From Butyrivibrio sp. (lineage in GTDB: Bacteria > Bacillota > Clostridia > Lachnospirales > Lachnospiraceae), in assembly GCF_017433805.1 (NCBI RefSeq), contig NZ_JAFRGN010000048.1, positions 1 through 52,285 of the forward strand: DNA of 52,285 nucleotides, in the 5' to 3' direction. The translations under genes were made by a program, and so were the position numbers. Of the stretch, positions 1-52,285 are shown piece by piece; positions within the stretch are counted from its first letter, which is position 1; each line of letters begins with the position of its first letter. Under the pieces are notes generated by a model that saw only the letters and a list, made by a program, of their open reading frames with translations, did not search any database and had not been told where the DNA came from.

Positions 1-131
1 ATTACACATTCCGTCTTCATCCTGACAGCTCCTATCCTGGCTCCCTGAAAGAGAGCCAGAACAAGTGACAGTATTATCATGATAGATAATGACAAAAAGA
101 CCGTTATATATCCCTTAGTTTGTGATCTCAC
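1..131 (-). CDS. TadE/DUF5702-like Tad-locus protein, N-terminus only
   Basis: This is the first part of a minus-strand gene that continues past the left edge. The start is a GTG at 131-129, overlapping the end of the pilin gene by 17 bases. The visible 43 residues begin MRSQTKGYITVFLSLSIMII, a short polar stretch followed by one hydrophobic segment and then a charged stretch. A GxITVFLSL start followed by one membrane helix is typical of pseudopilin-like TadE or DUF5702 proteins at clostridial Tad loci. Its position as the last visible gene of the operon supports a minor-pilin role. The weak ribosome site (GAAGAG) suggests translational coupling to the pilin gene. The family assignment is inference, since most of the protein is missing. 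Confidence 0.6.
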   Translation of the reverse strand, partial: MRSQTKGYITVFLSLSIMIILSLVLALFQGARIGAVRMKTECV

Positions 132-333
132 GAGTCTCTTCACTAATTGTCTTAAAGACATCCTCTACGATTCCTGAAATCTGCTTCTTGAATACGATTA
201 CCAGTCCGATCAGAACGACGATGATCAAAATGACCTCAACCGTGCCCATTCCTGCCTCGTCATTCCAGAAGGTCTTGATTCCTCCTGCAATCTTATTTCC
301 AATATTTTTTACTCCGTTTTGTAATTTTTTCAT
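115..333 (-). CDS. Flp-type IVb pilin
   Basis: A 72-residue prepilin that would be the structural subunit of a Tad/Flp pilus. After a basic leader of about 27 residues comes AG|MGTVEVILIIVV, which fits the class IVb cleavage rule: Gly at -1 and Glu at +5 of the mature chain, followed by a hydrophobic helix of about 20 residues. The mature pilin would be about 45 residues, normal for Flp. It follows the TadC-like gene and is followed by a TadE-like gene in the same operon. The prepilin peptidase needed to process it is encoded first in the operon (ends 4815). Only one Flp copy is visible. Confidence 0.88.
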   Translation of the reverse strand: MKKLQNGVKNIGNKIAGGIKTFWNDEAGMGTVEVILIIVVLIGLVIVFKKQISGIVEDVFKTISEETREITN

Positions 334-377
334 TTATATTTACCTCTTCTACCAAACAATTGTCTTTTATTTATGGA

Positions 378-1838
378 CTAAAACGTCATATATGCAGGTA
401 TCATGATGATTATCATCACGATAAGCAGCATAAGTATCATTGGCAAAAGAAGCTTAGTCCCCGCTTCTTCGCCAGCTTTTCTGGCTCTGTCGAGCCTGTC
501 TTCCTGAGCTTTTCTCGCTTCCTCATTCAAAAGACGAAGTAGCTCACTATTACCCTTTCTAAGATTCTGGGACAGCAAAGTACTAAGTCTCGTATACTGC
601 TGCCCTCCACATCTATAGCCAAACTCCTCGTAGGCATCACTCTCTGATTTCCCTGCTGCCAACTCTCTGGTTGTTCTAAGCATTTCCTCATAGGCAAATC
701 TCTTTTCCTGCCCAGCCTTTAGCTTGGCTACATAGTTCTCAGAAAGCTTTCCAAAGATATTCCTCATGGTCATTCCAGCTCCCAGATATAAAACCATCTG
801 CGAAACAAGCCCCGGATAATCACTTAAAAGCCCCTCATTTCTCTTCTCAATCTGGTCAGCCAGATCTTTATCCTTGAGCACAAAAGTTGCAGCTCCGCTA
901 ATTACCATGATGAGCAACAGGATAAGGCTGTTATCTTCTTCTTTTTCTCTCCAGATAATTGTCTCTTCCTTGTACTCAGAAGGAAGCTTGATCTGATCCT
1001 GATATCTGGTCTGATCATTACTTAGATCAATCAGCTCTTTAATCTCCTTCTGGATCAGCTCTGCTGCCGACAACTGCCTCGGGATTACGTCGGCATACAG
1101 AATCTGTTCCCATCTGCTCTCGTTGTACTTGTAGGTAGCTGTAAGGGTAATAACAATTCCTTCCTCAGGAACAAAGTCCCAGTCTATCTCTCCGTCATAC
1201 TTGCAGACATCAACATTGTCTATCTTCCAGGAAACTTCAAAGGGATACCCATCTATCTTCTGCACCAGGTTCAGATTTTCTGTGACCTTCTCAAAAGACT
1301 CGTTTTCTCCAAGAACAACCTGTTCCATTTCAAGACTGGCCATTTCAAAAAATTCGTCCGCTTCTGCCTTCGTATAAAGCTTTTCATCAATTGTCACATT
1401 GAATTGTCCAAGCTCGTTGCCTTCTTCATCCTCAGCAATAAGGTTAAGCGCCAGTGCTCCATCTCCTGGCTGCTTTCTATCTATCAACACATCATCGTGA
1501 AGCTCTCCTCCATAAATGGTCTGAAGATGTAAAAGAAGTGCCAAAAAGCTGCCACACAATGACAACAGGATGACTATGCTTATTTTCTGCGCGTAGTAAT
1601 CCGCCTCCAGCTTATCTGCGTTTGATTCACGATTCAGAGTGGACAGATTCGCCCTTATCTTTTGCGAGCTGACAATCTTTTTCCTATCCTTCAAAAGCCC
1701 ATACAGATAAAGAGATATTCTATATAGAAGCCTTGCTATCCCTGTCTCATTGATATCCGGAGAAAGCTCTGTATCTTTGGATAGTATTCCTAGCGCCACT
1801 ACAGCGACAGGAATTATCAAACAAATGCAAATTATCAT
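378..1838 (-). CDS. TadC-like pilus assembly membrane protein with large extracytoplasmic insertion
   Basis: The inner-membrane platform protein of the Tad secretion system (type II secretion F family). I chose the ATG at 1838, residue 26 of the longest frame, because AGGGGAG lies just upstream and the tadB stop is 11 bases away. It encodes 486 residues: a membrane helix at 3-20, a cytoplasmic stretch, a helix at about 87-107, a hydrophilic insertion at about 112-302, a helix at 304-320, a T2SSF-like helical domain at about 338-455, and a C-terminal helix at 463-485. Ordinary TadC proteins are about 300 residues and lack the insertion. Residues 200-254 (EVSWKIDN through TLTATYKYN to ADVIPR) resemble atrophied bacterial Ig-like domains, as does LPSEYKEETIIW near 286. 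The Ig call is inference; the insertion itself is plain. Confidence 0.85.
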   Translation of the reverse strand: MIICICLIIPVAVVALGILSKDTELSPDINETGIARLLYRISLYLYGLLKDRKKIVSSQKIRANLSTLNRESNADKLEADYYAQKISIVILLSLCGSFLALLLHLQTIYGGELHDDVLIDRKQPGDGALALNLIAEDEEGNELGQFNVTIDEKLYTKAEADEFFEMASLEMEQVVLGENESFEKVTENLNLVQKIDGYPFEVSWKIDNVDVCKYDGEIDWDFVPEEGIVITLTATYKYNESRWEQILYADVIPRQLSAAELIQKEIKELIDLSNDQTRYQDQIKLPSEYKEETIIWREKEEDNSLILLLIMVISGAATFVLKDKDLADQIEKRNEGLLSDYPGLVSQMVLYLGAGMTMRNIFGKLSENYVAKLKAGQEKRFAYEEMLRTTRELAAGKSESDAYEEFGYRCGGQQYTRLSTLLSQNLRKGNSELLRLLNEEARKAQEDRLDRARKAGEEAGTKLLLPMILMLLIVMIIIMIPAYMTF

Positions 1839-1849
1839 CACTTCTCCCC

Positions 1850-2614
1850 TTAAATCCTGATGTTCACGATTTTCTCTGAGAGCACGTAGGATATACAGTA
1901 GATCACCATGCATACAGTCATTAGGATAATTCCAAAAAAATTGTGATATAGCGCATCAAAGAATCCCGGACTGGTAATACTTATGTAAAAAATAATGAAG
2001 AAAGGTACCATGTTCATAATCTTAGCCTCCAGTCTCTTTGCACTTATCAGCACATCAATTTCTTTTTCTACCTCCAGCTTTCCTGAAATAACGCTTATAG
2101 TTCTGTCGATGATCTCTGTCATATTTCCTCCGCTTCTCTTGGCTACAGCAAAAACAAGCGCAAAATCCTGAATATCAGAATTTCCTGTTTCTTTCCCCAT
2201 TCCGAAAATAAGCTTTTCAAGAGGCACACTGTTTTTAAGCCCCTTGCTGATCCTTGATAGGTAAAAAGATATATCGCTATTTTTTCCATACAAAAGATCC
2301 ATGTCTCTTCTTGCTTCAAGGAAGGAATTCTCTATTGAAAATCCCGCCTTTAAGCTGGTAAGAACAGAGAATATGGCGTCCTTAAACTGGATTCCAATCT
2401 GTCTGCACTTCCTGATACTCTCATTTTTCCTTTGCAAAAGAGTCCACGGAATCGCAATTGGAGATATCATAAGAACTGCCAGCCACGAATCAAAAAATAG
2501 TCGCCCAAACATTACAGCTATCCCCACTCCCTGTAACAGAAAAACCAGATCACTTTTCTTCGGCCGGTAATGTAAGACCTGCTGCCACAAGCTTTTCAAT
2601 GTTCTTAAGTTCAC
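1850..2614 (-). CDS. tadB: TadB-like pilus assembly membrane protein
   Basis: The first of two paired type II secretion F-family membrane proteins, thought to couple the TadA ATPase to pilin extrusion. It has 254 residues. The start is a GTG at 2614 with a strong GGAGG seven bases upstream; this site lies inside the tadA coding region, so the two genes overlap by 65 bases. An N-terminal hydrophobic pair (about 24-60) is followed by a cytoplasmic T2SSF helical domain (IGIQFKDAIFSVLTSLKAGFS, then KRSGGNMTEIIDRT) and two C-terminal membrane helices (about 203-248). The SGGNMTEII motif is typical of TadB/TadC. The long overlap implies translational coupling. Confidence 0.87.
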   Translation of the reverse strand: MNLRTLKSLWQQVLHYRPKKSDLVFLLQGVGIAVMFGRLFFDSWLAVLMISPIAIPWTLLQRKNESIRKCRQIGIQFKDAIFSVLTSLKAGFSIENSFLEARRDMDLLYGKNSDISFYLSRISKGLKNSVPLEKLIFGMGKETGNSDIQDFALVFAVAKRSGGNMTEIIDRTISVISGKLEVEKEIDVLISAKRLEAKIMNMVPFFIIFYISITSPGFFDALYHNFFGIILMTVCMVIYCISYVLSEKIVNIRI

Positions 2615-3797
2615 CAGTTTTCCTCCATTCTCCCTTTATCCTCTCCCCTGACTCCTCCGCATTCTCCACAAACCTAAATAGCGGATTCAGCTTAATCTTT
2701 CCATTTGAATCAAGCTCTTTTTCCACCTCGCAGATTTCCAGAACCTTTCTGGACCTGTCGCGCAGCCTTCCCAGATGAACAATAACGTCTATTCCTGCTG
2801 CTATCTGGCCCCTCACCGCCGCAAGCGGAAGCTCTCCCATTCCCATAAGGCTCATGGTTTCAAGTCTGTAGAGCATATCGTAGGCACTATTGGCATGACC
2901 TGTGCTCATTGACATGTGCCCGGTATTCATAGCCTGCAACATATCCACACACTCTCCTCCTCGTACCTCTCCGACGATCACCCAGTCTGGGCGCATTCGC
3001 AGCGATGATTTGATGAGGTCTCTGATGGTAATAGGCGCGCAGCCTTCGACGTTTGCATTCCTCGCTTCCAAACGAACAAGGTTGGGCACGCCTATTATCT
3101 GAAGCTCCGCAGAGTCTTCAATTGTCAAAACTCTCAAATCCTTGGGAATAAAATCTGACAAAGCATTTAGAAAGGTAGTCTTACCTGAACCGGTACCACC
3201 AGAAATAAAGATGTTATAGCCTGCCTTAACCAGAATCCTGAGATAGTCACATAGATAGCTCGATATAGAATCAAGCAAAAGAAGTCTTTCGATGTCTATT
3301 GGCTTTTCCGGAAATCGCCTGATCGTGATGATGGGGCCATTGAGTGCCACCGGATCCAACACAATGTTTACACGGCTGCCATTTGATAGCCTTGCATCTA
3401 CAATCGGCTGTGACTGGTTGACCACTCGGTTACAGGAAGCAACAATCTGCTGAACTACATCCTCAAGCTTTTCTCTGGATTCGAACCTTCCGTTGAATCT
3501 GGACAGGCAACCATTTCTCTCAACGAAAATATTGTCCGTACCATTTACCATGATTTCCGTCACCCCAGGATCGTCCACCAACTGCTGCAGAATATCCAGC
3601 TTCCTTATGGAGTTAAATATCTGCATCCGAAGCCTTTTCCTGTCTTCGACTGAAATAACCGCATGCCTTAAACTATCTGACAACCTTTGATCCACCAGCT
3701 CATACATTTCTTCATCAGTGATGTCCTTGGAATAATCAATGGAACTGATTATCTGCTGCCTTATATTTCTCTTTAAGCCTTCAATTCTCTGTTCCAC
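2550..3797 (-). CDS. tadA: TadA/CpaF secretion ATPase
   Basis: The hexameric motor ATPase that powers Tad pilus assembly on the cytoplasmic face of the membrane. It has 415 residues. An N-terminal domain contains the family signature ITDIMVNG-like (VTEIMVNGTDNIFVE, about 79-93). Walker A is GGTGSGKTT at 200-208, the Asp box follows at TIEDSAEL, and a Walker B/GEVRG motif lies near 273-280 (VIVGEVRGGE). The His-box HMSMSTGHAN is present. All the catalytic motifs look intact. The 5' end overlaps tadZ by 17 bases and the 3' end overlaps tadB by 65 bases, so the operon is tightly coupled. Confidence 0.93.
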   Translation of the reverse strand: MEQRIEGLKRNIRQQIISSIDYSKDITDEEMYELVDQRLSDSLRHAVISVEDRKRLRMQIFNSIRKLDILQQLVDDPGVTEIMVNGTDNIFVERNGCLSRFNGRFESREKLEDVVQQIVASCNRVVNQSQPIVDARLSNGSRVNIVLDPVALNGPIITIRRFPEKPIDIERLLLLDSISSYLCDYLRILVKAGYNIFISGGTGSGKTTFLNALSDFIPKDLRVLTIEDSAELQIIGVPNLVRLEARNANVEGCAPITIRDLIKSSLRMRPDWVIVGEVRGGECVDMLQAMNTGHMSMSTGHANSAYDMLYRLETMSLMGMGELPLAAVRGQIAAGIDVIVHLGRLRDRSRKVLEICEVEKELDSNGKIKLNPLFRFVENAEESGERIKGEWRKTGELKNIEKLVAAGLTLPAEEK

Positions 3798-4818
3798 CTA
3801 TTATTCCCTCGCTCTCAAGCAGCCTCAAGACATAATCGTCATAGCTCTTTTTGTCCCTTAAGTCTGGCACCTGGCACTTCACAAGCTTCTCTCTTACCTC
3901 TTCAAGCTCACCTTGCATCAGCACTTCCTCGAACAGCTTAAGCTTATATTGATCCGATGCATAAGGCCTTGTTATGGTAATAAGCCTGTAACACAGCGCC
4001 GCTATATCAAAGAATTCTCCCGGATATTCAGTCATGTCCACCACGATATAATCATATCCGCATTCATTGATTAGAAGACTATATAGATTCTTGAGCTTCT
4101 GACAACTTATCTCTTTGATCTGCATTGCAGTCCTGGCTGGCATAACATAATCAACGCCATTTCTGGATTTCTTTATCTTCTCCAGATGAAGACCAAACCT
4201 CTCTGCCTCAAGCTCTGCGTAATATATCAGATCTGTAATGTCCTCATCGCTGCTAATCCCCAGCATCTGAGGCAGTGTAGAGAAACTCTCAAAGCTAAGA
4301 AAAATAACCTTGGCATCCCTTGCAAGCTTCTCCGCAATATTAACCGCCAGAGTTGTCTGCCCGCATTTCGAAAGTGGTGAATAAAGACCGATCACGCTTC
4401 CTTTTCCAGGAGCAGCAGAAAGACTAAGCCCTGTAAATTCCTCTGCTTCCTCAGTGCAAAAGCCCACGATGTCATTTACAATTACAGAAGCCGGCTGATA
4501 CTTACTTATGTATTTCTTATTAAGATCAGAACTACATTCTCCGTCTTCGCACACAAGACTACTACCGCCAAAGCCCTCATCCAACACCAGTACATTTCTC
4601 ACATTCTCAGATAGCCTTAGATCATCGATTCCTTCAAGCGCACTCTCAGCAATCATCAAAAGAGCTACCTTAGTTTTCTTAATGAACTGTTCCATCAGAT
4701 CGAAATCAGTAAAAGAAAAAATGTCAAAGCCAAGTCCCAGATTTCCTCTAAGATACTCATCAAGCCTTCTTAAATAAATCTCATCTTCGTCGCAAATAGC
4801 CAGTTTTAATCTGTTCAT
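3781..4818 (-). CDS. tadZ: TadZ/CpaE-like pilus-localising ATPase
   Basis: A 345-residue protein with a receiver-like N-terminal domain (about 1-115; LKLAICDEDEIYLRRL) and a C-terminal ParA/MinD-type domain. The P-loop is degenerate: SPLSKCGQTT at 147-156 keeps the overall form, but Gln replaces the usual Lys of GKT. The ParA-like motif VVDMTEYPG lies around residue 260. In the family TadZ sets the cellular position of the Tad machine; clostridial members often have altered P-loops, so ATP binding may be weak. The receiver-like domain keeps an acidic pair (DED, 10-12) but no obvious phosphoacceptor, so it is probably a pseudo-receiver. The start overlaps the tadV stop by 4 bases (ATGA). Confidence 0.85.
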   Translation of the reverse strand: MNRLKLAICDEDEIYLRRLDEYLRGNLGLGFDIFSFTDFDLMEQFIKKTKVALLMIAESALEGIDDLRLSENVRNVLVLDEGFGGSSLVCEDGECSSDLNKKYISKYQPASVIVNDIVGFCTEEAEEFTGLSLSAAPGKGSVIGLYSPLSKCGQTTLAVNIAEKLARDAKVIFLSFESFSTLPQMLGISSDEDITDLIYYAELEAERFGLHLEKIKKSRNGVDYVMPARTAMQIKEISCQKLKNLYSLLINECGYDYIVVDMTEYPGEFFDIAALCYRLITITRPYASDQYKLKLFEEVLMQGELEEVREKLVKCQVPDLRDKKSYDDYVLRLLESEGIIGGTEN

Positions 4819-5210
4819 ACAATTCCTCCTAAGACCAAAATAGTACTTACAAGGACTGGAACAGCAAAATGCAAGGTTTTCTTTTCTCTCTTAAAAACAA
4901 CGATTACTAATGAAATAGCTCCTGCAATGAGGAAAGAATATAAGATACAGGATTGTAATTCCTGAAATGATAAAAAAGATGCTGTAGATAATAGTAATTT
5001 AACATCGCCGGCCGCGATACCTCTAAGGAAGTATACCGGCATGAGTACCAGGAAAGTAGCTAAAGTTGCCACAAGCGCCTCTATGAACCTCCCGGTTCCT
5101 TGGCTCAAGGCAATTATCAGGCCCGTCAGTAGTCCAGGTACTACCCAAACATTATAAATTTTGTCTTTGGTAAGATCAGTAAATACCGCTCCTGTCAAAA
5201 ACAAAAGCAA
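4815..5210 (-). CDS. Prepilin peptidase (TadV/CpaA, A24 family), start uncertain
   Basis: A small integral-membrane aspartic peptidase that removes the leader from the Flp prepilin. It has 131 residues from a TTG at 5210. The two catalytic Asp residues are visible in FTDLTKDKIYN near the N-terminus and in AAGDVKLLL near the middle. Four or five membrane helices are predicted by eye. The start is odd: an in-frame stop lies 30 bases upstream, and the only good ribosome site (AAAGGAG, 5238-5232) is 22 bases from the TTG. Between them the frame holds no ATG or GTG, only two ATA codons, one at 5222-5220 at ideal spacing. First gene of the Tad operon. Confidence 0.85.
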   Translation of the reverse strand: MLLFLTGAVFTDLTKDKIYNVWVVPGLLTGLIIALSQGTGRFIEALVATLATFLVLMPVYFLRGIAAGDVKLLLSTASFLSFQELQSCILYSFLIAGAISLVIVVFKREKKTLHFAVPVLVSTILVLGGIV

Positions 5211-5268
5211 AACCGCTCTTATCTCTATCCACTCCTTTCAAAGTTTTGTGTCGAGCTCGCGATTAAAG

Positions 5269-5297
5269 AATTTAGCACCACAAAAAATATTTGTAAA
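5269..5297 (-). promoter_or_regulatory. Candidate sigma-A promoter of the Tad operon
   Basis: On the minus strand TTTACA (5297-5292) and TAAATT (5274-5269) are separated by 17 bases and lie about 60 bases upstream of the first Tad gene. Both hexamers are near consensus. The whole gap 5211-5503 otherwise holds only the terminator of the flagellar operon and an inverted repeat at 5338-5355. Confidence 0.5.
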
Positions 5298-5381
5298 CCC
5301 CCTCAAATTTTCCCTCGCACGCCAATATTAATTTTTTGTTCGAATGGAGTCGAACACTTTATAAACTCCTCTAAACATAGA

Positions 5382-5435
5382 AAAAGAGCGGCTTCAAACC
5401 CATTCTTTGTAGAAACAGTCTTCGCTCGCTCTTTT
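5382..5435 (-). terminator. Terminator of the flagellin operon
   Basis: AAAAGAGCG (5382-5390) and CGCTCTTTT (5427-5435) are perfect 9-bp arms around a 36-base loop. On the minus strand the second arm runs into further T residues. It lies 70 bases beyond the fliS stop. The long loop makes it weaker than a textbook terminator. Confidence 0.6.
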
Positions 5436-5503
5436 AGATTTCGTATTATTCTATTTTCTTTATTATGAATCTCAGAAGCAAAATTAATAGTTTAAAGATT
5501 TTC

Positions 5504-5980
5504 TTAAGCCATGTATCCGCGGTTCATGGAAGCTGCCGTCACATCCTCATTGAGACTGTGTTTTCCATAGGTCAGGCCAGCGTAAACTGTCTGTATATTT
5601 CCCATGGTAGGAGCACTTTTATCCTCTGACTCGATCTCTTTATAAGCTGCATGGAGGGATTTGAAATTCTGCTTAACTTTGCCAATTCTTTTTACACTAC
5701 CCTGTACGCCTGCTGCCGTGAGCTCTGTCTTGGAAAAAATATAGAGCTTATGGAGCATTCTACCCAGCTCCATCTTAAGATTAACTGAGCGGATGAGCTC
5801 ATCAATTACATTCTGAGCATACAAAAGGTTTCTGTCAGCGATATCTCTTTGCCCATTGGTCATAGCAGCTTCTGCATCGCTTATATAATCGATGACCATC
5901 TCATATAGGATTGTGATCATCTGAGTTTTATTGGCCTGAGTGATCTTAAGGGTATATTCCTGTTTCTTTTCCTGTGTCAT
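5504..5980 (-). CDS. fliS: Flagellar export chaperone FliS
   Basis: A 158-residue cytoplasmic chaperone that binds the C-terminus of flagellin and prevents early polymerisation. The N-terminal stretch YTLKITQANKTQMITILYEM is the typical lachnospiral FliS start, and the rest is predicted all-helical (VIDYISDAEAAM, AQNVIDELIRSVNLKMELG). The ribosome site AGGATATGCC precedes the ATG at 5980. It starts 28 bases after flagellin on the same strand, the usual partner order. A terminator follows. Confidence 0.87.
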   Translation of the reverse strand: MTQEKKQEYTLKITQANKTQMITILYEMVIDYISDAEAAMTNGQRDIADRNLLYAQNVIDELIRSVNLKMELGRMLHKLYIFSKTELTAAGVQGSVKRIGKVKQNFKSLHAAYKEIESEDKSAPTMGNIQTVYAGLTYGKHSLNEDVTAASMNRGYMA

Positions 5981-6008
5981 GGCATATCCTCGCTAATCAA
6001 ACTAATTA

Positions 6009-7196
6009 TCACTGCAAAAGCTGTAAAACCTGTGAAGGTCTTTCATTAGCCTGGGCCATCATTGAAGTTCCAGCCTGTGAGAGAACCTGCTGTGTTGAAT
6101 AAACTGTCATCTCTTCTGCCATATCTACATCCATGATTCTGGAATAAGCAGCTGTCATGTTCTCAACTGTGATATCGATACTGCTGGAAGTATGCTCCAA
6201 TCTATTCTGGTAGGAACCGAGTCTGCTTCGGATTGAACTGATATTTGCAAGGGCTCCCTTTACATCCTCGATTGCCTCAAGGGCACCTTCTGGATTAGCC
6301 ATATCAAGGTTGTAGATTCCAAGAGTTGTAAGGTTAACTCTGGGGATTCTGATATCAAGTGTCTGACCCTCATTAGCTCCAACCTGCATTGTCATAGCAC
6401 CGCTGGCTGTAAGATCCACAAATACTGTATCGCTAAGTGCTCTGTCAATCTGGATATCGATCTTCTTACCAGTACTGTCGCTAAGTGTCAATACGTCCTC
6501 GTTAATAGATGCGATCATTCCGTTGTTCATATATGAAGATGTTGTTCCATCTGCATTAACTCTTTCGATCTTAATAGCCTTATCGCTGCCATTTTCAAAG
6601 AAGATTCCCTGCTTATCTACACCGGTTGTTCCTGTAAGGTGCATATAGGAAACATCGATACCAGTAATCTTGTAAACTCCTGCTTCTACAACGTCTGAGT
6701 AGTTAATGACTTTTACATTAGCATCAGTCTTGGAGCCTGAGAAGCTGTCGCCGATTGTGGCATAGCCCTTAAGATCAAAGGTTCCATCAAGGATACTCTG
6801 ACCATTAAACTGTGTGGTCTCTGCCATTCTCACAATCTCTTCTTTTAAAAGAGTTACCTCTTCCTGGATTGTCTCTCTGTCTGCATCTGTAAGTGTTCCG
6901 TTACTAGCCTGAACAGCCAGCTGGTTCATTCTCTGCAGAATCTCCTGGATCTCTGAAAGGGATCCGTCAGCAACCTGTACAATTGAGATTGCGTCATTGG
7001 AGGTATCCCCGGCAACTCCGAGACCTTCGATCTGTGAATTCATTCTTCTGGACATCGCAAGACCTGAAGGATTATCCTTTGCGTTGGCGATTTTGAGACC
7101 GCTGGACAATCTCTCCAGTGATTCAGATAAAAGAGTATCATTTCGCTGAAGCGCGTTATTAGCGATCATCGCTGACACATTATAATTAACTTTCAT
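6009..7196 (-). CDS. fliC: Flagellin
   Basis: The flagellar filament subunit, 395 residues. The conserved N-terminal D0/D1 region is complete (MKVNYNVSAMIANNALQRND, LERLSSGLKI, DNPSGLAMS), and so is the C-terminal D1/D0 region (RIMDVDMAEEM, QAGTSMMAQANERPSQVLQLLQ). The middle part, about 140-290, is the variable surface-exposed segment. The ribosome site GGAGGTAG precedes the ATG. It lies 10 bases after the upstream DUF6240-type gene and so shares its sigma-28 promoter. Only one flagellin gene is visible here. Confidence 0.95.
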   Translation of the reverse strand: MKVNYNVSAMIANNALQRNDTLLSESLERLSSGLKIANAKDNPSGLAMSRRMNSQIEGLGVAGDTSNDAISIVQVADGSLSEIQEILQRMNQLAVQASNGTLTDADRETIQEEVTLLKEEIVRMAETTQFNGQSILDGTFDLKGYATIGDSFSGSKTDANVKVINYSDVVEAGVYKITGIDVSYMHLTGTTGVDKQGIFFENGSDKAIKIERVNADGTTSSYMNNGMIASINEDVLTLSDSTGKKIDIQIDRALSDTVFVDLTASGAMTMQVGANEGQTLDIRIPRVNLTTLGIYNLDMANPEGALEAIEDVKGALANISSIRSRLGSYQNRLEHTSSSIDITVENMTAAYSRIMDVDMAEEMTVYSTQQVLSQAGTSMMAQANERPSQVLQLLQ

Positions 7197-7206
7197 TTCT
7201 ACCTCC

Positions 7207-10200
7207 TTAGAGAGCCTCTATAAATGCTTTTGCCATAGACAGTAAAATACTTGTGTCTGTAAATGTCTTTTGATTGCCATCCGTGGCATTTGCATTAGCT
7301 GTTCCTACTGAGATAGGCTGTGTCTGCGCATGGTAAAGGATTGCAATGTTGTCCTGGCCCACGCCAAAATCCTTTAGTTTCTCAGCCAATTTCACGCACA
7401 TTTTAGATCTAACGCTTTCCATGTATTCTACTTCTTCGGTGCTCTGGCCATAGGTTGTGGTGATCATTCCACTAACAATGCCATTCTTTTCAGAAAGAGT
7501 GGCTGTGACCATACCATACTCGTAGGTTTGAATACTGGCTTCCATCCGTGAATCCATGCTTGCATCGTTTTTCAAAGTGATGTGCATGGAAATCTTTTGC
7601 CCATCGATCATGACAGGTACATCGAAGGTTCCCCTCTCTGAGCCAGCGCTCATAACGGTTAGTCTTCTCTGCATGAGGTTGATTGCTCTTACATCAATAT
7701 AAGTATCGTCCTCATCCATCAGCAGTTCTTCCAGGCTGTCAGAAATGTTTTGAAGAGCATTCTTGTAAGTGTCTTCATAATCCTGCTCACCAAGAGCGTC
7801 CACCAGCAAACTCTGCTCTTTGGTGGCCATCTCTTTTAACAGCTCTTCCGATTTCTGCCAGATACTACCGTTCTTACGGTCCCTTCTATTGGAGATCATA
7901 GCTTCCAGGTTGTTGAAGTTGACTTCCATATTAAGGCTCTTAAGCTCCTCATATGCGCCTTCTCCATCGCGTACCTGGGCCGTCTCTCTTATCTGCCTGA
8001 CAACTTCGTTGGCGTAATCCCTTTCAAGCTCCTCATTTACCCCAGCACTTTGCAGATCTTCTGCAAGTTTTGGTAAAAGAGTACTCTCGTCAGGTTTGGC
8101 CATCTGAAGTTTTTCGGGCTCAAGATTCTCATATACTATATCGGCCTGTGCCCTATAATATCTAAAGGCCGAACTGATTTGTTCATCAATTTTTAATTCT
8201 GATGATCTGCTAATGGCATCAATACCACCAAAGCTGTCATCTACTGTATAATCCATTCCATGTCTTGATGCCTTCTGGGTTCTGGTTGCTGTTAAAAGAT
8301 TTCCCAAAGTCATCTTGGCTCCTGTCTTAATGACAGAACCTATAGCCTGATAGTCACCCGCCTTAAGCGTATGGAACAATCTGTATATTCCGATAAAAGA
8401 TTCCTTCTCTGCTTCTGTAATACCCTTTTGTCTCTCAAGCTTGTACAGGAATTTGGAATATTTCTCATCTGACTTGGATCCGCCCTTTCCAGAATCATCG
8501 CCATTAAAATTCTTGTTCAGATTCTGTGAGAGTTCCTCAATAGTCATGCCAAGAGGATTCTTGCCTTCTCTGATGATATCGACAACCGCTCCTGGTTTAA
8601 GTCTGTCCATGGTATTCTTTAGCATCTGATCCCAGGCTCTTACCTTCTCAAAATTCTCCTGAGTCATTTCCATGCTGTTATATCCAAGAACTCGTATTGC
8701 TCTTCTATTTTCTTCACTTGGCTCCTGTCCCATATCCTTAAGGATTTCATCAACATTCTGGAATGCCTTTTTGATACTGTCGCCAAGATCCGCTCTAGGT
8801 GCTGTCATCAGTGGTTCATAGCCCTGCTGGGCTTTTTTGTAACGCATCTCAATGTCGCTTGATACTTCACTGATTCTGGAAAGAGACGCTGTCTCCATCT
8901 CATCCAGCATTGCACCGGTAACATCAATAGGTCCGCGGCTAATGATGCTGACTCTGCTCAGAGTTGCTTCTATGAGATAACCAGTATTCTGCGGAGTCAC
9001 GTTTGTTATCTTATCAATCGCTACACCTGCAGTCTCGCAGGCAAGATCTCCAAGTATGTTATGGAGCTTCTCTATCAGCTGCTCCATAGGTGCTGTATCA
9101 ATTGAAAAACCGCTGCTAAGAAGCTGCCTGTTGGCATCTACTGTCATACGAAGTCGTACTTCTTCGAGCTGCATTCTGGCCTGAATAAAACGTGTATCCT
9201 GTGTATCGATAGGACATTTATCCACATATTCTGAAGTAATGGAATTCTTGATCGATTCAGCTCTCAGAACGGACAGATTCAGCTCTTTTCCCGAGTGAAG
9301 GCCTGTCCTTATATCGTTATCAGAAATCTTTTCGAAATCATCCTTAATGGCATATGCTCTGGAAAAAAGACTTCTTGGATCTGAAATGTCAGCCATAGTA
9401 GCTTTCTTACCATCAGCTATGGCCGCAGCAACAGCCTTTGCTCCTGTCTCTTCAGATATAGGAAAAGAAATCTCTTTTACCCTGTGTACACCGGCAAGTG
9501 TATCAGCTGTAAGCGGAATTCCCTGCTGAATAGCCCATCTGGCTTCTTCTCTTACCTGTATGTTTTCCTTATCAAATCCTGCCTCTTCGATTATCTTGTC
9601 TATCTGGCCATCAAGCTGCTCCCAGTCATAGGCCTCTGCCTTCTGGGCATAATATCCGCCTGCATCCTGAGCATAGAAGCCTCTTCCTGACATGTTCTGG
9701 CCGTTGGTACTGTGAGATGCACGGTAAATATTCTCAATACTTGGGCTCATGTTGTTGAGGACAAGATATTTAACCGCAGCATCATCAAGTCCCTGAATAT
9801 CAGCAACTTCAGAGTATGCAACGCTTGCAGCTTTTATATTTTCATAGGTGACGGGAATGTCATTTTCATGGAAGCTCTTTTGTAATTCTGTAGCAAAAGA
9901 CATGCTGCCTGTGATCCTGGCTAGCTTATCAAGGCTCATATCATCGTTAAAGCCTACGATTTCCTGCCCAGACTCCAAAAGAACACTCTTGATCTTATCA
10001 AGAATGGTCACAGTTTCTGTACTGTCCATATTTTTAATATCAAATCCATCCTCAGCGGCCTTGGCATAGTCCTCTTTGGACATGGTATTTGATAAAAGAG
10101 CCATATAGTTATGCTGTGTCAAAACGTCCGTGTTTTCAGCCATTTCGCTTATGTTATCTAAGCTCTTGGCCTGACAGGCATAAGCATTATTACTATAAAT

Positions 10201-10356
10201 GCTTGAATCAAGCTGTATACTAACTGGATCAGAAGTAGTAGCTACAGATCTTGACTTGCCAGCTTTGGATGCGAAAGCCTCCTTTGGTTCCATCCCAAGA
10301 ATATCAAGACTCTCATCTTTTCCATGACTGGTAATTGCCTGAAAGTTAATATTCAT
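7207..10356 (-). CDS. DUF6240-type flagellar-locus protein, possibly FliK-related
   Basis: A 1049-residue protein from the ATG at 10356 (GAGGT six bases upstream); the nine codons before it in the longest frame are probably not translated. It has no signal peptide or membrane helix. Most of it is helical and polar, with repeated short modules of the form DDAAVKYLVLNNMSPSIENIYRA and REEARWAIQQGIPLTADTLAG, in which a helix is followed by a position-setting loop. The last 120 residues (VPVMIDGQKISMHITLKN, GMVTATLSEKNGIVSG) recall the FliK hook-length-control C-terminal fold. It is co-transcribed with fliC and fliS from a sigma-28 promoter, so a late flagellar or filament role is likely. The DUF name is from memory of the family; the FliK link is inference. 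Confidence 0.7.
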   Translation of the reverse strand: MNINFQAITSHGKDESLDILGMEPKEAFASKAGKSRSVATTSDPVSIQLDSSIYSNNAYACQAKSLDNISEMAENTDVLTQHNYMALLSNTMSKEDYAKAAEDGFDIKNMDSTETVTILDKIKSVLLESGQEIVGFNDDMSLDKLARITGSMSFATELQKSFHENDIPVTYENIKAASVAYSEVADIQGLDDAAVKYLVLNNMSPSIENIYRASHSTNGQNMSGRGFYAQDAGGYYAQKAEAYDWEQLDGQIDKIIEEAGFDKENIQVREEARWAIQQGIPLTADTLAGVHRVKEISFPISEETGAKAVAAAIADGKKATMADISDPRSLFSRAYAIKDDFEKISDNDIRTGLHSGKELNLSVLRAESIKNSITSEYVDKCPIDTQDTRFIQARMQLEEVRLRMTVDANRQLLSSGFSIDTAPMEQLIEKLHNILGDLACETAGVAIDKITNVTPQNTGYLIEATLSRVSIISRGPIDVTGAMLDEMETASLSRISEVSSDIEMRYKKAQQGYEPLMTAPRADLGDSIKKAFQNVDEILKDMGQEPSEENRRAIRVLGYNSMEMTQENFEKVRAWDQMLKNTMDRLKPGAVVDIIREGKNPLGMTIEELSQNLNKNFNGDDSGKGGSKSDEKYSKFLYKLERQKGITEAEKESFIGIYRLFHTLKAGDYQAIGSVIKTGAKMTLGNLLTATRTQKASRHGMDYTVDDSFGGIDAISRSSELKIDEQISSAFRYYRAQADIVYENLEPEKLQMAKPDESTLLPKLAEDLQSAGVNEELERDYANEVVRQIRETAQVRDGEGAYEELKSLNMEVNFNNLEAMISNRRDRKNGSIWQKSEELLKEMATKEQSLLVDALGEQDYEDTYKNALQNISDSLEELLMDEDDTYIDVRAINLMQRRLTVMSAGSERGTFDVPVMIDGQKISMHITLKNDASMDSRMEASIQTYEYGMVTATLSEKNGIVSGMITTTYGQSTEEVEYMESVRSKMCVKLAEKLKDFGVGQDNIAILYHAQTQPISVGTANANATDGNQKTFTDTSILLSMAKAFIEAL

Positions 10357-10384
10357 TTGTACCTCACTATTTTTATCACACAAA

Positions 10385-10417
10385 AAATGGTGATGAACAT
10401 ATTATTCATCACCATTT
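10385..10417 (-). terminator. Terminator after glgB, lying in the leader of the flagellin operon
   Basis: The arms AAATGGTGATGAA (10417-10405) and TTCATCACCATTT (10397-10385) pair perfectly around a 7-base loop and run into T residues on the minus strand. It ends glgB transcripts. The start point expected for the sigma-28 promoter falls inside the first arm, so flagellar transcripts would carry only part of the hairpin. Confidence 0.85.
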
Positions 10418-10444
10418 ATTTCGGCTTAGTTTCAAAAAACTTTA
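10418..10444 (-). promoter_or_regulatory. Sigma-28 (FliA/SigD) promoter for DUF6240-fliC-fliS
   Basis: On the minus strand TAAAGTTT (10444-10437) is followed after exactly 11 bases by GCCGAAAT (10425-10418). The consensus is TAAAGTTT-N11-GCCGATAA, so the match is 8/8 and 6/8 with ideal spacing. The first three bases are the TAA stop codon of glgB. It directs flagellar late genes about 60 bases downstream. Confidence 0.88.
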
Positions 10445-12361
10445 CTTTTTAGTTTTCTTAGTCTGGAAGAGGAATACCTCGGCACCATATGGTGGAAGGT
10501 CAAATTCTATGCTGTAATCCTTGTAATCACATAGTCCTTTTTCAGCTTTTATCTTATCTGGAACACAGCTGCCTGATCCGCCATAGCATTCCTGCGCGCT
10601 ATCAAGGAGCTTGGTATAAGTGCCATCAAATGGAACGCCTACCTTGAAGCCTTTTCTCTCCATAGGAGTCATGTTCAGTACAAAGAGAATGTTGTCCTTG
10701 CCATTAGAAGCTCTGCGGTAGAAGCTATAAGTGCTGCGCTCCTTGTCATCGGCATTGATCCACTCAAATCCTCCCCAGTCATTATCCACTTCATAAAGAG
10801 CTGGATACTTTCTGTAGAGCTCAAGGAGCTTACCTACATAATCCTTCATTCCTCTATTAAGGTCGTTCTCTAAGAGGAACCAGTCGAGCTCTCTCTTCTC
10901 GCTCCACTCACGCTCCTGACCAAAGTCCTGACCCATGAATAAAAGCTTTTTACCAGAGTGACCAAACATGTAAGTATAGCCAACTCGAAGGTTCGCGTAC
11001 TTATCAACCTTGTAACCAGGCATCTTCTCTACCATTGAGCACTTAAGGTGAACTACCTCATCGTGTGACAATGGGAGAATATAATTCTCAGCATCATTGT
11101 AGCTCATTGCAAAGGTCATCATGTAATGAGCACCCTGTCTGAAGTATGGATCAAGCTTCATATATTCACAGAAGTCGTGCATCCATCCCATGTTCCACTT
11201 AAATGCAAAGCCAAGTCCATCCTCCTCTGGTGGAGCTGTAACCTTAGGCCACGCTGTGGATTCCTCTGCAATAGTGAGGATATTAGGATATGTTCCTCTT
11301 ACTACGCTATTAAAGTGCTTAAAGAACTCGATAGCATCGAGGTTCTTGTTATCGCCATATTTGTTAGGCACCCACTGTCCATCTCTTTTACCATAATCGA
11401 GATACAGCATTGATGCCACTGCATCTACTCTAAGTCCATCGATGTGGAACTTGCGGATCCAGTATAATGCATTAGCTATGAGGAAGTTCTTGACCTCAGG
11501 CTTAGCAAGATTGAAAATCTTGGTGCCCCAGTCAGGATGTTCACCCTTACGTGGGTCTGGATCTTCATAGATACAGGTTCCGTCAAAACATGCAAGCCCA
11601 AATTCGTCGGGACAGAAGTGAGCTGGAACCCAGTCAAGGATAACACCGATTCCATGCTTGTGAAGTGTATTAACCAGATACATGAAATCTGTTGGCTCGC
11701 CATATCTTGCTGTCGGAGCATAGTAGCCAGTTACCTGATAGCCCCAGGAGCCATCAAATGGATGCTCAGCTATTCCAATGAGCTCGATATGTGTGTACTT
11801 CATTTCCTTGAGGTACTCAACAATTCTGTCTGCAAACTGTCTGTATGTATAGAAGCCGTCCTCAGTTCCATCAGGATGTTTCATCCATGAGCCAATGTGG
11901 CATTCATAGATGGCGATGGGCTGACGGTTCATGTCTTTACCCTTAAGTGAGTCATACCACTTGGAGTCTGACCACTTAAAGCCTGAAAGATCTGTTGTCC
12001 TGGAAGCATTGCCAGGTCTGAGCTCAGCATAGTTGGCGTAAGGATCAGCCTTGTAAAGCTTCCTTCCGTCCTGAGCTGTAATGAGGTATTTGTATAATGC
12101 TCCTATTCCTACCCCCGGAATAAACAATGTCCAGATGTTACCTGTCTTGGTGCGCTGCATCTGATGAGCATTTTCATCCCATCCGTTAAAATCACCTACA
12201 ACATGAACATCAGCGGCATTTGGTGCCCATACTGCAAAAAAGAATCCTTTTTTCCCCTTCTCTTCTGCTGGATGAGCTCCTAATTTATCATAAATCTCAT
12301 AATGTGTGCCCTGTCCAAATAAGTATTCGTCGTCCTCAGATATAAAAACCTTTTGACTCAT
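10442..12361 (-). CDS. glgB: 1,4-alpha-glucan branching enzyme
   Basis: Forms alpha-1,6 branches in glycogen by cutting and transferring alpha-1,4 chains. It has 639 residues: an N-terminal CBM48-like domain (about 35-115; FFAVWAPNAADVHVVGDFNGWD), then a GH13 (beta/alpha)8 barrel and a C-terminal beta domain. Catalytic motifs are intact: GLRVDAVASMLY with the nucleophile near Asp313, ILTIAEEST with the acid near Glu366, and LPLSHDEVVH. The WGYQVTGYYAPT signature of GlgB is present. GAGGGGG precedes the ATG. It follows the TPR/AAA-like gene by 34 bases. No other glg genes lie in the window, so it is separated from the rest of glycogen synthesis. Confidence 0.95.
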   Translation of the reverse strand: MSQKVFISEDDEYLFGQGTHYEIYDKLGAHPAEEKGKKGFFFAVWAPNAADVHVVGDFNGWDENAHQMQRTKTGNIWTLFIPGVGIGALYKYLITAQDGRKLYKADPYANYAELRPGNASRTTDLSGFKWSDSKWYDSLKGKDMNRQPIAIYECHIGSWMKHPDGTEDGFYTYRQFADRIVEYLKEMKYTHIELIGIAEHPFDGSWGYQVTGYYAPTARYGEPTDFMYLVNTLHKHGIGVILDWVPAHFCPDEFGLACFDGTCIYEDPDPRKGEHPDWGTKIFNLAKPEVKNFLIANALYWIRKFHIDGLRVDAVASMLYLDYGKRDGQWVPNKYGDNKNLDAIEFFKHFNSVVRGTYPNILTIAEESTAWPKVTAPPEEDGLGFAFKWNMGWMHDFCEYMKLDPYFRQGAHYMMTFAMSYNDAENYILPLSHDEVVHLKCSMVEKMPGYKVDKYANLRVGYTYMFGHSGKKLLFMGQDFGQEREWSEKRELDWFLLENDLNRGMKDYVGKLLELYRKYPALYEVDNDWGGFEWINADDKERSTYSFYRRASNGKDNILFVLNMTPMERKGFKVGVPFDGTYTKLLDSAQECYGGSGSCVPDKIKAEKGLCDYKDYSIEFDLPPYGAEVFLFQTKKTKK

Positions 12362-12395
12362 AAATAACCCCCTCAGTTTATTTGGTACTTATTTC

Positions 12396-15149
12396 TTAGT
12401 GCATAAAGTCTTTTTCTCTTAAGATGATCATATCATTCTCATCGTATCTCTTGTTGACAAGTACATCTACAAAATGGCCTATTGAACGCTTCTCAGCATA
12501 GTAAATAGCATCATCGATGATATCCTTAACCTCTGCCACTGTTACTTCGTGGTCAAGAGTCTGTCTCTCTGAGATTCTGGTATGAAGAGCCAGAATTCCA
12601 AGGTTATCAATAGCATACTCTTTCTCATAGGCGTACTGTCTTGCATAAGCTACAAGAGAATCATCATCAAGCGCTTCGATATCAACTCTTACATTGAAGC
12701 TCTGCTTAAGTGATGGATTCTTGTCAAGGAATCTGTCCATATCCTCTTTGGTGTCTTCCATAACAAGGATAAGACCCTTATTCTCTTCCTGAAGAATTCC
12801 AAGAAGCTCATTGACTGTTTCCTGGTTAAGATCAGCAGCCCTCTGAATGATCAGCGCTCCATTTGCAAGCTTATCAAAAATGCTGCTGGTGCTCTTCTTG
12901 TTGAGAGTGTTAGCTGTAATCTTGGCAACCTTACCACTGAAGTTGGAATCAGATGCCTGAACTGCCTTGATAAGACCCTTAGCCAGGTTAACAGTTCCTG
13001 CCCCCTCCTCACCAGTAACGATTGCGTTACCTGTGAAGGCATCCATGCTCAGATTGTCGATAGCATTGATGATCTGTCTTCTGGATTTCTTGTGATGAAT
13101 ATATGGTCCAAAGAGCTCTTTTTCCTCTGGTGTCATTGTTCTGACACGCTCTTCAATCTCTCTGTTTCCAAGGTGCTTCTTGCCATTTTCTTCTGACTTA
13201 GATTCAGGTCTAGCTACCTGCTTCTGAGTAGTTTCAGGCTTGGCTTCAGGATTCTCACCTTCCCATTCATCTTCTGGGATGTCTTCTTCAGCTTCATCCT
13301 TATCAGCGTCTTCATCATCAGAATCTTCTGCTTCTGACTCATCCTCGTCATCTGCTGGTGTTACAGCATCCTTCTCGGATGTAACAGTTCCAACCTCTGA
13401 CTCTTCCTCGCTAGCAGCAAGCTCCTGTTCTACAGTATCTGCATCCGCATCTACTTCCTCAGGAAGCTCATCTGGAATCTTATCAAGCTCAGCAGAATCA
13501 GAAACGTTTAATTCCTTGGCCTCAGCCTCATCAATAACCTCATCTACTGCGGCATTGATAACGTCTTCTCTATTGACCGACCAGTCGCCTCTTCCAGAAG
13601 CTTTGTCATACTGCTCCTTTTTGAGGGCGTCGGATATAGCCTTCTCAATCTTTTCCTGAAGGCCTTCCTTGGTCAGCTCGTCGTAATCAGCAAACATATT
13701 GCCAGTTTCGTCTGCAACTCTCTTCTTAACTGCAGCAAACTGTTTCTCTTTCTGATCTCTCTTGAACTTCTCCCAGTTGCCGAGATACTCATCTATACTG
13801 ATCTGACCAGTAATCTGCTTCTCAACCATTGGCTCTGGCTGAACTGCCATGCTGATCTGACCGTCTGATTCCTGTGCAAGAATATTCTCAAAATGCTTGG
13901 GCATCTGATAGCTTGCATTAGGATGGATAACAGCTCCTGGAACTTCGTCCTCAAGAGGCTTCTCCTCATAAACAACTCCTCTGTAAAGAGGTGCTGTATT
14001 TGTATCTATATCTGTAGCAACAGCTTCGTCTGTATCCTGTTCTGATACTAACTGCTCGTACTGCTTGGCCTCTCCTAGGATAGGTCCATTTCCGCCATAT
14101 TTAATATCAATACCCATCTGAGGCGCTGTAGGAATATCCTCTGTCTGTGTATCAAAAAAGATTTCCTGCATGCTGCCAGTTGGCTGTGGCTGCTCTTCTG
14201 CTACATCACTTTCGGATGCATATATCTCTTTAAGCCCCTCTGCAAGTGCCTCCTGAAGATTCATGGTGTTATATGCACTTACATCTACAGATGGCTCTTT
14301 AATCTCAGTAATGCGAGAATAAACAATAGTATCTGGTGCTGGCTCCTGTGGCACATTGCGTGACATAGTGTACTCTTTGATCACTTCATCTGTTACAGGT
14401 GGCATTTCCTTGGTAGGCTGCTTGCCCTCTGGAACATACTCAGCTGAAGGAGTAGGAATCTCTGCAGTAACTGCAGGTGTTGGAGCAGCCACTGGTGAAT
14501 CAGGTATTGTAGCAGACTCTGTCACAATGCCATTTTTGATCTTGTATCTGTTATATCTATCCTGCTGTTCTGGTGAAAGAGGCTCATGAAGTGCCTTGAG
14601 TTCAAGAGCTTTCATGACGTATCTTCCCTCACCAAACCAAAGGAACATCTCATCACACTCTTCTACGCACTCAGTAGTAAGGCCTACCCTGTGATAAAGG
14701 TATGCCAGTTCATATGCCCATCTTTCTCTGTAATCGTGTTTTTTGAATTCTTCAAGGACAGCAATTCTCTCTTCAAGGCTGACTTCCTGTGCCTCGTAGA
14801 GCTTGTACTGTAAGATATATCTGCCTGTATCTCTAGGCGCTATTCTGACAAATTCCTTATAATATTCAACCGCCTGAACAAACTCGCCCATCTTGATAGC
14901 CAGTTCGCATAAAGAGTATACGATTGGCCTTCCTGTAGGGTGCTTGTCATACGCCATCAGAAGAACATCTCTACTCTCCTCAAAACGGCGATTGATCTTA
15001 TATAAGTCACTGATGGTGCAGAGCATAGATACGCTCTTAACACGCTTCCAGTCTATTGTATCAGCAATTTTCACTGCTTCGGCATATCTGCCTTCCCCGA
15101 TCAGAGCCTTAATCTCGTCAGCCCTGATCTTATACTCCACTTTATCCAA
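12396..15149 (-). CDS. TPR protein with degenerate AAA+ (CbbX/SpoVK-like) C-terminal domain
   Basis: A 917-residue protein starting at a TTG at 15149 with AAGGGG seven bases upstream. Residues 1-200 look like tetratricopeptide helices ([47 protein letters not shown]). Residues 210-690 are a long Pro/Glu/Asp-rich linker with an acidic run near 560-650. The last 220 residues resemble the AAA+ core and C-terminal helices of CbbX/SpoVK proteins, ending [18 protein letters not shown]. The Walker A site reads GEEGAGTV (713-720) instead of GxxGxGKT, and the Walker B site reads [10 protein letters not shown] with no DE pair. ATP hydrolysis is therefore unlikely; a scaffold or sensor role is more probable. 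No signal peptide. Function unknown. Confidence 0.75.
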
Positions 15150-15188
15150 AACTTTTCCCCTTTGGTACCAACAAAACTACATATAAAG

Positions 15189-16067
15189 TTAGTTTAACAT
15201 AGCGCTACTTCTTTGTAAAATATCAGAAAGCCTTGCAAACTGCTCTAAACTCAGAATTTCCCCACGTGCTTTTTCGTCAATTCCCATTTCTACTAAGGCA
15301 TCCTGAACCTGCTGCCTTGAAACCCTCAATGCAGGGTTGTTTGCGAGGGAATTGGACAGCGTTTTTCTCCTCTGGTTAAAAGAGGTTCTGATTATCTCAA
15401 ACATGTATTTCTCATCCTGAACCTGAACTGCCGGCTCGCTATATCTTGTGAGCTTAACAACAGCCGAGCCTACTCCAGGCTGCGGAATGAAGCTGCTTGG
15501 TGGAACATCCATAACCTCGTTGGCCTCAGCGTAATATCCAACAGCCAGTGAAAGAGATCCATAATCCTTGTTGCCAGGTCCCATGGCCATACGATCTGCA
15601 ACTTCCTTCTGTACCATTACTGTAATACTCTCAATTGGAGCACCACTCTCAAAGAGCTTCATAATGATAGGAGTTGTGATGTAGTAAGGAAGATTAGCTA
15701 CAACCTTGATTGGTTTACCACCGTTGTACTCTTTAACAATCTCGTCTATATCAACCTTGAGAACGTCCTCATTTATTACAGTTACGTTGTCATACTCAGA
15801 CAGTGTATCTGCAAGAACAGGAATCAGGGTCTTATCAATCTCAACAGCAACAACCTTACCTGCTGACTCAGCCAGATACTGAGTAAGACTTCCTATACCA
15901 GGGCCAATTTCAAGAACGCAGTCATCGCTTGTCACTCCTGCGGCGCTAACTATCCCATCAAGTACGCCACTATCTATCAAAAAGTTCTGTCCAAATTTCT
16001 TTTTGGCACTCATGCCATATTTTGCCAGTACCTCTTTTGTTCTGGCTGGATTACCTAAATATGCCAT
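15189..16067 (-). CDS. rsmA: 16S rRNA dimethyladenosine transferase
   Basis: RsmA/KsgA dimethylates two adjacent adenosines in the 3' hairpin of 16S rRNA during small-subunit assembly. It has 292 residues, the normal length. SAM-binding motif I is VLEIGPGIGSLTQYLA; the catalytic NLPYYITTP motif is intact; the C-terminal part has the FNQRRKTLSNSL signature. GGAGGTAAT precedes the ATG at 16067. It lies 41 bases after tatD on the same strand, a common firmicute arrangement, and is followed 39 bases later by the TPR gene. Confidence 0.96.
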   Translation of the reverse strand: MAYLGNPARTKEVLAKYGMSAKKKFGQNFLIDSGVLDGIVSAAGVTSDDCVLEIGPGIGSLTQYLAESAGKVVAVEIDKTLIPVLADTLSEYDNVTVINEDVLKVDIDEIVKEYNGGKPIKVVANLPYYITTPIIMKLFESGAPIESITVMVQKEVADRMAMGPGNKDYGSLSLAVGYYAEANEVMDVPPSSFIPQPGVGSAVVKLTRYSEPAVQVQDEKYMFEIIRTSFNQRRKTLSNSLANNPALRVSRQQVQDALVEMGIDEKARGEILSLEQFARLSDILQRSSAMLN

Positions 16068-16108
16068 ATTACCTCCAAATCACATCTATGCAATCTATCA
16101 ATATCATT

Positions 16109-16873
16109 TTACAGCCTATACATGCGTTTTGCATTTTCTTCTGTAATTCTTATTACTTCTTCCTCGCTGATGCCCTTTATCTCAGCCATCTTGCTGACAA
16201 CATAAGTAAGATATGTGGAATTGTTCCTCTTACCTCTAAAAGGCTCTGGTGCAAGATAAGGACAATCTGTCTCAAGAAGAATCCTGTCCATAGGTGTCTG
16301 CTCTACTACTTCCACCATCTTCCTACCATTCTTAAAAGTAAGAACTCCGCCAATTCCAATATAAAATCCCATATCAACGCACTGCTTGGCTACTTCCCTG
16401 GAATATGAAAAGCAATGTACTACTCCGCCAATTTCTCCTGCGTTCTCACTTTTCATAATCTCGAGTGTATCCGCAGCAGCATCTCTTGAATGGATAACGA
16501 CAGGAAGCTTAACTTCCCTTGCAATATCAAGCTGTCTTATAAACCATTTCTTCTGAAGCTCCGGCGCCGGATCAGGCCAGTGATAATCAAGACCAATCTC
16601 TCCAATTGCTACGCACTTATCATCCTTACTCCACTCATAGAGCCTTCCAATATTCTCATCATCCAGCTCTTCAACCTCAGATGGATGTACACCAACAGCA
16701 GCATAAAAGAAATCATATTTATGAGCCAGGTCCATCGCACTCTGTGAACTAGATAAACTAGCACCTATATCAACTACATTTCCAATCCCTGCAACCTTAA
16801 AAGAACCAATAAGGGACTCTCTATCTATATCAAATTGCTCATCATCATAATGAGCGTGTGTATCAAATATCAT
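16109..16873 (-). CDS. tatD: TatD-family metal-dependent deoxyribonuclease
   Basis: A cytoplasmic TIM-barrel hydrolase of the YcfH/TatD group. I chose the ATG at 16873, not the ATG at 16897, because GGAGG lies four bases upstream and the protein then starts MIFDTHAHYDD, the family start; length 254. Metal ligands are visible in DTHAHYDD, GEIGLDYH, VIHSRDA, VVHCFS and LLETDCPY. It is followed by rsmA, a neighbour found widely in Firmicutes. The substrate in the cell is not settled for the family (3'-5' DNase activity is reported for some members). Confidence 0.93.
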   Translation of the reverse strand: MIFDTHAHYDDEQFDIDRESLIGSFKVAGIGNVVDIGASLSSSQSAMDLAHKYDFFYAAVGVHPSEVEELDDENIGRLYEWSKDDKCVAIGEIGLDYHWPDPAPELQKKWFIRQLDIAREVKLPVVIHSRDAAADTLEIMKSENAGEIGGVVHCFSYSREVAKQCVDMGFYIGIGGVLTFKNGRKMVEVVEQTPMDRILLETDCPYLAPEPFRGKRNNSTYLTYVVSKMAEIKGISEEEVIRITEENAKRMYRL

Positions 16874-17015
16874 TTTTCCTCCAAAATTCATGTCCATTTT
16901 TATATTTTATACCAAAAAAGGGCTCGCTCCAAATAATTTATCATAAAAATTTGGCCGTTAAAACCGCATAAATACTGCATCTTAAAATTTTTTTAAAAAT
17001 TTTTGAAAAAAGTGC

Positions 17016-17044
17016 TTGCATTTTCTTTTTCACCGTAGTAAGAT
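17016..17044 (+). promoter_or_regulatory. Promoter of tRNA-Lys
   Basis: TTGCAT (17016-17021) and TAAGAT (17039-17044) are separated by 17 bases and lie about 45 bases upstream of the mature tRNA end. The 16874-17015 stretch before it is AT-rich with no gene. Confidence 0.75.
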
Positions 17045-17088
17045 ATCACTTGTCGTTAAGACATGGCAACGCCAAGTAAATAACGAAT

Positions 17089-17161
17089 GCACCGCTAGCT
17101 CAGTTGGTAGAGCACCTGACTCTTAATCAGGTTGTCCAGGGTTCGAGACCCTGGCGGTGCA
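17089..17161 (+). tRNA. tRNA-Lys (CTT anticodon)
   Basis: A complete cloverleaf. The acceptor arms GCACCGC and GCGGTGC pair perfectly, with A as discriminator base. The anticodon stem is CCTGA/TCAGG around the loop CTCTTAA, giving anticodon CTT at 17122-17124. The T arm is CCAGG-GTTCGAG-ACCCTGG-like with the usual GTTCGA. CCA is not encoded. It is transcribed alone and ends at the following T-rich hairpin. Confidence 0.97.
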
Positions 17162-17166
17162 CGCCG

Positions 17167-17211
17167 AGTACTGTTTTCGTGGGTATATCCCATGGGGATG
17201 GTACTTTTTTT
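17167..17211 (+). terminator. Terminator of tRNA-Lys
   Basis: AGTAC (17167-17171) pairs with GTACT (17201-17205), enclosing the inner hairpin TGGG-TATA-TCCCA (17180-17192). Seven T residues follow directly. Confidence 0.75.
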
Positions 17212-17226
17212 CGCGTTAAAATGAGC

Positions 17227-17357
17227 CACGCAATATAAAAGAAAGATAATGAATGTCATGAGGAGCTTGCTCATCTAAGACTTTCATTATCTTTCTTTTA
17301 ATTTATGCGGCGAATGCCGCGTAAATGAGAAATGCGTAGCATTTCGAATATTGCGTG
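17227..17357. repeat. Branched palindromic element: one outer stem enclosing three hairpins
   Basis: CACGCAATAT (17227-17236) and ATATTGCGTG (17348-17357) form a perfect 10-bp outer stem. Inside are three perfect hairpins: AAAAGAAAGATAATGAA with its complement (17237-17253 and 17283-17299), GCGGC-GAAT-GCCGC (17307-17320) and GAAATGC-GTA-GCATTTC (17329-17345). The first follows the outer stem with no gap. ACGCAATATA recurs as a direct repeat inside the adjoining array (17443-17452). No transposase or other gene lies inside. It could be a non-autonomous palindromic element or a structured RNA; I do not recognise it. Confidence 0.75.
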
Positions 17358-17359
17358 CC

Positions 17360-17573
17360 TGCATCTATTTTGCGCATTTAGTCCATTATCGATGCCCATT
17401 TTAGCCCTTTTCTTTTATCAAAAGCATCGAAAATTGATTTCTACGCAATATAGATGCAATTTCTATTTCTATGTTGGTCCAAACTGCATCTATTATGACC
17501 AGTTAAATGATAATCGATGCAAAACTGATTTTGCTTGATCAAGATGCATGACATCACTGAATTCATATCATGC
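17360..17573. repeat. Array of alternating GCATC/GATGC motifs, about 31-bp step
   Basis: Six motif copies alternate strictly in orientation: GCATC at 17361, 17424 and 17486; GATGC at 17391, 17453 and 17516. Steps are 30, 33, 29, 33 and 30 bases. The neighbouring inverted copies pair beyond the core: TCGATGC (17389-17395) with GCATCGA (17424-17430), and ATAGATGCA (17450-17458) with TGCATCTAT (17485-17493), so the flanking base changes in a compensatory way. TGCATC (17360) and GATGCA (17516) can close the whole. Segments between the stems are 23, 19 and 22 bases. A weaker pair GCATGA/TCATGC (17546-17573) follows. With the element before it, this fills the 454-base gap between tRNA-Lys and the next gene; I see no coding region here. 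Confidence 0.75.
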
Positions 17574-17615
17574 ACATCTTCCCAATAAAAGAGAATAGTT
17601 TTAAGATATTAGCAT

Positions 17616-18164
17616 ATGCAGAAAGTAGAACTTATAAGAAGTAATAGAAAATCAATAGCGATAGAAGTGACCAAAGATCTAAGAATCATAGTCAGGGCGC
17701 CGCTTAGGATGTCTGAGAGGGAAATTAACCGTTTTATTGGTGAGAAGGCAGACTGGATTGAAAAGAGCCTTAAAAAGATGAAAGAAAGAGCTCAAAACGA
17801 ATCCAAAAGTACCCCATTATCTGAGCAGGATATAAAGCTGCTTGTTACCAAGGCAAAAAGGATCCTTCCTCCTAAGGTTGAGAGATATTCTAAGATACTC
17901 GGTGTTAGCTATAACAGAATTACCATTAGAATGCAAAAGAGCCGATGGGGAAGCTGTTCAGCTCAGGGAAATCTTAATTTCAATTGCCTTCTGATGCGAG
18001 CTCCGGATGAAATTATAGATTATGTTGTTGTACATGAACTATGTCACCGCAAGGAAATGAATCATTCAGACAGATTCTGGGCACTTGTAGAAAGTATACT
18101 TCCCGATTACAAGGAAAGACGTAAATGGCTTAAGGATCACGGAAGTGAATTAATGGTCAAATAA
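17616..18164 (+). CDS. YgjP/DUF45-type zinc metallopeptidase-like protein
   Basis: A 182-residue cytoplasmic protein of the M48-like YgjP family. The zinc-binding motif is VVHELCHRKEMNHSDRFW (HExxH written as HELCH, with the third ligand His in the following MNHSD). The upstream signature SRWGSCSAQGNLNFN is also typical. Residues 1-80 form the usual N-terminal beta domain (SIAIEVTKDLRIIVRAP). Family length is about 160-240. The ATG at 17616 has no convincing ribosome site, which suggests low expression. It stands alone between the motif array and a terminator shared with the suf operon. The cellular substrate is unknown. Confidence 0.85.
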   Translation: MQKVELIRSNRKSIAIEVTKDLRIIVRAPLRMSEREINRFIGEKADWIEKSLKKMKERAQNESKSTPLSEQDIKLLVTKAKRILPPKVERYSKILGVSYNRITIRMQKSRWGSCSAQGNLNFNCLLMRAPDEIIDYVVVHELCHRKEMNHSDRFWALVESILPDYKERRKWLKDHGSELMVK

Positions 18165-18172
18165 TTATAATA

Positions 18173-18210
18173 AAAACCTCAGAACACTCTATTTGAATGT
18201 TCTGAGGTTT
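18173..18210. terminator. Bidirectional terminator
   Basis: AAACCTCAGAACA and TGTTCTGAGGTTT pair perfectly around an 11-base loop, with A residues before and T residues after. It can end both the YgjP-like gene (+) and the suf operon (-). Confidence 0.88.
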
Positions 18211-18224
18211 ATTTCTTCTATATA

Positions 18225-18674
18225 TTATTTATTCTCCTGAGCCTTTTCTGGGTGCTCAAGCATCTCCTGCATTGTGTGCCAGCCAAGTACTGCACATTTA
18301 ACTCTTGCAGGCATATGAGCTACATCCTGAAGAGCTGCTGCCTCATCAAGAGCCTCAATGCTCTCTTCGTCTGTAATCTCGCCCTTGATCATTCCCATGA
18401 AAGTTCCAGCAAGCTTGATTGCCTCTTCCTTGTTCTTGCCAAGAATCTGGTCAACCATCATATCTACTGATGCCTGTGAAATAGCGCATCCACTTCCATC
18501 GTAGGAAGCTGCCTTAATAACATCTCCATCAAGCTTCATATAAAGAGTAATGTCATCTCCACAGCTTGGATTAACACCTCTAAGTACCAGATCTGCATCC
18601 TCAATCTTACCTCTGTTAACAGGGTGAAGATTGTGTTCATTAACTATCTCGCGATATAACTGCTTAAGCTCCAT
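18225..18674 (-). CDS. sufU: SufU iron-sulfur assembly sulfur-transfer protein
   Basis: A zinc protein that takes sulfur from the SufS persulfide for SufBCD. The start is the ATG at 18674, overlapping the sufS stop by 11 bases; it gives MELKQLYREIVNEHNLHPVN, the normal SufU start, and 150 residues. The conserved ligands are present: Cys in NPSCGDD, Cys in DGSGCAISQAS and Cys in ARVKCAVLGW. The overlap with sufS points to coupled, stoichiometric synthesis. Last gene of the suf operon, followed by a bidirectional terminator. Confidence 0.93.
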   Translation of the reverse strand: MELKQLYREIVNEHNLHPVNRGKIEDADLVLRGVNPSCGDDITLYMKLDGDVIKAASYDGSGCAISQASVDMMVDQILGKNKEEAIKLAGTFMGMIKGEITDEESIEALDEAAALQDVAHMPARVKCAVLGWHTMQEMLEHPEKAQENK

Positions 18675-19884
18675 ATCCCATAACCTCTCTAACCTTGGAC
18701 AGCTTATCAAGGAAAACTGCTACTTCCTCTTCAGTATTATAGAAGTATACACTGGCTCTTGCGGTAGAACCTGCTCCTATAAACTGCATAAGAGGCTGTG
18801 CACAGTGGTGTCCGGCTCTGATACATACATGATCATCATTAAGTACTGATGACATGTCATGAGGATGAACACCTTCCATTGTAAATGTCACAATTCCGCA
18901 ATGCTTTCTGTAATCTTTGGAACCATATACCTTGATGTATGGAAGCTTAGCAAGTCCTTCCATGATCAGCTTGGTAAGTTTAAGTTCCTGCTCTTCTATT
19001 TTATCAAATCCTACTGATTTAATATACTCTATTGCTGCAGCAAGTCCTACTGCATCTCCAGCGTTTACTGTTCCAGCTTCGAACTTATGAGGAATCTCAG
19101 CATAAGTAGCATCAGTTCTGGTAACATATTCGATCATCTCGCCGCCTGTTAAAAATGGCTGCATCTTCTCAAGAAGCTCGTATCTTCCATAAAGAGCTCC
19201 AATTCCCATAGGTGCAAGCATCTTGTGACCTGAAAGAGCAAAGAAGTCTGCTCCTATAGCCTGAACATCAACTGACATGTGTGGTGTTGACTGAGCACCA
19301 TCTACTACCATGATAGCTCCCTTAGAATGAGCATATTCTGCAATCTCTTTAACCGGATTAGTAATACCAAATACGTTAGAAACATGTCCAACTGCTACAA
19401 TCTTGGTCTTATCTGTAATCTTGGACTCATATTCCTCTTTAGTAATAACACCCTCTTCATCAGGCTCAAGGAAAACAAGCTTAGCACCATTCTTCTTGGC
19501 AACCATCTGCCATGGAAGAAGATTACTGTGATGCTCCATTACTGTAACAACGATCTCATCGCCTTCGTGAACATTTTCCATACCATAGCTATATGCTACA
19601 AGGTTAAGAGATTCTGTAGTATTTCTGGTAAAAATGATCTCTTCTGCCCTGCTGGCACCGATAAAATCGGCAACAGTACTTCTGGCATTCTCATAGGCTT
19701 CTGTAGCACCCATACTCCAGTCGTATAAGCCTCTTAAAGGATTAGCATTGGTTGTCTTATAGAAGTTTGTTACTGCATCCAGTACCTGTCTTGGTCTCTG
19801 AGATGTAGCTGCGTTATCAAAATATACATAATCGCCAGAATTCAAGATGTCGAAATCCTTGCGAAAATCCTGCAAACTACCCAT
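18664..19884 (-). CDS. sufS: Cysteine desulfurase SufS
   Basis: A PLP enzyme that converts cysteine to alanine and holds the sulfur as a persulfide for Fe-S cluster assembly. It has 406 residues, normal for group II desulfurases. The PLP lysine is Lys221 in SGHKMLAPMG, and the catalytic Cys361 lies in RAGHHCAQPL. The motif VVDGAQSTPH carries the PLP-contacting Asp. CAGGAG precedes the ATG at 19884. It lies between sufD (16 bases away) and sufU (overlapping). Confidence 0.96.
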   Translation of the reverse strand: MGSLQDFRKDFDILNSGDYVYFDNAATSQRPRQVLDAVTNFYKTTNANPLRGLYDWSMGATEAYENARSTVADFIGASRAEEIIFTRNTTESLNLVAYSYGMENVHEGDEIVVTVMEHHSNLLPWQMVAKKNGAKLVFLEPDEEGVITKEEYESKITDKTKIVAVGHVSNVFGITNPVKEIAEYAHSKGAIMVVDGAQSTPHMSVDVQAIGADFFALSGHKMLAPMGIGALYGRYELLEKMQPFLTGGEMIEYVTRTDATYAEIPHKFEAGTVNAGDAVGLAAAIEYIKSVGFDKIEEQELKLTKLIMEGLAKLPYIKVYGSKDYRKHCGIVTFTMEGVHPHDMSSVLNDDHVCIRAGHHCAQPLMQFIGAGSTARASVYFYNTEEEVAVFLDKLSKVREVMGYGA

Positions 19885-19899
19885 GGGTCTTTCTCCTGA

Positions 19900-21075
19900 T
19901 CAAATAATATTCTGAATATAGTGCTGTGCTCTCTGCGCCAGTGCTTCATCTGGAATGAGTCTCGCTACGCTATCAAGTCTTGCCTTGACCATAATACGCT
20001 TAGCCTCTTCCTCATCAATTCCTCTTGTCTGCATATAGAAAAGAAGGTCCTCACCGAGCTGACCAATTGTAGCTCCGTGGCGTCCATCCATATCCTCTTC
20101 CTGGCAAAGAATAATAGGCATTGTACGGTTGATTACATCGTCGCCAAGAAGAAGTACATCTTCCTGCTCATCGCCAACTGAACCAGCACTACCATTCTTG
20201 AAATCAATAGTAAATCTAAGTGTCTTCTGTGCTTCATCCATGAGGACACCCTTGAACTGCATAAGCGCGTTTGTCTTCTTGCCTCTGTGATCTGCCACAA
20301 AGTTAATATCCATGTGGTGATCCTCGCGGCTAAGATAAGCAACATCACTAGTAAAATCAGCCTCTTTAGCTGTGAGATTCATATAGCTTCCGGTCCATAC
20401 CTTCTGTGCACCGAGCTCTAATGTAACCAGCCTGATGGCGCCCTTTTCATAGCAAGCACCGCCAAGGTCATCGAAATGAAGATAGCCATTTCCAAGCATC
20501 TGAGTCTTAACAAGGATAACCCTTGCTCCCTCCTCAGCCAGAACTCTGGTACTTACGCCAAGGAAGCCTGCTGCCTCTTTATCATCCTCAGAAGTGTAAT
20601 CCATGATCACTGTAATCTCTGAATTCTTCTTGGCATGAATAACCTGAGAAGCAAGACGGCCATTTCCATTCTTCATATCAAAACGAAGAACGATAGGCTC
20701 TTTTACAACTGTGCCCTCTTCTACAGTGTAAACATCACATTTAGCACCTGTAGAAATAAATAGCTTATCTACATCAACGCCCATTCCAGTTCTAACTGCC
20801 TGTTCGTTATCTCTGGCAGAAGTATCGCCATTAGGCTCACCTGGAACGCCTGTTGATACCAAAATCTTATCTTTATTTGCTCTGAAAACCTCACCAGCTT
20901 CATCAAAAGAAACACCGCTCTTAAGGCTAACACCCTGTGGAACAGCTGCTGGTACTGGACTTTCTACTGAATCTATTGTTATATCTGAAGCATCGAGTGT
21001 ACTGTCGTTTACTCTAAGGAAATTGTAGGTATAAACTGGCAGTACATTAACCTTCATATTTAAATCTGTATTCAT
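19900..21075 (-). CDS. sufD: SufD, Fe-S scaffold subunit
   Basis: Partner of SufB and SufC in the cytoplasmic SufBCD scaffold. It has 391 residues. The beta-helix core is visible (VVKEPIVLRFDMKNGNGRL, GARVILVKTQMLGNG), and the C-terminal helical domain contains RHGATIGQLGEDLLFYMQTRGIDEEEAKRIMVKA, the SufBD family signature. The likely ligand His corresponds to the one in GRHGA. Shorter than SufB, as usual. It starts 50 bases after the sufB stop. Confidence 0.92.
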   Translation of the reverse strand: MNTDLNMKVNVLPVYTYNFLRVNDSTLDASDITIDSVESPVPAAVPQGVSLKSGVSFDEAGEVFRANKDKILVSTGVPGEPNGDTSARDNEQAVRTGMGVDVDKLFISTGAKCDVYTVEEGTVVKEPIVLRFDMKNGNGRLASQVIHAKKNSEITVIMDYTSEDDKEAAGFLGVSTRVLAEEGARVILVKTQMLGNGYLHFDDLGGACYEKGAIRLVTLELGAQKVWTGSYMNLTAKEADFTSDVAYLSREDHHMDINFVADHRGKKTNALMQFKGVLMDEAQKTLRFTIDFKNGSAGSVGDEQEDVLLLGDDVINRTMPIILCQEEDMDGRHGATIGQLGEDLLFYMQTRGIDEEEAKRIMVKARLDSVARLIPDEALAQRAQHYIQNII

Positions 21076-21125
21076 GTTATGCTCCCAAATCTTTTTCTAA
21101 GAAACGTCCTAAAGTAATACGCTTA

Positions 21126-22535
21126 TTAATGTCCGCTCATCTCAAGCTTGATCAGATTGTTCATCTCAACCGCATACTCAAGAGGAAGCTCTTTGGAAAC
21201 CGGATTAGCAAAGCCGCTTACGATCATGGCCTTGGCATCCTCTTCACTGATACCACGTGACATGAGATAGAAAATAGCTTCGTCGCTGATTCTACCAATC
21301 TTAGCCTCGTGTCCTACATCTGCATCGTTAGTACGAATATCCATAGCTGGAACTGTATCTGCTCTTGAAATGCTATCAAGCATAAGTGAATCACAGGAAA
21401 CAGATGCCTTAGCCTTCTTGGCTGTCTTCTGGATTGTTACGCTACTCCTGTAAGTACCGATTCCGCCGTCCTTGGAAATAGACTTAGTGGAAATAACAGA
21501 AGAAGTTCTCTCACCAATGTGAACAACCTTGGCTCCTGTATCAAGATTCTGTCCCTTACCAGCAAAAGTAATTCCTGTAAATTCCATCTTGGAATTATCA
21601 CCCTTGAGGATAGTCATAGGATAAAGATATGAAGTGTGAGAACCAAAAGATCCTGATACCCACTCCATAATTCCATTCTCCTCAACTACTGCTCTCTTGG
21701 TGTTAAGGTTGTACATATTCTTGGACCAGTTCTCAATTGTTGAGTAACGAAGTCTCGCACCCTTACCAACAAAAAGCTCTACGCAGCCAGCATGAAGGTT
21801 GGCAACGTTATATTTAGGTGCAGAACATCCCTCGATGAAGTGAAGATCTGCACCCTCATCTACAATAATAAGTGTATGCTCGAACTGTCCTGCTCCAGCT
21901 GCATTAAGTCTGAAGTATGACTGAAGAGGAATGTCAACCTTGACTCCCTTAGGAACATATACAAAAGAGCCACCTGACCAAACTGCGCCATGAAGAGCTG
22001 CAAACTTATGATCTGTAGGAGGAACAAGCTTCATGAAGTGTTCCTTGATCATGTCTGCATATTCACCGTGAAGTGCACTCTCAAGGTCTGTGTAGATTAC
22101 GCCCTGGGCAGCAACCTCATCCTTAACATTGTGGTAAACAAGCTCTGAATCGTACTGAGCACCAACACCAGCCAGAGATTCTCTCTCAGCCTGTGGGATT
22201 CCAAGCTTCTCAAAGGTATTCTTGATATCCTCTGGAACATCCTCCCACTTGCCCTTCATATCTGACTTGTGTCTAACATAAGAAGAAATTCTGTCCATAT
22301 CGAGGCCTTCGATACTTGGTCCCCAATTTGGCATCTTGATCTCTTCGTATAACTCAAGACATTTAAGTCTGAAATCTCGCATCCATTCAGGGTCATTCTT
22401 TTCCTCAGAAACCTTGAGAACTGTTTCTCTAGTAAGACCCTCGGCCATACGATAGAAGTCTTTTTCTGACTCCACATCTTTAAAATCATATAAACTGCGG
22501 TCGATATCGGCCACAATCTGTTTATTATCGCTCAT
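21126..22535 (-). CDS. sufB: SufB, Fe-S scaffold subunit
   Basis: Main scaffold subunit of the SufBCD complex, 469 residues. Recognisable motifs are LHGAVWSGGSFVYVPKGVKVDIPLQSYFR in the middle, the conserved Cys in SVSCDSLMLDSISRADTVP, and DVGHEAKIGRISDEAIFYLMSRGISEEDAKAMIVSGF at the C-terminus. The Glu/Cys pair used in cluster assembly appears intact. It starts 11 bases after the sufC stop with GAGGG in front of the ATG. Its Cys-rich N-terminal CxxCxxC, found in some lineages, is absent, as in most Firmicutes. Confidence 0.95.
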   Translation of the reverse strand: MSDNKQIVADIDRSLYDFKDVESEKDFYRMAEGLTRETVLKVSEEKNDPEWMRDFRLKCLELYEEIKMPNWGPSIEGLDMDRISSYVRHKSDMKGKWEDVPEDIKNTFEKLGIPQAERESLAGVGAQYDSELVYHNVKDEVAAQGVIYTDLESALHGEYADMIKEHFMKLVPPTDHKFAALHGAVWSGGSFVYVPKGVKVDIPLQSYFRLNAAGAGQFEHTLIIVDEGADLHFIEGCSAPKYNVANLHAGCVELFVGKGARLRYSTIENWSKNMYNLNTKRAVVEENGIMEWVSGSFGSHTSYLYPMTILKGDNSKMEFTGITFAGKGQNLDTGAKVVHIGERTSSVISTKSISKDGGIGTYRSSVTIQKTAKKAKASVSCDSLMLDSISRADTVPAMDIRTNDADVGHEAKIGRISDEAIFYLMSRGISEEDAKAMIVSGFANPVSKELPLEYAVEMNNLIKLEMSGH

Positions 22536-22546
22536 ATCAACCCTCT

Positions 22547-23293
22547 TTATACAAATCTCTCAAAACCATTTGCATTGATCTCATCAACAAGTGAACCATC
22601 GCCAGTGTGAACGATGTTACCCTTAACGAGTACGTGTGTGTAATCTACGTGAAGAGATTCAAGAATCTTAGTGCTGTGTGTAATGATAAGAAGAGCTCCA
22701 TCCTTCTTTTTCTGGTACTCTTCGATACCCTTGGAAACTGTACGAACAGCGTCTACGTCAAGACCTGAGTCAGTCTCATCAAGGATTGCAAACTTAGGAT
22801 TAAGCATAAGAAGCTGAAGGATTTCAGCCTTCTTTTTCTCACCTCCAGAGAATCCTACATTGAGATCTCTGTCTGCATATGACTCATCCATTGAAAGAAT
22901 CTCCATTGCAGCCTTAAGTGACTTCTGGAATGCAAGAAGCTTAACAGGAGCTCCTGTCTGTGCATGATATGCATTTCTAATGAAGCTGCTAAGGGAAATT
23001 CCTGGAACCTCATATGGATTCTGGAAAGAAAGGAACATTCCAGCCTTAGCTCTCTTATCAGAAGAAGCTGCTGTAATATCCTGTCCATCAAAAGTGATGC
23101 TTCCCTCAGTTACGTTGTAATGTGGATTACCCATAAGCGTAAAACCAAGTGTAGACTTGCCTGCTCCGTTAGGTCCCATGAGTACGTGAGTCTCTCCTGG
23201 CTTGATATCCAAATTGATGTTATGAAGTATAGGAAGTTCATTATCTATAGATACTGATAAATCCTTAACCTGTAATAAAGACTGTTCTGACAT
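22547..23293 (-). CDS. sufC: SufC, ATPase of the SufBCD complex
   Basis: An ABC-type ATPase without membrane partners that drives cluster assembly on SufBD. I chose the ATG at 23293 (MSEQSLLQVKDLSVSI) because GAAAGGAA lies nine bases upstream; an earlier in-frame ATG at 23311 includes that ribosome site. It has 248 residues. Walker A is GPNGAGKSTL, the signature is NVGFSGGEKKKAEILQL, Walker B is KFAILDETDSGLD, and the switch His is in LLIITHSTKIL. First gene of the operon, behind the promoter and operator at 23330-23379. Confidence 0.95.
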   Translation of the reverse strand: MSEQSLLQVKDLSVSIDNELPILHNINLDIKPGETHVLMGPNGAGKSTLGFTLMGNPHYNVTEGSITFDGQDITAASSDKRAKAGMFLSFQNPYEVPGISLSSFIRNAYHAQTGAPVKLLAFQKSLKAAMEILSMDESYADRDLNVGFSGGEKKKAEILQLLMLNPKFAILDETDSGLDVDAVRTVSKGIEEYQKKKDGALLIITHSTKILESLHVDYTHVLVKGNIVHTGDGSLVDEINANGFERFV

Positions 23294-23329
23294 TGTAATA
23301 GTTCCTTTCATATATACGCAAAACTATTT

Positions 23330-23346
23330 CCTACTAACTTAGTAGG
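23330..23346. promoter_or_regulatory. 17-bp palindromic operator of the suf operon
   Basis: CCTACTAACTTAGTAGG is a perfect inverted repeat (8-1-8). It starts four bases downstream of the -10 box of the suf promoter, where a repressor would block transcription. Position and form suit an Rrf2-family (IscR/SufR-like) iron-sulfur regulator. No such gene is in the window, so the regulator is inferred. Confidence 0.7.
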
Positions 23347-23350
23347 ATTT

Positions 23351-23379
23351 ATATTAACACCAGCAAAACACTATGTCAA
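23351..23379 (-). promoter_or_regulatory. Sigma-A promoter of sufCBDSU
   Basis: On the minus strand TTGACA (23379-23374) and TAATAT (23356-23351) are separated by 17 bases. The -35 is perfect. It lies about 60 bases upstream of sufC and faces away from the tRNA-Gly promoter. Confidence 0.85.
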
Positions 23380-23412
23380 ATGACAAACAAACATAGTTTA
23401 TCACAAAAGACC

Positions 23413-23441
23413 TTGACATACTATATAAAACTCGGTAGAAT
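23413..23441 (+). promoter_or_regulatory. Promoter of tRNA-Gly
   Basis: TTGACA (23413-23418), 17 bases, TAGAAT (23436-23441), 20 bases upstream of the mature tRNA. This is a strong sigma-A match. Confidence 0.85.
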
Positions 23442-23460
23442 ACATACTTGTCAGCACCAT

Positions 23461-23531
23461 GCGGGTGTAGTTCAATGGTAGAACACCAGCCTTCCAAGCT
23501 GGATACGTGGGTTCGATTCCCATCACCCGCT
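23461..23531 (+). tRNA. tRNA-Gly (TCC anticodon)
   Basis: A 71-base cloverleaf. The acceptor arms GCGGGTG and CACCCGC pair perfectly, followed by discriminator T. The anticodon stem CCAGC/GCTGG encloses CTTCCAA, giving anticodon TCC at 23493-23495. The T loop GTTCGATTC is standard. CCA is not encoded. A T-run at 23540-23547 probably ends the transcript. Confidence 0.97.
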
Positions 23532-23557
23532 TCTGCTTATTTTTTTTGCCTTTTTCT

Positions 23558-23578
23558 AAATGCAAATGATTTGCATTT
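23558..23578. promoter_or_regulatory. Fur-family-type operator upstream of the metal exporter
   Basis: AAATGCAAAT and ATTTGCATTT form a perfect 10-1-10 palindrome. Its core TGCAAATGATTTGCA has the 7-1-7 form typical of Fur, Zur and PerR boxes. A further TGCATTT half follows. It lies 46 bases before the exporter ATG, and a Fur-family gene follows the exporter, so autoregulation by that protein is the simplest reading (inference). Confidence 0.7.
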
Positions 23579-23624
23579 GCATTTAAACAGGTATAACATA
23601 TAGATACTCAAAAAGGAGATCACC

Positions 23625-24521
23625 ATGGAACTTATTTTAGACGTAGTAATTGACGCAGTAATAGATTCGCTCAAGATACTTCCATTTTTATTTGTCACAT
23701 ATCTGATAATGGAATACTTAGAGCACAAGACAGCTGAATTCACTTCAGGTGTCGTAGAAAAAACTGAACATTTCGGACCTCTTTGGGGCGGACTTATCGG
23801 AGTTTTCCCGCAGTGTGGTTTCTCTGCAGCAGCATCTAACCTGTATGCCGGCAGAGTAATAACACTTGGAACTCTCATTGCTATCTATCTGTCCACATCA
23901 GACGAAATGGTTCCTCTCTTTATTTCTGAGCAGGTTCCAGTAATTACAATGGTTCAGATCCTTGCAATCAAAGCTCTTATTGGTATCATCGCAGGTTTTG
24001 TCATCGACTTTATTGTTCATGCTTATCACAAGTCACGTGGCAGATCTTTAAATGATCCTGTTAATATAGAAGCTCTCTGTGAAAAAGAGCATTGCCACTG
24101 CGACGATGATGAAGACGCCGGCTTTATCGGAATCGTTAAATCTGCTTTGGTACATACAATTCACATTTTCTTATTCGTACTGGTTCTTTCACTTGTCTTT
24201 AACCTTGTGATCGAGCTCATCGGTGCAGATCGTGTAGCTATGCTCCTCAAGACAAGTCCGGTTATCAGCCACATCCTCGCCGGATTAGTAGGCCTCATTC
24301 CTAACTGTGCTGCCTCTGTTATCATCACTGAGCTCTATCTTGACCAGATGATCACTCTCGGTACAATGATGTCAGGCCTTTTAGTGGGCGCAGGTATTGG
24401 ACTTCTGGTTCTCTTTAGAGTTAATGATAACAAGAAAGAGAATATCAATATCGCTCTTTTACTGTTCTTTATTGGAACTGTTGTTGGACTTTTAATTGAT
24501 ATACTTGGAATCACTATCTAA
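23625..24521 (+). CDS. ArsP_2-like multi-pass heavy-metal exporter
   Basis: A 298-residue membrane protein with about eight to ten hydrophobic segments, split into two similar halves. Each half has a Pro/Cys loop: GVFPQCGFSAAASNLYAGRVITLGTLIA (about 58-85) and GLIPNCAASVIITELYLDQMITLGTMMSG (about 225-253). This internal repeat is characteristic of the putative 10TM heavy-metal exporter family, often labelled arsenic efflux or putative manganese transporter. Between the halves is a cytoplasmic loop CEKEHCHCDDDED rich in His, Cys and Asp, a likely metal-binding site. GGAG precedes the ATG. It is followed 22 bases later by a Fur-family gene, so regulation by a divalent metal is likely; the substrate is not decided by sequence. 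Confidence 0.8.
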   Translation: MELILDVVIDAVIDSLKILPFLFVTYLIMEYLEHKTAEFTSGVVEKTEHFGPLWGGLIGVFPQCGFSAAASNLYAGRVITLGTLIAIYLSTSDEMVPLFISEQVPVITMVQILAIKALIGIIAGFVIDFIVHAYHKSRGRSLNDPVNIEALCEKEHCHCDDDEDAGFIGIVKSALVHTIHIFLFVLVLSLVFNLVIELIGADRVAMLLKTSPVISHILAGLVGLIPNCAASVIITELYLDQMITLGTMMSGLLVGAGIGLLVLFRVNDNKKENINIALLLFFIGTVVGLLIDILGITI

Positions 24522-24543
24522 TAGACATTTATGAGGATTTATT

Positions 24544-24993
24544 ATGAGCTGTAAGATACATCCTGAATCTTATGATGAAATCATAGAAAGAAACTGGCCC
24601 GAAGGAGTCAAGAAAACCAAGCAGCGAATTGATATCTTCAAGGTATTATATTCAAGTCAGGATCCCCTGTCTGCTGCCGAGATCTACTCTATTCTCAATA
24701 AGGAACACGCTTCCGAAATGTATGCTTTTTCTACTATATATAGGAACCTTATTGCATTTGAAAAAGCAAACGTAATATCCAAGACAATCTTCTCATCAGA
24801 AGAAACTGCCGTATACGAGCTAAAAAGTGGCAAGCACAAGCACTACGCTGTATGTCTTAAATGCCACAAAAAGATTCCTCTTGGAACCTGCCCTCTTCAC
24901 GAAATCAGCCACGAAATAGAACATTCTGTTCCAGGCTTTGAGATCACAGGCCACAACCTTGAGGTATACGGATACTGTAACGATTGTAAATAA
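24544..24993 (+). CDS. Fur-family metal-responsive regulator
   Basis: A 149-residue DNA-binding protein. The N-terminal winged helix includes TKQRIDIFKVLYSSQDPLSAAEIYS and STIYRNLIAFEKANVI. The dimerisation domain has two CxxC pairs, CLKCHKK and CNDC, forming the structural zinc site, and His-rich segments HKHYAVC and HEISHEIEHSVPGFEITGHNLEVYG for the sensing metal. The motifs fit Fur, Zur or PerR; the sequence alone does not decide which. Its pairing with an exporter and the palindrome at 23558-23578 suggest it senses the exported metal. GAGG precedes the ATG. Confidence 0.9.
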   Translation: MSCKIHPESYDEIIERNWPEGVKKTKQRIDIFKVLYSSQDPLSAAEIYSILNKEHASEMYAFSTIYRNLIAFEKANVISKTIFSSEETAVYELKSGKHKHYAVCLKCHKKIPLGTCPLHEISHEIEHSVPGFEITGHNLEVYGYCNDCK

Positions 24994-25008
24994 TATAGAT
25001 AATATGAA

Positions 25009-25044
25009 AAGAGCCATCACACCCAATCGAATGTGATGGCTCTT
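25009..25044. terminator. Bidirectional terminator after the Fur-family gene
   Basis: AAGAGCCATCACA and TGTGATGGCTCTT pair perfectly over a 10-base loop, flanked by A on the left and TATTAT on the right. It can serve the regulator gene (+) and the small lipoprotein gene (-). Confidence 0.85.
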
Positions 25045-25112
25045 ATTATCATGTACTGACTAAAGCAATTGATTATTAACTAGTTAAACCTGGTGTAAAA
25101 AATCTAATTGAA

Positions 25113-25421
25113 TTAGTTGTTTGAAGCCTCTGATGTAGCTTCTGAAGCAGCCTCAACTGCCTCCTCTACTGATGAAGCGTCTGATGCAGCCTCAACAGCC
25201 TCTTCTACTGATGAAGCATCTGATGCAGCCTCAACAGCCTCTTCTACTGATGATGCCTCTGAAGCAGCCTCAACAGCCTCTTCTACAACCTCTGTAGCCT
25301 CAACTGTAGCTTCTACAGATGTCTCCTCTACTGCTGTCTCTACTGTAGCCTCTCCGCAACCAGCAAGTACTGCTGCAGAAAGTGTTAATGCTGAAAGTAA
25401 TGTTACGATATTCTTCTTCAT
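25113..25421 (-). CDS. Small repetitive acidic lipoprotein
   Basis: A 102-residue secreted lipoprotein. The signal peptide MKKNIVTLLSALTLSAAVLAGC ends in the lipobox LAGC, so Cys22 would be acylated and anchored on the outer face of the membrane. The rest contains only a few residue types: Ala, Glu, Val, Ser and Thr. Residues 46-97 are four copies of a 13-residue unit VEEAVEAAS(D/E)A(S/T)S, probably an extended or helical spacer. GAGGAG lies upstream of the ATG. I do not recognise a family, and function is unknown. The nearly identical DNA of the repeats makes copy-number change likely. Confidence 0.8.
   Translation of the reverse strand: MKKNIVTLLSALTLSAAVLAGCGEATVETAVEETSVEATVEATEVVEEAVEAASEASSVEEAVEAASDASSVEEAVEAASDASSVEEAVEAASEATSEASNN
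25131..25286 (-). repeat. Four tandem 39-bp coding repeats
   Basis: Four in-frame 39-bp units inside the small lipoprotein gene, nearly identical at the DNA level (units two and three differ at only a few positions). They encode VEEAVEAASDASS-type modules. Confidence 0.85.
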
Positions 25422-25602
25422 AATATATAATCTCCTCTTCTTACCTATACTTTACAATTCTATTGCAAGCCAATTGCTTCAGTACGAAATAAGATTATAT
25501 ACTTGAAAAAAAAATATGTCATGAATAAACTTGTGCATATTATCTTAAGATTCTCTTAAGATTTTGTTTATATTTAACAAAAAAATTAATAAATATCAAG
25601 TT

Positions 25603-26292
25603 TTAGAAGTATCCACCAAAAGAAACCACACCAGAATCAGTCTCTTTATCATACTCAAAAGATAGTGATACACCCTTGTCTGAAACTGATCTCAAATCTT
25701 CAGATGGAATATTATAGCTGTTTCCAGCTGTATCTGTTACGATAAACTCCCATTCTGAGCTGTCTGTGTATATCTCAAGCTTAACTCCCATAAGTGTGTA
25801 GCCAGAAACAAGTGCCTGATCACCAGAAATAATATTCTCAGAATAAGTATCCGCAGTAATATCATGCAGAACAACACTTGATAGATCAAAGCCCATCTTA
25901 TTTATAATATAGGCATCTACCTGTACATTCTTGGCCTGCTCCTCTTTTACTGCAGTCTCTTCCTGATATGTACCAGATAGCTTAGCCTGAACAGTCGTAT
26001 AACTCTCAGTAAGCTCAACGATACTTGGCAGTACTTCATTAATCTTCTTGTCACTCATGTTAGTGAAATCTATTGCTTCTATCTCTGTGACTTTAACTCC
26101 AAGAGTATCAAGCTCTGATCTCATTGAAGTATCAGCAATATCCAGATAGGTCTCTTCTGCAGCGTCTCTTGCTGATAATAACTGTGTTCTTGCTGTCTCA
26201 GCCTCAGCAAGCTTATCCTCCGATGGCTTACACCCCACAAGCAGAGCGCACATAAGCATCGTAGTTAATAGAACTGATCTTCTTTTTTTCAT
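25603..26292 (-). CDS. Lipoprotein with helical N-terminal and beta-rich C-terminal parts
   Basis: 229 residues from the ATG at 26292 (MKKRRSVLLTTM), with GGAG eight bases upstream; the ATG four codons earlier lies before that site. The signal peptide ends in the lipobox LLVGC. Residues 25-105 are helical (EAETARTQLLSARDAAEETYLDIADT). Residues 120-229 look like a beta sandwich (VQVDAYIINKMGFDLSSVVLHDI, VKLEIYTDSSEWEFIVTDTAG), possibly binding a partner or ligand outside the cell. I do not recognise a family. It follows the DUF3810 gene by 43 bases, and a TATAAT-like -10 box lies between them at 26326-26331. Confidence 0.8.
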   Translation of the reverse strand: MKKRRSVLLTTMLMCALLVGCKPSEDKLAEAETARTQLLSARDAAEETYLDIADTSMRSELDTLGVKVTEIEAIDFTNMSDKKINEVLPSIVELTESYTTVQAKLSGTYQEETAVKEEQAKNVQVDAYIINKMGFDLSSVVLHDITADTYSENIISGDQALVSGYTLMGVKLEIYTDSSEWEFIVTDTAGNSYNIPSEDLRSVSDKGVSLSFEYDKETDSGVVSFGGYF

Positions 26293-26335
26293 ATTAATCT
26301 CCATTTCATGAAATCCGATAGTCCTATTATAACGC

Positions 26336-27490
26336 TTAACCTGCTGATGCCAATATTGAATTACTATAATAGTAGTCCATGATAAGACCTACAACGTGAG
26401 CATAGCTGACCTTTCCAGAAGACACGCCGTTTACCTTCAGATTAGTGTCGATAAATGCATCTGCTGCCTTTTTGACAGTCTCAGTCTTGATCACAGCCTT
26501 TTTCTCAACTTCCTGCCAGCCTTCCCGGGACAGGAATTCATTATCATACTTAACTCTGTCAGAAATCTTAACGTGAGACTTGTACTCTTTTTCACTGACA
26601 GCTCTATAAAAATCATTGTTCACATAATTCAAAACTCCCAGATATCCACTGTACTGGAAGACAATGTCATCAGAACTGATGCAGGCAAGGAACCCAAAAA
26701 AGTTCGCCTCATCCTCATATATGTAGCCATGGGTATGAGCCAGCTCGTGGCACATAGTAAATGGCTTATTCATCATGTTCATGGTGTCGTTATAATTAGC
26801 CTCCATAGAAAATGGAAAATAGTACCCTTGCATGTACTGCTGGCACATAAAGTCTGAGAAATAAAGGGCCTTGGGCGTCACATAATATCCGGAAAGCCTT
26901 GGATAATCCACAGAAATATTCTGCATTGCAGAAATCGCAGTAGCAGCCATATCTCCTTCAAAGGCCACGTTTCCATTTTCATCATGTGGAACCTTGGTTG
27001 ATAACTCGTTACATTTCCTGACTATATAGTCACGAAGCTGCGTGAGCTCCTCCAGATTATATTCCTCATGGTCGCTCTCCGGCGACACATCCAGCTTGGA
27101 GGTGTGATACAGAACAAAGCAGTTAAGGCTCATCACAACCATAGTGATTGCCAGAAGCACAGGTGTAACACGGTAAAAGAAATCCGAAACAGCTTCACAC
27201 TTCTTGCCAAAAGAGCTTTCTCTTTTGCCAAACAACATAAATATAGTATGGAAAAGAACAAAAATAATGGCTAAGGCAATATAGATCAATACTGCAACCA
27301 GCATCTTTTCCCCTACGGAAAAGCCAAACAGACTGGTAAACCTGCCATATACACCTGTTATTACCGGGAAAATATAAGTGACATAAAAGTCAGAAAATCT
27401 CGTGCTGGTCCATGCAGCCAGATTAAAGATAATGCAAAACCCTAAAGCTATGATAATAGGTAAAGAAAAAGCTCTTCCCCTTTTCTTCAT
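26336..27490 (-). CDS. DUF3810-type membrane metallopeptidase-like protein
   Basis: 384 residues from the ATG at 27490 (MKKRGRAFSLPIII), with GGAGGGG six bases upstream; a longer in-frame start at 27559 has no such site. Three N-terminal membrane helices lie at about 10-30, 58-85 and 105-125. The extracytoplasmic part has MCHELAHTHGYIYEDEANFFGFLAC, an HExxH zinc motif with a downstream E in EDEAN that could be the third ligand. This is the hallmark of DUF3810 proteins. A membrane-bound protease role is inferred from the motif; no substrate is known. It is divergent from the two-component system at 27669. Confidence 0.85.
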   Translation of the reverse strand: MKKRGRAFSLPIIIALGFCIIFNLAAWTSTRFSDFYVTYIFPVITGVYGRFTSLFGFSVGEKMLVAVLIYIALAIIFVLFHTIFMLFGKRESSFGKKCEAVSDFFYRVTPVLLAITMVVMSLNCFVLYHTSKLDVSPESDHEEYNLEELTQLRDYIVRKCNELSTKVPHDENGNVAFEGDMAATAISAMQNISVDYPRLSGYYVTPKALYFSDFMCQQYMQGYYFPFSMEANYNDTMNMMNKPFTMCHELAHTHGYIYEDEANFFGFLACISSDDIVFQYSGYLGVLNYVNNDFYRAVSEKEYKSHVKISDRVKYDNEFLSREGWQEVEKKAVIKTETVKKAADAFIDTNLKVNGVSSGKVSYAHVVGLIMDYYYSNSILASAG

Positions 27491-27668
27491 TGCTATCCCC
27501 TCCAAAATGATCTTGGTAAAGAGTATTTTACTCTCCAAATATGTACTCAAAATGTCCAAAAACGCTTAATCCGTTCATACTTTATACATAATTGCTCCGT
27601 GCAATTGCGCTATCTATTTGCTAGAATTAAAGTGTAACTTAAATAATTTCAGAAATGGACGGTATTAT

Positions 27669-28346
27669 ATGAAGCTATTAGTTGCAGATGATGAGGTCGA
27701 GCTCGTTAACGCCCTCGTAGCCATATTAAAACACAGTAATTACACAGTTGATGCAGTATATAACGGAAATGATGCCTTGGACTACGCCCTTACAGGTGAT
27801 TACGATGGCATTATTCTGGATATCATGATGCCTGGAATGGATGGAACTGAAGTACTCAGCAAGATACGTGCCGAAGGACTCTCAACCCCTATACTCTTCC
27901 TGACCGCCAAGACAGAGGTAGAAGACAGAATAAAGGGCCTTGATCTTGGCGCCGATGACTATATTCCTAAGCCTTTTGATATGGGCGAACTTCTTGCAAG
28001 AGTAAGGGCTATGCTCAGAAGAAAAGCTGACTTCTCACAGCCAAATCTCACTTGCGGAAATCTCACTCTCGACAGGGCAGGCTATGAATTATCAACACCT
28101 GACCACGATAAGATCCGCCTGTCTGGCCGTGAGTTCCAGATGATGGAAATGCTCATGACTTCACCAGGTAGAATCATATCTGTAGACACCTTCATGGACC
28201 GCATCTGGGCTGACGGAGAAGCTGATGTAAATGTTGTCTGGGTTTACGTTTCCAACCTACGTAAAAAACTGACCTCCCTTGATGCCAGTTGCGAGATAAA
28301 AGCTTCTCGAGGCCTCGGATACTCATTAAACGAAATCTCTAACTGA
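27669..28346 (+). CDS. OmpR-family response regulator
   Basis: 225 residues from the ATG at 27669 (MKLLVADDEVELVNAL), the natural start of a receiver domain; the longer frame from 27618 adds 17 unlikely residues. The receiver has the acidic pair DDE (7-9), the phosphoacceptor Asp in GIILDIMMPGMDG, Thr in LFLTAKT and Lys in YIPKPFD. The C-terminal winged helix (LSGREFQMMEMLMTSPGRIIS, VWVYVSNLRKKL) binds DNA. It is followed 46 bases later by its kinase. Confidence 0.92.
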   Translation: MKLLVADDEVELVNALVAILKHSNYTVDAVYNGNDALDYALTGDYDGIILDIMMPGMDGTEVLSKIRAEGLSTPILFLTAKTEVEDRIKGLDLGADDYIPKPFDMGELLARVRAMLRRKADFSQPNLTCGNLTLDRAGYELSTPDHDKIRLSGREFQMMEMLMTSPGRIISVDTFMDRIWADGEADVNVVWVYVSNLRKKLTSLDASCEIKASRGLGYSLNEISN

Positions 28347-28392
28347 TAACTTTTTCACCTGATTCTTAGATACTTAATTATGGAGCCTAATT

Positions 28393-29688
28393 ATGGTTAA
28401 AAGATTAAGGAAAAAATTTGTCATCACCGCCATGTTGTCCCTTTTGCTGATAATTGTCGTGATGATAGGCATAATCAATGCTGTAAATCTTCATAGTATG
28501 TATCAGGATGCTGACAACCTTCTTGCTATCCTGACTACCAACGATGGCCGTTTCCCTGGAATGATGAATGACAATTTTCATCCACCAGCGGAGCGTTTCA
28601 GACCTGACACCCCCTTTACCTTCGACCGTCTGAACAACACACGCTCTGCGGAGATGCCCTATCAGTCCAGATACTTTGTAGTGAGATTCGATTCAACTGG
28701 CAACATCACAGAGACTGACCTCTTGCATATCGCAGCTATTACCGAAGAAGACGCGACGGCATTCGCTAATCAGATTTATTCTTCCAATAAGGAAAAGGGA
28801 ATGTATCATTCCTATCGCTACAAGAAAGCCATTAATGACGATGGTTCTTGTATCATCGTTTTCATCGACCTTAGTTCTTCTATATTTAATGCATTTAAGC
28901 TGCTATCACAATCACTACTTGTTGGCGCACTTGCGCTGATAGCCATGTTCATCCTGGTATATATCTTCTCAAGTCAGGCAGTGGCACCTGTCGTTGAATC
29001 CCTTGAGAAGCAAAAGAGATTCATCACGGATGCTGGTCACGAGCTCAAAACTCCTCTTGCTGTTATTTCAGCAAACATCGATGTTCTCGAGCTGGAAACA
29101 GGAAAAAGTGAATGGACCAGCAGTATTCGCAACCAGATAAAGAGAATGAACAGCCTTGTTAAAAACCTTCTTACCCTTTCCAGAATGGATGAGGAGCGGA
29201 TAAATGTTGTATTCTCTGATTTTGATCTGAGTCAGACAATGCTTGAAACTGCCTCTTCTTTCCAAACTGTAGCAGAATCAAAGGATAAAAAATTTCAGGT
29301 AGACATCACTGAAGGAATACATATTACAGGAGATAAGAATGCAATGAATCAGCTAGCTTCGCTTCTTCTGGACAATGCCATCAAGTATTCCTCAGATAAA
29401 GGAAGCATCCACGTAACGCTCTCCAGGGACAAAAACATTGTTTTTGAAGTTTCAAACACCTGTGACAGCATTCCAAGTGGAAATCTCGACAGACTATTTG
29501 ACCGCTTCTACCGTGCAGATTCTTCCAGAAGCCGAGAAACTGGTGGCTATGGTATCGGTCTATCTGTAGCAAGAGCAATTGCCATATCTCATGGCGGAAA
29601 TATAGAAGCTGTAAGAGACGGCGACAAGATCATCAGATTCATCGTCACTCTCCCCAAAGAGCTTCCCAAAAACAAGAATAAAGGTTAA
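28393..29688 (+). CDS. Sensor histidine kinase
   Basis: 431 residues. Two membrane helices (about 10-32 and 173-197) enclose an extracytoplasmic sensor region with no recognised fold (PPAERFRPDTPFTFDRL, QSRYFVVRFDSTGNIT). There is no clear HAMP domain; the second helix runs almost straight into the dimerisation domain. The H-box is DAGHELKTPLAVIS, the N-box ASLLLDNAIKYSSDKG, and the G-boxes DRFYRADSSRSRETGGYGIGLSVA. All catalytic motifs are intact. GGAG precedes the ATG. It pairs with the regulator upstream; the signal is unknown. Confidence 0.92.
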   Translation: MVKRLRKKFVITAMLSLLLIIVVMIGIINAVNLHSMYQDADNLLAILTTNDGRFPGMMNDNFHPPAERFRPDTPFTFDRLNNTRSAEMPYQSRYFVVRFDSTGNITETDLLHIAAITEEDATAFANQIYSSNKEKGMYHSYRYKKAINDDGSCIIVFIDLSSSIFNAFKLLSQSLLVGALALIAMFILVYIFSSQAVAPVVESLEKQKRFITDAGHELKTPLAVISANIDVLELETGKSEWTSSIRNQIKRMNSLVKNLLTLSRMDEERINVVFSDFDLSQTMLETASSFQTVAESKDKKFQVDITEGIHITGDKNAMNQLASLLLDNAIKYSSDKGSIHVTLSRDKNIVFEVSNTCDSIPSGNLDRLFDRFYRADSSRSRETGGYGIGLSVARAIAISHGGNIEAVRDGDKIIRFIVTLPKELPKNKNKG

Positions 29689-29690
29689 CA

Positions 29691-29718
29691 AAAACCGGCA
29701 TCAGGCGATGCCGGTTTT
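29691..29718. terminator. Bidirectional terminator after the histidine kinase
   Basis: AAAACCGGCATC and GATGCCGGTTTT are perfect 12-bp arms around AGGC. They lie two bases after the kinase stop and 17 bases beyond the DUF4956 stop on the other strand. Confidence 0.92.
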
Positions 29719-29734
29719 CCTTATTTATCCTAAA

Positions 29735-30421
29735 TTATAATTCCTCGCTCTTAACTGTAACTGGTCTTGAGCAGCTGATCTCAAGGTTACCATTTCTCTG
29801 TCTCATTTCATCGATCATAGCCTTTGTTGAAGCCTTCTGTCTGAGTACAACTTTATATGTAAGCTTATATAAGCTTCCCATTCCTGAAGTCTTAACCTCT
29901 TCAAGTTCAGCCTTTGTTGTGTATCTCTCAAAAATATCATCGAAAATGCCTTCAAAATCAAGGCTCTCTGGAACAGCGATCTTAAGCGTCTTTTCCTCTG
30001 CAAGTGAATCACCAAAGCCGCAGTTAGAAAGAATAAGGTTAGCAAGTGTAATGATAACTGCGAACATAGCAGCGATTCCAATGTACCCCATACCTGTTGC
30101 AAGACCTACTGCCATAGCAAGGAAGATACTTGTGATCTCTTTTCCTGTACCAGGTGCTGAACGGAATCTTACAAGTGAAAATGCTCCAGCCACTGCTACG
30201 CCTGCTCCGATGTTGCCATTAACAAGCATTATAACCACCTGAACAATTGCAGGAAGAAGAGCCAGTGTAACAATGTAGCTCTTTGAATAATTATTCTTGA
30301 TCGTATACATGAAGGCAATGAAAATACCTATTGCAAGTGAGCAAAGCATTGCTATGAGGAATGAAGCCCCTGTTACTTCGCCGCCTGACATTATTGTTCC
30401 AAAAATCATATCTGTTGTCAT
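29735..30421 (-). CDS. DUF4956 membrane protein
   Basis: 228 residues with four membrane helices between about 20 and 135 (FLIAMLCSLAIGIFIAFMYTI, SYIVTLALLPAIVQVVIML, and the segment around MGYIGIAAMFAVIITLANL). The loop GAGVAVAGAFSLVRFRSAPGTGKEI is the strongest family signature. The C-terminal 75 residues are a cytoplasmic ferredoxin-like domain. DUF4956 genes are often next to a VTC-type polyphosphate polymerase gene, as here (48 bases upstream). A role in polyphosphate or surface processes is inferred from that pairing. GGAG precedes the ATG. Confidence 0.87.
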   Translation of the reverse strand: MTTDMIFGTIMSGGEVTGASFLIAMLCSLAIGIFIAFMYTIKNNYSKSYIVTLALLPAIVQVVIMLVNGNIGAGVAVAGAFSLVRFRSAPGTGKEITSIFLAMAVGLATGMGYIGIAAMFAVIITLANLILSNCGFGDSLAEEKTLKIAVPESLDFEGIFDDIFERYTTKAELEEVKTSGMGSLYKLTYKVVLRQKASTKAMIDEMRQRNGNLEISCSRPVTVKSEEL

Positions 30422-30469
30422 TGTATTATCTCCTTTTCTCTATCATCTGAATCAAAATTGAATCTATGC

Positions 30470-31222
30470 TCATACTGCTTTGCGAAACATCGCAATCTTG
30501 TTGTTTTCTTCTTTTGCTTCCATTAGCTTCTGGCTCATGAGATCCTGATATCCTCTTCCATACTTGGAAAACGAGGTCTGCCTGATATTAAGTTCATCCA
30601 GGAGCCTTGCCATTTCTACCGACATCGCTCCAGCAATTTTCAGCTCCATAAGATGCTGTCCTGGAAGTAAAATGTCTTTTCCTACATTTCCTTCTTTTAG
30701 CGAAAGCTTATCTGTTCTCCATCTGATGTTGGTATCAAAGGTAATTCTAAGCTCCGGGTCACGGATTCCCGCCATGGCTATTCGGTCATAGGATATGGCC
30801 ATTGCAGGTCTTATTCCCTTGTAGTATTTGAGAAAATAGTCGATCTCATTTGAAATCTGTGAAGTCTCCTTAGGCTCTTTGCCATTAACCAGGTAATCCA
30901 TTGCTTCACTGTATGGCATCGAAATTCTTCTCTTGTACACAACGCCTTTATATTTTTTCTTGATCTCTATAAAAGCATTTGTGTCATCGCTTGCCACTCC
31001 ATAAGTTCTCAGCCTTAGCTTTTCCTTGTACACTGGCTTTTCCAATGATCTTTCGATAAGCCTATAATCTGGGGTGTCAAAATATATGTTTAAGATGGAT
31101 GTCTTTCCATAGCTGTCGATAGCTGCCATATTTTCCAGTCTCTTCATCAGCTCCTTGTACTGCATTTCATCCAACAGAAATTTTGTCTCTATTCTTTCAA
31201 ATACATCTTTAAATCCGCTCAT
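30470..31222 (-). CDS. VTC-domain polyphosphate polymerase-like protein
   Basis: 250 residues, all one VTC tunnel domain. Motifs of the basic tunnel are present: FERIETKFLLDEMQY at the start, EKLRLRTYG, FIEIKKKYKGVVYKRRI, SYDRIAMAG, LRITFDTNIRWR, and the metal-site Glu in HLMELKIAG near the end. In yeast Vtc4 this fold makes polyphosphate from ATP; bacterial members are less studied, so activity is inferred. It has no membrane helix and would act in the cytoplasm beside the DUF4956 membrane protein encoded next. AGGAAAG precedes the ATG at 31222. Confidence 0.85.
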   Translation of the reverse strand: MSGFKDVFERIETKFLLDEMQYKELMKRLENMAAIDSYGKTSILNIYFDTPDYRLIERSLEKPVYKEKLRLRTYGVASDDTNAFIEIKKKYKGVVYKRRISMPYSEAMDYLVNGKEPKETSQISNEIDYFLKYYKGIRPAMAISYDRIAMAGIRDPELRITFDTNIRWRTDKLSLKEGNVGKDILLPGQHLMELKIAGAMSVEMARLLDELNIRQTSFSKYGRGYQDLMSQKLMEAKEENNKIAMFRKAV

Positions 31223-31369
31223 TATCTTTCCTCACCGTATTTTCATCTCGTTTTTTGGTTAACTCTTGAAGTCATTCTAAATACGCTACCTAAAAATAAC
31301 TTAAAACCAAAATATTTTTTACAAAAAGACAAATTCTATCCGGAAATAGCAAGAAAAATCAACGTTTCA

Positions 31370-31378
31370 TGGTATAAT
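31370..31378 (+). promoter_or_regulatory. Extended -10 promoter before the unknown gene at 31417
   Basis: TGGTATAAT is an extended -10 box (TG-N-TATAAT). No good -35 box is seen at the expected place. It lies 38 bases before the ATG. Confidence 0.6.
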
Positions 31379-31416
31379 TAATGTATTACTAGACATCAAC
31401 ATAGGGGAGGTTACAC

Positions 31417-31902
31417 ATGTACAAAAAAGGTGACAAAGTTATCATTTTAGACTACAATGGCAAGCCACTAGTTCCCCAGGTCGTTGCCGAGGTAGAAGAC
31501 GTGTACGGGGCAGACAGAGTAAGGCTATTACTACCAGATGGCGCATGTTGTCTTGAGTTTGTGAATCATTTTGAAAAAATAGATGAAGAAACTTATGACA
31601 AGTATCTACACGCAGTACAGGAACGAGAAAAACCCCTGCCTGTAGATTTGCAGATTGATATCAGAAAATTCGCAGCCAAGCATCCTAGGCGCAGAAAAGA
31701 TGAGATTCTCAAGAAATTCGATCAGGATAGGCGCTATGTATCAGTGATCAACGCTTACACCGGCCGAGTTATGATGTATGGAAAAGAGTGCATCAATGAC
31801 AGATTCCTGTGGGAATACAATGAAGCTCGTTATGGAATTGTAGAGACCAGAACCTTCTTCCATGAACTGGATGACTCAATCCCTATTCCTGAGCTTCCCT
31901 AA
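31417..31902 (+). CDS. Uncharacterised 161-residue protein
   Basis: I do not recognise this gene. The ATG at 31417 has a near-perfect ribosome site (AGGGGAGG, seven bases upstream) and an extended -10 promoter, so it is clearly expressed. The protein has no signal peptide or membrane segment. Residues 1-55 look like a small beta barrel (KKGDKVIILDYNGKPLVPQVVAEVEDVYGADRVRLLLP), recalling KOW or SH3-like folds. Residues 75-110 are basic and helical (IRKFAAKHPRRRKDEILKKFD), and the rest is mixed. A nucleic-acid-binding role is possible but not shown. Its 3' end overlaps the convergent O-antigen-ligase-like gene by 27 bases. Confidence 0.75.
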   Translation: MYKKGDKVIILDYNGKPLVPQVVAEVEDVYGADRVRLLLPDGACCLEFVNHFEKIDEETYDKYLHAVQEREKPLPVDLQIDIRKFAAKHPRRRKDEILKKFDQDRRYVSVINAYTGRVMMYGKECINDRFLWEYNEARYGIVETRTFFHELDDSIPIPELP

Positions 31903-33342
31903 ATAGATACCCATTCCCAGCAGGATATAGCAATATGGCATTGCCATTATCTGTTGAAAAGAAATCTGATTATAAACAAAATACGAAATTATAGGGAGTC
32001 CAAGAGCTACTGCTTTGGGCTCCTTTTCTTTTACCTTAAAAAGCTGGAAAATTGCTGATACAAAAAGTCCCACGTATAAAGCAGCACCTATCATTCCGCG
32101 TTCAATGAGTATTGTCAAAAACTCACAGTGAGCGTTAGTAAGCGCAATATCTCCAAAGACATTTCTAAAAGAGCTGCTCCACATAGCGTCCTTCATGGCA
32201 TAAGGATAGAGACAGTCCTGTCCAATTCCCACAAGCTGCTGCCATGGGGATAAATTCATGTAAAGATCGGCGCACATCCTATAGATAATGCCCCTTCCAT
32301 TTCCAAATTCATCTCCAAAGCCCATAACAGCCATTGCCACAGCGTATGTAATTCCTGCCAAAAGAGCTGCCACATAAATCCACTTATAGATAGTTCCTCT
32401 AAAGGTTGCCTTTATTTCCTCTAATAATCTGCATACTCTGTAGATGAAAAAAGCTGCTGCCACAAGGATCATTCCGATATGTGCTTCGCACAGAGAAATA
32501 AGAATATTGTTGTCATAGGTATAGGCACTTCCGGCAAACAGCATAACTACGTCAACTATTGTCATTGATAGTCCCAAAACTACCAACTGTATCAGAAACC
32601 TCTTAAAAGAATCCCTGTCAGAAAGAGACCAGAATAGTAACAGGCCGTAAGCTCCTATCAAAATCAATACCGCTCCGTCACTTCCCTGAAGCATCAGCGA
32701 AAGCAGCATAACGATTGTATATAATCCGTTAATCCAGAACTTCCAGGAAAAGTTCTTCTGAAGATACATGATTCCGATTCCAAGAGGCGCCCATATAGAA
32801 AGAAATCCAGAAAACCAGTTGATGTTACCTATAGTTGCAAGGAATGATGTGTTCTGACCATTTATAACAAGTGGAAAAACTGAGAATCTGTTTAATATAG
32901 AAAGAATAGCTTCCAAAAATGGAACTATCATTAGAACTGCCAGGACCTTTCCATCTATTTTGCATTCTTTCTGACTAAAGAGAATGCAGAACAAGATAGC
33001 TATCACAGAAACTAAAAGGCCATTTCTCCAGCCTTCAAAACCTAGCAGTGCTATCTTTTTATCAATGGAAAATGCAAATGATATGAGCATTGAAAAAACT
33101 GTTCCATAGAGAAAGAACTCTGGAACAATTATAGACTTCGCTTTAGATACATCTTCAGAATTAGTACTCTGCTTTTTATCCTTTGAAAATATCATATTTA
33201 ACAGCATTAGAGCTGCAAATGGCGCACTTACTAGAACATAGCAGATGGCCTTGGCTTCACCAAGTTCATAGTAGCCATCCTTCATATATATAGGTAAAAC
33301 GGTGCATATAAGTATCAGATATATTGTGTAGAGAATCTGCAT
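31876..33342 (-). CDS. O-antigen ligase/polymerase-like membrane protein
   Basis: 488 residues with about twelve membrane helices. The large extracytoplasmic loop lies near the C-terminal third (GFGDEFGNGRGIIYRMCADLYMNLSPWQQLVGIGQDCLYPYA to TNAHCEFLTILIERGMIGAALYV). The Arg-containing RGIIYR segment, the GIGQD motif and the NAHCEFL motif fit the Wzy_C/WaaL family. Such enzymes ligate or polymerise lipid-linked surface polysaccharides; the glycan here is unknown, and no other polysaccharide genes are close by. Starts at the ATG at 33342 without a strong ribosome site. It lies 17 bases after the rluA-like gene. Confidence 0.8.
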   Translation of the reverse strand: MQILYTIYLILICTVLPIYMKDGYYELGEAKAICYVLVSAPFAALMLLNMIFSKDKKQSTNSEDVSKAKSIIVPEFFLYGTVFSMLISFAFSIDKKIALLGFEGWRNGLLVSVIAILFCILFSQKECKIDGKVLAVLMIVPFLEAILSILNRFSVFPLVINGQNTSFLATIGNINWFSGFLSIWAPLGIGIMYLQKNFSWKFWINGLYTIVMLLSLMLQGSDGAVLILIGAYGLLLFWSLSDRDSFKRFLIQLVVLGLSMTIVDVVMLFAGSAYTYDNNILISLCEAHIGMILVAAAFFIYRVCRLLEEIKATFRGTIYKWIYVAALLAGITYAVAMAVMGFGDEFGNGRGIIYRMCADLYMNLSPWQQLVGIGQDCLYPYAMKDAMWSSSFRNVFGDIALTNAHCEFLTILIERGMIGAALYVGLFVSAIFQLFKVKEKEPKAVALGLPIISYFVYNQISFQQIMAMPYCYILLGMGIYLGKLRNRD

Positions 33343-33359
33343 TTAGTCTTTGTTCCTTG

Positions 33360-34133
33360 TTATGTAGTAGTATTAAGCATTTCTTTTATCTGAGGATTAT
33401 AAGGAGTTATCTCAAATTCCATCCTCTTGTGTGTAGATGGGTGTTTCACTGCATACTTGTAGCTTACAAGGCATACATCTTTGGCCCCCAGCTGCTCAGC
33501 TAGCGCCAGAGATTCTTCTGTTCCATACTTCTGATCTCCAATTATAGGATGACCAAGGTTCGCCATCTGTACTCTGATCTGATGGAATCTACCAGTCATA
33601 AGCTTAACCCTAAGGAGCGAAGTATTCTCTTTTTCTGCTACAACCTCATATTCGAGGACTGCTTTCTTAACTTCACCAGCAATGATCCTTATGACCTCGC
33701 CATTTTCAAGAGTGATTGCCCCATCCTTAAGAGTCTTACTCTCTTCTTCTGTAACTACAGCAGCAAAGCCATCCTCTTTTCTAACAAGGAGATTTTCAAG
33801 TCGTCCCTTTTTTTCCTCAAACGAGCCCCTGCAAAGTGCATAATAATACTTATCTGCAGCTCGATCTTTTATCTGCGAAGCCAGATTGGTAGCAGCTTTC
33901 TTATTCTTTGCAAGAATCAGGACTCCCTCTACAGGCTGATCCAAACGATGTACTGTTGCCACATAAGGCGGCTTTCTATCCGCTGTCTTTCCTCTATTTT
34001 GCCTGCTTAAATAATTTCTGGCAGCACTTACCACATCCATATTGTAGGCTTTAGCCCCTTCTGTGGCCACTCCAGCCGGCTTATGACAAACCAGAATATC
34101 ATCATCTTCATATATCCACTTAATATCTCTCAT
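33360..34133 (-). CDS. RluA-family pseudouridine synthase
   Basis: 257 residues. Converts specific uridines in rRNA or tRNA to pseudouridine. The catalytic motif is VHRLDQPVEGVLILAKN with Asp65. The further motifs YYALCRGSF and GRFHQIRVQMANLGHPIIGDQKYG complete the RluA/RluC fold. There is no N-terminal S4 domain. The target base cannot be told from sequence. GAGG precedes the ATG at 34133. It is the first gene of a pair with the O-antigen-ligase-like gene. Confidence 0.9.
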   Translation of the reverse strand: MRDIKWIYEDDDILVCHKPAGVATEGAKAYNMDVVSAARNYLSRQNRGKTADRKPPYVATVHRLDQPVEGVLILAKNKKAATNLASQIKDRAADKYYYALCRGSFEEKKGRLENLLVRKEDGFAAVVTEEESKTLKDGAITLENGEVIRIIAGEVKKAVLEYEVVAEKENTSLLRVKLMTGRFHQIRVQMANLGHPIIGDQKYGTEESLALAEQLGAKDVCLVSYKYAVKHPSTHKRMEFEITPYNPQIKEMLNTTT

Positions 34134-34198
34134 ACGTACCTCATCGCGTATCTTATAGCCTTTAGTATATCATTCCTGTAAATAAAATAGTACAAAGA

Positions 34199-34226
34199 AG
34201 CCGCCGCACTAATTAGTGCGACGGCT
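34199..34226 (-). terminator. Terminator after the secreted protein gene
   Basis: On the minus strand AGCCGTCGCACT, loop AATT and AGTGCGGCGGCT form a 12-bp stem with one mismatch, followed by TCTTTGT. It lies 40 bases beyond the stop of the gene ending at 34267. Confidence 0.8.
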
Positions 34227-34266
34227 ACCAAGAAGGGATATATGAACATTGTGAAAATGGTACTTG

Positions 34267-35880
34267 TTACTCAAGAATTGTGTATCCGAGTATTGCTGCA
34301 AGTCTAAGGAATCCACAATATCCATTCTCATCCAGAAGAGATTTAACATCGTATCCTGGAGGGATAACTACTCTCTTCTTAACTCCATCGTGCCTGAAAA
34401 CTATATTGATTGCCAGGTCAGGACGAGAAGACATAGCTTCTATAATATTATTATCAAGCATTGATACATCATTTGTTTCTATAACAGCGACACCATTTAC
34501 TGGAACAGTCTGAACTGTAGTTGTTACAACATCCCTATACTGTGCTGGTGTAACCTTTGTGATATCAAGAGAAATAGTTCTTGTTACTGCCTCTGCATTT
34601 CCAAGCTCATTTGTTGGAAGCGCGTCACCAGTCTGAGTTGTAATAATATTAATACCCTCTGTTCCAAGTGTTTGAAGTGTCTCATTTATTGTAGGGTTAG
34701 TCGTAACTTCCTGAACTGCTTCTTCAACAACTGCTTCTGCCTGAACCATCTGAACAACTTCTTCAATAGTTACATTAGGATTAGTAGCTTTTACAAGCTG
34801 CCAAAGAGCATAAAGCTTAATATCATTAACGCTAGAACCCAAATCAATTGTTTCACCGCCAAAATATGTTGCAGTAGCTGCATCTGCTGATGTACCCCAT
34901 CCAGCAAAATCATAGCCATCTTTTGTTATTGAGCCATCATTTACTTTAACAACTACATTCTGTGGAGTTCCTCCGATAACTGTAGTTCCGGCAATAATTC
35001 CTTCTCCTTCATTAGCATCATATGTAATCTGTCTAAGTACAATGTTGCCAATTCTGAACACTGCTGTTCTTGTCGCTGTTGACTCAGGATCAACAGTTAT
35101 AGTCCAGGAATACGCCATTCCACTATCACCAGAATATTCAGCTGCATTTTCCTGAGAATTAAAAACATTATCTCTTCTTTGTCCAAAATTGCCATACCAA
35201 AGAGTAGTAAATGCATCTTCTTCTGATGAAGGCAATAATGCAAAGGATGTTCCTCCCTGGCCGCCCTGATTCATATATATTCCTGTACCCTCAGCTAAAT
35301 ATCCAACTGGAGCACTATCATTATCACCAATCATTGTATCTGCAGCAGATCCTACTTTGACAGTTTTGCTTTCACCAGTAGTATTATTGATTTCATATCT
35401 TATCAATACATCTGAACCTTCTACTGTCGCAGATATAGTGGTATTAACACCATCTTCTACAGTATATGCATTATTATACTTGAAACCCTCTTCATTAATC
35501 TTGTTTTCATTACTATTTACATAAGTCTCATATCCAGCATTACTATATGTTGTTTGAATCTGACTATTAGAAGCAGTCATTCCATATACATTAAATCCAC
35601 TATATTGAGCATCATATCCGATATTTTCATTATTATATGACTGCTGGGTTACAGAAGATGCTGCCTCAGTAGTAAATGGATCTACAGGAGGTTGAGCGTC
35701 CTGATTTCCTCCTCCGTTCTGATTATCGCCAGTCCCAGCTCCTCCATTTTCAATTACGTTTTGCTCAGAACCAGGCGTTCCATTTTCTTCTTCGCCCGCA
35801 GCGAACGCAACAACCGGTGCCTGAATCATAAGTGCAAAACTAAGTACCATAGCTAACCATGTTCTATAATTCACCTTCAT
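34267..35880 (-). CDS. Secreted protein with InlB-type B repeat
   Basis: 537 residues from the ATG at 35880 (MKVNYRTWLAMVLSFALM), with GGAGG eight bases upstream. A signal peptide ends near VVAFAAG. Residues 30-75 are a Gly/Asn/Gln-rich linker. A beta-rich domain follows (about 80-290; VEGSDVLIRYEINNTTGESKTVKVGSAADTM), then a Listeria-Bacteroides repeat (ITYDANEGEG through YDFAGWGTS to IKLYALWQ). The last 150 residues are a small domain with FRHDGVKKRVVIPPGYDVKSLLDENGYCGFLRLAAILG. There is no LPXTG or C-terminal helix, so it is either free or bound non-covalently. Function unknown. Divergent from an XRE-receiver regulator that might control it (inference). Confidence 0.8.
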   Translation of the reverse strand: MKVNYRTWLAMVLSFALMIQAPVVAFAAGEEENGTPGSEQNVIENGGAGTGDNQNGGGNQDAQPPVDPFTTEAASSVTQQSYNNENIGYDAQYSGFNVYGMTASNSQIQTTYSNAGYETYVNSNENKINEEGFKYNNAYTVEDGVNTTISATVEGSDVLIRYEINNTTGESKTVKVGSAADTMIGDNDSAPVGYLAEGTGIYMNQGGQGGTSFALLPSSEEDAFTTLWYGNFGQRRDNVFNSQENAAEYSGDSGMAYSWTITVDPESTATRTAVFRIGNIVLRQITYDANEGEGIIAGTTVIGGTPQNVVVKVNDGSITKDGYDFAGWGTSADAATATYFGGETIDLGSSVNDIKLYALWQLVKATNPNVTIEEVVQMVQAEAVVEEAVQEVTTNPTINETLQTLGTEGINIITTQTGDALPTNELGNAEAVTRTISLDITKVTPAQYRDVVTTTVQTVPVNGVAVIETNDVSMLDNNIIEAMSSRPDLAINIVFRHDGVKKRVVIPPGYDVKSLLDENGYCGFLRLAAILGYTILE

Positions 35881-36161
35881 AATAAAGACCTCCTTATCTT
35901 TGGGTTTCACGTTCCCGTTTTTTTCTTGGTAGGTCCATTCTAATCCCCTCGACTGAACTTTTGAAAGTTTCAGGCTGACACATCCTGTAAACAATCCATA
36001 CCTTTATAAACACGGGATAAAAAGTCTTAAGCAGTCGTGAAACACTGATAAATAAAGGCTTTTCTGAAATTTTATTTGAAAGAATGGCTTTATTTTGAAA
36101 CAAAATTAGTGATATTATAGTGATGTAACCTATGATTTTTCGAAAATAGATAGGGAATTAC

Positions 36162-36758
36162 ATGGACAATTCTTTTGGAGCACTTATAAAAAAGCTTAGA
36201 ACAGAAAGTCAATTATCTCAGCAAGACCTTGCAGATAAGGCTTTCGTAAGTAGATGTGGCGTGGCCAATTGGGAAAGTGGCCGAAGAGTCCCAGATCTTG
36301 TCATCATGTCTCGAATAGCCAAGGCTCTTAATGTAGACGTATCAGTTTTTACCAATTCACTAGATGCTTCTGATACTCAGGCTGATATTATTGTTCTGGA
36401 TGATGAGCGAATTCTTTTACAAGGAGCAATATCTGTACTTGAAGAAACTCTCCCCGGTGTCAATATCACAGGCTTTACAAAGCCTTCCGAAGCTCTTGCA
36501 TACGTTGAAAGCAACGATGTAGGTATAATTTTCCTGGATATTGAACTTGGAAACGAAAATGGTCTTGATCTGTGCAAACAGTTCCTTAGACTTAATCCAC
36601 TTGTAAATATTATTTTCCTGACAAGTCATTCAGATTATGCTCTTGATGCATGGAAGACTGGCGCGAGCGGATATCTTCTTAAACCACTCCACGCCGAAGA
36701 TATCAAAAAACAACTCTCTTCTCTTCGCCATCCAATTCAAGGCATGTCATTTATATAG
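36162..36758 (+). CDS. XRE-type DNA-binding domain fused to a response-regulator receiver
   Basis: 198 residues. Residues 6-62 are a Cro/C1-type helix-turn-helix (LIKKLRTESQLSQQDLADKA, VSRCGVANWESGRRVPDL). Residues 75-192 are a CheY-like receiver with the acidic pair Asp80-Asp81, phosphoacceptor Asp126 in IIFLDIELG, Thr154 in FLTSHS and Lys174 in LLKPL. In most regulators the receiver comes first and the output domain last; here the order is reversed. Its 3' end overlaps by 12 bases the convergent gene of a LytS/YesM-like kinase, a likely partner. GGGAAT precedes the ATG. Confidence 0.88.
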   Translation: MDNSFGALIKKLRTESQLSQQDLADKAFVSRCGVANWESGRRVPDLVIMSRIAKALNVDVSVFTNSLDASDTQADIIVLDDERILLQGAISVLEETLPGVNITGFTKPSEALAYVESNDVGIIFLDIELGNENGLDLCKQFLRLNPLVNIIFLTSHSDYALDAWKTGASGYLLKPLHAEDIKKQLSSLRHPIQGMSFI

Positions 36759-38036
36759 TTTTATTATTGCTCTTGTTCCCTTACCCATTTCAGATTCATA
36801 GGTAAGTTCCCCTCCAGATATACGCGCAATTCTCTCCATAACATTTTTTACACCAACATGAAGCTTTTGCCTGGCATTTGGAGATGGATCATATACAAAT
36901 CCCGGTCCGTTGTCTTCAACAATGACCTCTACATGGTCATCTTTCTTTCGTGTGATTATTTTTACTATACCCTGTCCATCTTCATTTTTTCTTACACCGT
37001 AATTTACTGCATTTTCCACAAGCGGCTGAAGTGTGAGGGTAGGCATCTTAAAATCAGTTGTTTCTATGTCATACTCAATATCAAGGTCATCTCCAAAACG
37101 TAATTTCTGAAGTTCTAAATACCCCTTTACATGCTCCAGTTCTTTTTCAAATTCTATTGGCGCATCATTCGAAAGTGAATCCACATTATAACGAAGATAA
37201 CTAATGAAATAATCCAGAGCCTCTTCTGCTTTTTTTGAATCCTTTGCACATAGATATTTTATAGTAGTAAGACTGTTATACAAAAAATGGGGCTGAATCT
37301 GTGCTAAAAGAATGTTTATCTTTAGCTGGGCATTTTCTGCCTCCTTTTTGTAATACTTCTCGTTCTGATCGCTAATAATGCAAATCAGCATGAAAAAAGT
37401 AGCCAAAACTGAGCTCAAGACAATAAAGTGAACTCCAAGAAGCCTTGTTTGTATTATCATGGCCATCATTGGCAGTATCGAATATACCAGAAACGCCTTG
37501 ATCTGCTTGGAAGTGTATTTCTTTCTCTTCCAAAAGATAATGAATAAGTCAATTATCATTATCATTATTGTTGGCACTACTAGGACGGCAAACATCGGTC
37601 CTCTGGAATATACATTGTTATCGTCAACCTCATAGATACTGCCTGTAAAAATATTACTGATAAGTAGTCCCTGATAACACAGCCACAGGATAATTGTAGC
37701 TATAAGCACCTTATTCTTTATCCAGTTTTCTTCACCTGTTTGAAATAGTAGAAATGCAGTGATCAGAACTGTCAGAACCGAGGCAAAAAAAGCCTGTCCA
37801 AACAGCACCACTTTAGAAAGAACTACCCATCCATAACTTCCAACATTGGAATGAGTCAGCTCCCTTATCAGAATACACAGAGTATATAATTCCAGAACAG
37901 AAAACAAACTATAAAAGAAATATCTTGTCTTTTTTTCTATATTTCTGCTAAACAGAACCTGAACTAATCCCACTAAAGAAACGATAAAACCTGTTGATAC
38001 CAGAATGAGATTTGTTGTCCTGATTACATCGGTCAT
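36747..38036 (-). CDS. LytS/YesM-like sensor histidine kinase
   Basis: 429 residues. Seven hydrophobic segments between about 8 and 225 form a membrane sensor (7TM-like arrangement) with no large external domain. A short coiled coil (YYKKEAENAQLKINILLAQI) leads into the His_kinase domain. The phosphorylated His is in QIQPHFLYNSLTTIKYLC, the N-box is LQPLVENAVNYGVRK, and the G-box is VEDNGPGF. The order is typical of LytS/YesM kinases, whose partners usually carry LytTR or AraC outputs; here the nearest receiver is the XRE fusion convergent with it. AGGAGG precedes the ATG at 38036. Confidence 0.88.
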   Translation of the reverse strand: MTDVIRTTNLILVSTGFIVSLVGLVQVLFSRNIEKKTRYFFYSLFSVLELYTLCILIRELTHSNVGSYGWVVLSKVVLFGQAFFASVLTVLITAFLLFQTGEENWIKNKVLIATIILWLCYQGLLISNIFTGSIYEVDDNNVYSRGPMFAVLVVPTIMIMIIDLFIIFWKRKKYTSKQIKAFLVYSILPMMAMIIQTRLLGVHFIVLSSVLATFFMLICIISDQNEKYYKKEAENAQLKINILLAQIQPHFLYNSLTTIKYLCAKDSKKAEEALDYFISYLRYNVDSLSNDAPIEFEKELEHVKGYLELQKLRFGDDLDIEYDIETTDFKMPTLTLQPLVENAVNYGVRKNEDGQGIVKIITRKKDDHVEVIVEDNGPGFVYDPSPNARQKLHVGVKNVMERIARISGGELTYESEMGKGTRAIIKLYK

Positions 38037-38055
38037 TAATTGGCCTCCTATAAAA

Positions 38056-38088
38056 AACTCCTACCCGGCACAAGACCAGATAGGAGTT
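38056..38088 (-). terminator. Terminator between the second two-component operon and the LytS-like kinase
   Basis: On the minus strand AACTCCTA and TAGGAGTT pair around a 17-base loop and run into TTTT. It is nine bases beyond the regulator stop. The ribosome site of the next gene begins shortly after, so read-through would feed that gene. Confidence 0.78.
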
Positions 38089-38096
38089 ATCAGCAA

Positions 38097-38786
38097 TTAA
38101 ACCTTAAAGCGATATCCAACGCCCCAGATTGTCTCGATGTACTGTGGATTGGAGGTGTCATATTCGATCTTCTCACGGATCTTCTTGATATGAACTGTTA
38201 CAGTTGCAATATCACCGATGGAATCCATGTTCCAGATCTTTCTAAAGAGCTCTTCCTTGGTGAATACGTGATTAGGATTCTCAGCAAGGAATGTAAGAAG
38301 ATCAAACTCCTTAGTTGTGAAACTCTTCTCCTCATCATCTACATATACTCTTCTGGCTGTCTTGTCGATCTTGAGTCCTCTGATCTCAACGAAATCATTG
38401 TTCTCGTGGCCTGATCCAACAAGTCTGGAATATCTAGCCATGTGTGCCTTAACACGGGCAACAAGCTCTGATGGGCTAAATGGCTTGGTGATGTAATCAT
38501 CTGCTCCAAGGCCAAGGCCTCTGATTTTATCGATATCATCTTTCTTGGCTGAAACCATGAGAATCGGCACATCCTTCTTTTCTCTGATGTGTTTACAAAC
38601 CTCAAATCCATCCATTCCTGGAAGCATAAGATCAAGAATCACAAGATCAAACTCTTCGGCAAGAGCAGTCTCAAGACCTGCATCTCCAGTATTCTCAATC
38701 TTTACCTCAAAATCACTAAGCTCAAGATAATCCTTTTCAAGATCAGCAATGGCCTCTTCATCCTCAACAATAAGAATTCTACTCAT
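38097..38786 (-). CDS. OmpR-family response regulator (VanR-like)
   Basis: 229 residues. The receiver has the acidic residues EDEE (8-11), phosphoacceptor Asp in LVILDLMLPGMDG, Ser in LMVSAKK and Lys in YITKPFS. The C-terminal winged helix is complete (FTTKEFDLLTFLAENPNHVFT, ATVTVHIKKIREKIE, WGVGYRFKV). It starts the operon; the kinase lies on the upstream side (38811), so the order on the minus strand is kinase, then regulator, with a 24-base gap. Target genes are unknown. Confidence 0.93.
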   Translation of the reverse strand: MSRILIVEDEEAIADLEKDYLELSDFEVKIENTGDAGLETALAEEFDLVILDLMLPGMDGFEVCKHIREKKDVPILMVSAKKDDIDKIRGLGLGADDYITKPFSPSELVARVKAHMARYSRLVGSGHENNDFVEIRGLKIDKTARRVYVDDEEKSFTTKEFDLLTFLAENPNHVFTKEELFRKIWNMDSIGDIATVTVHIKKIREKIEYDTSNPQYIETIWGVGYRFKV

Positions 38787-38810
38787 ACACGTATTTCACC
38801 TTTCTTTTTA

Positions 38811-40328
38811 TTATGGCGTTTCATGATCTACTGTAACTGTTTCCTGATTATCCGCATACTCAACATATTTACGTAATACGAAGTGCATGCAGGTTCCTTC
38901 CCCTTCATGGCTTGTAGCCCATATATAGCCGCCATGATCTTCGATTATCTTCTTAACAATAGATAATCCAATTCCACTTCCTCCCTGCTTGGAGTTTCTG
39001 GAAGCATCCGTTCTATAGAATCTGTCGAAAATGTTCGGGATATCTCTTTGAGCAATTCCCTTACCATTATCCTCCAACTCTACTCTGATGGAATCAATCT
39101 CATCCAAAATCCTGATATCGATCTGACCTGTTCCGTCATCTCTATCAAGATATTTGACACTGTTACTAACTACGTTGTTGACCACTCGCTTGATCTGCTC
39201 TGGGTCAGCTACTATCTGTGTATCCGGAGTTGTAAGGTTGGAATAATTGAGCTTGATGGATTTACTCTCAAGGTCAGCTCCAATCTCCTCGATACAGTCT
39301 CCAAAATATTCACCAACATTAAGTCTGATGAAATTATAAGGAATTCTATTATTATCAATACTGGAGTACAAGGTCAGCTCGTTAATAAGGTTGTTCATAT
39401 CATTGGCCTTATTATTGATGATCCTGATGTACTTCATCTGCTTCTCAGGATTATCAGCAACTCCTTCCAGAAGTCCCTGCGAATAACCCTTGATAGCTGT
39501 GATAGGCGTTTTTAGGTCATGAGAGATATTACTGATAAGCTCTTTATTCTGCTTCTCTCGCTCAATCTTTTCCTCGGCTGATTCCTTAAGCCTCAGTCTC
39601 ATGTCCTCGTAATTACGATACATGGCGCCAATCTCGCCCTTTTCCGTAATGTCCGTAGGAAGAATGTAATCGAAATTACCATCCTGAATGTGCTGCATCG
39701 CTATGTTAAGCTCATCTATTGGCTTAAAGAAGCTGTTGCCAATCCACATTGTCAGAAGAATACTTGTGACCAGAAGGATCAGAATAATTGCCACTCCCAT
39801 ATAGATAAACATTGAAGCTGTGAGAGCTGTCCTGATACCAGATATAATATACAGACTTCCCTGATCACCTGTGGAAAATCTGAAATCGATCTGTTTGACT
39901 AAATGTTTGGACGCAGTGTAATAGATACCTTTTACATCTGTTCCGTAGCCTGGCAGTTCATCAACTACATCCATGGCACGATCCATATTTGCCACATAAT
40001 AAACATCCTGTCCCTTCTTGACCAGAAGAAAAGAATATTTAGATGCAATCTTGCTGTCTACACTTTCCAGGAAGTCTTTATCTTCCAGAATAAATGGGTT
40101 AACAATTAGTGCAAGTGCTATATCATGTGTAACTTCATCTGTCATGTCTGAAAAAGCTTCACTTGGATCTGACACCATACTATAATCAAATCCATTCGAA
40201 AAATCGTCAAGCTTCTGTTCATAGACTAGATATCTGCCTATTGCAAAAAATGTACCGATTGCCAAGATAATAGGAATAATAACTATCGCCACTGACGTGA
40301 TTAAGAGTTTTGTACGAAAACGCATCAT
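38811..40328 (-). CDS. Sensor histidine kinase with HAMP domain
   Basis: 505 residues. A first membrane helix at about 8-30, an extracytoplasmic sensor of about 140 residues (YEQKLDDFSNGFDYSMV to YGTDVKGIYYTASKHLVKQID), a second helix at about 172-195, then a HAMP linker (SFFKPIDELNIAMQHIQDGNFDY). The H-box is ISNISHDLKTPITAIKGYSQG; N-box RVVNNVVSNSVKYLDR; G-boxes ELEDNGKGIAQRDIPN and GGSGIGLSIVKKI. GGGGGT precedes two adjacent ATG codons. It is transcribed before its regulator. Confidence 0.93.
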   Translation of the reverse strand: MMRFRTKLLITSVAIVIIPIILAIGTFFAIGRYLVYEQKLDDFSNGFDYSMVSDPSEAFSDMTDEVTHDIALALIVNPFILEDKDFLESVDSKIASKYSFLLVKKGQDVYYVANMDRAMDVVDELPGYGTDVKGIYYTASKHLVKQIDFRFSTGDQGSLYIISGIRTALTASMFIYMGVAIILILLVTSILLTMWIGNSFFKPIDELNIAMQHIQDGNFDYILPTDITEKGEIGAMYRNYEDMRLRLKESAEEKIEREKQNKELISNISHDLKTPITAIKGYSQGLLEGVADNPEKQMKYIRIINNKANDMNNLINELTLYSSIDNNRIPYNFIRLNVGEYFGDCIEEIGADLESKSIKLNYSNLTTPDTQIVADPEQIKRVVNNVVSNSVKYLDRDDGTGQIDIRILDEIDSIRVELEDNGKGIAQRDIPNIFDRFYRTDASRNSKQGGSGIGLSIVKKIIEDHGGYIWATSHEGEGTCMHFVLRKYVEYADNQETVTVDHETP

Positions 40329-40369
40329 GCACCCCCGGCAACCTATATCTATGCACCTAACAAAATTAT

Positions 40370-40389
40370 ATCATAAAAACGTTTATGAT
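40370..40389 (-). terminator. Weak terminator-like hairpin after GH43
   Basis: ATCATAAA-AACG-TTTATGAT forms a perfect 8-bp AT-rich stem in the 114-base gap between GH43 and the kinase gene. On the minus strand ATAATTTTG follows, so the T-run is poor. Confidence 0.4.
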
Positions 40390-40442
40390 TGTTAATATCC
40401 TATTCCCTATTTAGTAAGATATTATTTATCTTTATGAAAATT

Positions 40443-41375
40443 TCACTTGAAATTTTCCTTAATTCGATCATATTCCTCATCTGTTATAGGCAAAACTGTT
40501 CCATGTTTGAAGCCGTAAGGGAAGCTGAATTCCTTGTCAGAGCGCACAAAACGGCCTGTTGAGATGTCTTTTGCCACGAAAGGAACGTATCCCTGCTTGG
40601 ATTTCTCACATCCATAAAAATCGAGCATCAGGCACCAGCTGCCATCTGGAAGCTTATAACAGGTAGGAGCTTCATACTGACCAGCCTCTAATTTGTCCAT
40701 TTCCTCATCAAATGCAGGCATTCTCTCATATTCTCCAGTAAGAGAAGTTCCTCTTTCAAGAATAATGTGCTCAGGATTGAAATCGCTCTTTACAAATCTG
40801 TAGTAATAACCATCCTCGTAAACAATGTTTGAATCAATGATTCCTGTGTCACACTTCTTGCAGAGCATCTTTGGGGCTGTAAAATTTATAAAGTCTGCAG
40901 TCTTAGCATAGAAAATAGCCATCTCGTTGGCAGACTGAGCTGGATATCTAGATGACCAGTGAACCATGTAGTCTCCAGCCTCTTCATCATAGATAATATC
41001 TGGCGCCCAGGCACAGCCATAGTCTTCATCAACGACCTTGACCAGCTCCTGCTCAGACCAGTTTACAAGATCCTTGGACTCCCACTTGGATAAGAATTTA
41101 CTTCCCTGTCTGTTAACGATATTCCAATTACTCTGATATTTTGTAGCAAAGTTATTGGCAAGCGAAAGGTCAGTAGCAAGGATGACAAAAGAATTATCTT
41201 TTTTCCTTGTGATAGTGAAATCTCTTACTCCCTTTTCTCCGAGCTTACTCTCAAGTATAGGATTTCCTCCATTTACCTGCTCCCAGTTAAAGCCGTCTTT
41301 TGATACACCAAAATAAACCTGCTCTCCATCAGGTGTAAATTTCTCTTTGAAATGTACAAATAAAAATGCTCCCAT
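40443..41375 (-). CDS. Glycoside hydrolase family 43-like protein
   Basis: 310 residues, with no signal peptide, so a cytoplasmic enzyme. The five-bladed propeller motifs include YFGVSKDGFNWEQV, ATDLSLANN, CAWAPDIIYDEEAGDYMVHWS (the WAPD motif with the modulating Asp) and QYEAPTCYKLPDGSW (the acid Glu in an EAPxxYK form of EGPxxYK). The catalytic base Asp is probably the one in GVRDFTI. Members act on arabinose- or xylose-containing side chains of plant oligosaccharides, which suits a rumen or gut fibre degrader. No transporter or sugar regulator is next to it. GGGAGG precedes the ATG. Confidence 0.82.
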   Translation of the reverse strand: MGAFLFVHFKEKFTPDGEQVYFGVSKDGFNWEQVNGGNPILESKLGEKGVRDFTITRKKDNSFVILATDLSLANNFATKYQSNWNIVNRQGSKFLSKWESKDLVNWSEQELVKVVDEDYGCAWAPDIIYDEEAGDYMVHWSSRYPAQSANEMAIFYAKTADFINFTAPKMLCKKCDTGIIDSNIVYEDGYYYRFVKSDFNPEHIILERGTSLTGEYERMPAFDEEMDKLEAGQYEAPTCYKLPDGSWCLMLDFYGCEKSKQGYVPFVAKDISTGRFVRSDKEFSFPYGFKHGTVLPITDEEYDRIKENFK

Positions 41376-41488
41376 AATAGCCTCCCTTAGATATAGTTTT
41401 GATTTATCTAAAATATTATACTATGTTTCAAACAGCATTTATACTAGTAAAATCAAGGAAAGTTCACTAATATTTTACAGCTTGATTA

Positions 41489-41517
41489 TTGATTAGCGTA
41501 TTTTTCTCTGTTAAACT
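41489..41517 (+). promoter_or_regulatory. Candidate promoter of pgi
   Basis: TTGATT (41489-41494), 17 bases, TAAACT (41512-41517), about 60 bases before the pgi start codon. The -10 match is modest. Confidence 0.4.
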
Positions 41518-41575
41518 TTTATCTGGATAACAAAAAACGTTTTCCTTACGTATTCCTATAGGAGGAAATTATACA

Positions 41576-43156
41576 ATGATCAATTGGAATAATCTTGACA
41601 CACTTAAATCTTACAATGATCTTAAGAGCACAGCTTCTGTTAATCTTGTAGAAGCTATGACTGGCGTAAGTGGCGCTGAGAGAGTTAAAAAGTACTCAGT
41701 ACCTATGGCTGCAGGCCTTAATTTCAACTACGCTGCAAAAGAGGTTGATGATAAAATCTTATCTGCTCTTGCTGCACTTGCTGATGAGGCACAGCTTGCT
41801 GAGAAGTATGAAGCTCTCTATAACGGCGAAGTTATAAATACTGGTGAGAAGAGAATGGTTCTCCACCAGCTCACTCGTGGTCAGCTTGGCGAGAACGTTA
41901 TGGCTGATGGTGTTAACAAGCGTGAGTTCTATGTTAAAGAGCAGAAGAGAATTGCTGATTTTGCTAACAAAGTTCACTCAGGTGAGATTGCAAACGCTAA
42001 GGGTGAGAAGTTCACAACAGTAGTTCAGATCGGTATCGGCGGATCAGACCTTGGTCCAAGAGCTATGTATCTTGCTCTTGAGAACTGGGCTAAGAGAACT
42101 GGCAACTTCAAGATGGAAGCTAAGTTCATCAGTAACGTAGATCCAGACGACGCTTCTGCAGTTCTTAATTCTGTAGATGTTGCTCATTCAATCTTTATTC
42201 TTGTATCTAAGTCAGGTACAACACTTGAGACACTTACAAACGAGTCATTCGTTACAGATGCTCTCAAGAAGGCAGGTCTTGATGCCAGCAAGCACATGAT
42301 CGCTGTTACATCTGAGACATCTCCTCTTGCTAAGAGTGATAACTACCTTGAAGCTTTCTTCATGGATGATTATATCGGCGGACGTTATTCTTCAACATCA
42401 GGCGTTGGTGGAGCAGTTCTTTCACTTGCATTTGGTCCTGACGTATTCGCTCAGTTCCTTGATGGCGCTGCAGAAGAAGACAAGCTTGCAACTAACAAGG
42501 ATCTCCTCAAGAACCCAGCTATGCTTGATGCTATGATCGGTGTTTATGAGAGAAACGTACTTGGCTATGACAGCACAGCAGTACTTCCTTACTCACAGGG
42601 ACTTAGCCGTTTCCCAGCACACCTTCAGCAGCTTGATATGGAGTCAAATGGTAAGAGCGTTAACCGCTTCGGTGATCCTATCAACTATGTAACAGGACCT
42701 GTTATCTTTGGTGAGCCAGGAACAAACGGACAGCATTCCTTCTCTCAGCTCCTTCACCAGGGAACAGATATTATTCCTCTTCAGTTCATCGGCTTCAAGA
42801 ACAGCCAGCTTCAGAACGATGTTAACATCCAGGACAGCACAAGCCAGCAGAAGCTCTGCGCTAACGTAGCTGCTCAGATCGTTGCATTCGCTTGTGGTAA
42901 GAAGGATGAGAACGCTAACAAGAACTTCAAGGGTGGTCGTCCATCAAGCATCATCATTGGCGATGAGCTTAATCCTAAGTCACTTGGTGCTCTCCTTGCT
43001 CACTTCGAGAACAAGGTAATGTTCCAGGGCTTTGTATGGAACATCAACTCCTTTGACCAGGAAGGTGTTCAGCTTGGTAAGGTTCTTGCCAAGAAGGTTC
43101 TCGCTCACGAGACAGATGGTGCACTTGCAGAGTATAGTAAGTTACTTGGTATTTAA
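41576..43156 (+). CDS. pgi: Glucose-6-phosphate isomerase
   Basis: Interconverts glucose-6-phosphate and fructose-6-phosphate in glycolysis. It has 526 residues, longer than the roughly 450-residue form of many Firmicutes. Motifs include QIGIGGSDLGPRAMYLAL, FILVSKSGTTLETLTNE, GGRYSSTSGVGGAVLSLAFG and GEPGTNGQHSFSQLLHQGTD. The ribosome site AGGAGG is strong. Codons are strongly biased to a small set (CTT, GAG, AAG, GGT/GGC), a sign of very high expression compared with its neighbours. A Rho-independent terminator follows. It stands alone. Confidence 0.95.
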   Translation: MINWNNLDTLKSYNDLKSTASVNLVEAMTGVSGAERVKKYSVPMAAGLNFNYAAKEVDDKILSALAALADEAQLAEKYEALYNGEVINTGEKRMVLHQLTRGQLGENVMADGVNKREFYVKEQKRIADFANKVHSGEIANAKGEKFTTVVQIGIGGSDLGPRAMYLALENWAKRTGNFKMEAKFISNVDPDDASAVLNSVDVAHSIFILVSKSGTTLETLTNESFVTDALKKAGLDASKHMIAVTSETSPLAKSDNYLEAFFMDDYIGGRYSSTSGVGGAVLSLAFGPDVFAQFLDGAAEEDKLATNKDLLKNPAMLDAMIGVYERNVLGYDSTAVLPYSQGLSRFPAHLQQLDMESNGKSVNRFGDPINYVTGPVIFGEPGTNGQHSFSQLLHQGTDIIPLQFIGFKNSQLQNDVNIQDSTSQQKLCANVAAQIVAFACGKKDENANKNFKGGRPSSIIIGDELNPKSLGALLAHFENKVMFQGFVWNINSFDQEGVQLGKVLAKKVLAHETDGALAEYSKLLGI

Positions 43157-43201
43157 AGACGCTCCTCCTGACGAGGAATGTTCATAGTTTAATAAAGCTT
43201 G

Positions 43202-43231
43202 GGAGGAGAGCCCATGGCCCTCCTCCTTTTT
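43202..43231 (+). terminator. Terminator of pgi
   Basis: GGAGGAG pairs with CTCCTCC, with an inner GCC/GGC pair, followed by TTTTT. Located 45 bases after the pgi stop. Confidence 0.85.
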
Positions 43232-43242
43232 GATTATCATTT

Positions 43243-43481
43243 TTTACCGCAAACACCAGAAGCTGCATTTTACGGTAAAGTTTTCTAATGCTAATTTTTC
43301 ACTTATTTTACCGTATTTGCACGAAATTGAACTATGCGGTAAAGCCCACTCAGGTCTCCGCTGCCTTTCTGTACCATTTCCTTTACCGCCATTTCGGGTT
43401 TGCAATAAATGCGGTAAAGACGTCTAGTTTCAATCGTTCACTTTCTTTACCGTAAAGCCAGAAAACGCGCCATGCGGTAAT
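43243..43481. repeat. Array of alternating TTTACCG/CGGTAAA motifs, about 31-bp step
   Basis: Eight copies alternate strictly in orientation: TTTACCG at 43243, 43307, 43382 and 43446; CGGTAAA at 43273, 43337, 43412 and (as CGGTAAT) 43475. Steps are 30, 34, 30, 45, 30, 34 and 29 bases. Neighbouring copies form three extended stems: TACGGTAAA/TTTACCGTA (43271-43315, loop 27), GCGGTAAAG/CTTTACCGC (43336-43389, loop 36) and GCGGTAAAGA/TCTTTACCGT (43411-43453, loop 23, one G-T pair). TTACCGC (43244) and GCGGTAA (43474) can close the whole. The four linkers are 20, 20, 21 and 20 bases. The halves 43243-43343 and 43382-43481 look like an old duplication. No convincing gene lies in the 431 bases from pgi to rubrerythrin; a small hairpin GCGTT/AACGC sits at 43485-43498. 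Confidence 0.8.
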
Positions 43482-43527
43482 CTAGCGTTTTTTAACGCAC
43501 CAAAGAATTTTTCTTTTAGTCAAAAAT

Positions 43528-43555
43528 AGAGAGCAACCATCTCTGATTACTCTCT
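43528..43555 (-). terminator. Terminator after reverse rubrerythrin
   Basis: On the minus strand AGAGAG (43555-43550) pairs with CTCTCT (43533-43528), and ATTTTTG follows. It lies 32 bases beyond the stop codon. The stem is short. Confidence 0.55.
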
Positions 43556-43587
43556 TTAAAAAGCTCAGTATTTATCTGTATTTCAGA

Positions 43588-44127
43588 TTAACCAAAGTAT
43601 CTCTTAAGGAGACCAGCGAATGCCTTTCCGTGTCTTGCCTCGTCGCGTCCGATTTCATGCACAGCGTCATGAATAGCGTCGAGATCGAGCTGTTTAGCCT
43701 TCTTAGCAAGATCTGCACGTCCCTGAGTTGCACCGTATTCAGCGTCAGCTCTGAGCTCAAGATTCTTCTTAGTAGAATCAGTAATAACTTCTCCAAGGAG
43801 CTCTGCGAAATGAGCTGCGTGTTCTGCCTCTTCCCAAGCTGCCTTCTCAAAGAAAGCACCGATTTCTGGATATCCTTCACGAGTAGCTACTCTACCCATA
43901 GCAAGGTACATACCAACTTCAGTACATTCTCCATTAAACATTTCACGTAAACCATTTTTGATCTCATCAGGAGCAGTTGAAGCTACACCCACAACGTGCT
44001 CGCAAGCCCATACCTTATCGCCTTCCTGCTTGGTGAACTTCTCAGCAGGCGCCTTACATACAGGACAAGCCTCTGGTGGCTGATCTCCCTCATGAACGTA
44101 ACCACAAACCTGACATACCCATTTCAT
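43588..44127 (-). CDS. Reverse rubrerythrin
   Basis: 179 residues. An oxidative-stress protein that reduces hydrogen peroxide in anaerobes. The rubredoxin-like domain is at the N-terminus, with Cys5, Cys8, Cys21 and Cys24 binding one iron (WVCQVCGYVHEGDQPPEACPVCKAP). The ferritin-like diiron domain follows, with Glu/His ligands in EEAEHAAHFAELLGE and RDEARHGKAFAGLL. The reversed domain order defines this clostridial subgroup. GGAG precedes the ATG. Its leader holds the hairpin AGTGCA-CAAC-TGCACT (44160-44175). Divergent from the rpiR-luxS-mtnN operon. Confidence 0.92.
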   Translation of the reverse strand: MKWVCQVCGYVHEGDQPPEACPVCKAPAEKFTKQEGDKVWACEHVVGVASTAPDEIKNGLREMFNGECTEVGMYLAMGRVATREGYPEIGAFFEKAAWEEAEHAAHFAELLGEVITDSTKKNLELRADAEYGATQGRADLAKKAKQLDLDAIHDAVHEIGRDEARHGKAFAGLLKRYFG

Positions 44128-44317
44128 GTTCTAGTCTCCTTTCTTGCGCTCTCCGCAAAAGTGCACAACTGCACTATTTTTCTAGAAATCTCCTATAAAC
44201 AAGCATAGCACAAATACACATTAAATTGCGCACTATTTATAAAGATTTAATAGATATATTTCTCTATTGAAATTGATTTTAAGTTATACTAAATATGTGA
44301 GAAAATGAACATTGTTG

Positions 44318-44345
44318 AACGATATATGATTAATTATATATCGTT
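44318..44345. promoter_or_regulatory. Inverted repeat before the RpiR-type regulator gene
   Basis: AACGATATAT and ATATATCGTT are perfect 10-bp arms around eight bases, ending 30 bases before the rpiR-like ATG. It could be the operator for autoregulation by that SIS-domain regulator. No other motif stands out in this 248-base divergent gap. Confidence 0.5.
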
Positions 44346-44375
44346 GTTTTCCTTTACATAAATAGGAGAAACTTC

Positions 44376-45242
44376 ATGAATATTGTCAGCGAAAAAATCA
44401 AAAGTTGCTACGACACTTTACCAGCAGCAGAGAAGATGGTTGCAGACTTTGTCCTTGAAAGAAAGGATGATCTTTTTCAATATCCGATAAAAGAACTGGC
44501 GAGATTATCTGGAACAACGCAGGCTGCGTGGACAAGATTTGCGCAAGCCATTGGTTATACAGGCCTTAAGGACCTGAAAAATGCATATTATTCAGAAGCA
44601 AATGTATCTCTTAAACAGGCAGACAATGGACCTAAGATTGCATTTAAGGACGTTAACGAGTATACTTCATTACAGTCGATTGCTGATAATATTTGCGCAA
44701 CCAGCGTTCAGGCAATTCAAACAACGTATCGTTTATTTGATACTGGTTGTTTTAGTGAAGTGGTTAATAAGATAGTTACAGCCAAGCAGATACAGGTCTT
44801 TGGTGTAGGTACGGCTAGTGTCGCTGCTTATGACCTTTACTGTAAGCTTCTTAGAATTCACTACAACGTAATTTTCAATCAGGATCATCATATGAACCTG
44901 ATGACAGTATCTCAGATAAACCATGAGGATGTTGCTATTTTCTTTGTTGATAACCCCAAGAATAAAGAGGTTATGCAGCTCTATAATATAGCAACCCAGA
45001 AAGGTGCTATTACAATAGCTATTACAAAACTTGGTAATAATACTCTGACAACCGGTTGTAACCATGTTCTTTTTACAACTTCTCCTGAAATTGATAAAAA
45101 GAGTGGTATAACAAGTTCCAGATTTGCTCAGCTCTTTATGGTTGATACGCTGTATACAGCAATATGTAATCGCGACTATAATAATATTCGTGAGTACCTG
45201 ATTGATTCTTACGAGGTATTCAACGAACCGCCTAAGGAGTAA
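44376..45242 (+). CDS. RpiR/MurR-family transcription regulator
   Basis: 288 residues. The N-terminal HTH_6 domain (about 1-77; AEKMVADFVLERKDDLFQYPIKELARLSGTTQAAWTRFAQAIGYTGLKDLK) binds DNA. The C-terminal SIS domain (about 110-260; AKQIQVFGVGTASVAAYDLYCKLLRIHYNV) binds a phosphosugar. The family usually controls sugar phosphate use. Its 3' end carries the ribosome site of luxS (AAGGAG at 45235-45240), so the three genes rpiR, luxS and mtnN form an operon. The effector is unknown. Confidence 0.88.
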   Translation: MNIVSEKIKSCYDTLPAAEKMVADFVLERKDDLFQYPIKELARLSGTTQAAWTRFAQAIGYTGLKDLKNAYYSEANVSLKQADNGPKIAFKDVNEYTSLQSIADNICATSVQAIQTTYRLFDTGCFSEVVNKIVTAKQIQVFGVGTASVAAYDLYCKLLRIHYNVIFNQDHHMNLMTVSQINHEDVAIFFVDNPKNKEVMQLYNIATQKGAITIAITKLGNNTLTTGCNHVLFTTSPEIDKKSGITSSRFAQLFMVDTLYTAICNRDYNNIREYLIDSYEVFNEPPKE

Positions 45243-45251
45243 ATAATTACT

Positions 45252-45731
45252 ATGGAAAAAATTGCAAGCTTTACAGTCAATCATCTTGACCTTGAGCCTG
45301 GAATCTATGTATCCAGAAAAGATAAGGTTGGACAGGAAACAATCACTACATTTGACCTCAGAATGACAGCTCCTAACAAAGAACCTGTTATGAACACAGC
45401 AGAGGTTCACACAATGGAGCATCTTGGTGCTACATTTCTTAGAAATGATCCAGAGTACAAGGATAGAACAATCTATTTTGGACCTATGGGATGCAGAACA
45501 GGATTCTATGTTGTTCTCGCAGGAGACCTTTCTTCAAAGGATATTGTTCCACTTATCACAAGAATGTATGAATTCATGAGAGATTTCGAGGGTGAGGTGC
45601 CTGGAGCAAGCGCAAGAGATTGCGGAAACTATCTTGATATGAATCTTGGAATGGCTAAATTCCTTGCCAAGAGATATCTTGATAACACTCTTTATAACAT
45701 TGATGACAAACACCTTGTTTACCCAGAATAA
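45252..45731 (+). CDS. luxS: S-ribosylhomocysteine lyase
   Basis: 159 residues. Splits S-ribosylhomocysteine into homocysteine and DPD, the precursor of autoinducer-2. The metal ligands His53 and His57 lie in VHTMEHLGATFLR and Cys124 in ARDCGNYLDM. The catalytic Cys81 is in MGCRTGFY. All are intact. It sits 18 bases before mtnN, whose product makes its substrate, so the operon holds the complete two-step S-adenosylhomocysteine recycling route. Confidence 0.97.
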   Translation: MEKIASFTVNHLDLEPGIYVSRKDKVGQETITTFDLRMTAPNKEPVMNTAEVHTMEHLGATFLRNDPEYKDRTIYFGPMGCRTGFYVVLAGDLSSKDIVPLITRMYEFMRDFEGEVPGASARDCGNYLDMNLGMAKFLAKRYLDNTLYNIDDKHLVYPE

Positions 45732-45749
45732 TCGAAAGAGAGAATCGGT

Positions 45750-46445
45750 ATGAAAATAGGAATAATCGGTGCTATGGAAGTTGAGGTAGAAACCCTCAAG
45801 AGCAGTATGACAGTTAAGAGCACTGTTAAAAAGGCTTCCATGGAGTTTTTTGAAGGTACTATTGGTAGTACAGAAGTTGTTGTAGTAAGAAGTGGTATCT
45901 GCAAGGTTAACGCTGGTATCTGTGTTCAGATTCTTGTTGATACCTTCGGTGTTACCCATGTGATCAACACTGGAGCAGCAGGTTCACTCGATGCACGTAT
46001 CAATATTGGTGATATAGTTCTTTCAACAGATGCCTGCTACCACGATGTAGATGCTACTGTATTCGGATATAAGAAGGGAGAAATCCCTCAGCTTGGCACA
46101 GCTACATTTACAGCTGATGCTACTCTTAGAGAAAAAGCTATAGCAGCTATCAAGGTTGCAGCTCCTGACCTTGGAATTTTTGAAGGAAGAGTATGTAGCG
46201 GCGATCAGTTCATCTGTGATAAAGCTGTAAAAGATGCTATTATCAAGGATTTTGGTGGAATGTGCTGTGAAATGGAAGGAACTGGAATTGCTCAGGCATG
46301 CTTCCTTAACAATGTTCCATTCCTCATCATCCGCGCTATCTCTGATAAGGCTGACGGAAGCGAGATCATGGATTATCCTGAGTTCGAGGCCAAGGCTGCC
46401 AAGGACTGCGCAGCAGCAACTCTTGAACTTCTCAAGACTCTTTAA
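45750..46445 (+). CDS. mtnN: 5'-methylthioadenosine/S-adenosylhomocysteine nucleosidase
   Basis: 231 residues, the family's normal length. Removes adenine from S-adenosylhomocysteine and methylthioadenosine. Motifs: MKIGIIGAMEVEVETLK at the start, VINTGAAGSLD in the active site, CSGDQFICDK, and CCEMEGTGIAQACF with the substrate-binding Met-Glu; the catalytic Asp is in RAISDKADGSE. It follows luxS and supplies its substrate. Confidence 0.96.
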   Translation: MKIGIIGAMEVEVETLKSSMTVKSTVKKASMEFFEGTIGSTEVVVVRSGICKVNAGICVQILVDTFGVTHVINTGAAGSLDARINIGDIVLSTDACYHDVDATVFGYKKGEIPQLGTATFTADATLREKAIAAIKVAAPDLGIFEGRVCSGDQFICDKAVKDAIIKDFGGMCCEMEGTGIAQACFLNNVPFLIIRAISDKADGSEIMDYPEFEAKAAKDCAAATLELLKTL

Positions 46446-46464
46446 ATCAACTACAGAACGTAAC

Positions 46465-46498
46465 AAGAGCCCCATTCCAATTAAGGAACGGGGCTCTT
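46465..46498. terminator. Bidirectional terminator after mtnN
   Basis: AAGAGCCCC-A-TTCC and GGAA-C-GGGGCTCTT form a long stem around six bases, with TATTAT after. It also serves the convergent surface protein gene. Confidence 0.88.
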
Positions 46499-46521
46499 AT
46501 TATGTGTGTATAATCATTTGA

Positions 46522-49320
46522 TTACTTTTTCTCTACTGTTTCCTCTTCTTCTTTTCTTCTGCTAACGAATCCGAAGATTGCGCCAAGTCCGATTGCTGTA
46601 AGGAATCCGATGAAGATAAGCCATAACCAGTTGCCTTCCTCTGCTTCTTCAGGAGTAGCTGGAGTCATTGGAAGAGTAGGCATTGCAGCTTTTGCTGTTT
46701 CGTCATCAGCGATAGTTGCTGTTGTCTTTGTTGCAGTCTTAGCTGGAGTAGAGTCTTTTACTTCTTCCTTATCCTCTACCTTATCGCCATTTTCAAGTGC
46801 TCTATTAGCTCCAAGTACAGTGCCCTGTACAGGAGGAGTAGCTGCGTCTGCATTAACTGCTTCAGTTGTTCCTGCTGCAGGAGCTGATGTCTGTGCTACT
46901 GGTGTATATACTGTGTCAACTGCTGCGCTTGTTGTTCCAACAGCGCCACCAACTGTAGTACCAGCTGGAGTATCTGTAGTTGTTGTATCATCAGCAGGTG
47001 TCTGTGATGGTGTGTAGTAAGCAATAAGCTCATCAATTCTTGCTGCAAGTGCTGGCTGCTGATTCTTAAGTCCCTGTAACTTCTGCTCTGCGGCTGCAAC
47101 ATCAGCCTTTGCATCTGTCAATTTCTGGTTCATTACCTCAATGAGCTCATCTATTGTCATGTTGTTGTATTTATCAATATCTTCTGCCAGCTCAAGCTTG
47201 ATTCCAAGATATTTAGCAACATCATTTGTTCCAAGAGCTACTGCTGCTGTAAGAGTCTTCTTAGATGCCTGATTGTTCTTAAGAGTAGTAATGGCATTCT
47301 TAAGCTCGGTAACTTCTGTATTTGCGTCTGTGACTGCCTTCTGTGCATCAGCAACCTTCTGAATGTAGCCTGAGTACTTGCTTTCGATAGCAGCTATTTC
47401 TGATATATGCTCATCGGATAAGAAACCATTAAGAGCAGCATTTTTATCCAAAAGCTCTTTCATCTTTTTTGCTGCAGCTTCATCAGTTCCCTGACTATTC
47501 TTAAGTGCGTTTAGTATCGTGTTGTATTTATCCTTACTAAGCTCCTTCTCGGTTATGTATTCTATATCAGCATATTTTTGTGCATCACCTGTAGTAGCAA
47601 TAAGATACATGTTAGCCTTGTGATACTGGTTATTCTGATTCTGGACTACCATTGTAACTTCGGTATCTCCGATCATCAGCTTTCCATCTACTTCCTTTGC
47701 ACCAAGTTCATCAAGCTCTTTTCTTACAAGATATTTGACAGTTCCATCAGCCTGAGTATATTTGAATACGTCGAAATAACCCGCATTTGCAAGATCTTTT
47801 ATTGACATCTTAACTAACGTACTTCCTTCAGGCGCCTCTCCGTCTTTATAAATAATGCGATTTTCTGTATCAACTCTTACGTAATCAGCATAGTCATTTT
47901 TCTTCGCAGCTATGCCCTTCTTATACCAATTTTGCCGATTATATCCATTATCAGTAGCTTTATCCTCTCCACCAAAATAATCATTCAAATAATTATCAGC
48001 TTCTATCTCTTCTGCCTCTTTTTCATAAGCAAAGAATCCATAAGATTTGCCTAAATCGTCGGTGTTATATCTATCCCCGTTCATCTTCTTATCTAACAGG
48101 TCGTAATTATAATATTCCTTAACCGGATTGCCATTTGCATCACGGTAGATAATTTCGACGTAGTTATTATCCTGCATCTCAAATCCGGATACTCTATGCC
48201 AGAAATAATCACCAGGTTCCTTTACAGCTTCTTCTGATTCTTTCTTGTTAGTAAGCTCTGAGCCCTTTTCCTGCGGGATAATGTAGTTGATAACTACAGA
48301 GATCATTGTATCTCTTCTAGCATTCCAATTAGGTCTTGGGCCAGGGCCGATGGTATCATATGCATCATTTGCTGCCTGCGCACTAGCTGCTTCATTACCG
48401 AGATTTTCTATAGCATTATCAAGCGCCGCCTTAAGGTTATCAACGTTAGTCTGAGCTGCCTTAAGCTCTGTAAGAGCATCTTTAGCCTTGCCTTCTGCAT
48501 TGCCAAGATCAGTCTGTTCTTCAGTACGTGCTGACTCGTAATTAGCCTTTGCCTCTTTCAGTGCCTTAACAGCATCGTTGTAAAGACCTTCATACTTTTC
48601 AACTTCTGCCTTCTTTTCGTCTATATCATTCTCTGTATCTGTGATAAGATCATTAAGCTTTTTCTGAACAGCCTCTGCAGTTTCTAAAGAATTAACGTTG
48701 TTAATATCATCAACAACTTCTGTCATAGTCTTCTCAGCTTCATTAGCAGCTTTAAGAGCATCAGCTCCGCTCTGCTGAGCATCATCAGCATAGCCAGCTG
48801 CTTCCTGAGCCTTCTCTTCTACCTTTTCTTCAAACACTTCTGCTGCCTTATCCTGAGCATTTGCCTCGCCTACTTGAGCTTTGGCTTCATCTACTCTATC
48901 CTGAGCATCATCAAGGTTCTTTCCAGGATCAGTATCAGGATCAACCTTCTGAGCTTCTTTTTTTACTTCTTCTAATGCAGCATCAGAAATGTTTCCAGTT
49001 ACTTTTTCATCTGCTGTAATGTTTGCATCAACAATAGGCTGAGCAGCTTCATCTGTTGCTGTTCTAGCTTCGCCAATATCAGTTGTTGATTCAGTTATTT
49101 CTGATGATACTTCGTCATATGCATCAGGAGCTGTGTTTTCGCTGTTCTCTGAATTCTCAGACTGCTGTCCACCAGCCTGTCCTCCTTCAGAAGCTGTATT
49201 GTTTTCTACTGCGCCCTCTGTATCTTCAGCATAAACTGTTAATGGATTTGAAATGGCAAGTATAGCTGAAATACCTACAAGAATAGCTGATATTGTTTTA
49301 TTATTTGTATTCTTTCTCAT
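46522..49320 (-). CDS. Large surface protein with coiled coils and C-terminal membrane anchor
   Basis: 932 residues from the ATG at 49320 (MRKNTNNKTISAILVG), with GAGGG seven bases upstream. A signal peptide ends near TVYAEDTEG. Residues 40-310 and 620-760 are Ala/Glu/Lys/Asp-rich heptad-like coiled coils (LNDLITDTENDIDEKKAEVEKY, AKADVAAAEQKLQGLKNQ). Between them, about 320-600, lies a globular part rich in Tyr and Asn (YFWHRVSGFEMQDNNYVEIIY). A Thr/Ala/Pro stretch at 770-870 looks like a wall-spanning linker. The end is LPMTPATPEEAEEGN, a hydrophobic helix WLWLIFIGFLTAIGLGAIFG and RRKEEEE. LPMTP could be a variant sorting signal, but a plain membrane anchor is equally possible. Function unknown. 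Confidence 0.8.
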   Translation of the reverse strand: MRKNTNNKTISAILVGISAILAISNPLTVYAEDTEGAVENNTASEGGQAGGQQSENSENSENTAPDAYDEVSSEITESTTDIGEARTATDEAAQPIVDANITADEKVTGNISDAALEEVKKEAQKVDPDTDPGKNLDDAQDRVDEAKAQVGEANAQDKAAEVFEEKVEEKAQEAAGYADDAQQSGADALKAANEAEKTMTEVVDDINNVNSLETAEAVQKKLNDLITDTENDIDEKKAEVEKYEGLYNDAVKALKEAKANYESARTEEQTDLGNAEGKAKDALTELKAAQTNVDNLKAALDNAIENLGNEAASAQAANDAYDTIGPGPRPNWNARRDTMISVVINYIIPQEKGSELTNKKESEEAVKEPGDYFWHRVSGFEMQDNNYVEIIYRDANGNPVKEYYNYDLLDKKMNGDRYNTDDLGKSYGFFAYEKEAEEIEADNYLNDYFGGEDKATDNGYNRQNWYKKGIAAKKNDYADYVRVDTENRIIYKDGEAPEGSTLVKMSIKDLANAGYFDVFKYTQADGTVKYLVRKELDELGAKEVDGKLMIGDTEVTMVVQNQNNQYHKANMYLIATTGDAQKYADIEYITEKELSKDKYNTILNALKNSQGTDEAAAKKMKELLDKNAALNGFLSDEHISEIAAIESKYSGYIQKVADAQKAVTDANTEVTELKNAITTLKNNQASKKTLTAAVALGTNDVAKYLGIKLELAEDIDKYNNMTIDELIEVMNQKLTDAKADVAAAEQKLQGLKNQQPALAARIDELIAYYTPSQTPADDTTTTDTPAGTTVGGAVGTTSAAVDTVYTPVAQTSAPAAGTTEAVNADAATPPVQGTVLGANRALENGDKVEDKEEVKDSTPAKTATKTTATIADDETAKAAMPTLPMTPATPEEAEEGNWLWLIFIGFLTAIGLGAIFGFVSRRKEEEETVEKK

Positions 49321-49529
49321 TTCTTTACCCTCATAAACCAAACAACGGTTACACACACACTTTATTTATCTTTATTGTATTTATTGGCAATCATATTTTG
49401 AATCATATAGAAATAATATTTTGTCTAAAAGATGTGATTTTGTGATTGTTTATAATCATTTAATAGTTTGTTTATTTTTATGATTACCTCTATGTTTTAT
49501 TTCCCTATTAATCGGCTAATGAACGCAAA

Positions 49530-49566
49530 AAGAGTAGAGATAATTTTATTAAAAATCTCTACTCTT
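49530..49566 (-). terminator. Terminator of murG
   Basis: AAGAGTAGAGAT and ATCTCTACTCTT are perfect 12-bp arms around 13 bases; A residues precede it, giving a T-run on the minus strand. It lies 26 bases beyond the murG stop. The remaining gap to 49321 holds only the AT-rich leader of the surface protein gene. Confidence 0.85.
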
Positions 49567-49591
49567 CTAATTATGTACATATTAAATTATC

Positions 49592-50686
49592 TTATTTCTG
49601 AGCTATCTGCTTAACTTCATCGTTCAGTATCTGAACAATAACGTTAGTTGCTGACTGAAGGCTGCTCTTATTCATATTTGCGAGGAACTTCTCTCTATCC
49701 TCGTACAGATCTTCTATTGTCTCAACTAGAATATCCTCATCGAGATCATCATTGTTGATAACAAGTGAGAATCCCTGCTGCTCAAAAGACTTGGCATTGA
49801 GCATCTGATCGCCTCTGCTTGATTTAGTTGAAAGAGGAATCAAAATATTTGGTTTCTTGAGGGCAAGGAGCTCACAGATTGAATTAGCTCCAGCTCTTGA
49901 AACAACAATGTCTGCCATTGCAAACAGATCTTTTAACTCATTCTTAACATATTCAAACTGCTTATATCCTGGAACAGAGAGCTTAAGGTTATCCATCTTC
50001 TCTTTACCACAGATGTGAACTACGTTGAACTGTGGAAGAAGTCTTGGAAGTGCGAATCTGACGGTCTCATTAACTGACTGTGCACCAAGGCTTCCGCCTA
50101 TAACCATGAGAACAGGCTTGTCATCTGTAAATCCACAGATCTTCATTCCCTCTTCTCTTGAGCCCTTACCTAACTCTTCTCTGATAGGTGTTCCTGTAAG
50201 TATCGCCTTGTCAGCAGGAAGAAGTCTCATTGTCTCAGGGAAGTTACAACAGATCTTGTTAGCTCCATTCATGCTGAGCTTGTTGGCAAGACCTGGGGTA
50301 ATATCTGACTCATGTACAATATAAGGAATACCCAGAACTCTGGCTGCTCTTACAACTGGAACACTTACAAATCCGCCCTTTGAGAAAATGATATCTGGCT
50401 TGATCTTCTTGAGTAATGAGATTGACTCTGTAAATCCCTTCATAACTCTGAATGGATCAGAGAAATTCTTGGGATCAAAGTATCTTCTAAGCTTACCTGT
50501 AGCTATTCCAAAGTATGGAATGTTATAGTCTGCAATAAGCTTTTTCTCGATTCCTTCATATGAACCAATATAAAAAATCTCATAACCAGCCTTCTGAAGA
50601 GCTGGAATAAGTGCAATATTAGGTGTTACATGACCTGCACTTCCGCCACCAGTAAGGACGATTCTCTTATTAGCATTTTCGCTCAA
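49592..50686 (-). CDS. murG: MurG, lipid II-forming GlcNAc transferase
   Basis: 364 residues. Adds GlcNAc to lipid I at the cytoplasmic membrane to give lipid II, the peptidoglycan precursor. The N-terminal GGGSAGHVTPNIAL and the C-terminal VSRAGANSICELLALKKPNILIPL motifs are typical, with MVIGGSLGAQSVN in the hinge. The start is a TTG at 50686 with AGAAGG eight bases upstream. Unusually it is away from the dcw cluster; its upstream neighbour is a TSCPD protein 28 bases away. A terminator follows. Confidence 0.95.
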   Translation of the reverse strand: MSENANKRIVLTGGGSAGHVTPNIALIPALQKAGYEIFYIGSYEGIEKKLIADYNIPYFGIATGKLRRYFDPKNFSDPFRVMKGFTESISLLKKIKPDIIFSKGGFVSVPVVRAARVLGIPYIVHESDITPGLANKLSMNGANKICCNFPETMRLLPADKAILTGTPIREELGKGSREEGMKICGFTDDKPVLMVIGGSLGAQSVNETVRFALPRLLPQFNVVHICGKEKMDNLKLSVPGYKQFEYVKNELKDLFAMADIVVSRAGANSICELLALKKPNILIPLSTKSSRGDQMLNAKSFEQQGFSLVINNDDLDEDILVETIEDLYEDREKFLANMNKSSLQSATNVIVQILNDEVKQIAQK

Positions 50687-50714
50687 TTCTATAACCTTCT
50701 TTCAGATCGCTATA

Positions 50715-50957
50715 TCAGGCCTGCATTGCCTGCTCTATAGCATATGATAACTGATCCGGACATGATGTATTCTTGGACCCACACTTGATTCCGCGAAGCT
50801 TGGAAATAGCATCTTCGCATTTCATTCCCTCAACAAGTCTTGACACACCCTGAAGATTACCGTTGCATCCATTTGTAAACTGTACGTGCTTGATAACGCC
50901 TTCCTCAACCTCGATATCTATCTGTGTTGAGCAGGTTCCTTTTGTCTTATAAACCAT
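50715..50957 (-). CDS. TSCPD-domain protein
   Basis: 80 residues from the ATG at 50957 (MVYKTKGTCSTQIDIEVEEG); a GTG start at 50981 would add eight residues, but homologues of this type usually start near MYKTKGTCS. The domain is named for its TSCPDQ motif, seen here as NTSCPDQLSYAIEQ. Further Cys residues are in GTCSTQ, NGCNGN and GIKCGSK, a possible metal or zinc site. Similar domains occur at the end of some ribonucleotide reductases; the role of the stand-alone form is unknown. Its ribosome site lies inside a terminator-like hairpin (50964-51004). Confidence 0.85.
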   Translation of the reverse strand: MVYKTKGTCSTQIDIEVEEGVIKHVQFTNGCNGNLQGVSRLVEGMKCEDAISKLRGIKCGSKNTSCPDQLSYAIEQAMQA

Positions 50958-51004
50958 AAAAAAACTATACTCCTGATTCACTAATGTCTAATCCGGAGTA
51001 TAGT
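50957..51004 (-). terminator. Terminator or attenuator directly before the TSCPD gene
   Basis: On the minus strand ACTATACTCC (51004-50995) pairs perfectly with GGAGTATAGT (50973-50964), followed at once by TTTTTT, which runs into the ATG at 50957. It terminates the SGNH-like gene. The only Shine-Dalgarno-like sequence (AGGAG) for the TSCPD gene is part of the second arm, so folding would hide it. Confidence 0.75.
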
Positions 51005-51014
51005 ATAACACATC

Positions 51015-52115
51015 TTATTGTTCTGCAACAGTTTGATAGTTCAGCAGCCCTTTTTCTTCATAAGGGACGATATATTCATTTACTACTCTGTCAGAGAAAG
51101 CCTTAACTTCCATAAGTTTCTCTTCGTAGTTATCTTTGGTCAGTTCATATTCACCTGCCAGAACTTCGTCCAGCATAAGCTTGTTGATCTCTGGAGCAAA
51201 ATGAATGGAATCCATATACAGCTCCAGGTTTGTAGCAACCTCTTCCTGCGCCTGGAAGCAGAATACTCTTACATTGTCATATTGTAAAAGAGCTTTCGTC
51301 ATCTGAATCTCATTGTAGATATAAGCATCTCTTTCACCTGATCTGACTACTCCATCCCACCAGAGCATGGAATAAACGGGGTAAAAGAAAATAAACTCAG
51401 TCTCAGGATGAGCCTCAACCTGACTTGTCAAAAGAGCTATGTTCCCAGCAAGTTCCTGGCTATATACGGTTTCATCCATCATTGGAACCACTTCGTTTGA
51501 TCTGTGATATAGTCCAAGTGCCATATCAGAATTAAAGCTCTTCCACTTAGCCCAGTTATAGGAAAGTCCCTCGTTATAGTCACCCATAAAAGAATTTGCA
51601 ATCTGATAAGGAATCTTTTCAAAAAGAACATCTTTATTAAATAGATAACTTACATCATTAAATGGATTCTTATCATACAGGTACATGGGACAACCTGTGG
51701 ATTCATAGGTGGTCTCAGTTGAGCCATTAAGCGCAGACGGATCAATATTGTAGTAAACAAGTTTAATATCGTGATCAGCATAGGCTTCATCCATGAGGTA
51801 GCACAGATCCGCCGTTGCTCCGTAGCTTCTGATAGCCTTTATTGATTTAACACCAAAAGCATTGTCATACCAGGCATTGTCGTTGTTCTCCATAACTGAT
51901 GAACCAACAAGGAGAGCATCATAATCAAAGTGTCTCAGGGTTCCTACGCACTGATATTCCTTATCATTTAGGACTGCCTTGAGTCCGAACCATGGCTTGT
52001 GATAGTGATAAAAGGGATCAAAGGCATATACCACTGAGCCAATCAGAACTGCTACAGCAAGCATCGTTACTAGCAGTCTTTTTATAAATTTTTGTGAATT
52101 GCTAACAGTATTCAT
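51015..52115 (-). CDS. SGNH-hydrolase-like membrane-anchored protein
   Basis: 366 residues. One N-terminal membrane helix (about 12-32; LLVTMLAVAVLIGSVVYAFDP) leaves the rest outside the cell. The sequence ALLVGSSVMEN at about 70 has the place of the catalytic Ser block of SGNH enzymes, and DSIHFAPEINKLMLDEV near the C-terminus has the DxxH pair of block V. The family resemblance is to AlgX/DltD/PatB-type proteins, which modify surface glycans with acetyl or alanyl groups; no membrane acyltransferase (MBOAT) gene is in the window, but it could lie beyond the right edge. The start at 52115 has a weak GAAAG site. A group II intron end lies about 35 bases upstream. Confidence 0.7.
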   Translation of the reverse strand: MNTVSNSQKFIKRLLVTMLAVAVLIGSVVYAFDPFYHYHKPWFGLKAVLNDKEYQCVGTLRHFDYDALLVGSSVMENNDNAWYDNAFGVKSIKAIRSYGATADLCYLMDEAYADHDIKLVYYNIDPSALNGSTETTYESTGCPMYLYDKNPFNDVSYLFNKDVLFEKIPYQIANSFMGDYNEGLSYNWAKWKSFNSDMALGLYHRSNEVVPMMDETVYSQELAGNIALLTSQVEAHPETEFIFFYPVYSMLWWDGVVRSGERDAYIYNEIQMTKALLQYDNVRVFCFQAQEEVATNLELYMDSIHFAPEINKLMLDEVLAGEYELTKDNYEEKLMEVKAFSDRVVNEYIVPYEEKGLLNYQTVAEQ

Positions 52116-52149
52116 ATTTATTTCTTTCTATAAAAAGATAGTACCTTAA

Positions 52150-52285
52150 GTAAGTATAACAATTTTTCATTATACTCCTCTCCAGAACCGTACGTGCGCT
52201 ATTAACGCATACGGCTCCTCACATTTCATTCTAACCACTTTATCGATAATACAAACTAACACGCATGCGTGGTTCAGCAAGCGGG
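52150..52285 (-). mobile_element. 3' end of a group II intron, runs off the right edge
   Basis: On the minus strand GAGCCGTATGCG (52217-52206) and CGCACGTACGGTTC (52198-52185) form the characteristic domain V hairpin; the loop reads TTAATAG instead of the common GTGAAAG-type loop. Then AGTATAA/TTATACT (52176-52153) makes a domain VI-like stem with an internal A, and the intron probably ends at TTAC near 52150. The part at 52218-52285 would be domain IV. The reverse transcriptase gene, if any, lies outside the window. Insertion is about 35 bases before the SGNH-like start codon. Confidence 0.8.

Follow-up and report, generated by a model that had tools for sequence, protein, structure and literature searches.

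Two alternating arrays in the window

The window, that is, the whole 52,285-nucleotide stretch of Butyrivibrio DNA analyzed here, contains two intergenic arrays of short motifs (Table 1). Array A is built on GATGC, with sites at 17361(-), 17391(+), 17424(-), 17453(+), 17486(-) and 17516(+), the orientation of which strictly alternates, at steps of 30/33/29/33/30; the decayed sites that follow were recognized by eye, and in several GATGC copies found elsewhere 8 sites are intact. Array B, read as CGGTAA, runs from 43244 to 43480 at steps of 29/35/29/46/29/35/28; read as the 7-mer CGGTAAA it has 7 sites at 30/34/30/45/30/34, and thus units of 64, 75 and 64. When the window was shuffled 40 times at constant dinucleotide content, chains of 7-mers never reached 4 and those of 6-mers never exceeded 4; our strict scanner called 2 arrays in the real sequence, against 0 in 5 shuffled versions. 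The site lists and shuffle controls bear out the initial annotation, which had described two arrays of shared, strictly alternating architecture with unrelated motifs (GATGC as against CGGTAA(A)). Arrays A and B are real, and are two among many.

Table 1. Arrays A and B, neighboring structures and presumed cognate nuclease genes (G000, the genome of the window)
Feature	Coordinates	Strand	Description
Terminator-like stem	17166-17206		about 155 bp 5' of array A
Array A	17359..17577	+	solo, GATGC family; six intact alternating sites (17361-17520), two decayed to ~17577
Inverted repeat and T run	43201-43231		before array B; seen by eye
Array B	43243..43481	+	solo, TTTACCG/CGGTAAA family; eight alternating sites; linker 4 of seven is 11 bp longer
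Presumed nuclease of array A	G000:C29:94836-95561		outside the window
Presumed nuclease of array B	G000:C67:29522-30334		outside the window

Both arrays had also been placed just after a Rho-independent terminator. This is less secure: the terminator-like stem near array A ends about 155 bp before it, and the inverted repeat before array B was not called by a simple scan. A search of the window against Rfam at the gathering threshold returned two tRNAs and a piece of a group II intron, and no match to the arrays. Array A had no match among plasmids, and in the comparison with phages the best 20 of 135 records all begin in the tRNA part of the query. GATGC copies homologous to array A, and of common ancestry with it, occur in the same genome, as do other arrays of the TTTACCG/CGGTAAA family (on contigs C57 and C67). 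Outside the window, a gene of the nuclease family described below adjoins a GATGC array, and another a TTTACCG/CGGTAAA array; both window arrays are solo copies, and their presumed nucleases lie on other contigs.

Arrays of many motifs with helically phased periods

The motif-blind scan that the initial annotation had proposed, run on about a fifth of the same genome and on sampled parts of several congeners, found strictly alternating arrays with many different motifs. In its strict form it called 0 arrays in shuffled sequences and 0 in 100 kb of E. coli, while versions looser than the final one gave a few shuffle hits. The two outcomes named beforehand as counting against a class of elements, namely that only two such loci exist or that shuffles contain them as often, were thus not encountered. 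Facing pairs of sites occur at many places, mostly intergenic, and both the motifs and the copy numbers vary between congeners. Two candidates were set aside: L205, in which the repeats encode a repeated peptide in a coding frame, was removed by name before the linkage count over 42 loci given below, and L276, outside that set, is a GC-rich tandem repeat. In layout the arrays differ from CRISPR arrays: their motifs alternate in orientation, and do not form direct repeats with unique spacers between them.

The period of the repeat corresponds to whole helical turns, from 5 to 9, across 32 hand-compiled motif families (R=0.854, p ~7e-11), and the quantization persists in 22 conservatively chosen families (p ~8e-8); in both cases motif labels and periods were assigned by hand, and the families depend on one another to some extent. 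Where linkers deviate, which ten do, the difference is 9-13 or 20 bp (p 0.002), and in several 8-site arrays the central linker is altered by whole turns. The suggestion of a conserved geometry, with a separate motif for each family, is therefore supported, and sharpened by the quantization of the period in helical turns.

Among the possible readings offered initially were multi-hairpin RNAs, ssDNA-folding elements and guide-like RNAs. On such readings the facing pairs would be stems and the linkers loops or guides. Facing pairs can form short stems, and seven pairs in the window fold somewhat better than shuffles (z -1.6 to -3.9), as any inverted pair would. However, the flanks of adjacent facing sites (identity 0.351 and 0.355) are no more alike than those of distant sites (0.363), and no hairpin-specific pairing beyond the motif was seen in the array flanks. 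Moreover, GATGC-family copies lie in both orientations relative to co-directional neighbors (3 in one, 6 in the other), a helically quantized period is not expected of an RNA, and Rfam does not recognize the arrays at its gathering threshold. These readings are unsupported, because flank identity is not raised and copies occur in both gene orientations, and we regard them as extremely improbable.

A nuclease-type gene family adjoins the arrays

A search for a co-occurring nuclease, also proposed at the outset, was fruitful: arrays of many motifs have members of one unnamed gene family as neighbors, coding for proteins of ~270 residues with a variable N-terminal half (about 150 aa) and a PD-(D/E)XK-type nuclease domain. 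A strict array lies within 1.6 kb of 25 of the 42 nuclease loci (26 arrays against 1.58 expected, p 7e-23), and 20 of the 26 linked arrays are on the 5' side of the gene (p 0.009). With a tolerant scan, 13 of the 42 loci had no convincing array, as was the case for 3 of 6 nuclease loci in other genera. No recurrent partner gene was found in 35 loci beyond shared contexts.

The residues E, D, E and H, in RSKSE, PDF and EHxG blocks, are invariant in all 42 proteins; the third-motif K is absent from its usual place, and another K is kept in 41. Fold matches were obtained only for a homologous viral domain (best E 3.4e-3, none <1e-3), and a PDB profile search gave a single match, with an E of 1.7. 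Judged by fold and active-site residues, as well as by profile matches, the partner protein fits the PD-(D/E)XK superfamily. At the threshold used, the family is present in 97 of 299 genomes of Lachnospiraceae, and one genome can hold several divergent copies. The virus and plasmid collections contain few homologs, for the most part short matches or domains at the C-terminus of helicase-like proteins; the relatives on viral contigs bear a PDC-S68-like nuclease domain at the end of helicase-like proteins. One full-length relative (L351) lies, without an array, on a 4.2-kb gut contig.

Could the protein be a self-regulated antiphage or suicide nuclease, with arrays acting as operators and as genomic sinks, in which it would stay inactive until an infection disrupted them? 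In 5 of 5 proteins tested, the nuclease domain has its closest counterpart in the C-terminal part of PDC-S68, a candidate defense protein of PADLOC, and one of the five has a weak match to AbiGi (E 5.6e-5) in its N-terminal half. The multiple divergent copies and the fast change of the N-terminal half would fit an arms race, the mostly 5' position of the arrays would suit operators, and single motif sites are not avoided (beyond the arrays, motif counts had z from -1.2 to +2.5). Against this stand the lack of a recurrent partner in the 35 loci, the scarcity and mostly C-terminal nature of the viral homologs, and the many solo arrays, which are hard to account for as operators and would have to be by-products or a selected buffer. 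We consider defense unlikely, and, with neither motif avoidance nor a recurrent partner gene, the loci do not look like restriction-modification systems. The resemblance to PDC-S68 lies in the homologous nuclease domain: the PDC-S68 profile has about 1,200 residues, whereas the array proteins are far shorter and have a different N-terminal half.

It is less likely still, and indeed improbable, that the arrays serve chromosome organization, loading or anchoring a DNA-bridging protein whose nuclease domain rarely cuts or resolves. Phased multi-site arrays scattered between genes, and the whole-turn changes of their central linkers, are what such dispersal in the service of chromosome structure might produce. 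Yet a housekeeping organizer would not be expected to differ in motif and copy number between congeners or to be absent, at the threshold used, from most Lachnospiraceae genomes, and the invariance of the active-site residues also argues against this role.

The motif changes with the N-terminal half

Proteins associated with the same motif have N-terminal identities of 0.63-0.97 (8 pairs), whereas among 398 pairs with different motifs the N-terminal identity is at most 0.66 and the C-terminal identity reaches 0.86. The exception is the pair L333 and L342, with similar N-terminal halves (0.66) and different motifs. Three loci with the same neighbor gene and three motifs encode proteins with C-terminal halves 66-78% identical and N-terminal halves 25-35% identical. 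On one contig of another genome (G001, C20), all four motifs found blindly are matched by a same-motif nuclease locus in that genome. In another genus two related nucleases have the motifs TGCCTAA and TGACTAA, and a single array passes from the first to the second. For the CAACAGT arrays in the window's own genome, no matching nuclease was present among that genome's family matches. Mantel tests were significant for both protein halves, and Spearman tests for neither. Apart from the pair L333 and L342, the motif is tracked by the N-terminal half and not by the nuclease half.

Discussion

We propose, as the probable explanation, that the arrays are phased double-stranded DNA binding platforms for a specificity-switching PD-(D/E)XK-type nuclease, autoregulatory at its gene and dispersed elsewhere. 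The N-terminal half of this small two-domain protein would read a short asymmetric motif and the C-terminal half would be the nuclease. Facing pairs at whole helical turns would set the bound proteins in register, so that they could assemble into one ordered complex, and the array usually found upstream of the nuclease gene probably autoregulates that gene. Specificity would shift when the N-terminal half is replaced or diverges rapidly and the motif changes along with it. Binding, autoregulation, cutting and the spread of arrays by the nuclease are what we infer from the sequence patterns described above.

Multiple sites in helical register beside the gene of their binding protein are known from iterons and multi-site operators, and the arrays resemble these, the binding protein being presumed here; they differ in strict alternation, in scattered solo copies and in the nuclease-type protein. 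Type I restriction specificity subunits likewise have a variable, apparently exchanged recognition half while the rest is kept. In the array nucleases, however, one protein would carry its own nuclease domain, without a recurrent partner in the 35 loci, and the motifs lie in arrays, with single sites not avoided.

Like the two in the window, solo arrays lie dispersed between the genes of a genome that also has gene-linked arrays with their motif, and those of the best studied family share ancestry. Array and nuclease thus behave like a non-autonomous and an autonomous part. Of the marks of a transposable element, no consistent target-site duplication was found at 13 solo arrays and no empty site at the one locus compared; a double array in G001 has an array-bearing counterpart at the same place in its 93%-identical relative G031; array dispersal may thus be old or rare.

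The nuclease may propagate or maintain its repeat family, in the way proposed for RAYTs and REPINs, but with a different enzyme and with double-stranded sites. As far as the cited accounts describe them, REPs and REPINs are short, dispersed, extragenic inverted doublets of several families, each tied to its own single-gene RAYT (TnpA-REP), with enzyme and repeat co-evolving (PMC3116915, PMC8266576). The arrays are also dispersed extragenic inverted doublets in families each with a single-gene enzyme; in contrast to those accounts, the linked gene is of PD-(D/E)XK type and not a Y1/HUH transposase, and the alternating sites are spaced by whole helical turns, with no sign of hairpin-specific pairing. 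The Y1_Tnp matches of the window's own genome (C34 and C48; loci L208-L210) are without an alternating array.

Among the literature matches listed, with subscription papers and preprints outside the scope of the search, no title described such arrays or the nuclease family, and arrays and paired nuclease-like genes look like an undescribed system of gut and rumen bacteria. It is quite possible, if somewhat doubtful, that they are a categorically new element, in which single-gene PD-(D/E)XK nucleases, widespread in Lachnospiraceae, assemble on helically phased arrays where their own motif alternates, disperse these arrays through the chromosome, and gain new specificities by exchanging the N-terminal recognition half as the motif is rewritten. 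Because the sequence varies by family and only geometry is kept, alignment-based repeat finders would miss the arrays. The finding links an unnamed nuclease-type family, which roughly one in three of the Lachnospiraceae genomes sampled contains, to a repeat grammar, and offers a case in which the specificity of a protein changes together with a DNA array present in many copies. It also provides numerous naturally occurring combinations of a recognition domain with a motif, and in each the array itself indicates what the protein may recognize. If the nuclease spreads the arrays, this would be a mobile system with a chemistry unlike that of REPIN-RAYT; if it is defensive, it would be a nuclease under the control of DNA arrays.

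Alternating arrays as a class of element

The two alternating arrays of the window, A and B, represent a class of element and are not two isolated loci. Both lie where the initial annotation had placed them, and their motifs, GATGC and CGGTAA, are unrelated, as it had held; in 40 dinucleotide shuffles of the window no 7-mer chain reached four sites and no 6-mer chain exceeded four. The terminator said to precede each array was found in part: a terminator-like stem lies before array A, and none was called before array B by a simple scan. The window corresponds to contig C46 of the draft genome G000 (3.45 Mb); its gpi-like gene resembles Butyrivibrio records most closely, with identities no higher than 94%. 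By BLASTN, array A matched four further places in its own genome (E 2.5e-10 to 2.3e-4), and array B one. A motif-blind scanner, which calls exact k-mers of alternating orientation and constant two-step period ("strict" arrays), found two arrays in the window, seven in 385,068 bp of G000 (contigs C64 and C57), nine in 240,000 bp of the congener G001, one each in G004 and G026, and three in a 155,486-bp mixture of congener sequence. Many loci and motifs beyond those of the window are present, and no array appeared in five shuffles of each sequence set (looser scanner versions, run earlier, gave a few matches in shuffles), in 100-kb samples of E. coli K-12 and of a Butyrivibrio plasmid, or in 60 kb each of G019, G020 and G021. 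The sole match in 120 kb of G024 was a coding repeat and was rejected. Among 80 gpi loci (550 kb) one strict array was found, in Lachnospiraceae bacterium G11; no family nuclease was found in its 7.6-kb locus.

Four motif families were counted in G000, GATGC (15 places aligned), TTAGCCG (eight), TTTACCG (three) and CAACAGT (two), all lower bounds because the sequence read covers roughly one fifth of that genome. The TTAGCCG pair pattern was absent from all 60 relatives and the TTTACCG pattern occurred there at the level of its control, and therefore both motifs look species-specific. The CAACAGT triple was found in two of 61 genomes, the second being G021, and CAACAG arrays are present in G004 and G036.

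The building block is a facing pair of sites; in the TTTACCG family, 12 of the 13 pairs span 37 bp from one end to the other (the search pattern permitted 26-48). Step four, in the middle of eight sites, deviates by about one helical turn in array B and at four other loci (L013, L025, L191 and L230), and by about two at L283. Spacers are partly conserved among the 15 GATGC copies, some aligned in part only, and homology stops, by eye, near the outermost sites; the copies, solo arrays among them, look like diverged descendants of one element. Both neighbouring genes were called for 39 of 41 arrays (28 co-directional, 8 convergent, 3 divergent); the label "intergenic" depends on a simple gene caller, because 13 of the 41 were flagged as overlapping a predicted ORF.

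Coordinates of arrays, nuclease loci and neighbouring features
Feature	Location	Content	Remark
Array A	window 17361-17520	six intact GATGC sites, strictly alternating	steps 30/33/29/33/30
Array B	window 43244-43480	eight CGGTAA sites	steps 29/35/29/46/29/35/28
Inverted repeat	window 17237-17299	long, AT-rich; 17-bp arms, by eye	between tRNA-Lys terminator-like stem and array A
Tandem repeat	window 25130-25286	39 bp x4 (92% matches)	overlaps predicted ORFs of both strands
Group II intron match	window 52145-52219, minus strand		barely over gathering score
G11 array	L066:2544-2890	ten ACTAACA sites, steps 25/27	ahead of own gpi gene; inner palindrome within every unit
G001 nuclease locus	C20:431	ACGTC	
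G001 nuclease locus	C20:49488	CATGC	decayed CATGC arrays
G001 nuclease locus	C11:88522	TTAGCC	
G001 nuclease locus	C30:70196	TTACCTGCA	
Two-motif array	L363:780-1440	TGCCTAA to TGACTAA	successive units shift towards nuclease gene
Nuclease-to-array segment	L307:2445-3038; L343:2832-3429	inverted between related loci	as if by recombination between inverted repeats
Y1 (RAYT-like) transposase gene	L208 (G000:C34:58819-62154), gene 1501-1836		
Dispersed repeat	L188:14619-14800	matches several other G031 places (73-82% identity)	beside G001 double array

Helical phasing

That geometry is kept while the motif varies, as first proposed, was upheld across families: two-step periods cluster at 51-54, 62-66, 73-75, 83-84 and 94 bp, or 5, 6, 7, 8 and 9 helical turns. 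At 10.5 bp, 26 families gave R=0.865 (p about 4e-9); six further families (n=32) brought R to 0.854, with p about 7e-11 and a best fit of 10.6. The period list was compiled by hand, related families are partly non-independent and a few of the values stem from weak arrays (L327, L339); 22 conservatively picked families gave p about 8e-8. The worst-phased family (L328, 66 bp) is 3 bp off, and all others at most 1.5. Moreover, ten rule-breaking linkers are offset from their array's rule by 9-13 or 20 bp (R=0.79, p 0.002).

The initial annotation had also raised hairpins or folded DNA. Selection for hairpins should leave flanks better matched in facing pairs than in distant sites; identity was 0.351 and 0.355 in facing pairs versus 0.363 in distant sites (268, 222 and 923 comparisons; 60 arrays), which argues against that reading. 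The sites are probably read as one DNA face, not as hairpins. The arrays resemble REPIN-RAYT systems in that repeats scattered through the genome go with a single-gene enzyme of their own; unlike in those systems, the linked enzyme is not Y1 and folded DNA is unsupported. G000 does hold a Y1 transposase gene amid several TGGACCACTAACCCCGTCC...GGTCCA palindromes, which look like a true REP family unrelated to the arrays. The literature searched named nothing resembling the array-nuclease system, and an earlier description elsewhere is possible.

A nuclease-type family beside the arrays

When 212 array-flanking genes were compared all-against-all, a family of five genes (six ORFs) emerged in three genomes (G000, G001 and G021), next to arrays with five different motifs, bearing out the suggestion of a co-occurring nuclease; the only other cluster of equal size consists of ABC-transporter-like proteins. 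The family gave nothing above cut-off against Pfam and nothing credible against NCBIfam, and the last 120 residues of all five proteins tested match the C-terminus of PADLOC PDC-S68 (best model E 1.6e-22 to 6.5e-28). Weaker profile matches are to phage resolvase or endonuclease (best E 1.4e-5); the N-terminal half matches AbiGi weakly in one of the five (E 5.6e-5) and otherwise resembles nothing in the libraries searched. A homologous domain encoded on viral contigs, modelled with AlphaFold (143 aa, six sequences, mean pLDDT 86.4), matched nucleases of the PD-(D/E)XK fold: Bax1, a restriction-endonuclease-like protein, an R2 retrotransposon protein, Card1, XisH and TnsA, with E from 3.4e-3 to 0.13 and none below 1e-3. 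The RSKSE, PDF and EHxG blocks are conserved, and none of the 42 proteins departs from their putative active-site residues, E, D, E and H. The C-terminal half is the better conserved in 99.7% of 861 pairs. Shared ancestral contexts aside, no recurrent partner gene was found among 35 loci.

A search with a single member matched 35 of the 61 genomes (34 of 37 within the genus, 1 of 24 outside), as many as nine times in one genome; at E 1e-20 the nuclease family is present in 97 of the 299 genomes searched from the taxonomic family. We studied 42 loci, 30 best-per-genome and 12 from four genomes already known for arrays or matches; one of the 42, L305, was known in advance to have an array. By position, genes and arrays are linked, the array mostly upstream: a strict array lies within 1.6 kb at 25 of the 42, and 26 arrays flank these genes versus 1.58 expected (Poisson p 7e-23) from the 15 arrays found in 65 congener stretches totalling 1,145,814 bp, with L205 excluded, a background that includes coding bases and so makes the expectation somewhat low, not sixteenfold. 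Of the 26, twenty lie on the 5' side (p 0.009). When the other 17 loci were scanned with mismatches allowed, at least five sites were found at L311, L331, L339 and L327, the last with shuffles of its own reaching four, and 13 of the 42 still had no convincing array; L324 and L329 each carry four sites of a motif that forms a strict array in their relative L325. Among six loci of other genera, strict arrays flank L365 (52.5 bp) and L366 (94 bp, on both sides), the tolerant scan found 11 sites at L363, and L361, L362 and L364 have no convincing array.

Motif and nuclease pairing

All four motifs found blindly on G001 contig C20 are matched by a same-motif nuclease locus in that genome. In G000, GATGC, the family of array A, pairs with the locus on C29 and TTTACCG, that of array B, with the one on C67; the TTAGCCG-linked gene, on C57, is broken. 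No nuclease matching the CAACAGT arrays was found among G000's own family matches, the nearest candidate being the C17 gene, whose array has a different motif. The N-terminal half tracks the motif: with labels assigned by hand, its identity is 0.63-0.97 between same-motif proteins (8 pairs) and at most 0.66 between different-motif proteins (398 pairs; C-terminal up to 0.86), the exception being the top different-motif pair, L333/L342, at 0.66. Both halves were significant in Mantel tests (r 0.42 and 0.34), and neither by Spearman. Loci L311, L324 and L344 have a neighbouring gene in common (78-95% identical) and three distinct motifs; their proteins are 66-78% identical in the C-terminal half and 25-35% in the N-terminal half. 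The N-terminal half, we infer, determines the motif. The L363 array, which passes from the motif of nuclease L318 (TGCCTAA) to that of the related L316/L317 (TGACTAA), is possibly a snapshot of motif change.

Against nuclease-driven dispersal, consistent target duplications were sought and none found, no empty site was seen, and the G001 double array has a same-place counterpart in a 93%-identical relative, its second array about 88 bp shorter by alignment coordinates. A self-regulated antiphage nuclease, its putative activity held in check by the arrays, would be an alternative that we regard as unlikely. We favor instead a model in which the protein would bind its own array as an ordered complex and so may repress or time its own gene, and in which its nuclease activity may be used to copy or maintain the arrays.
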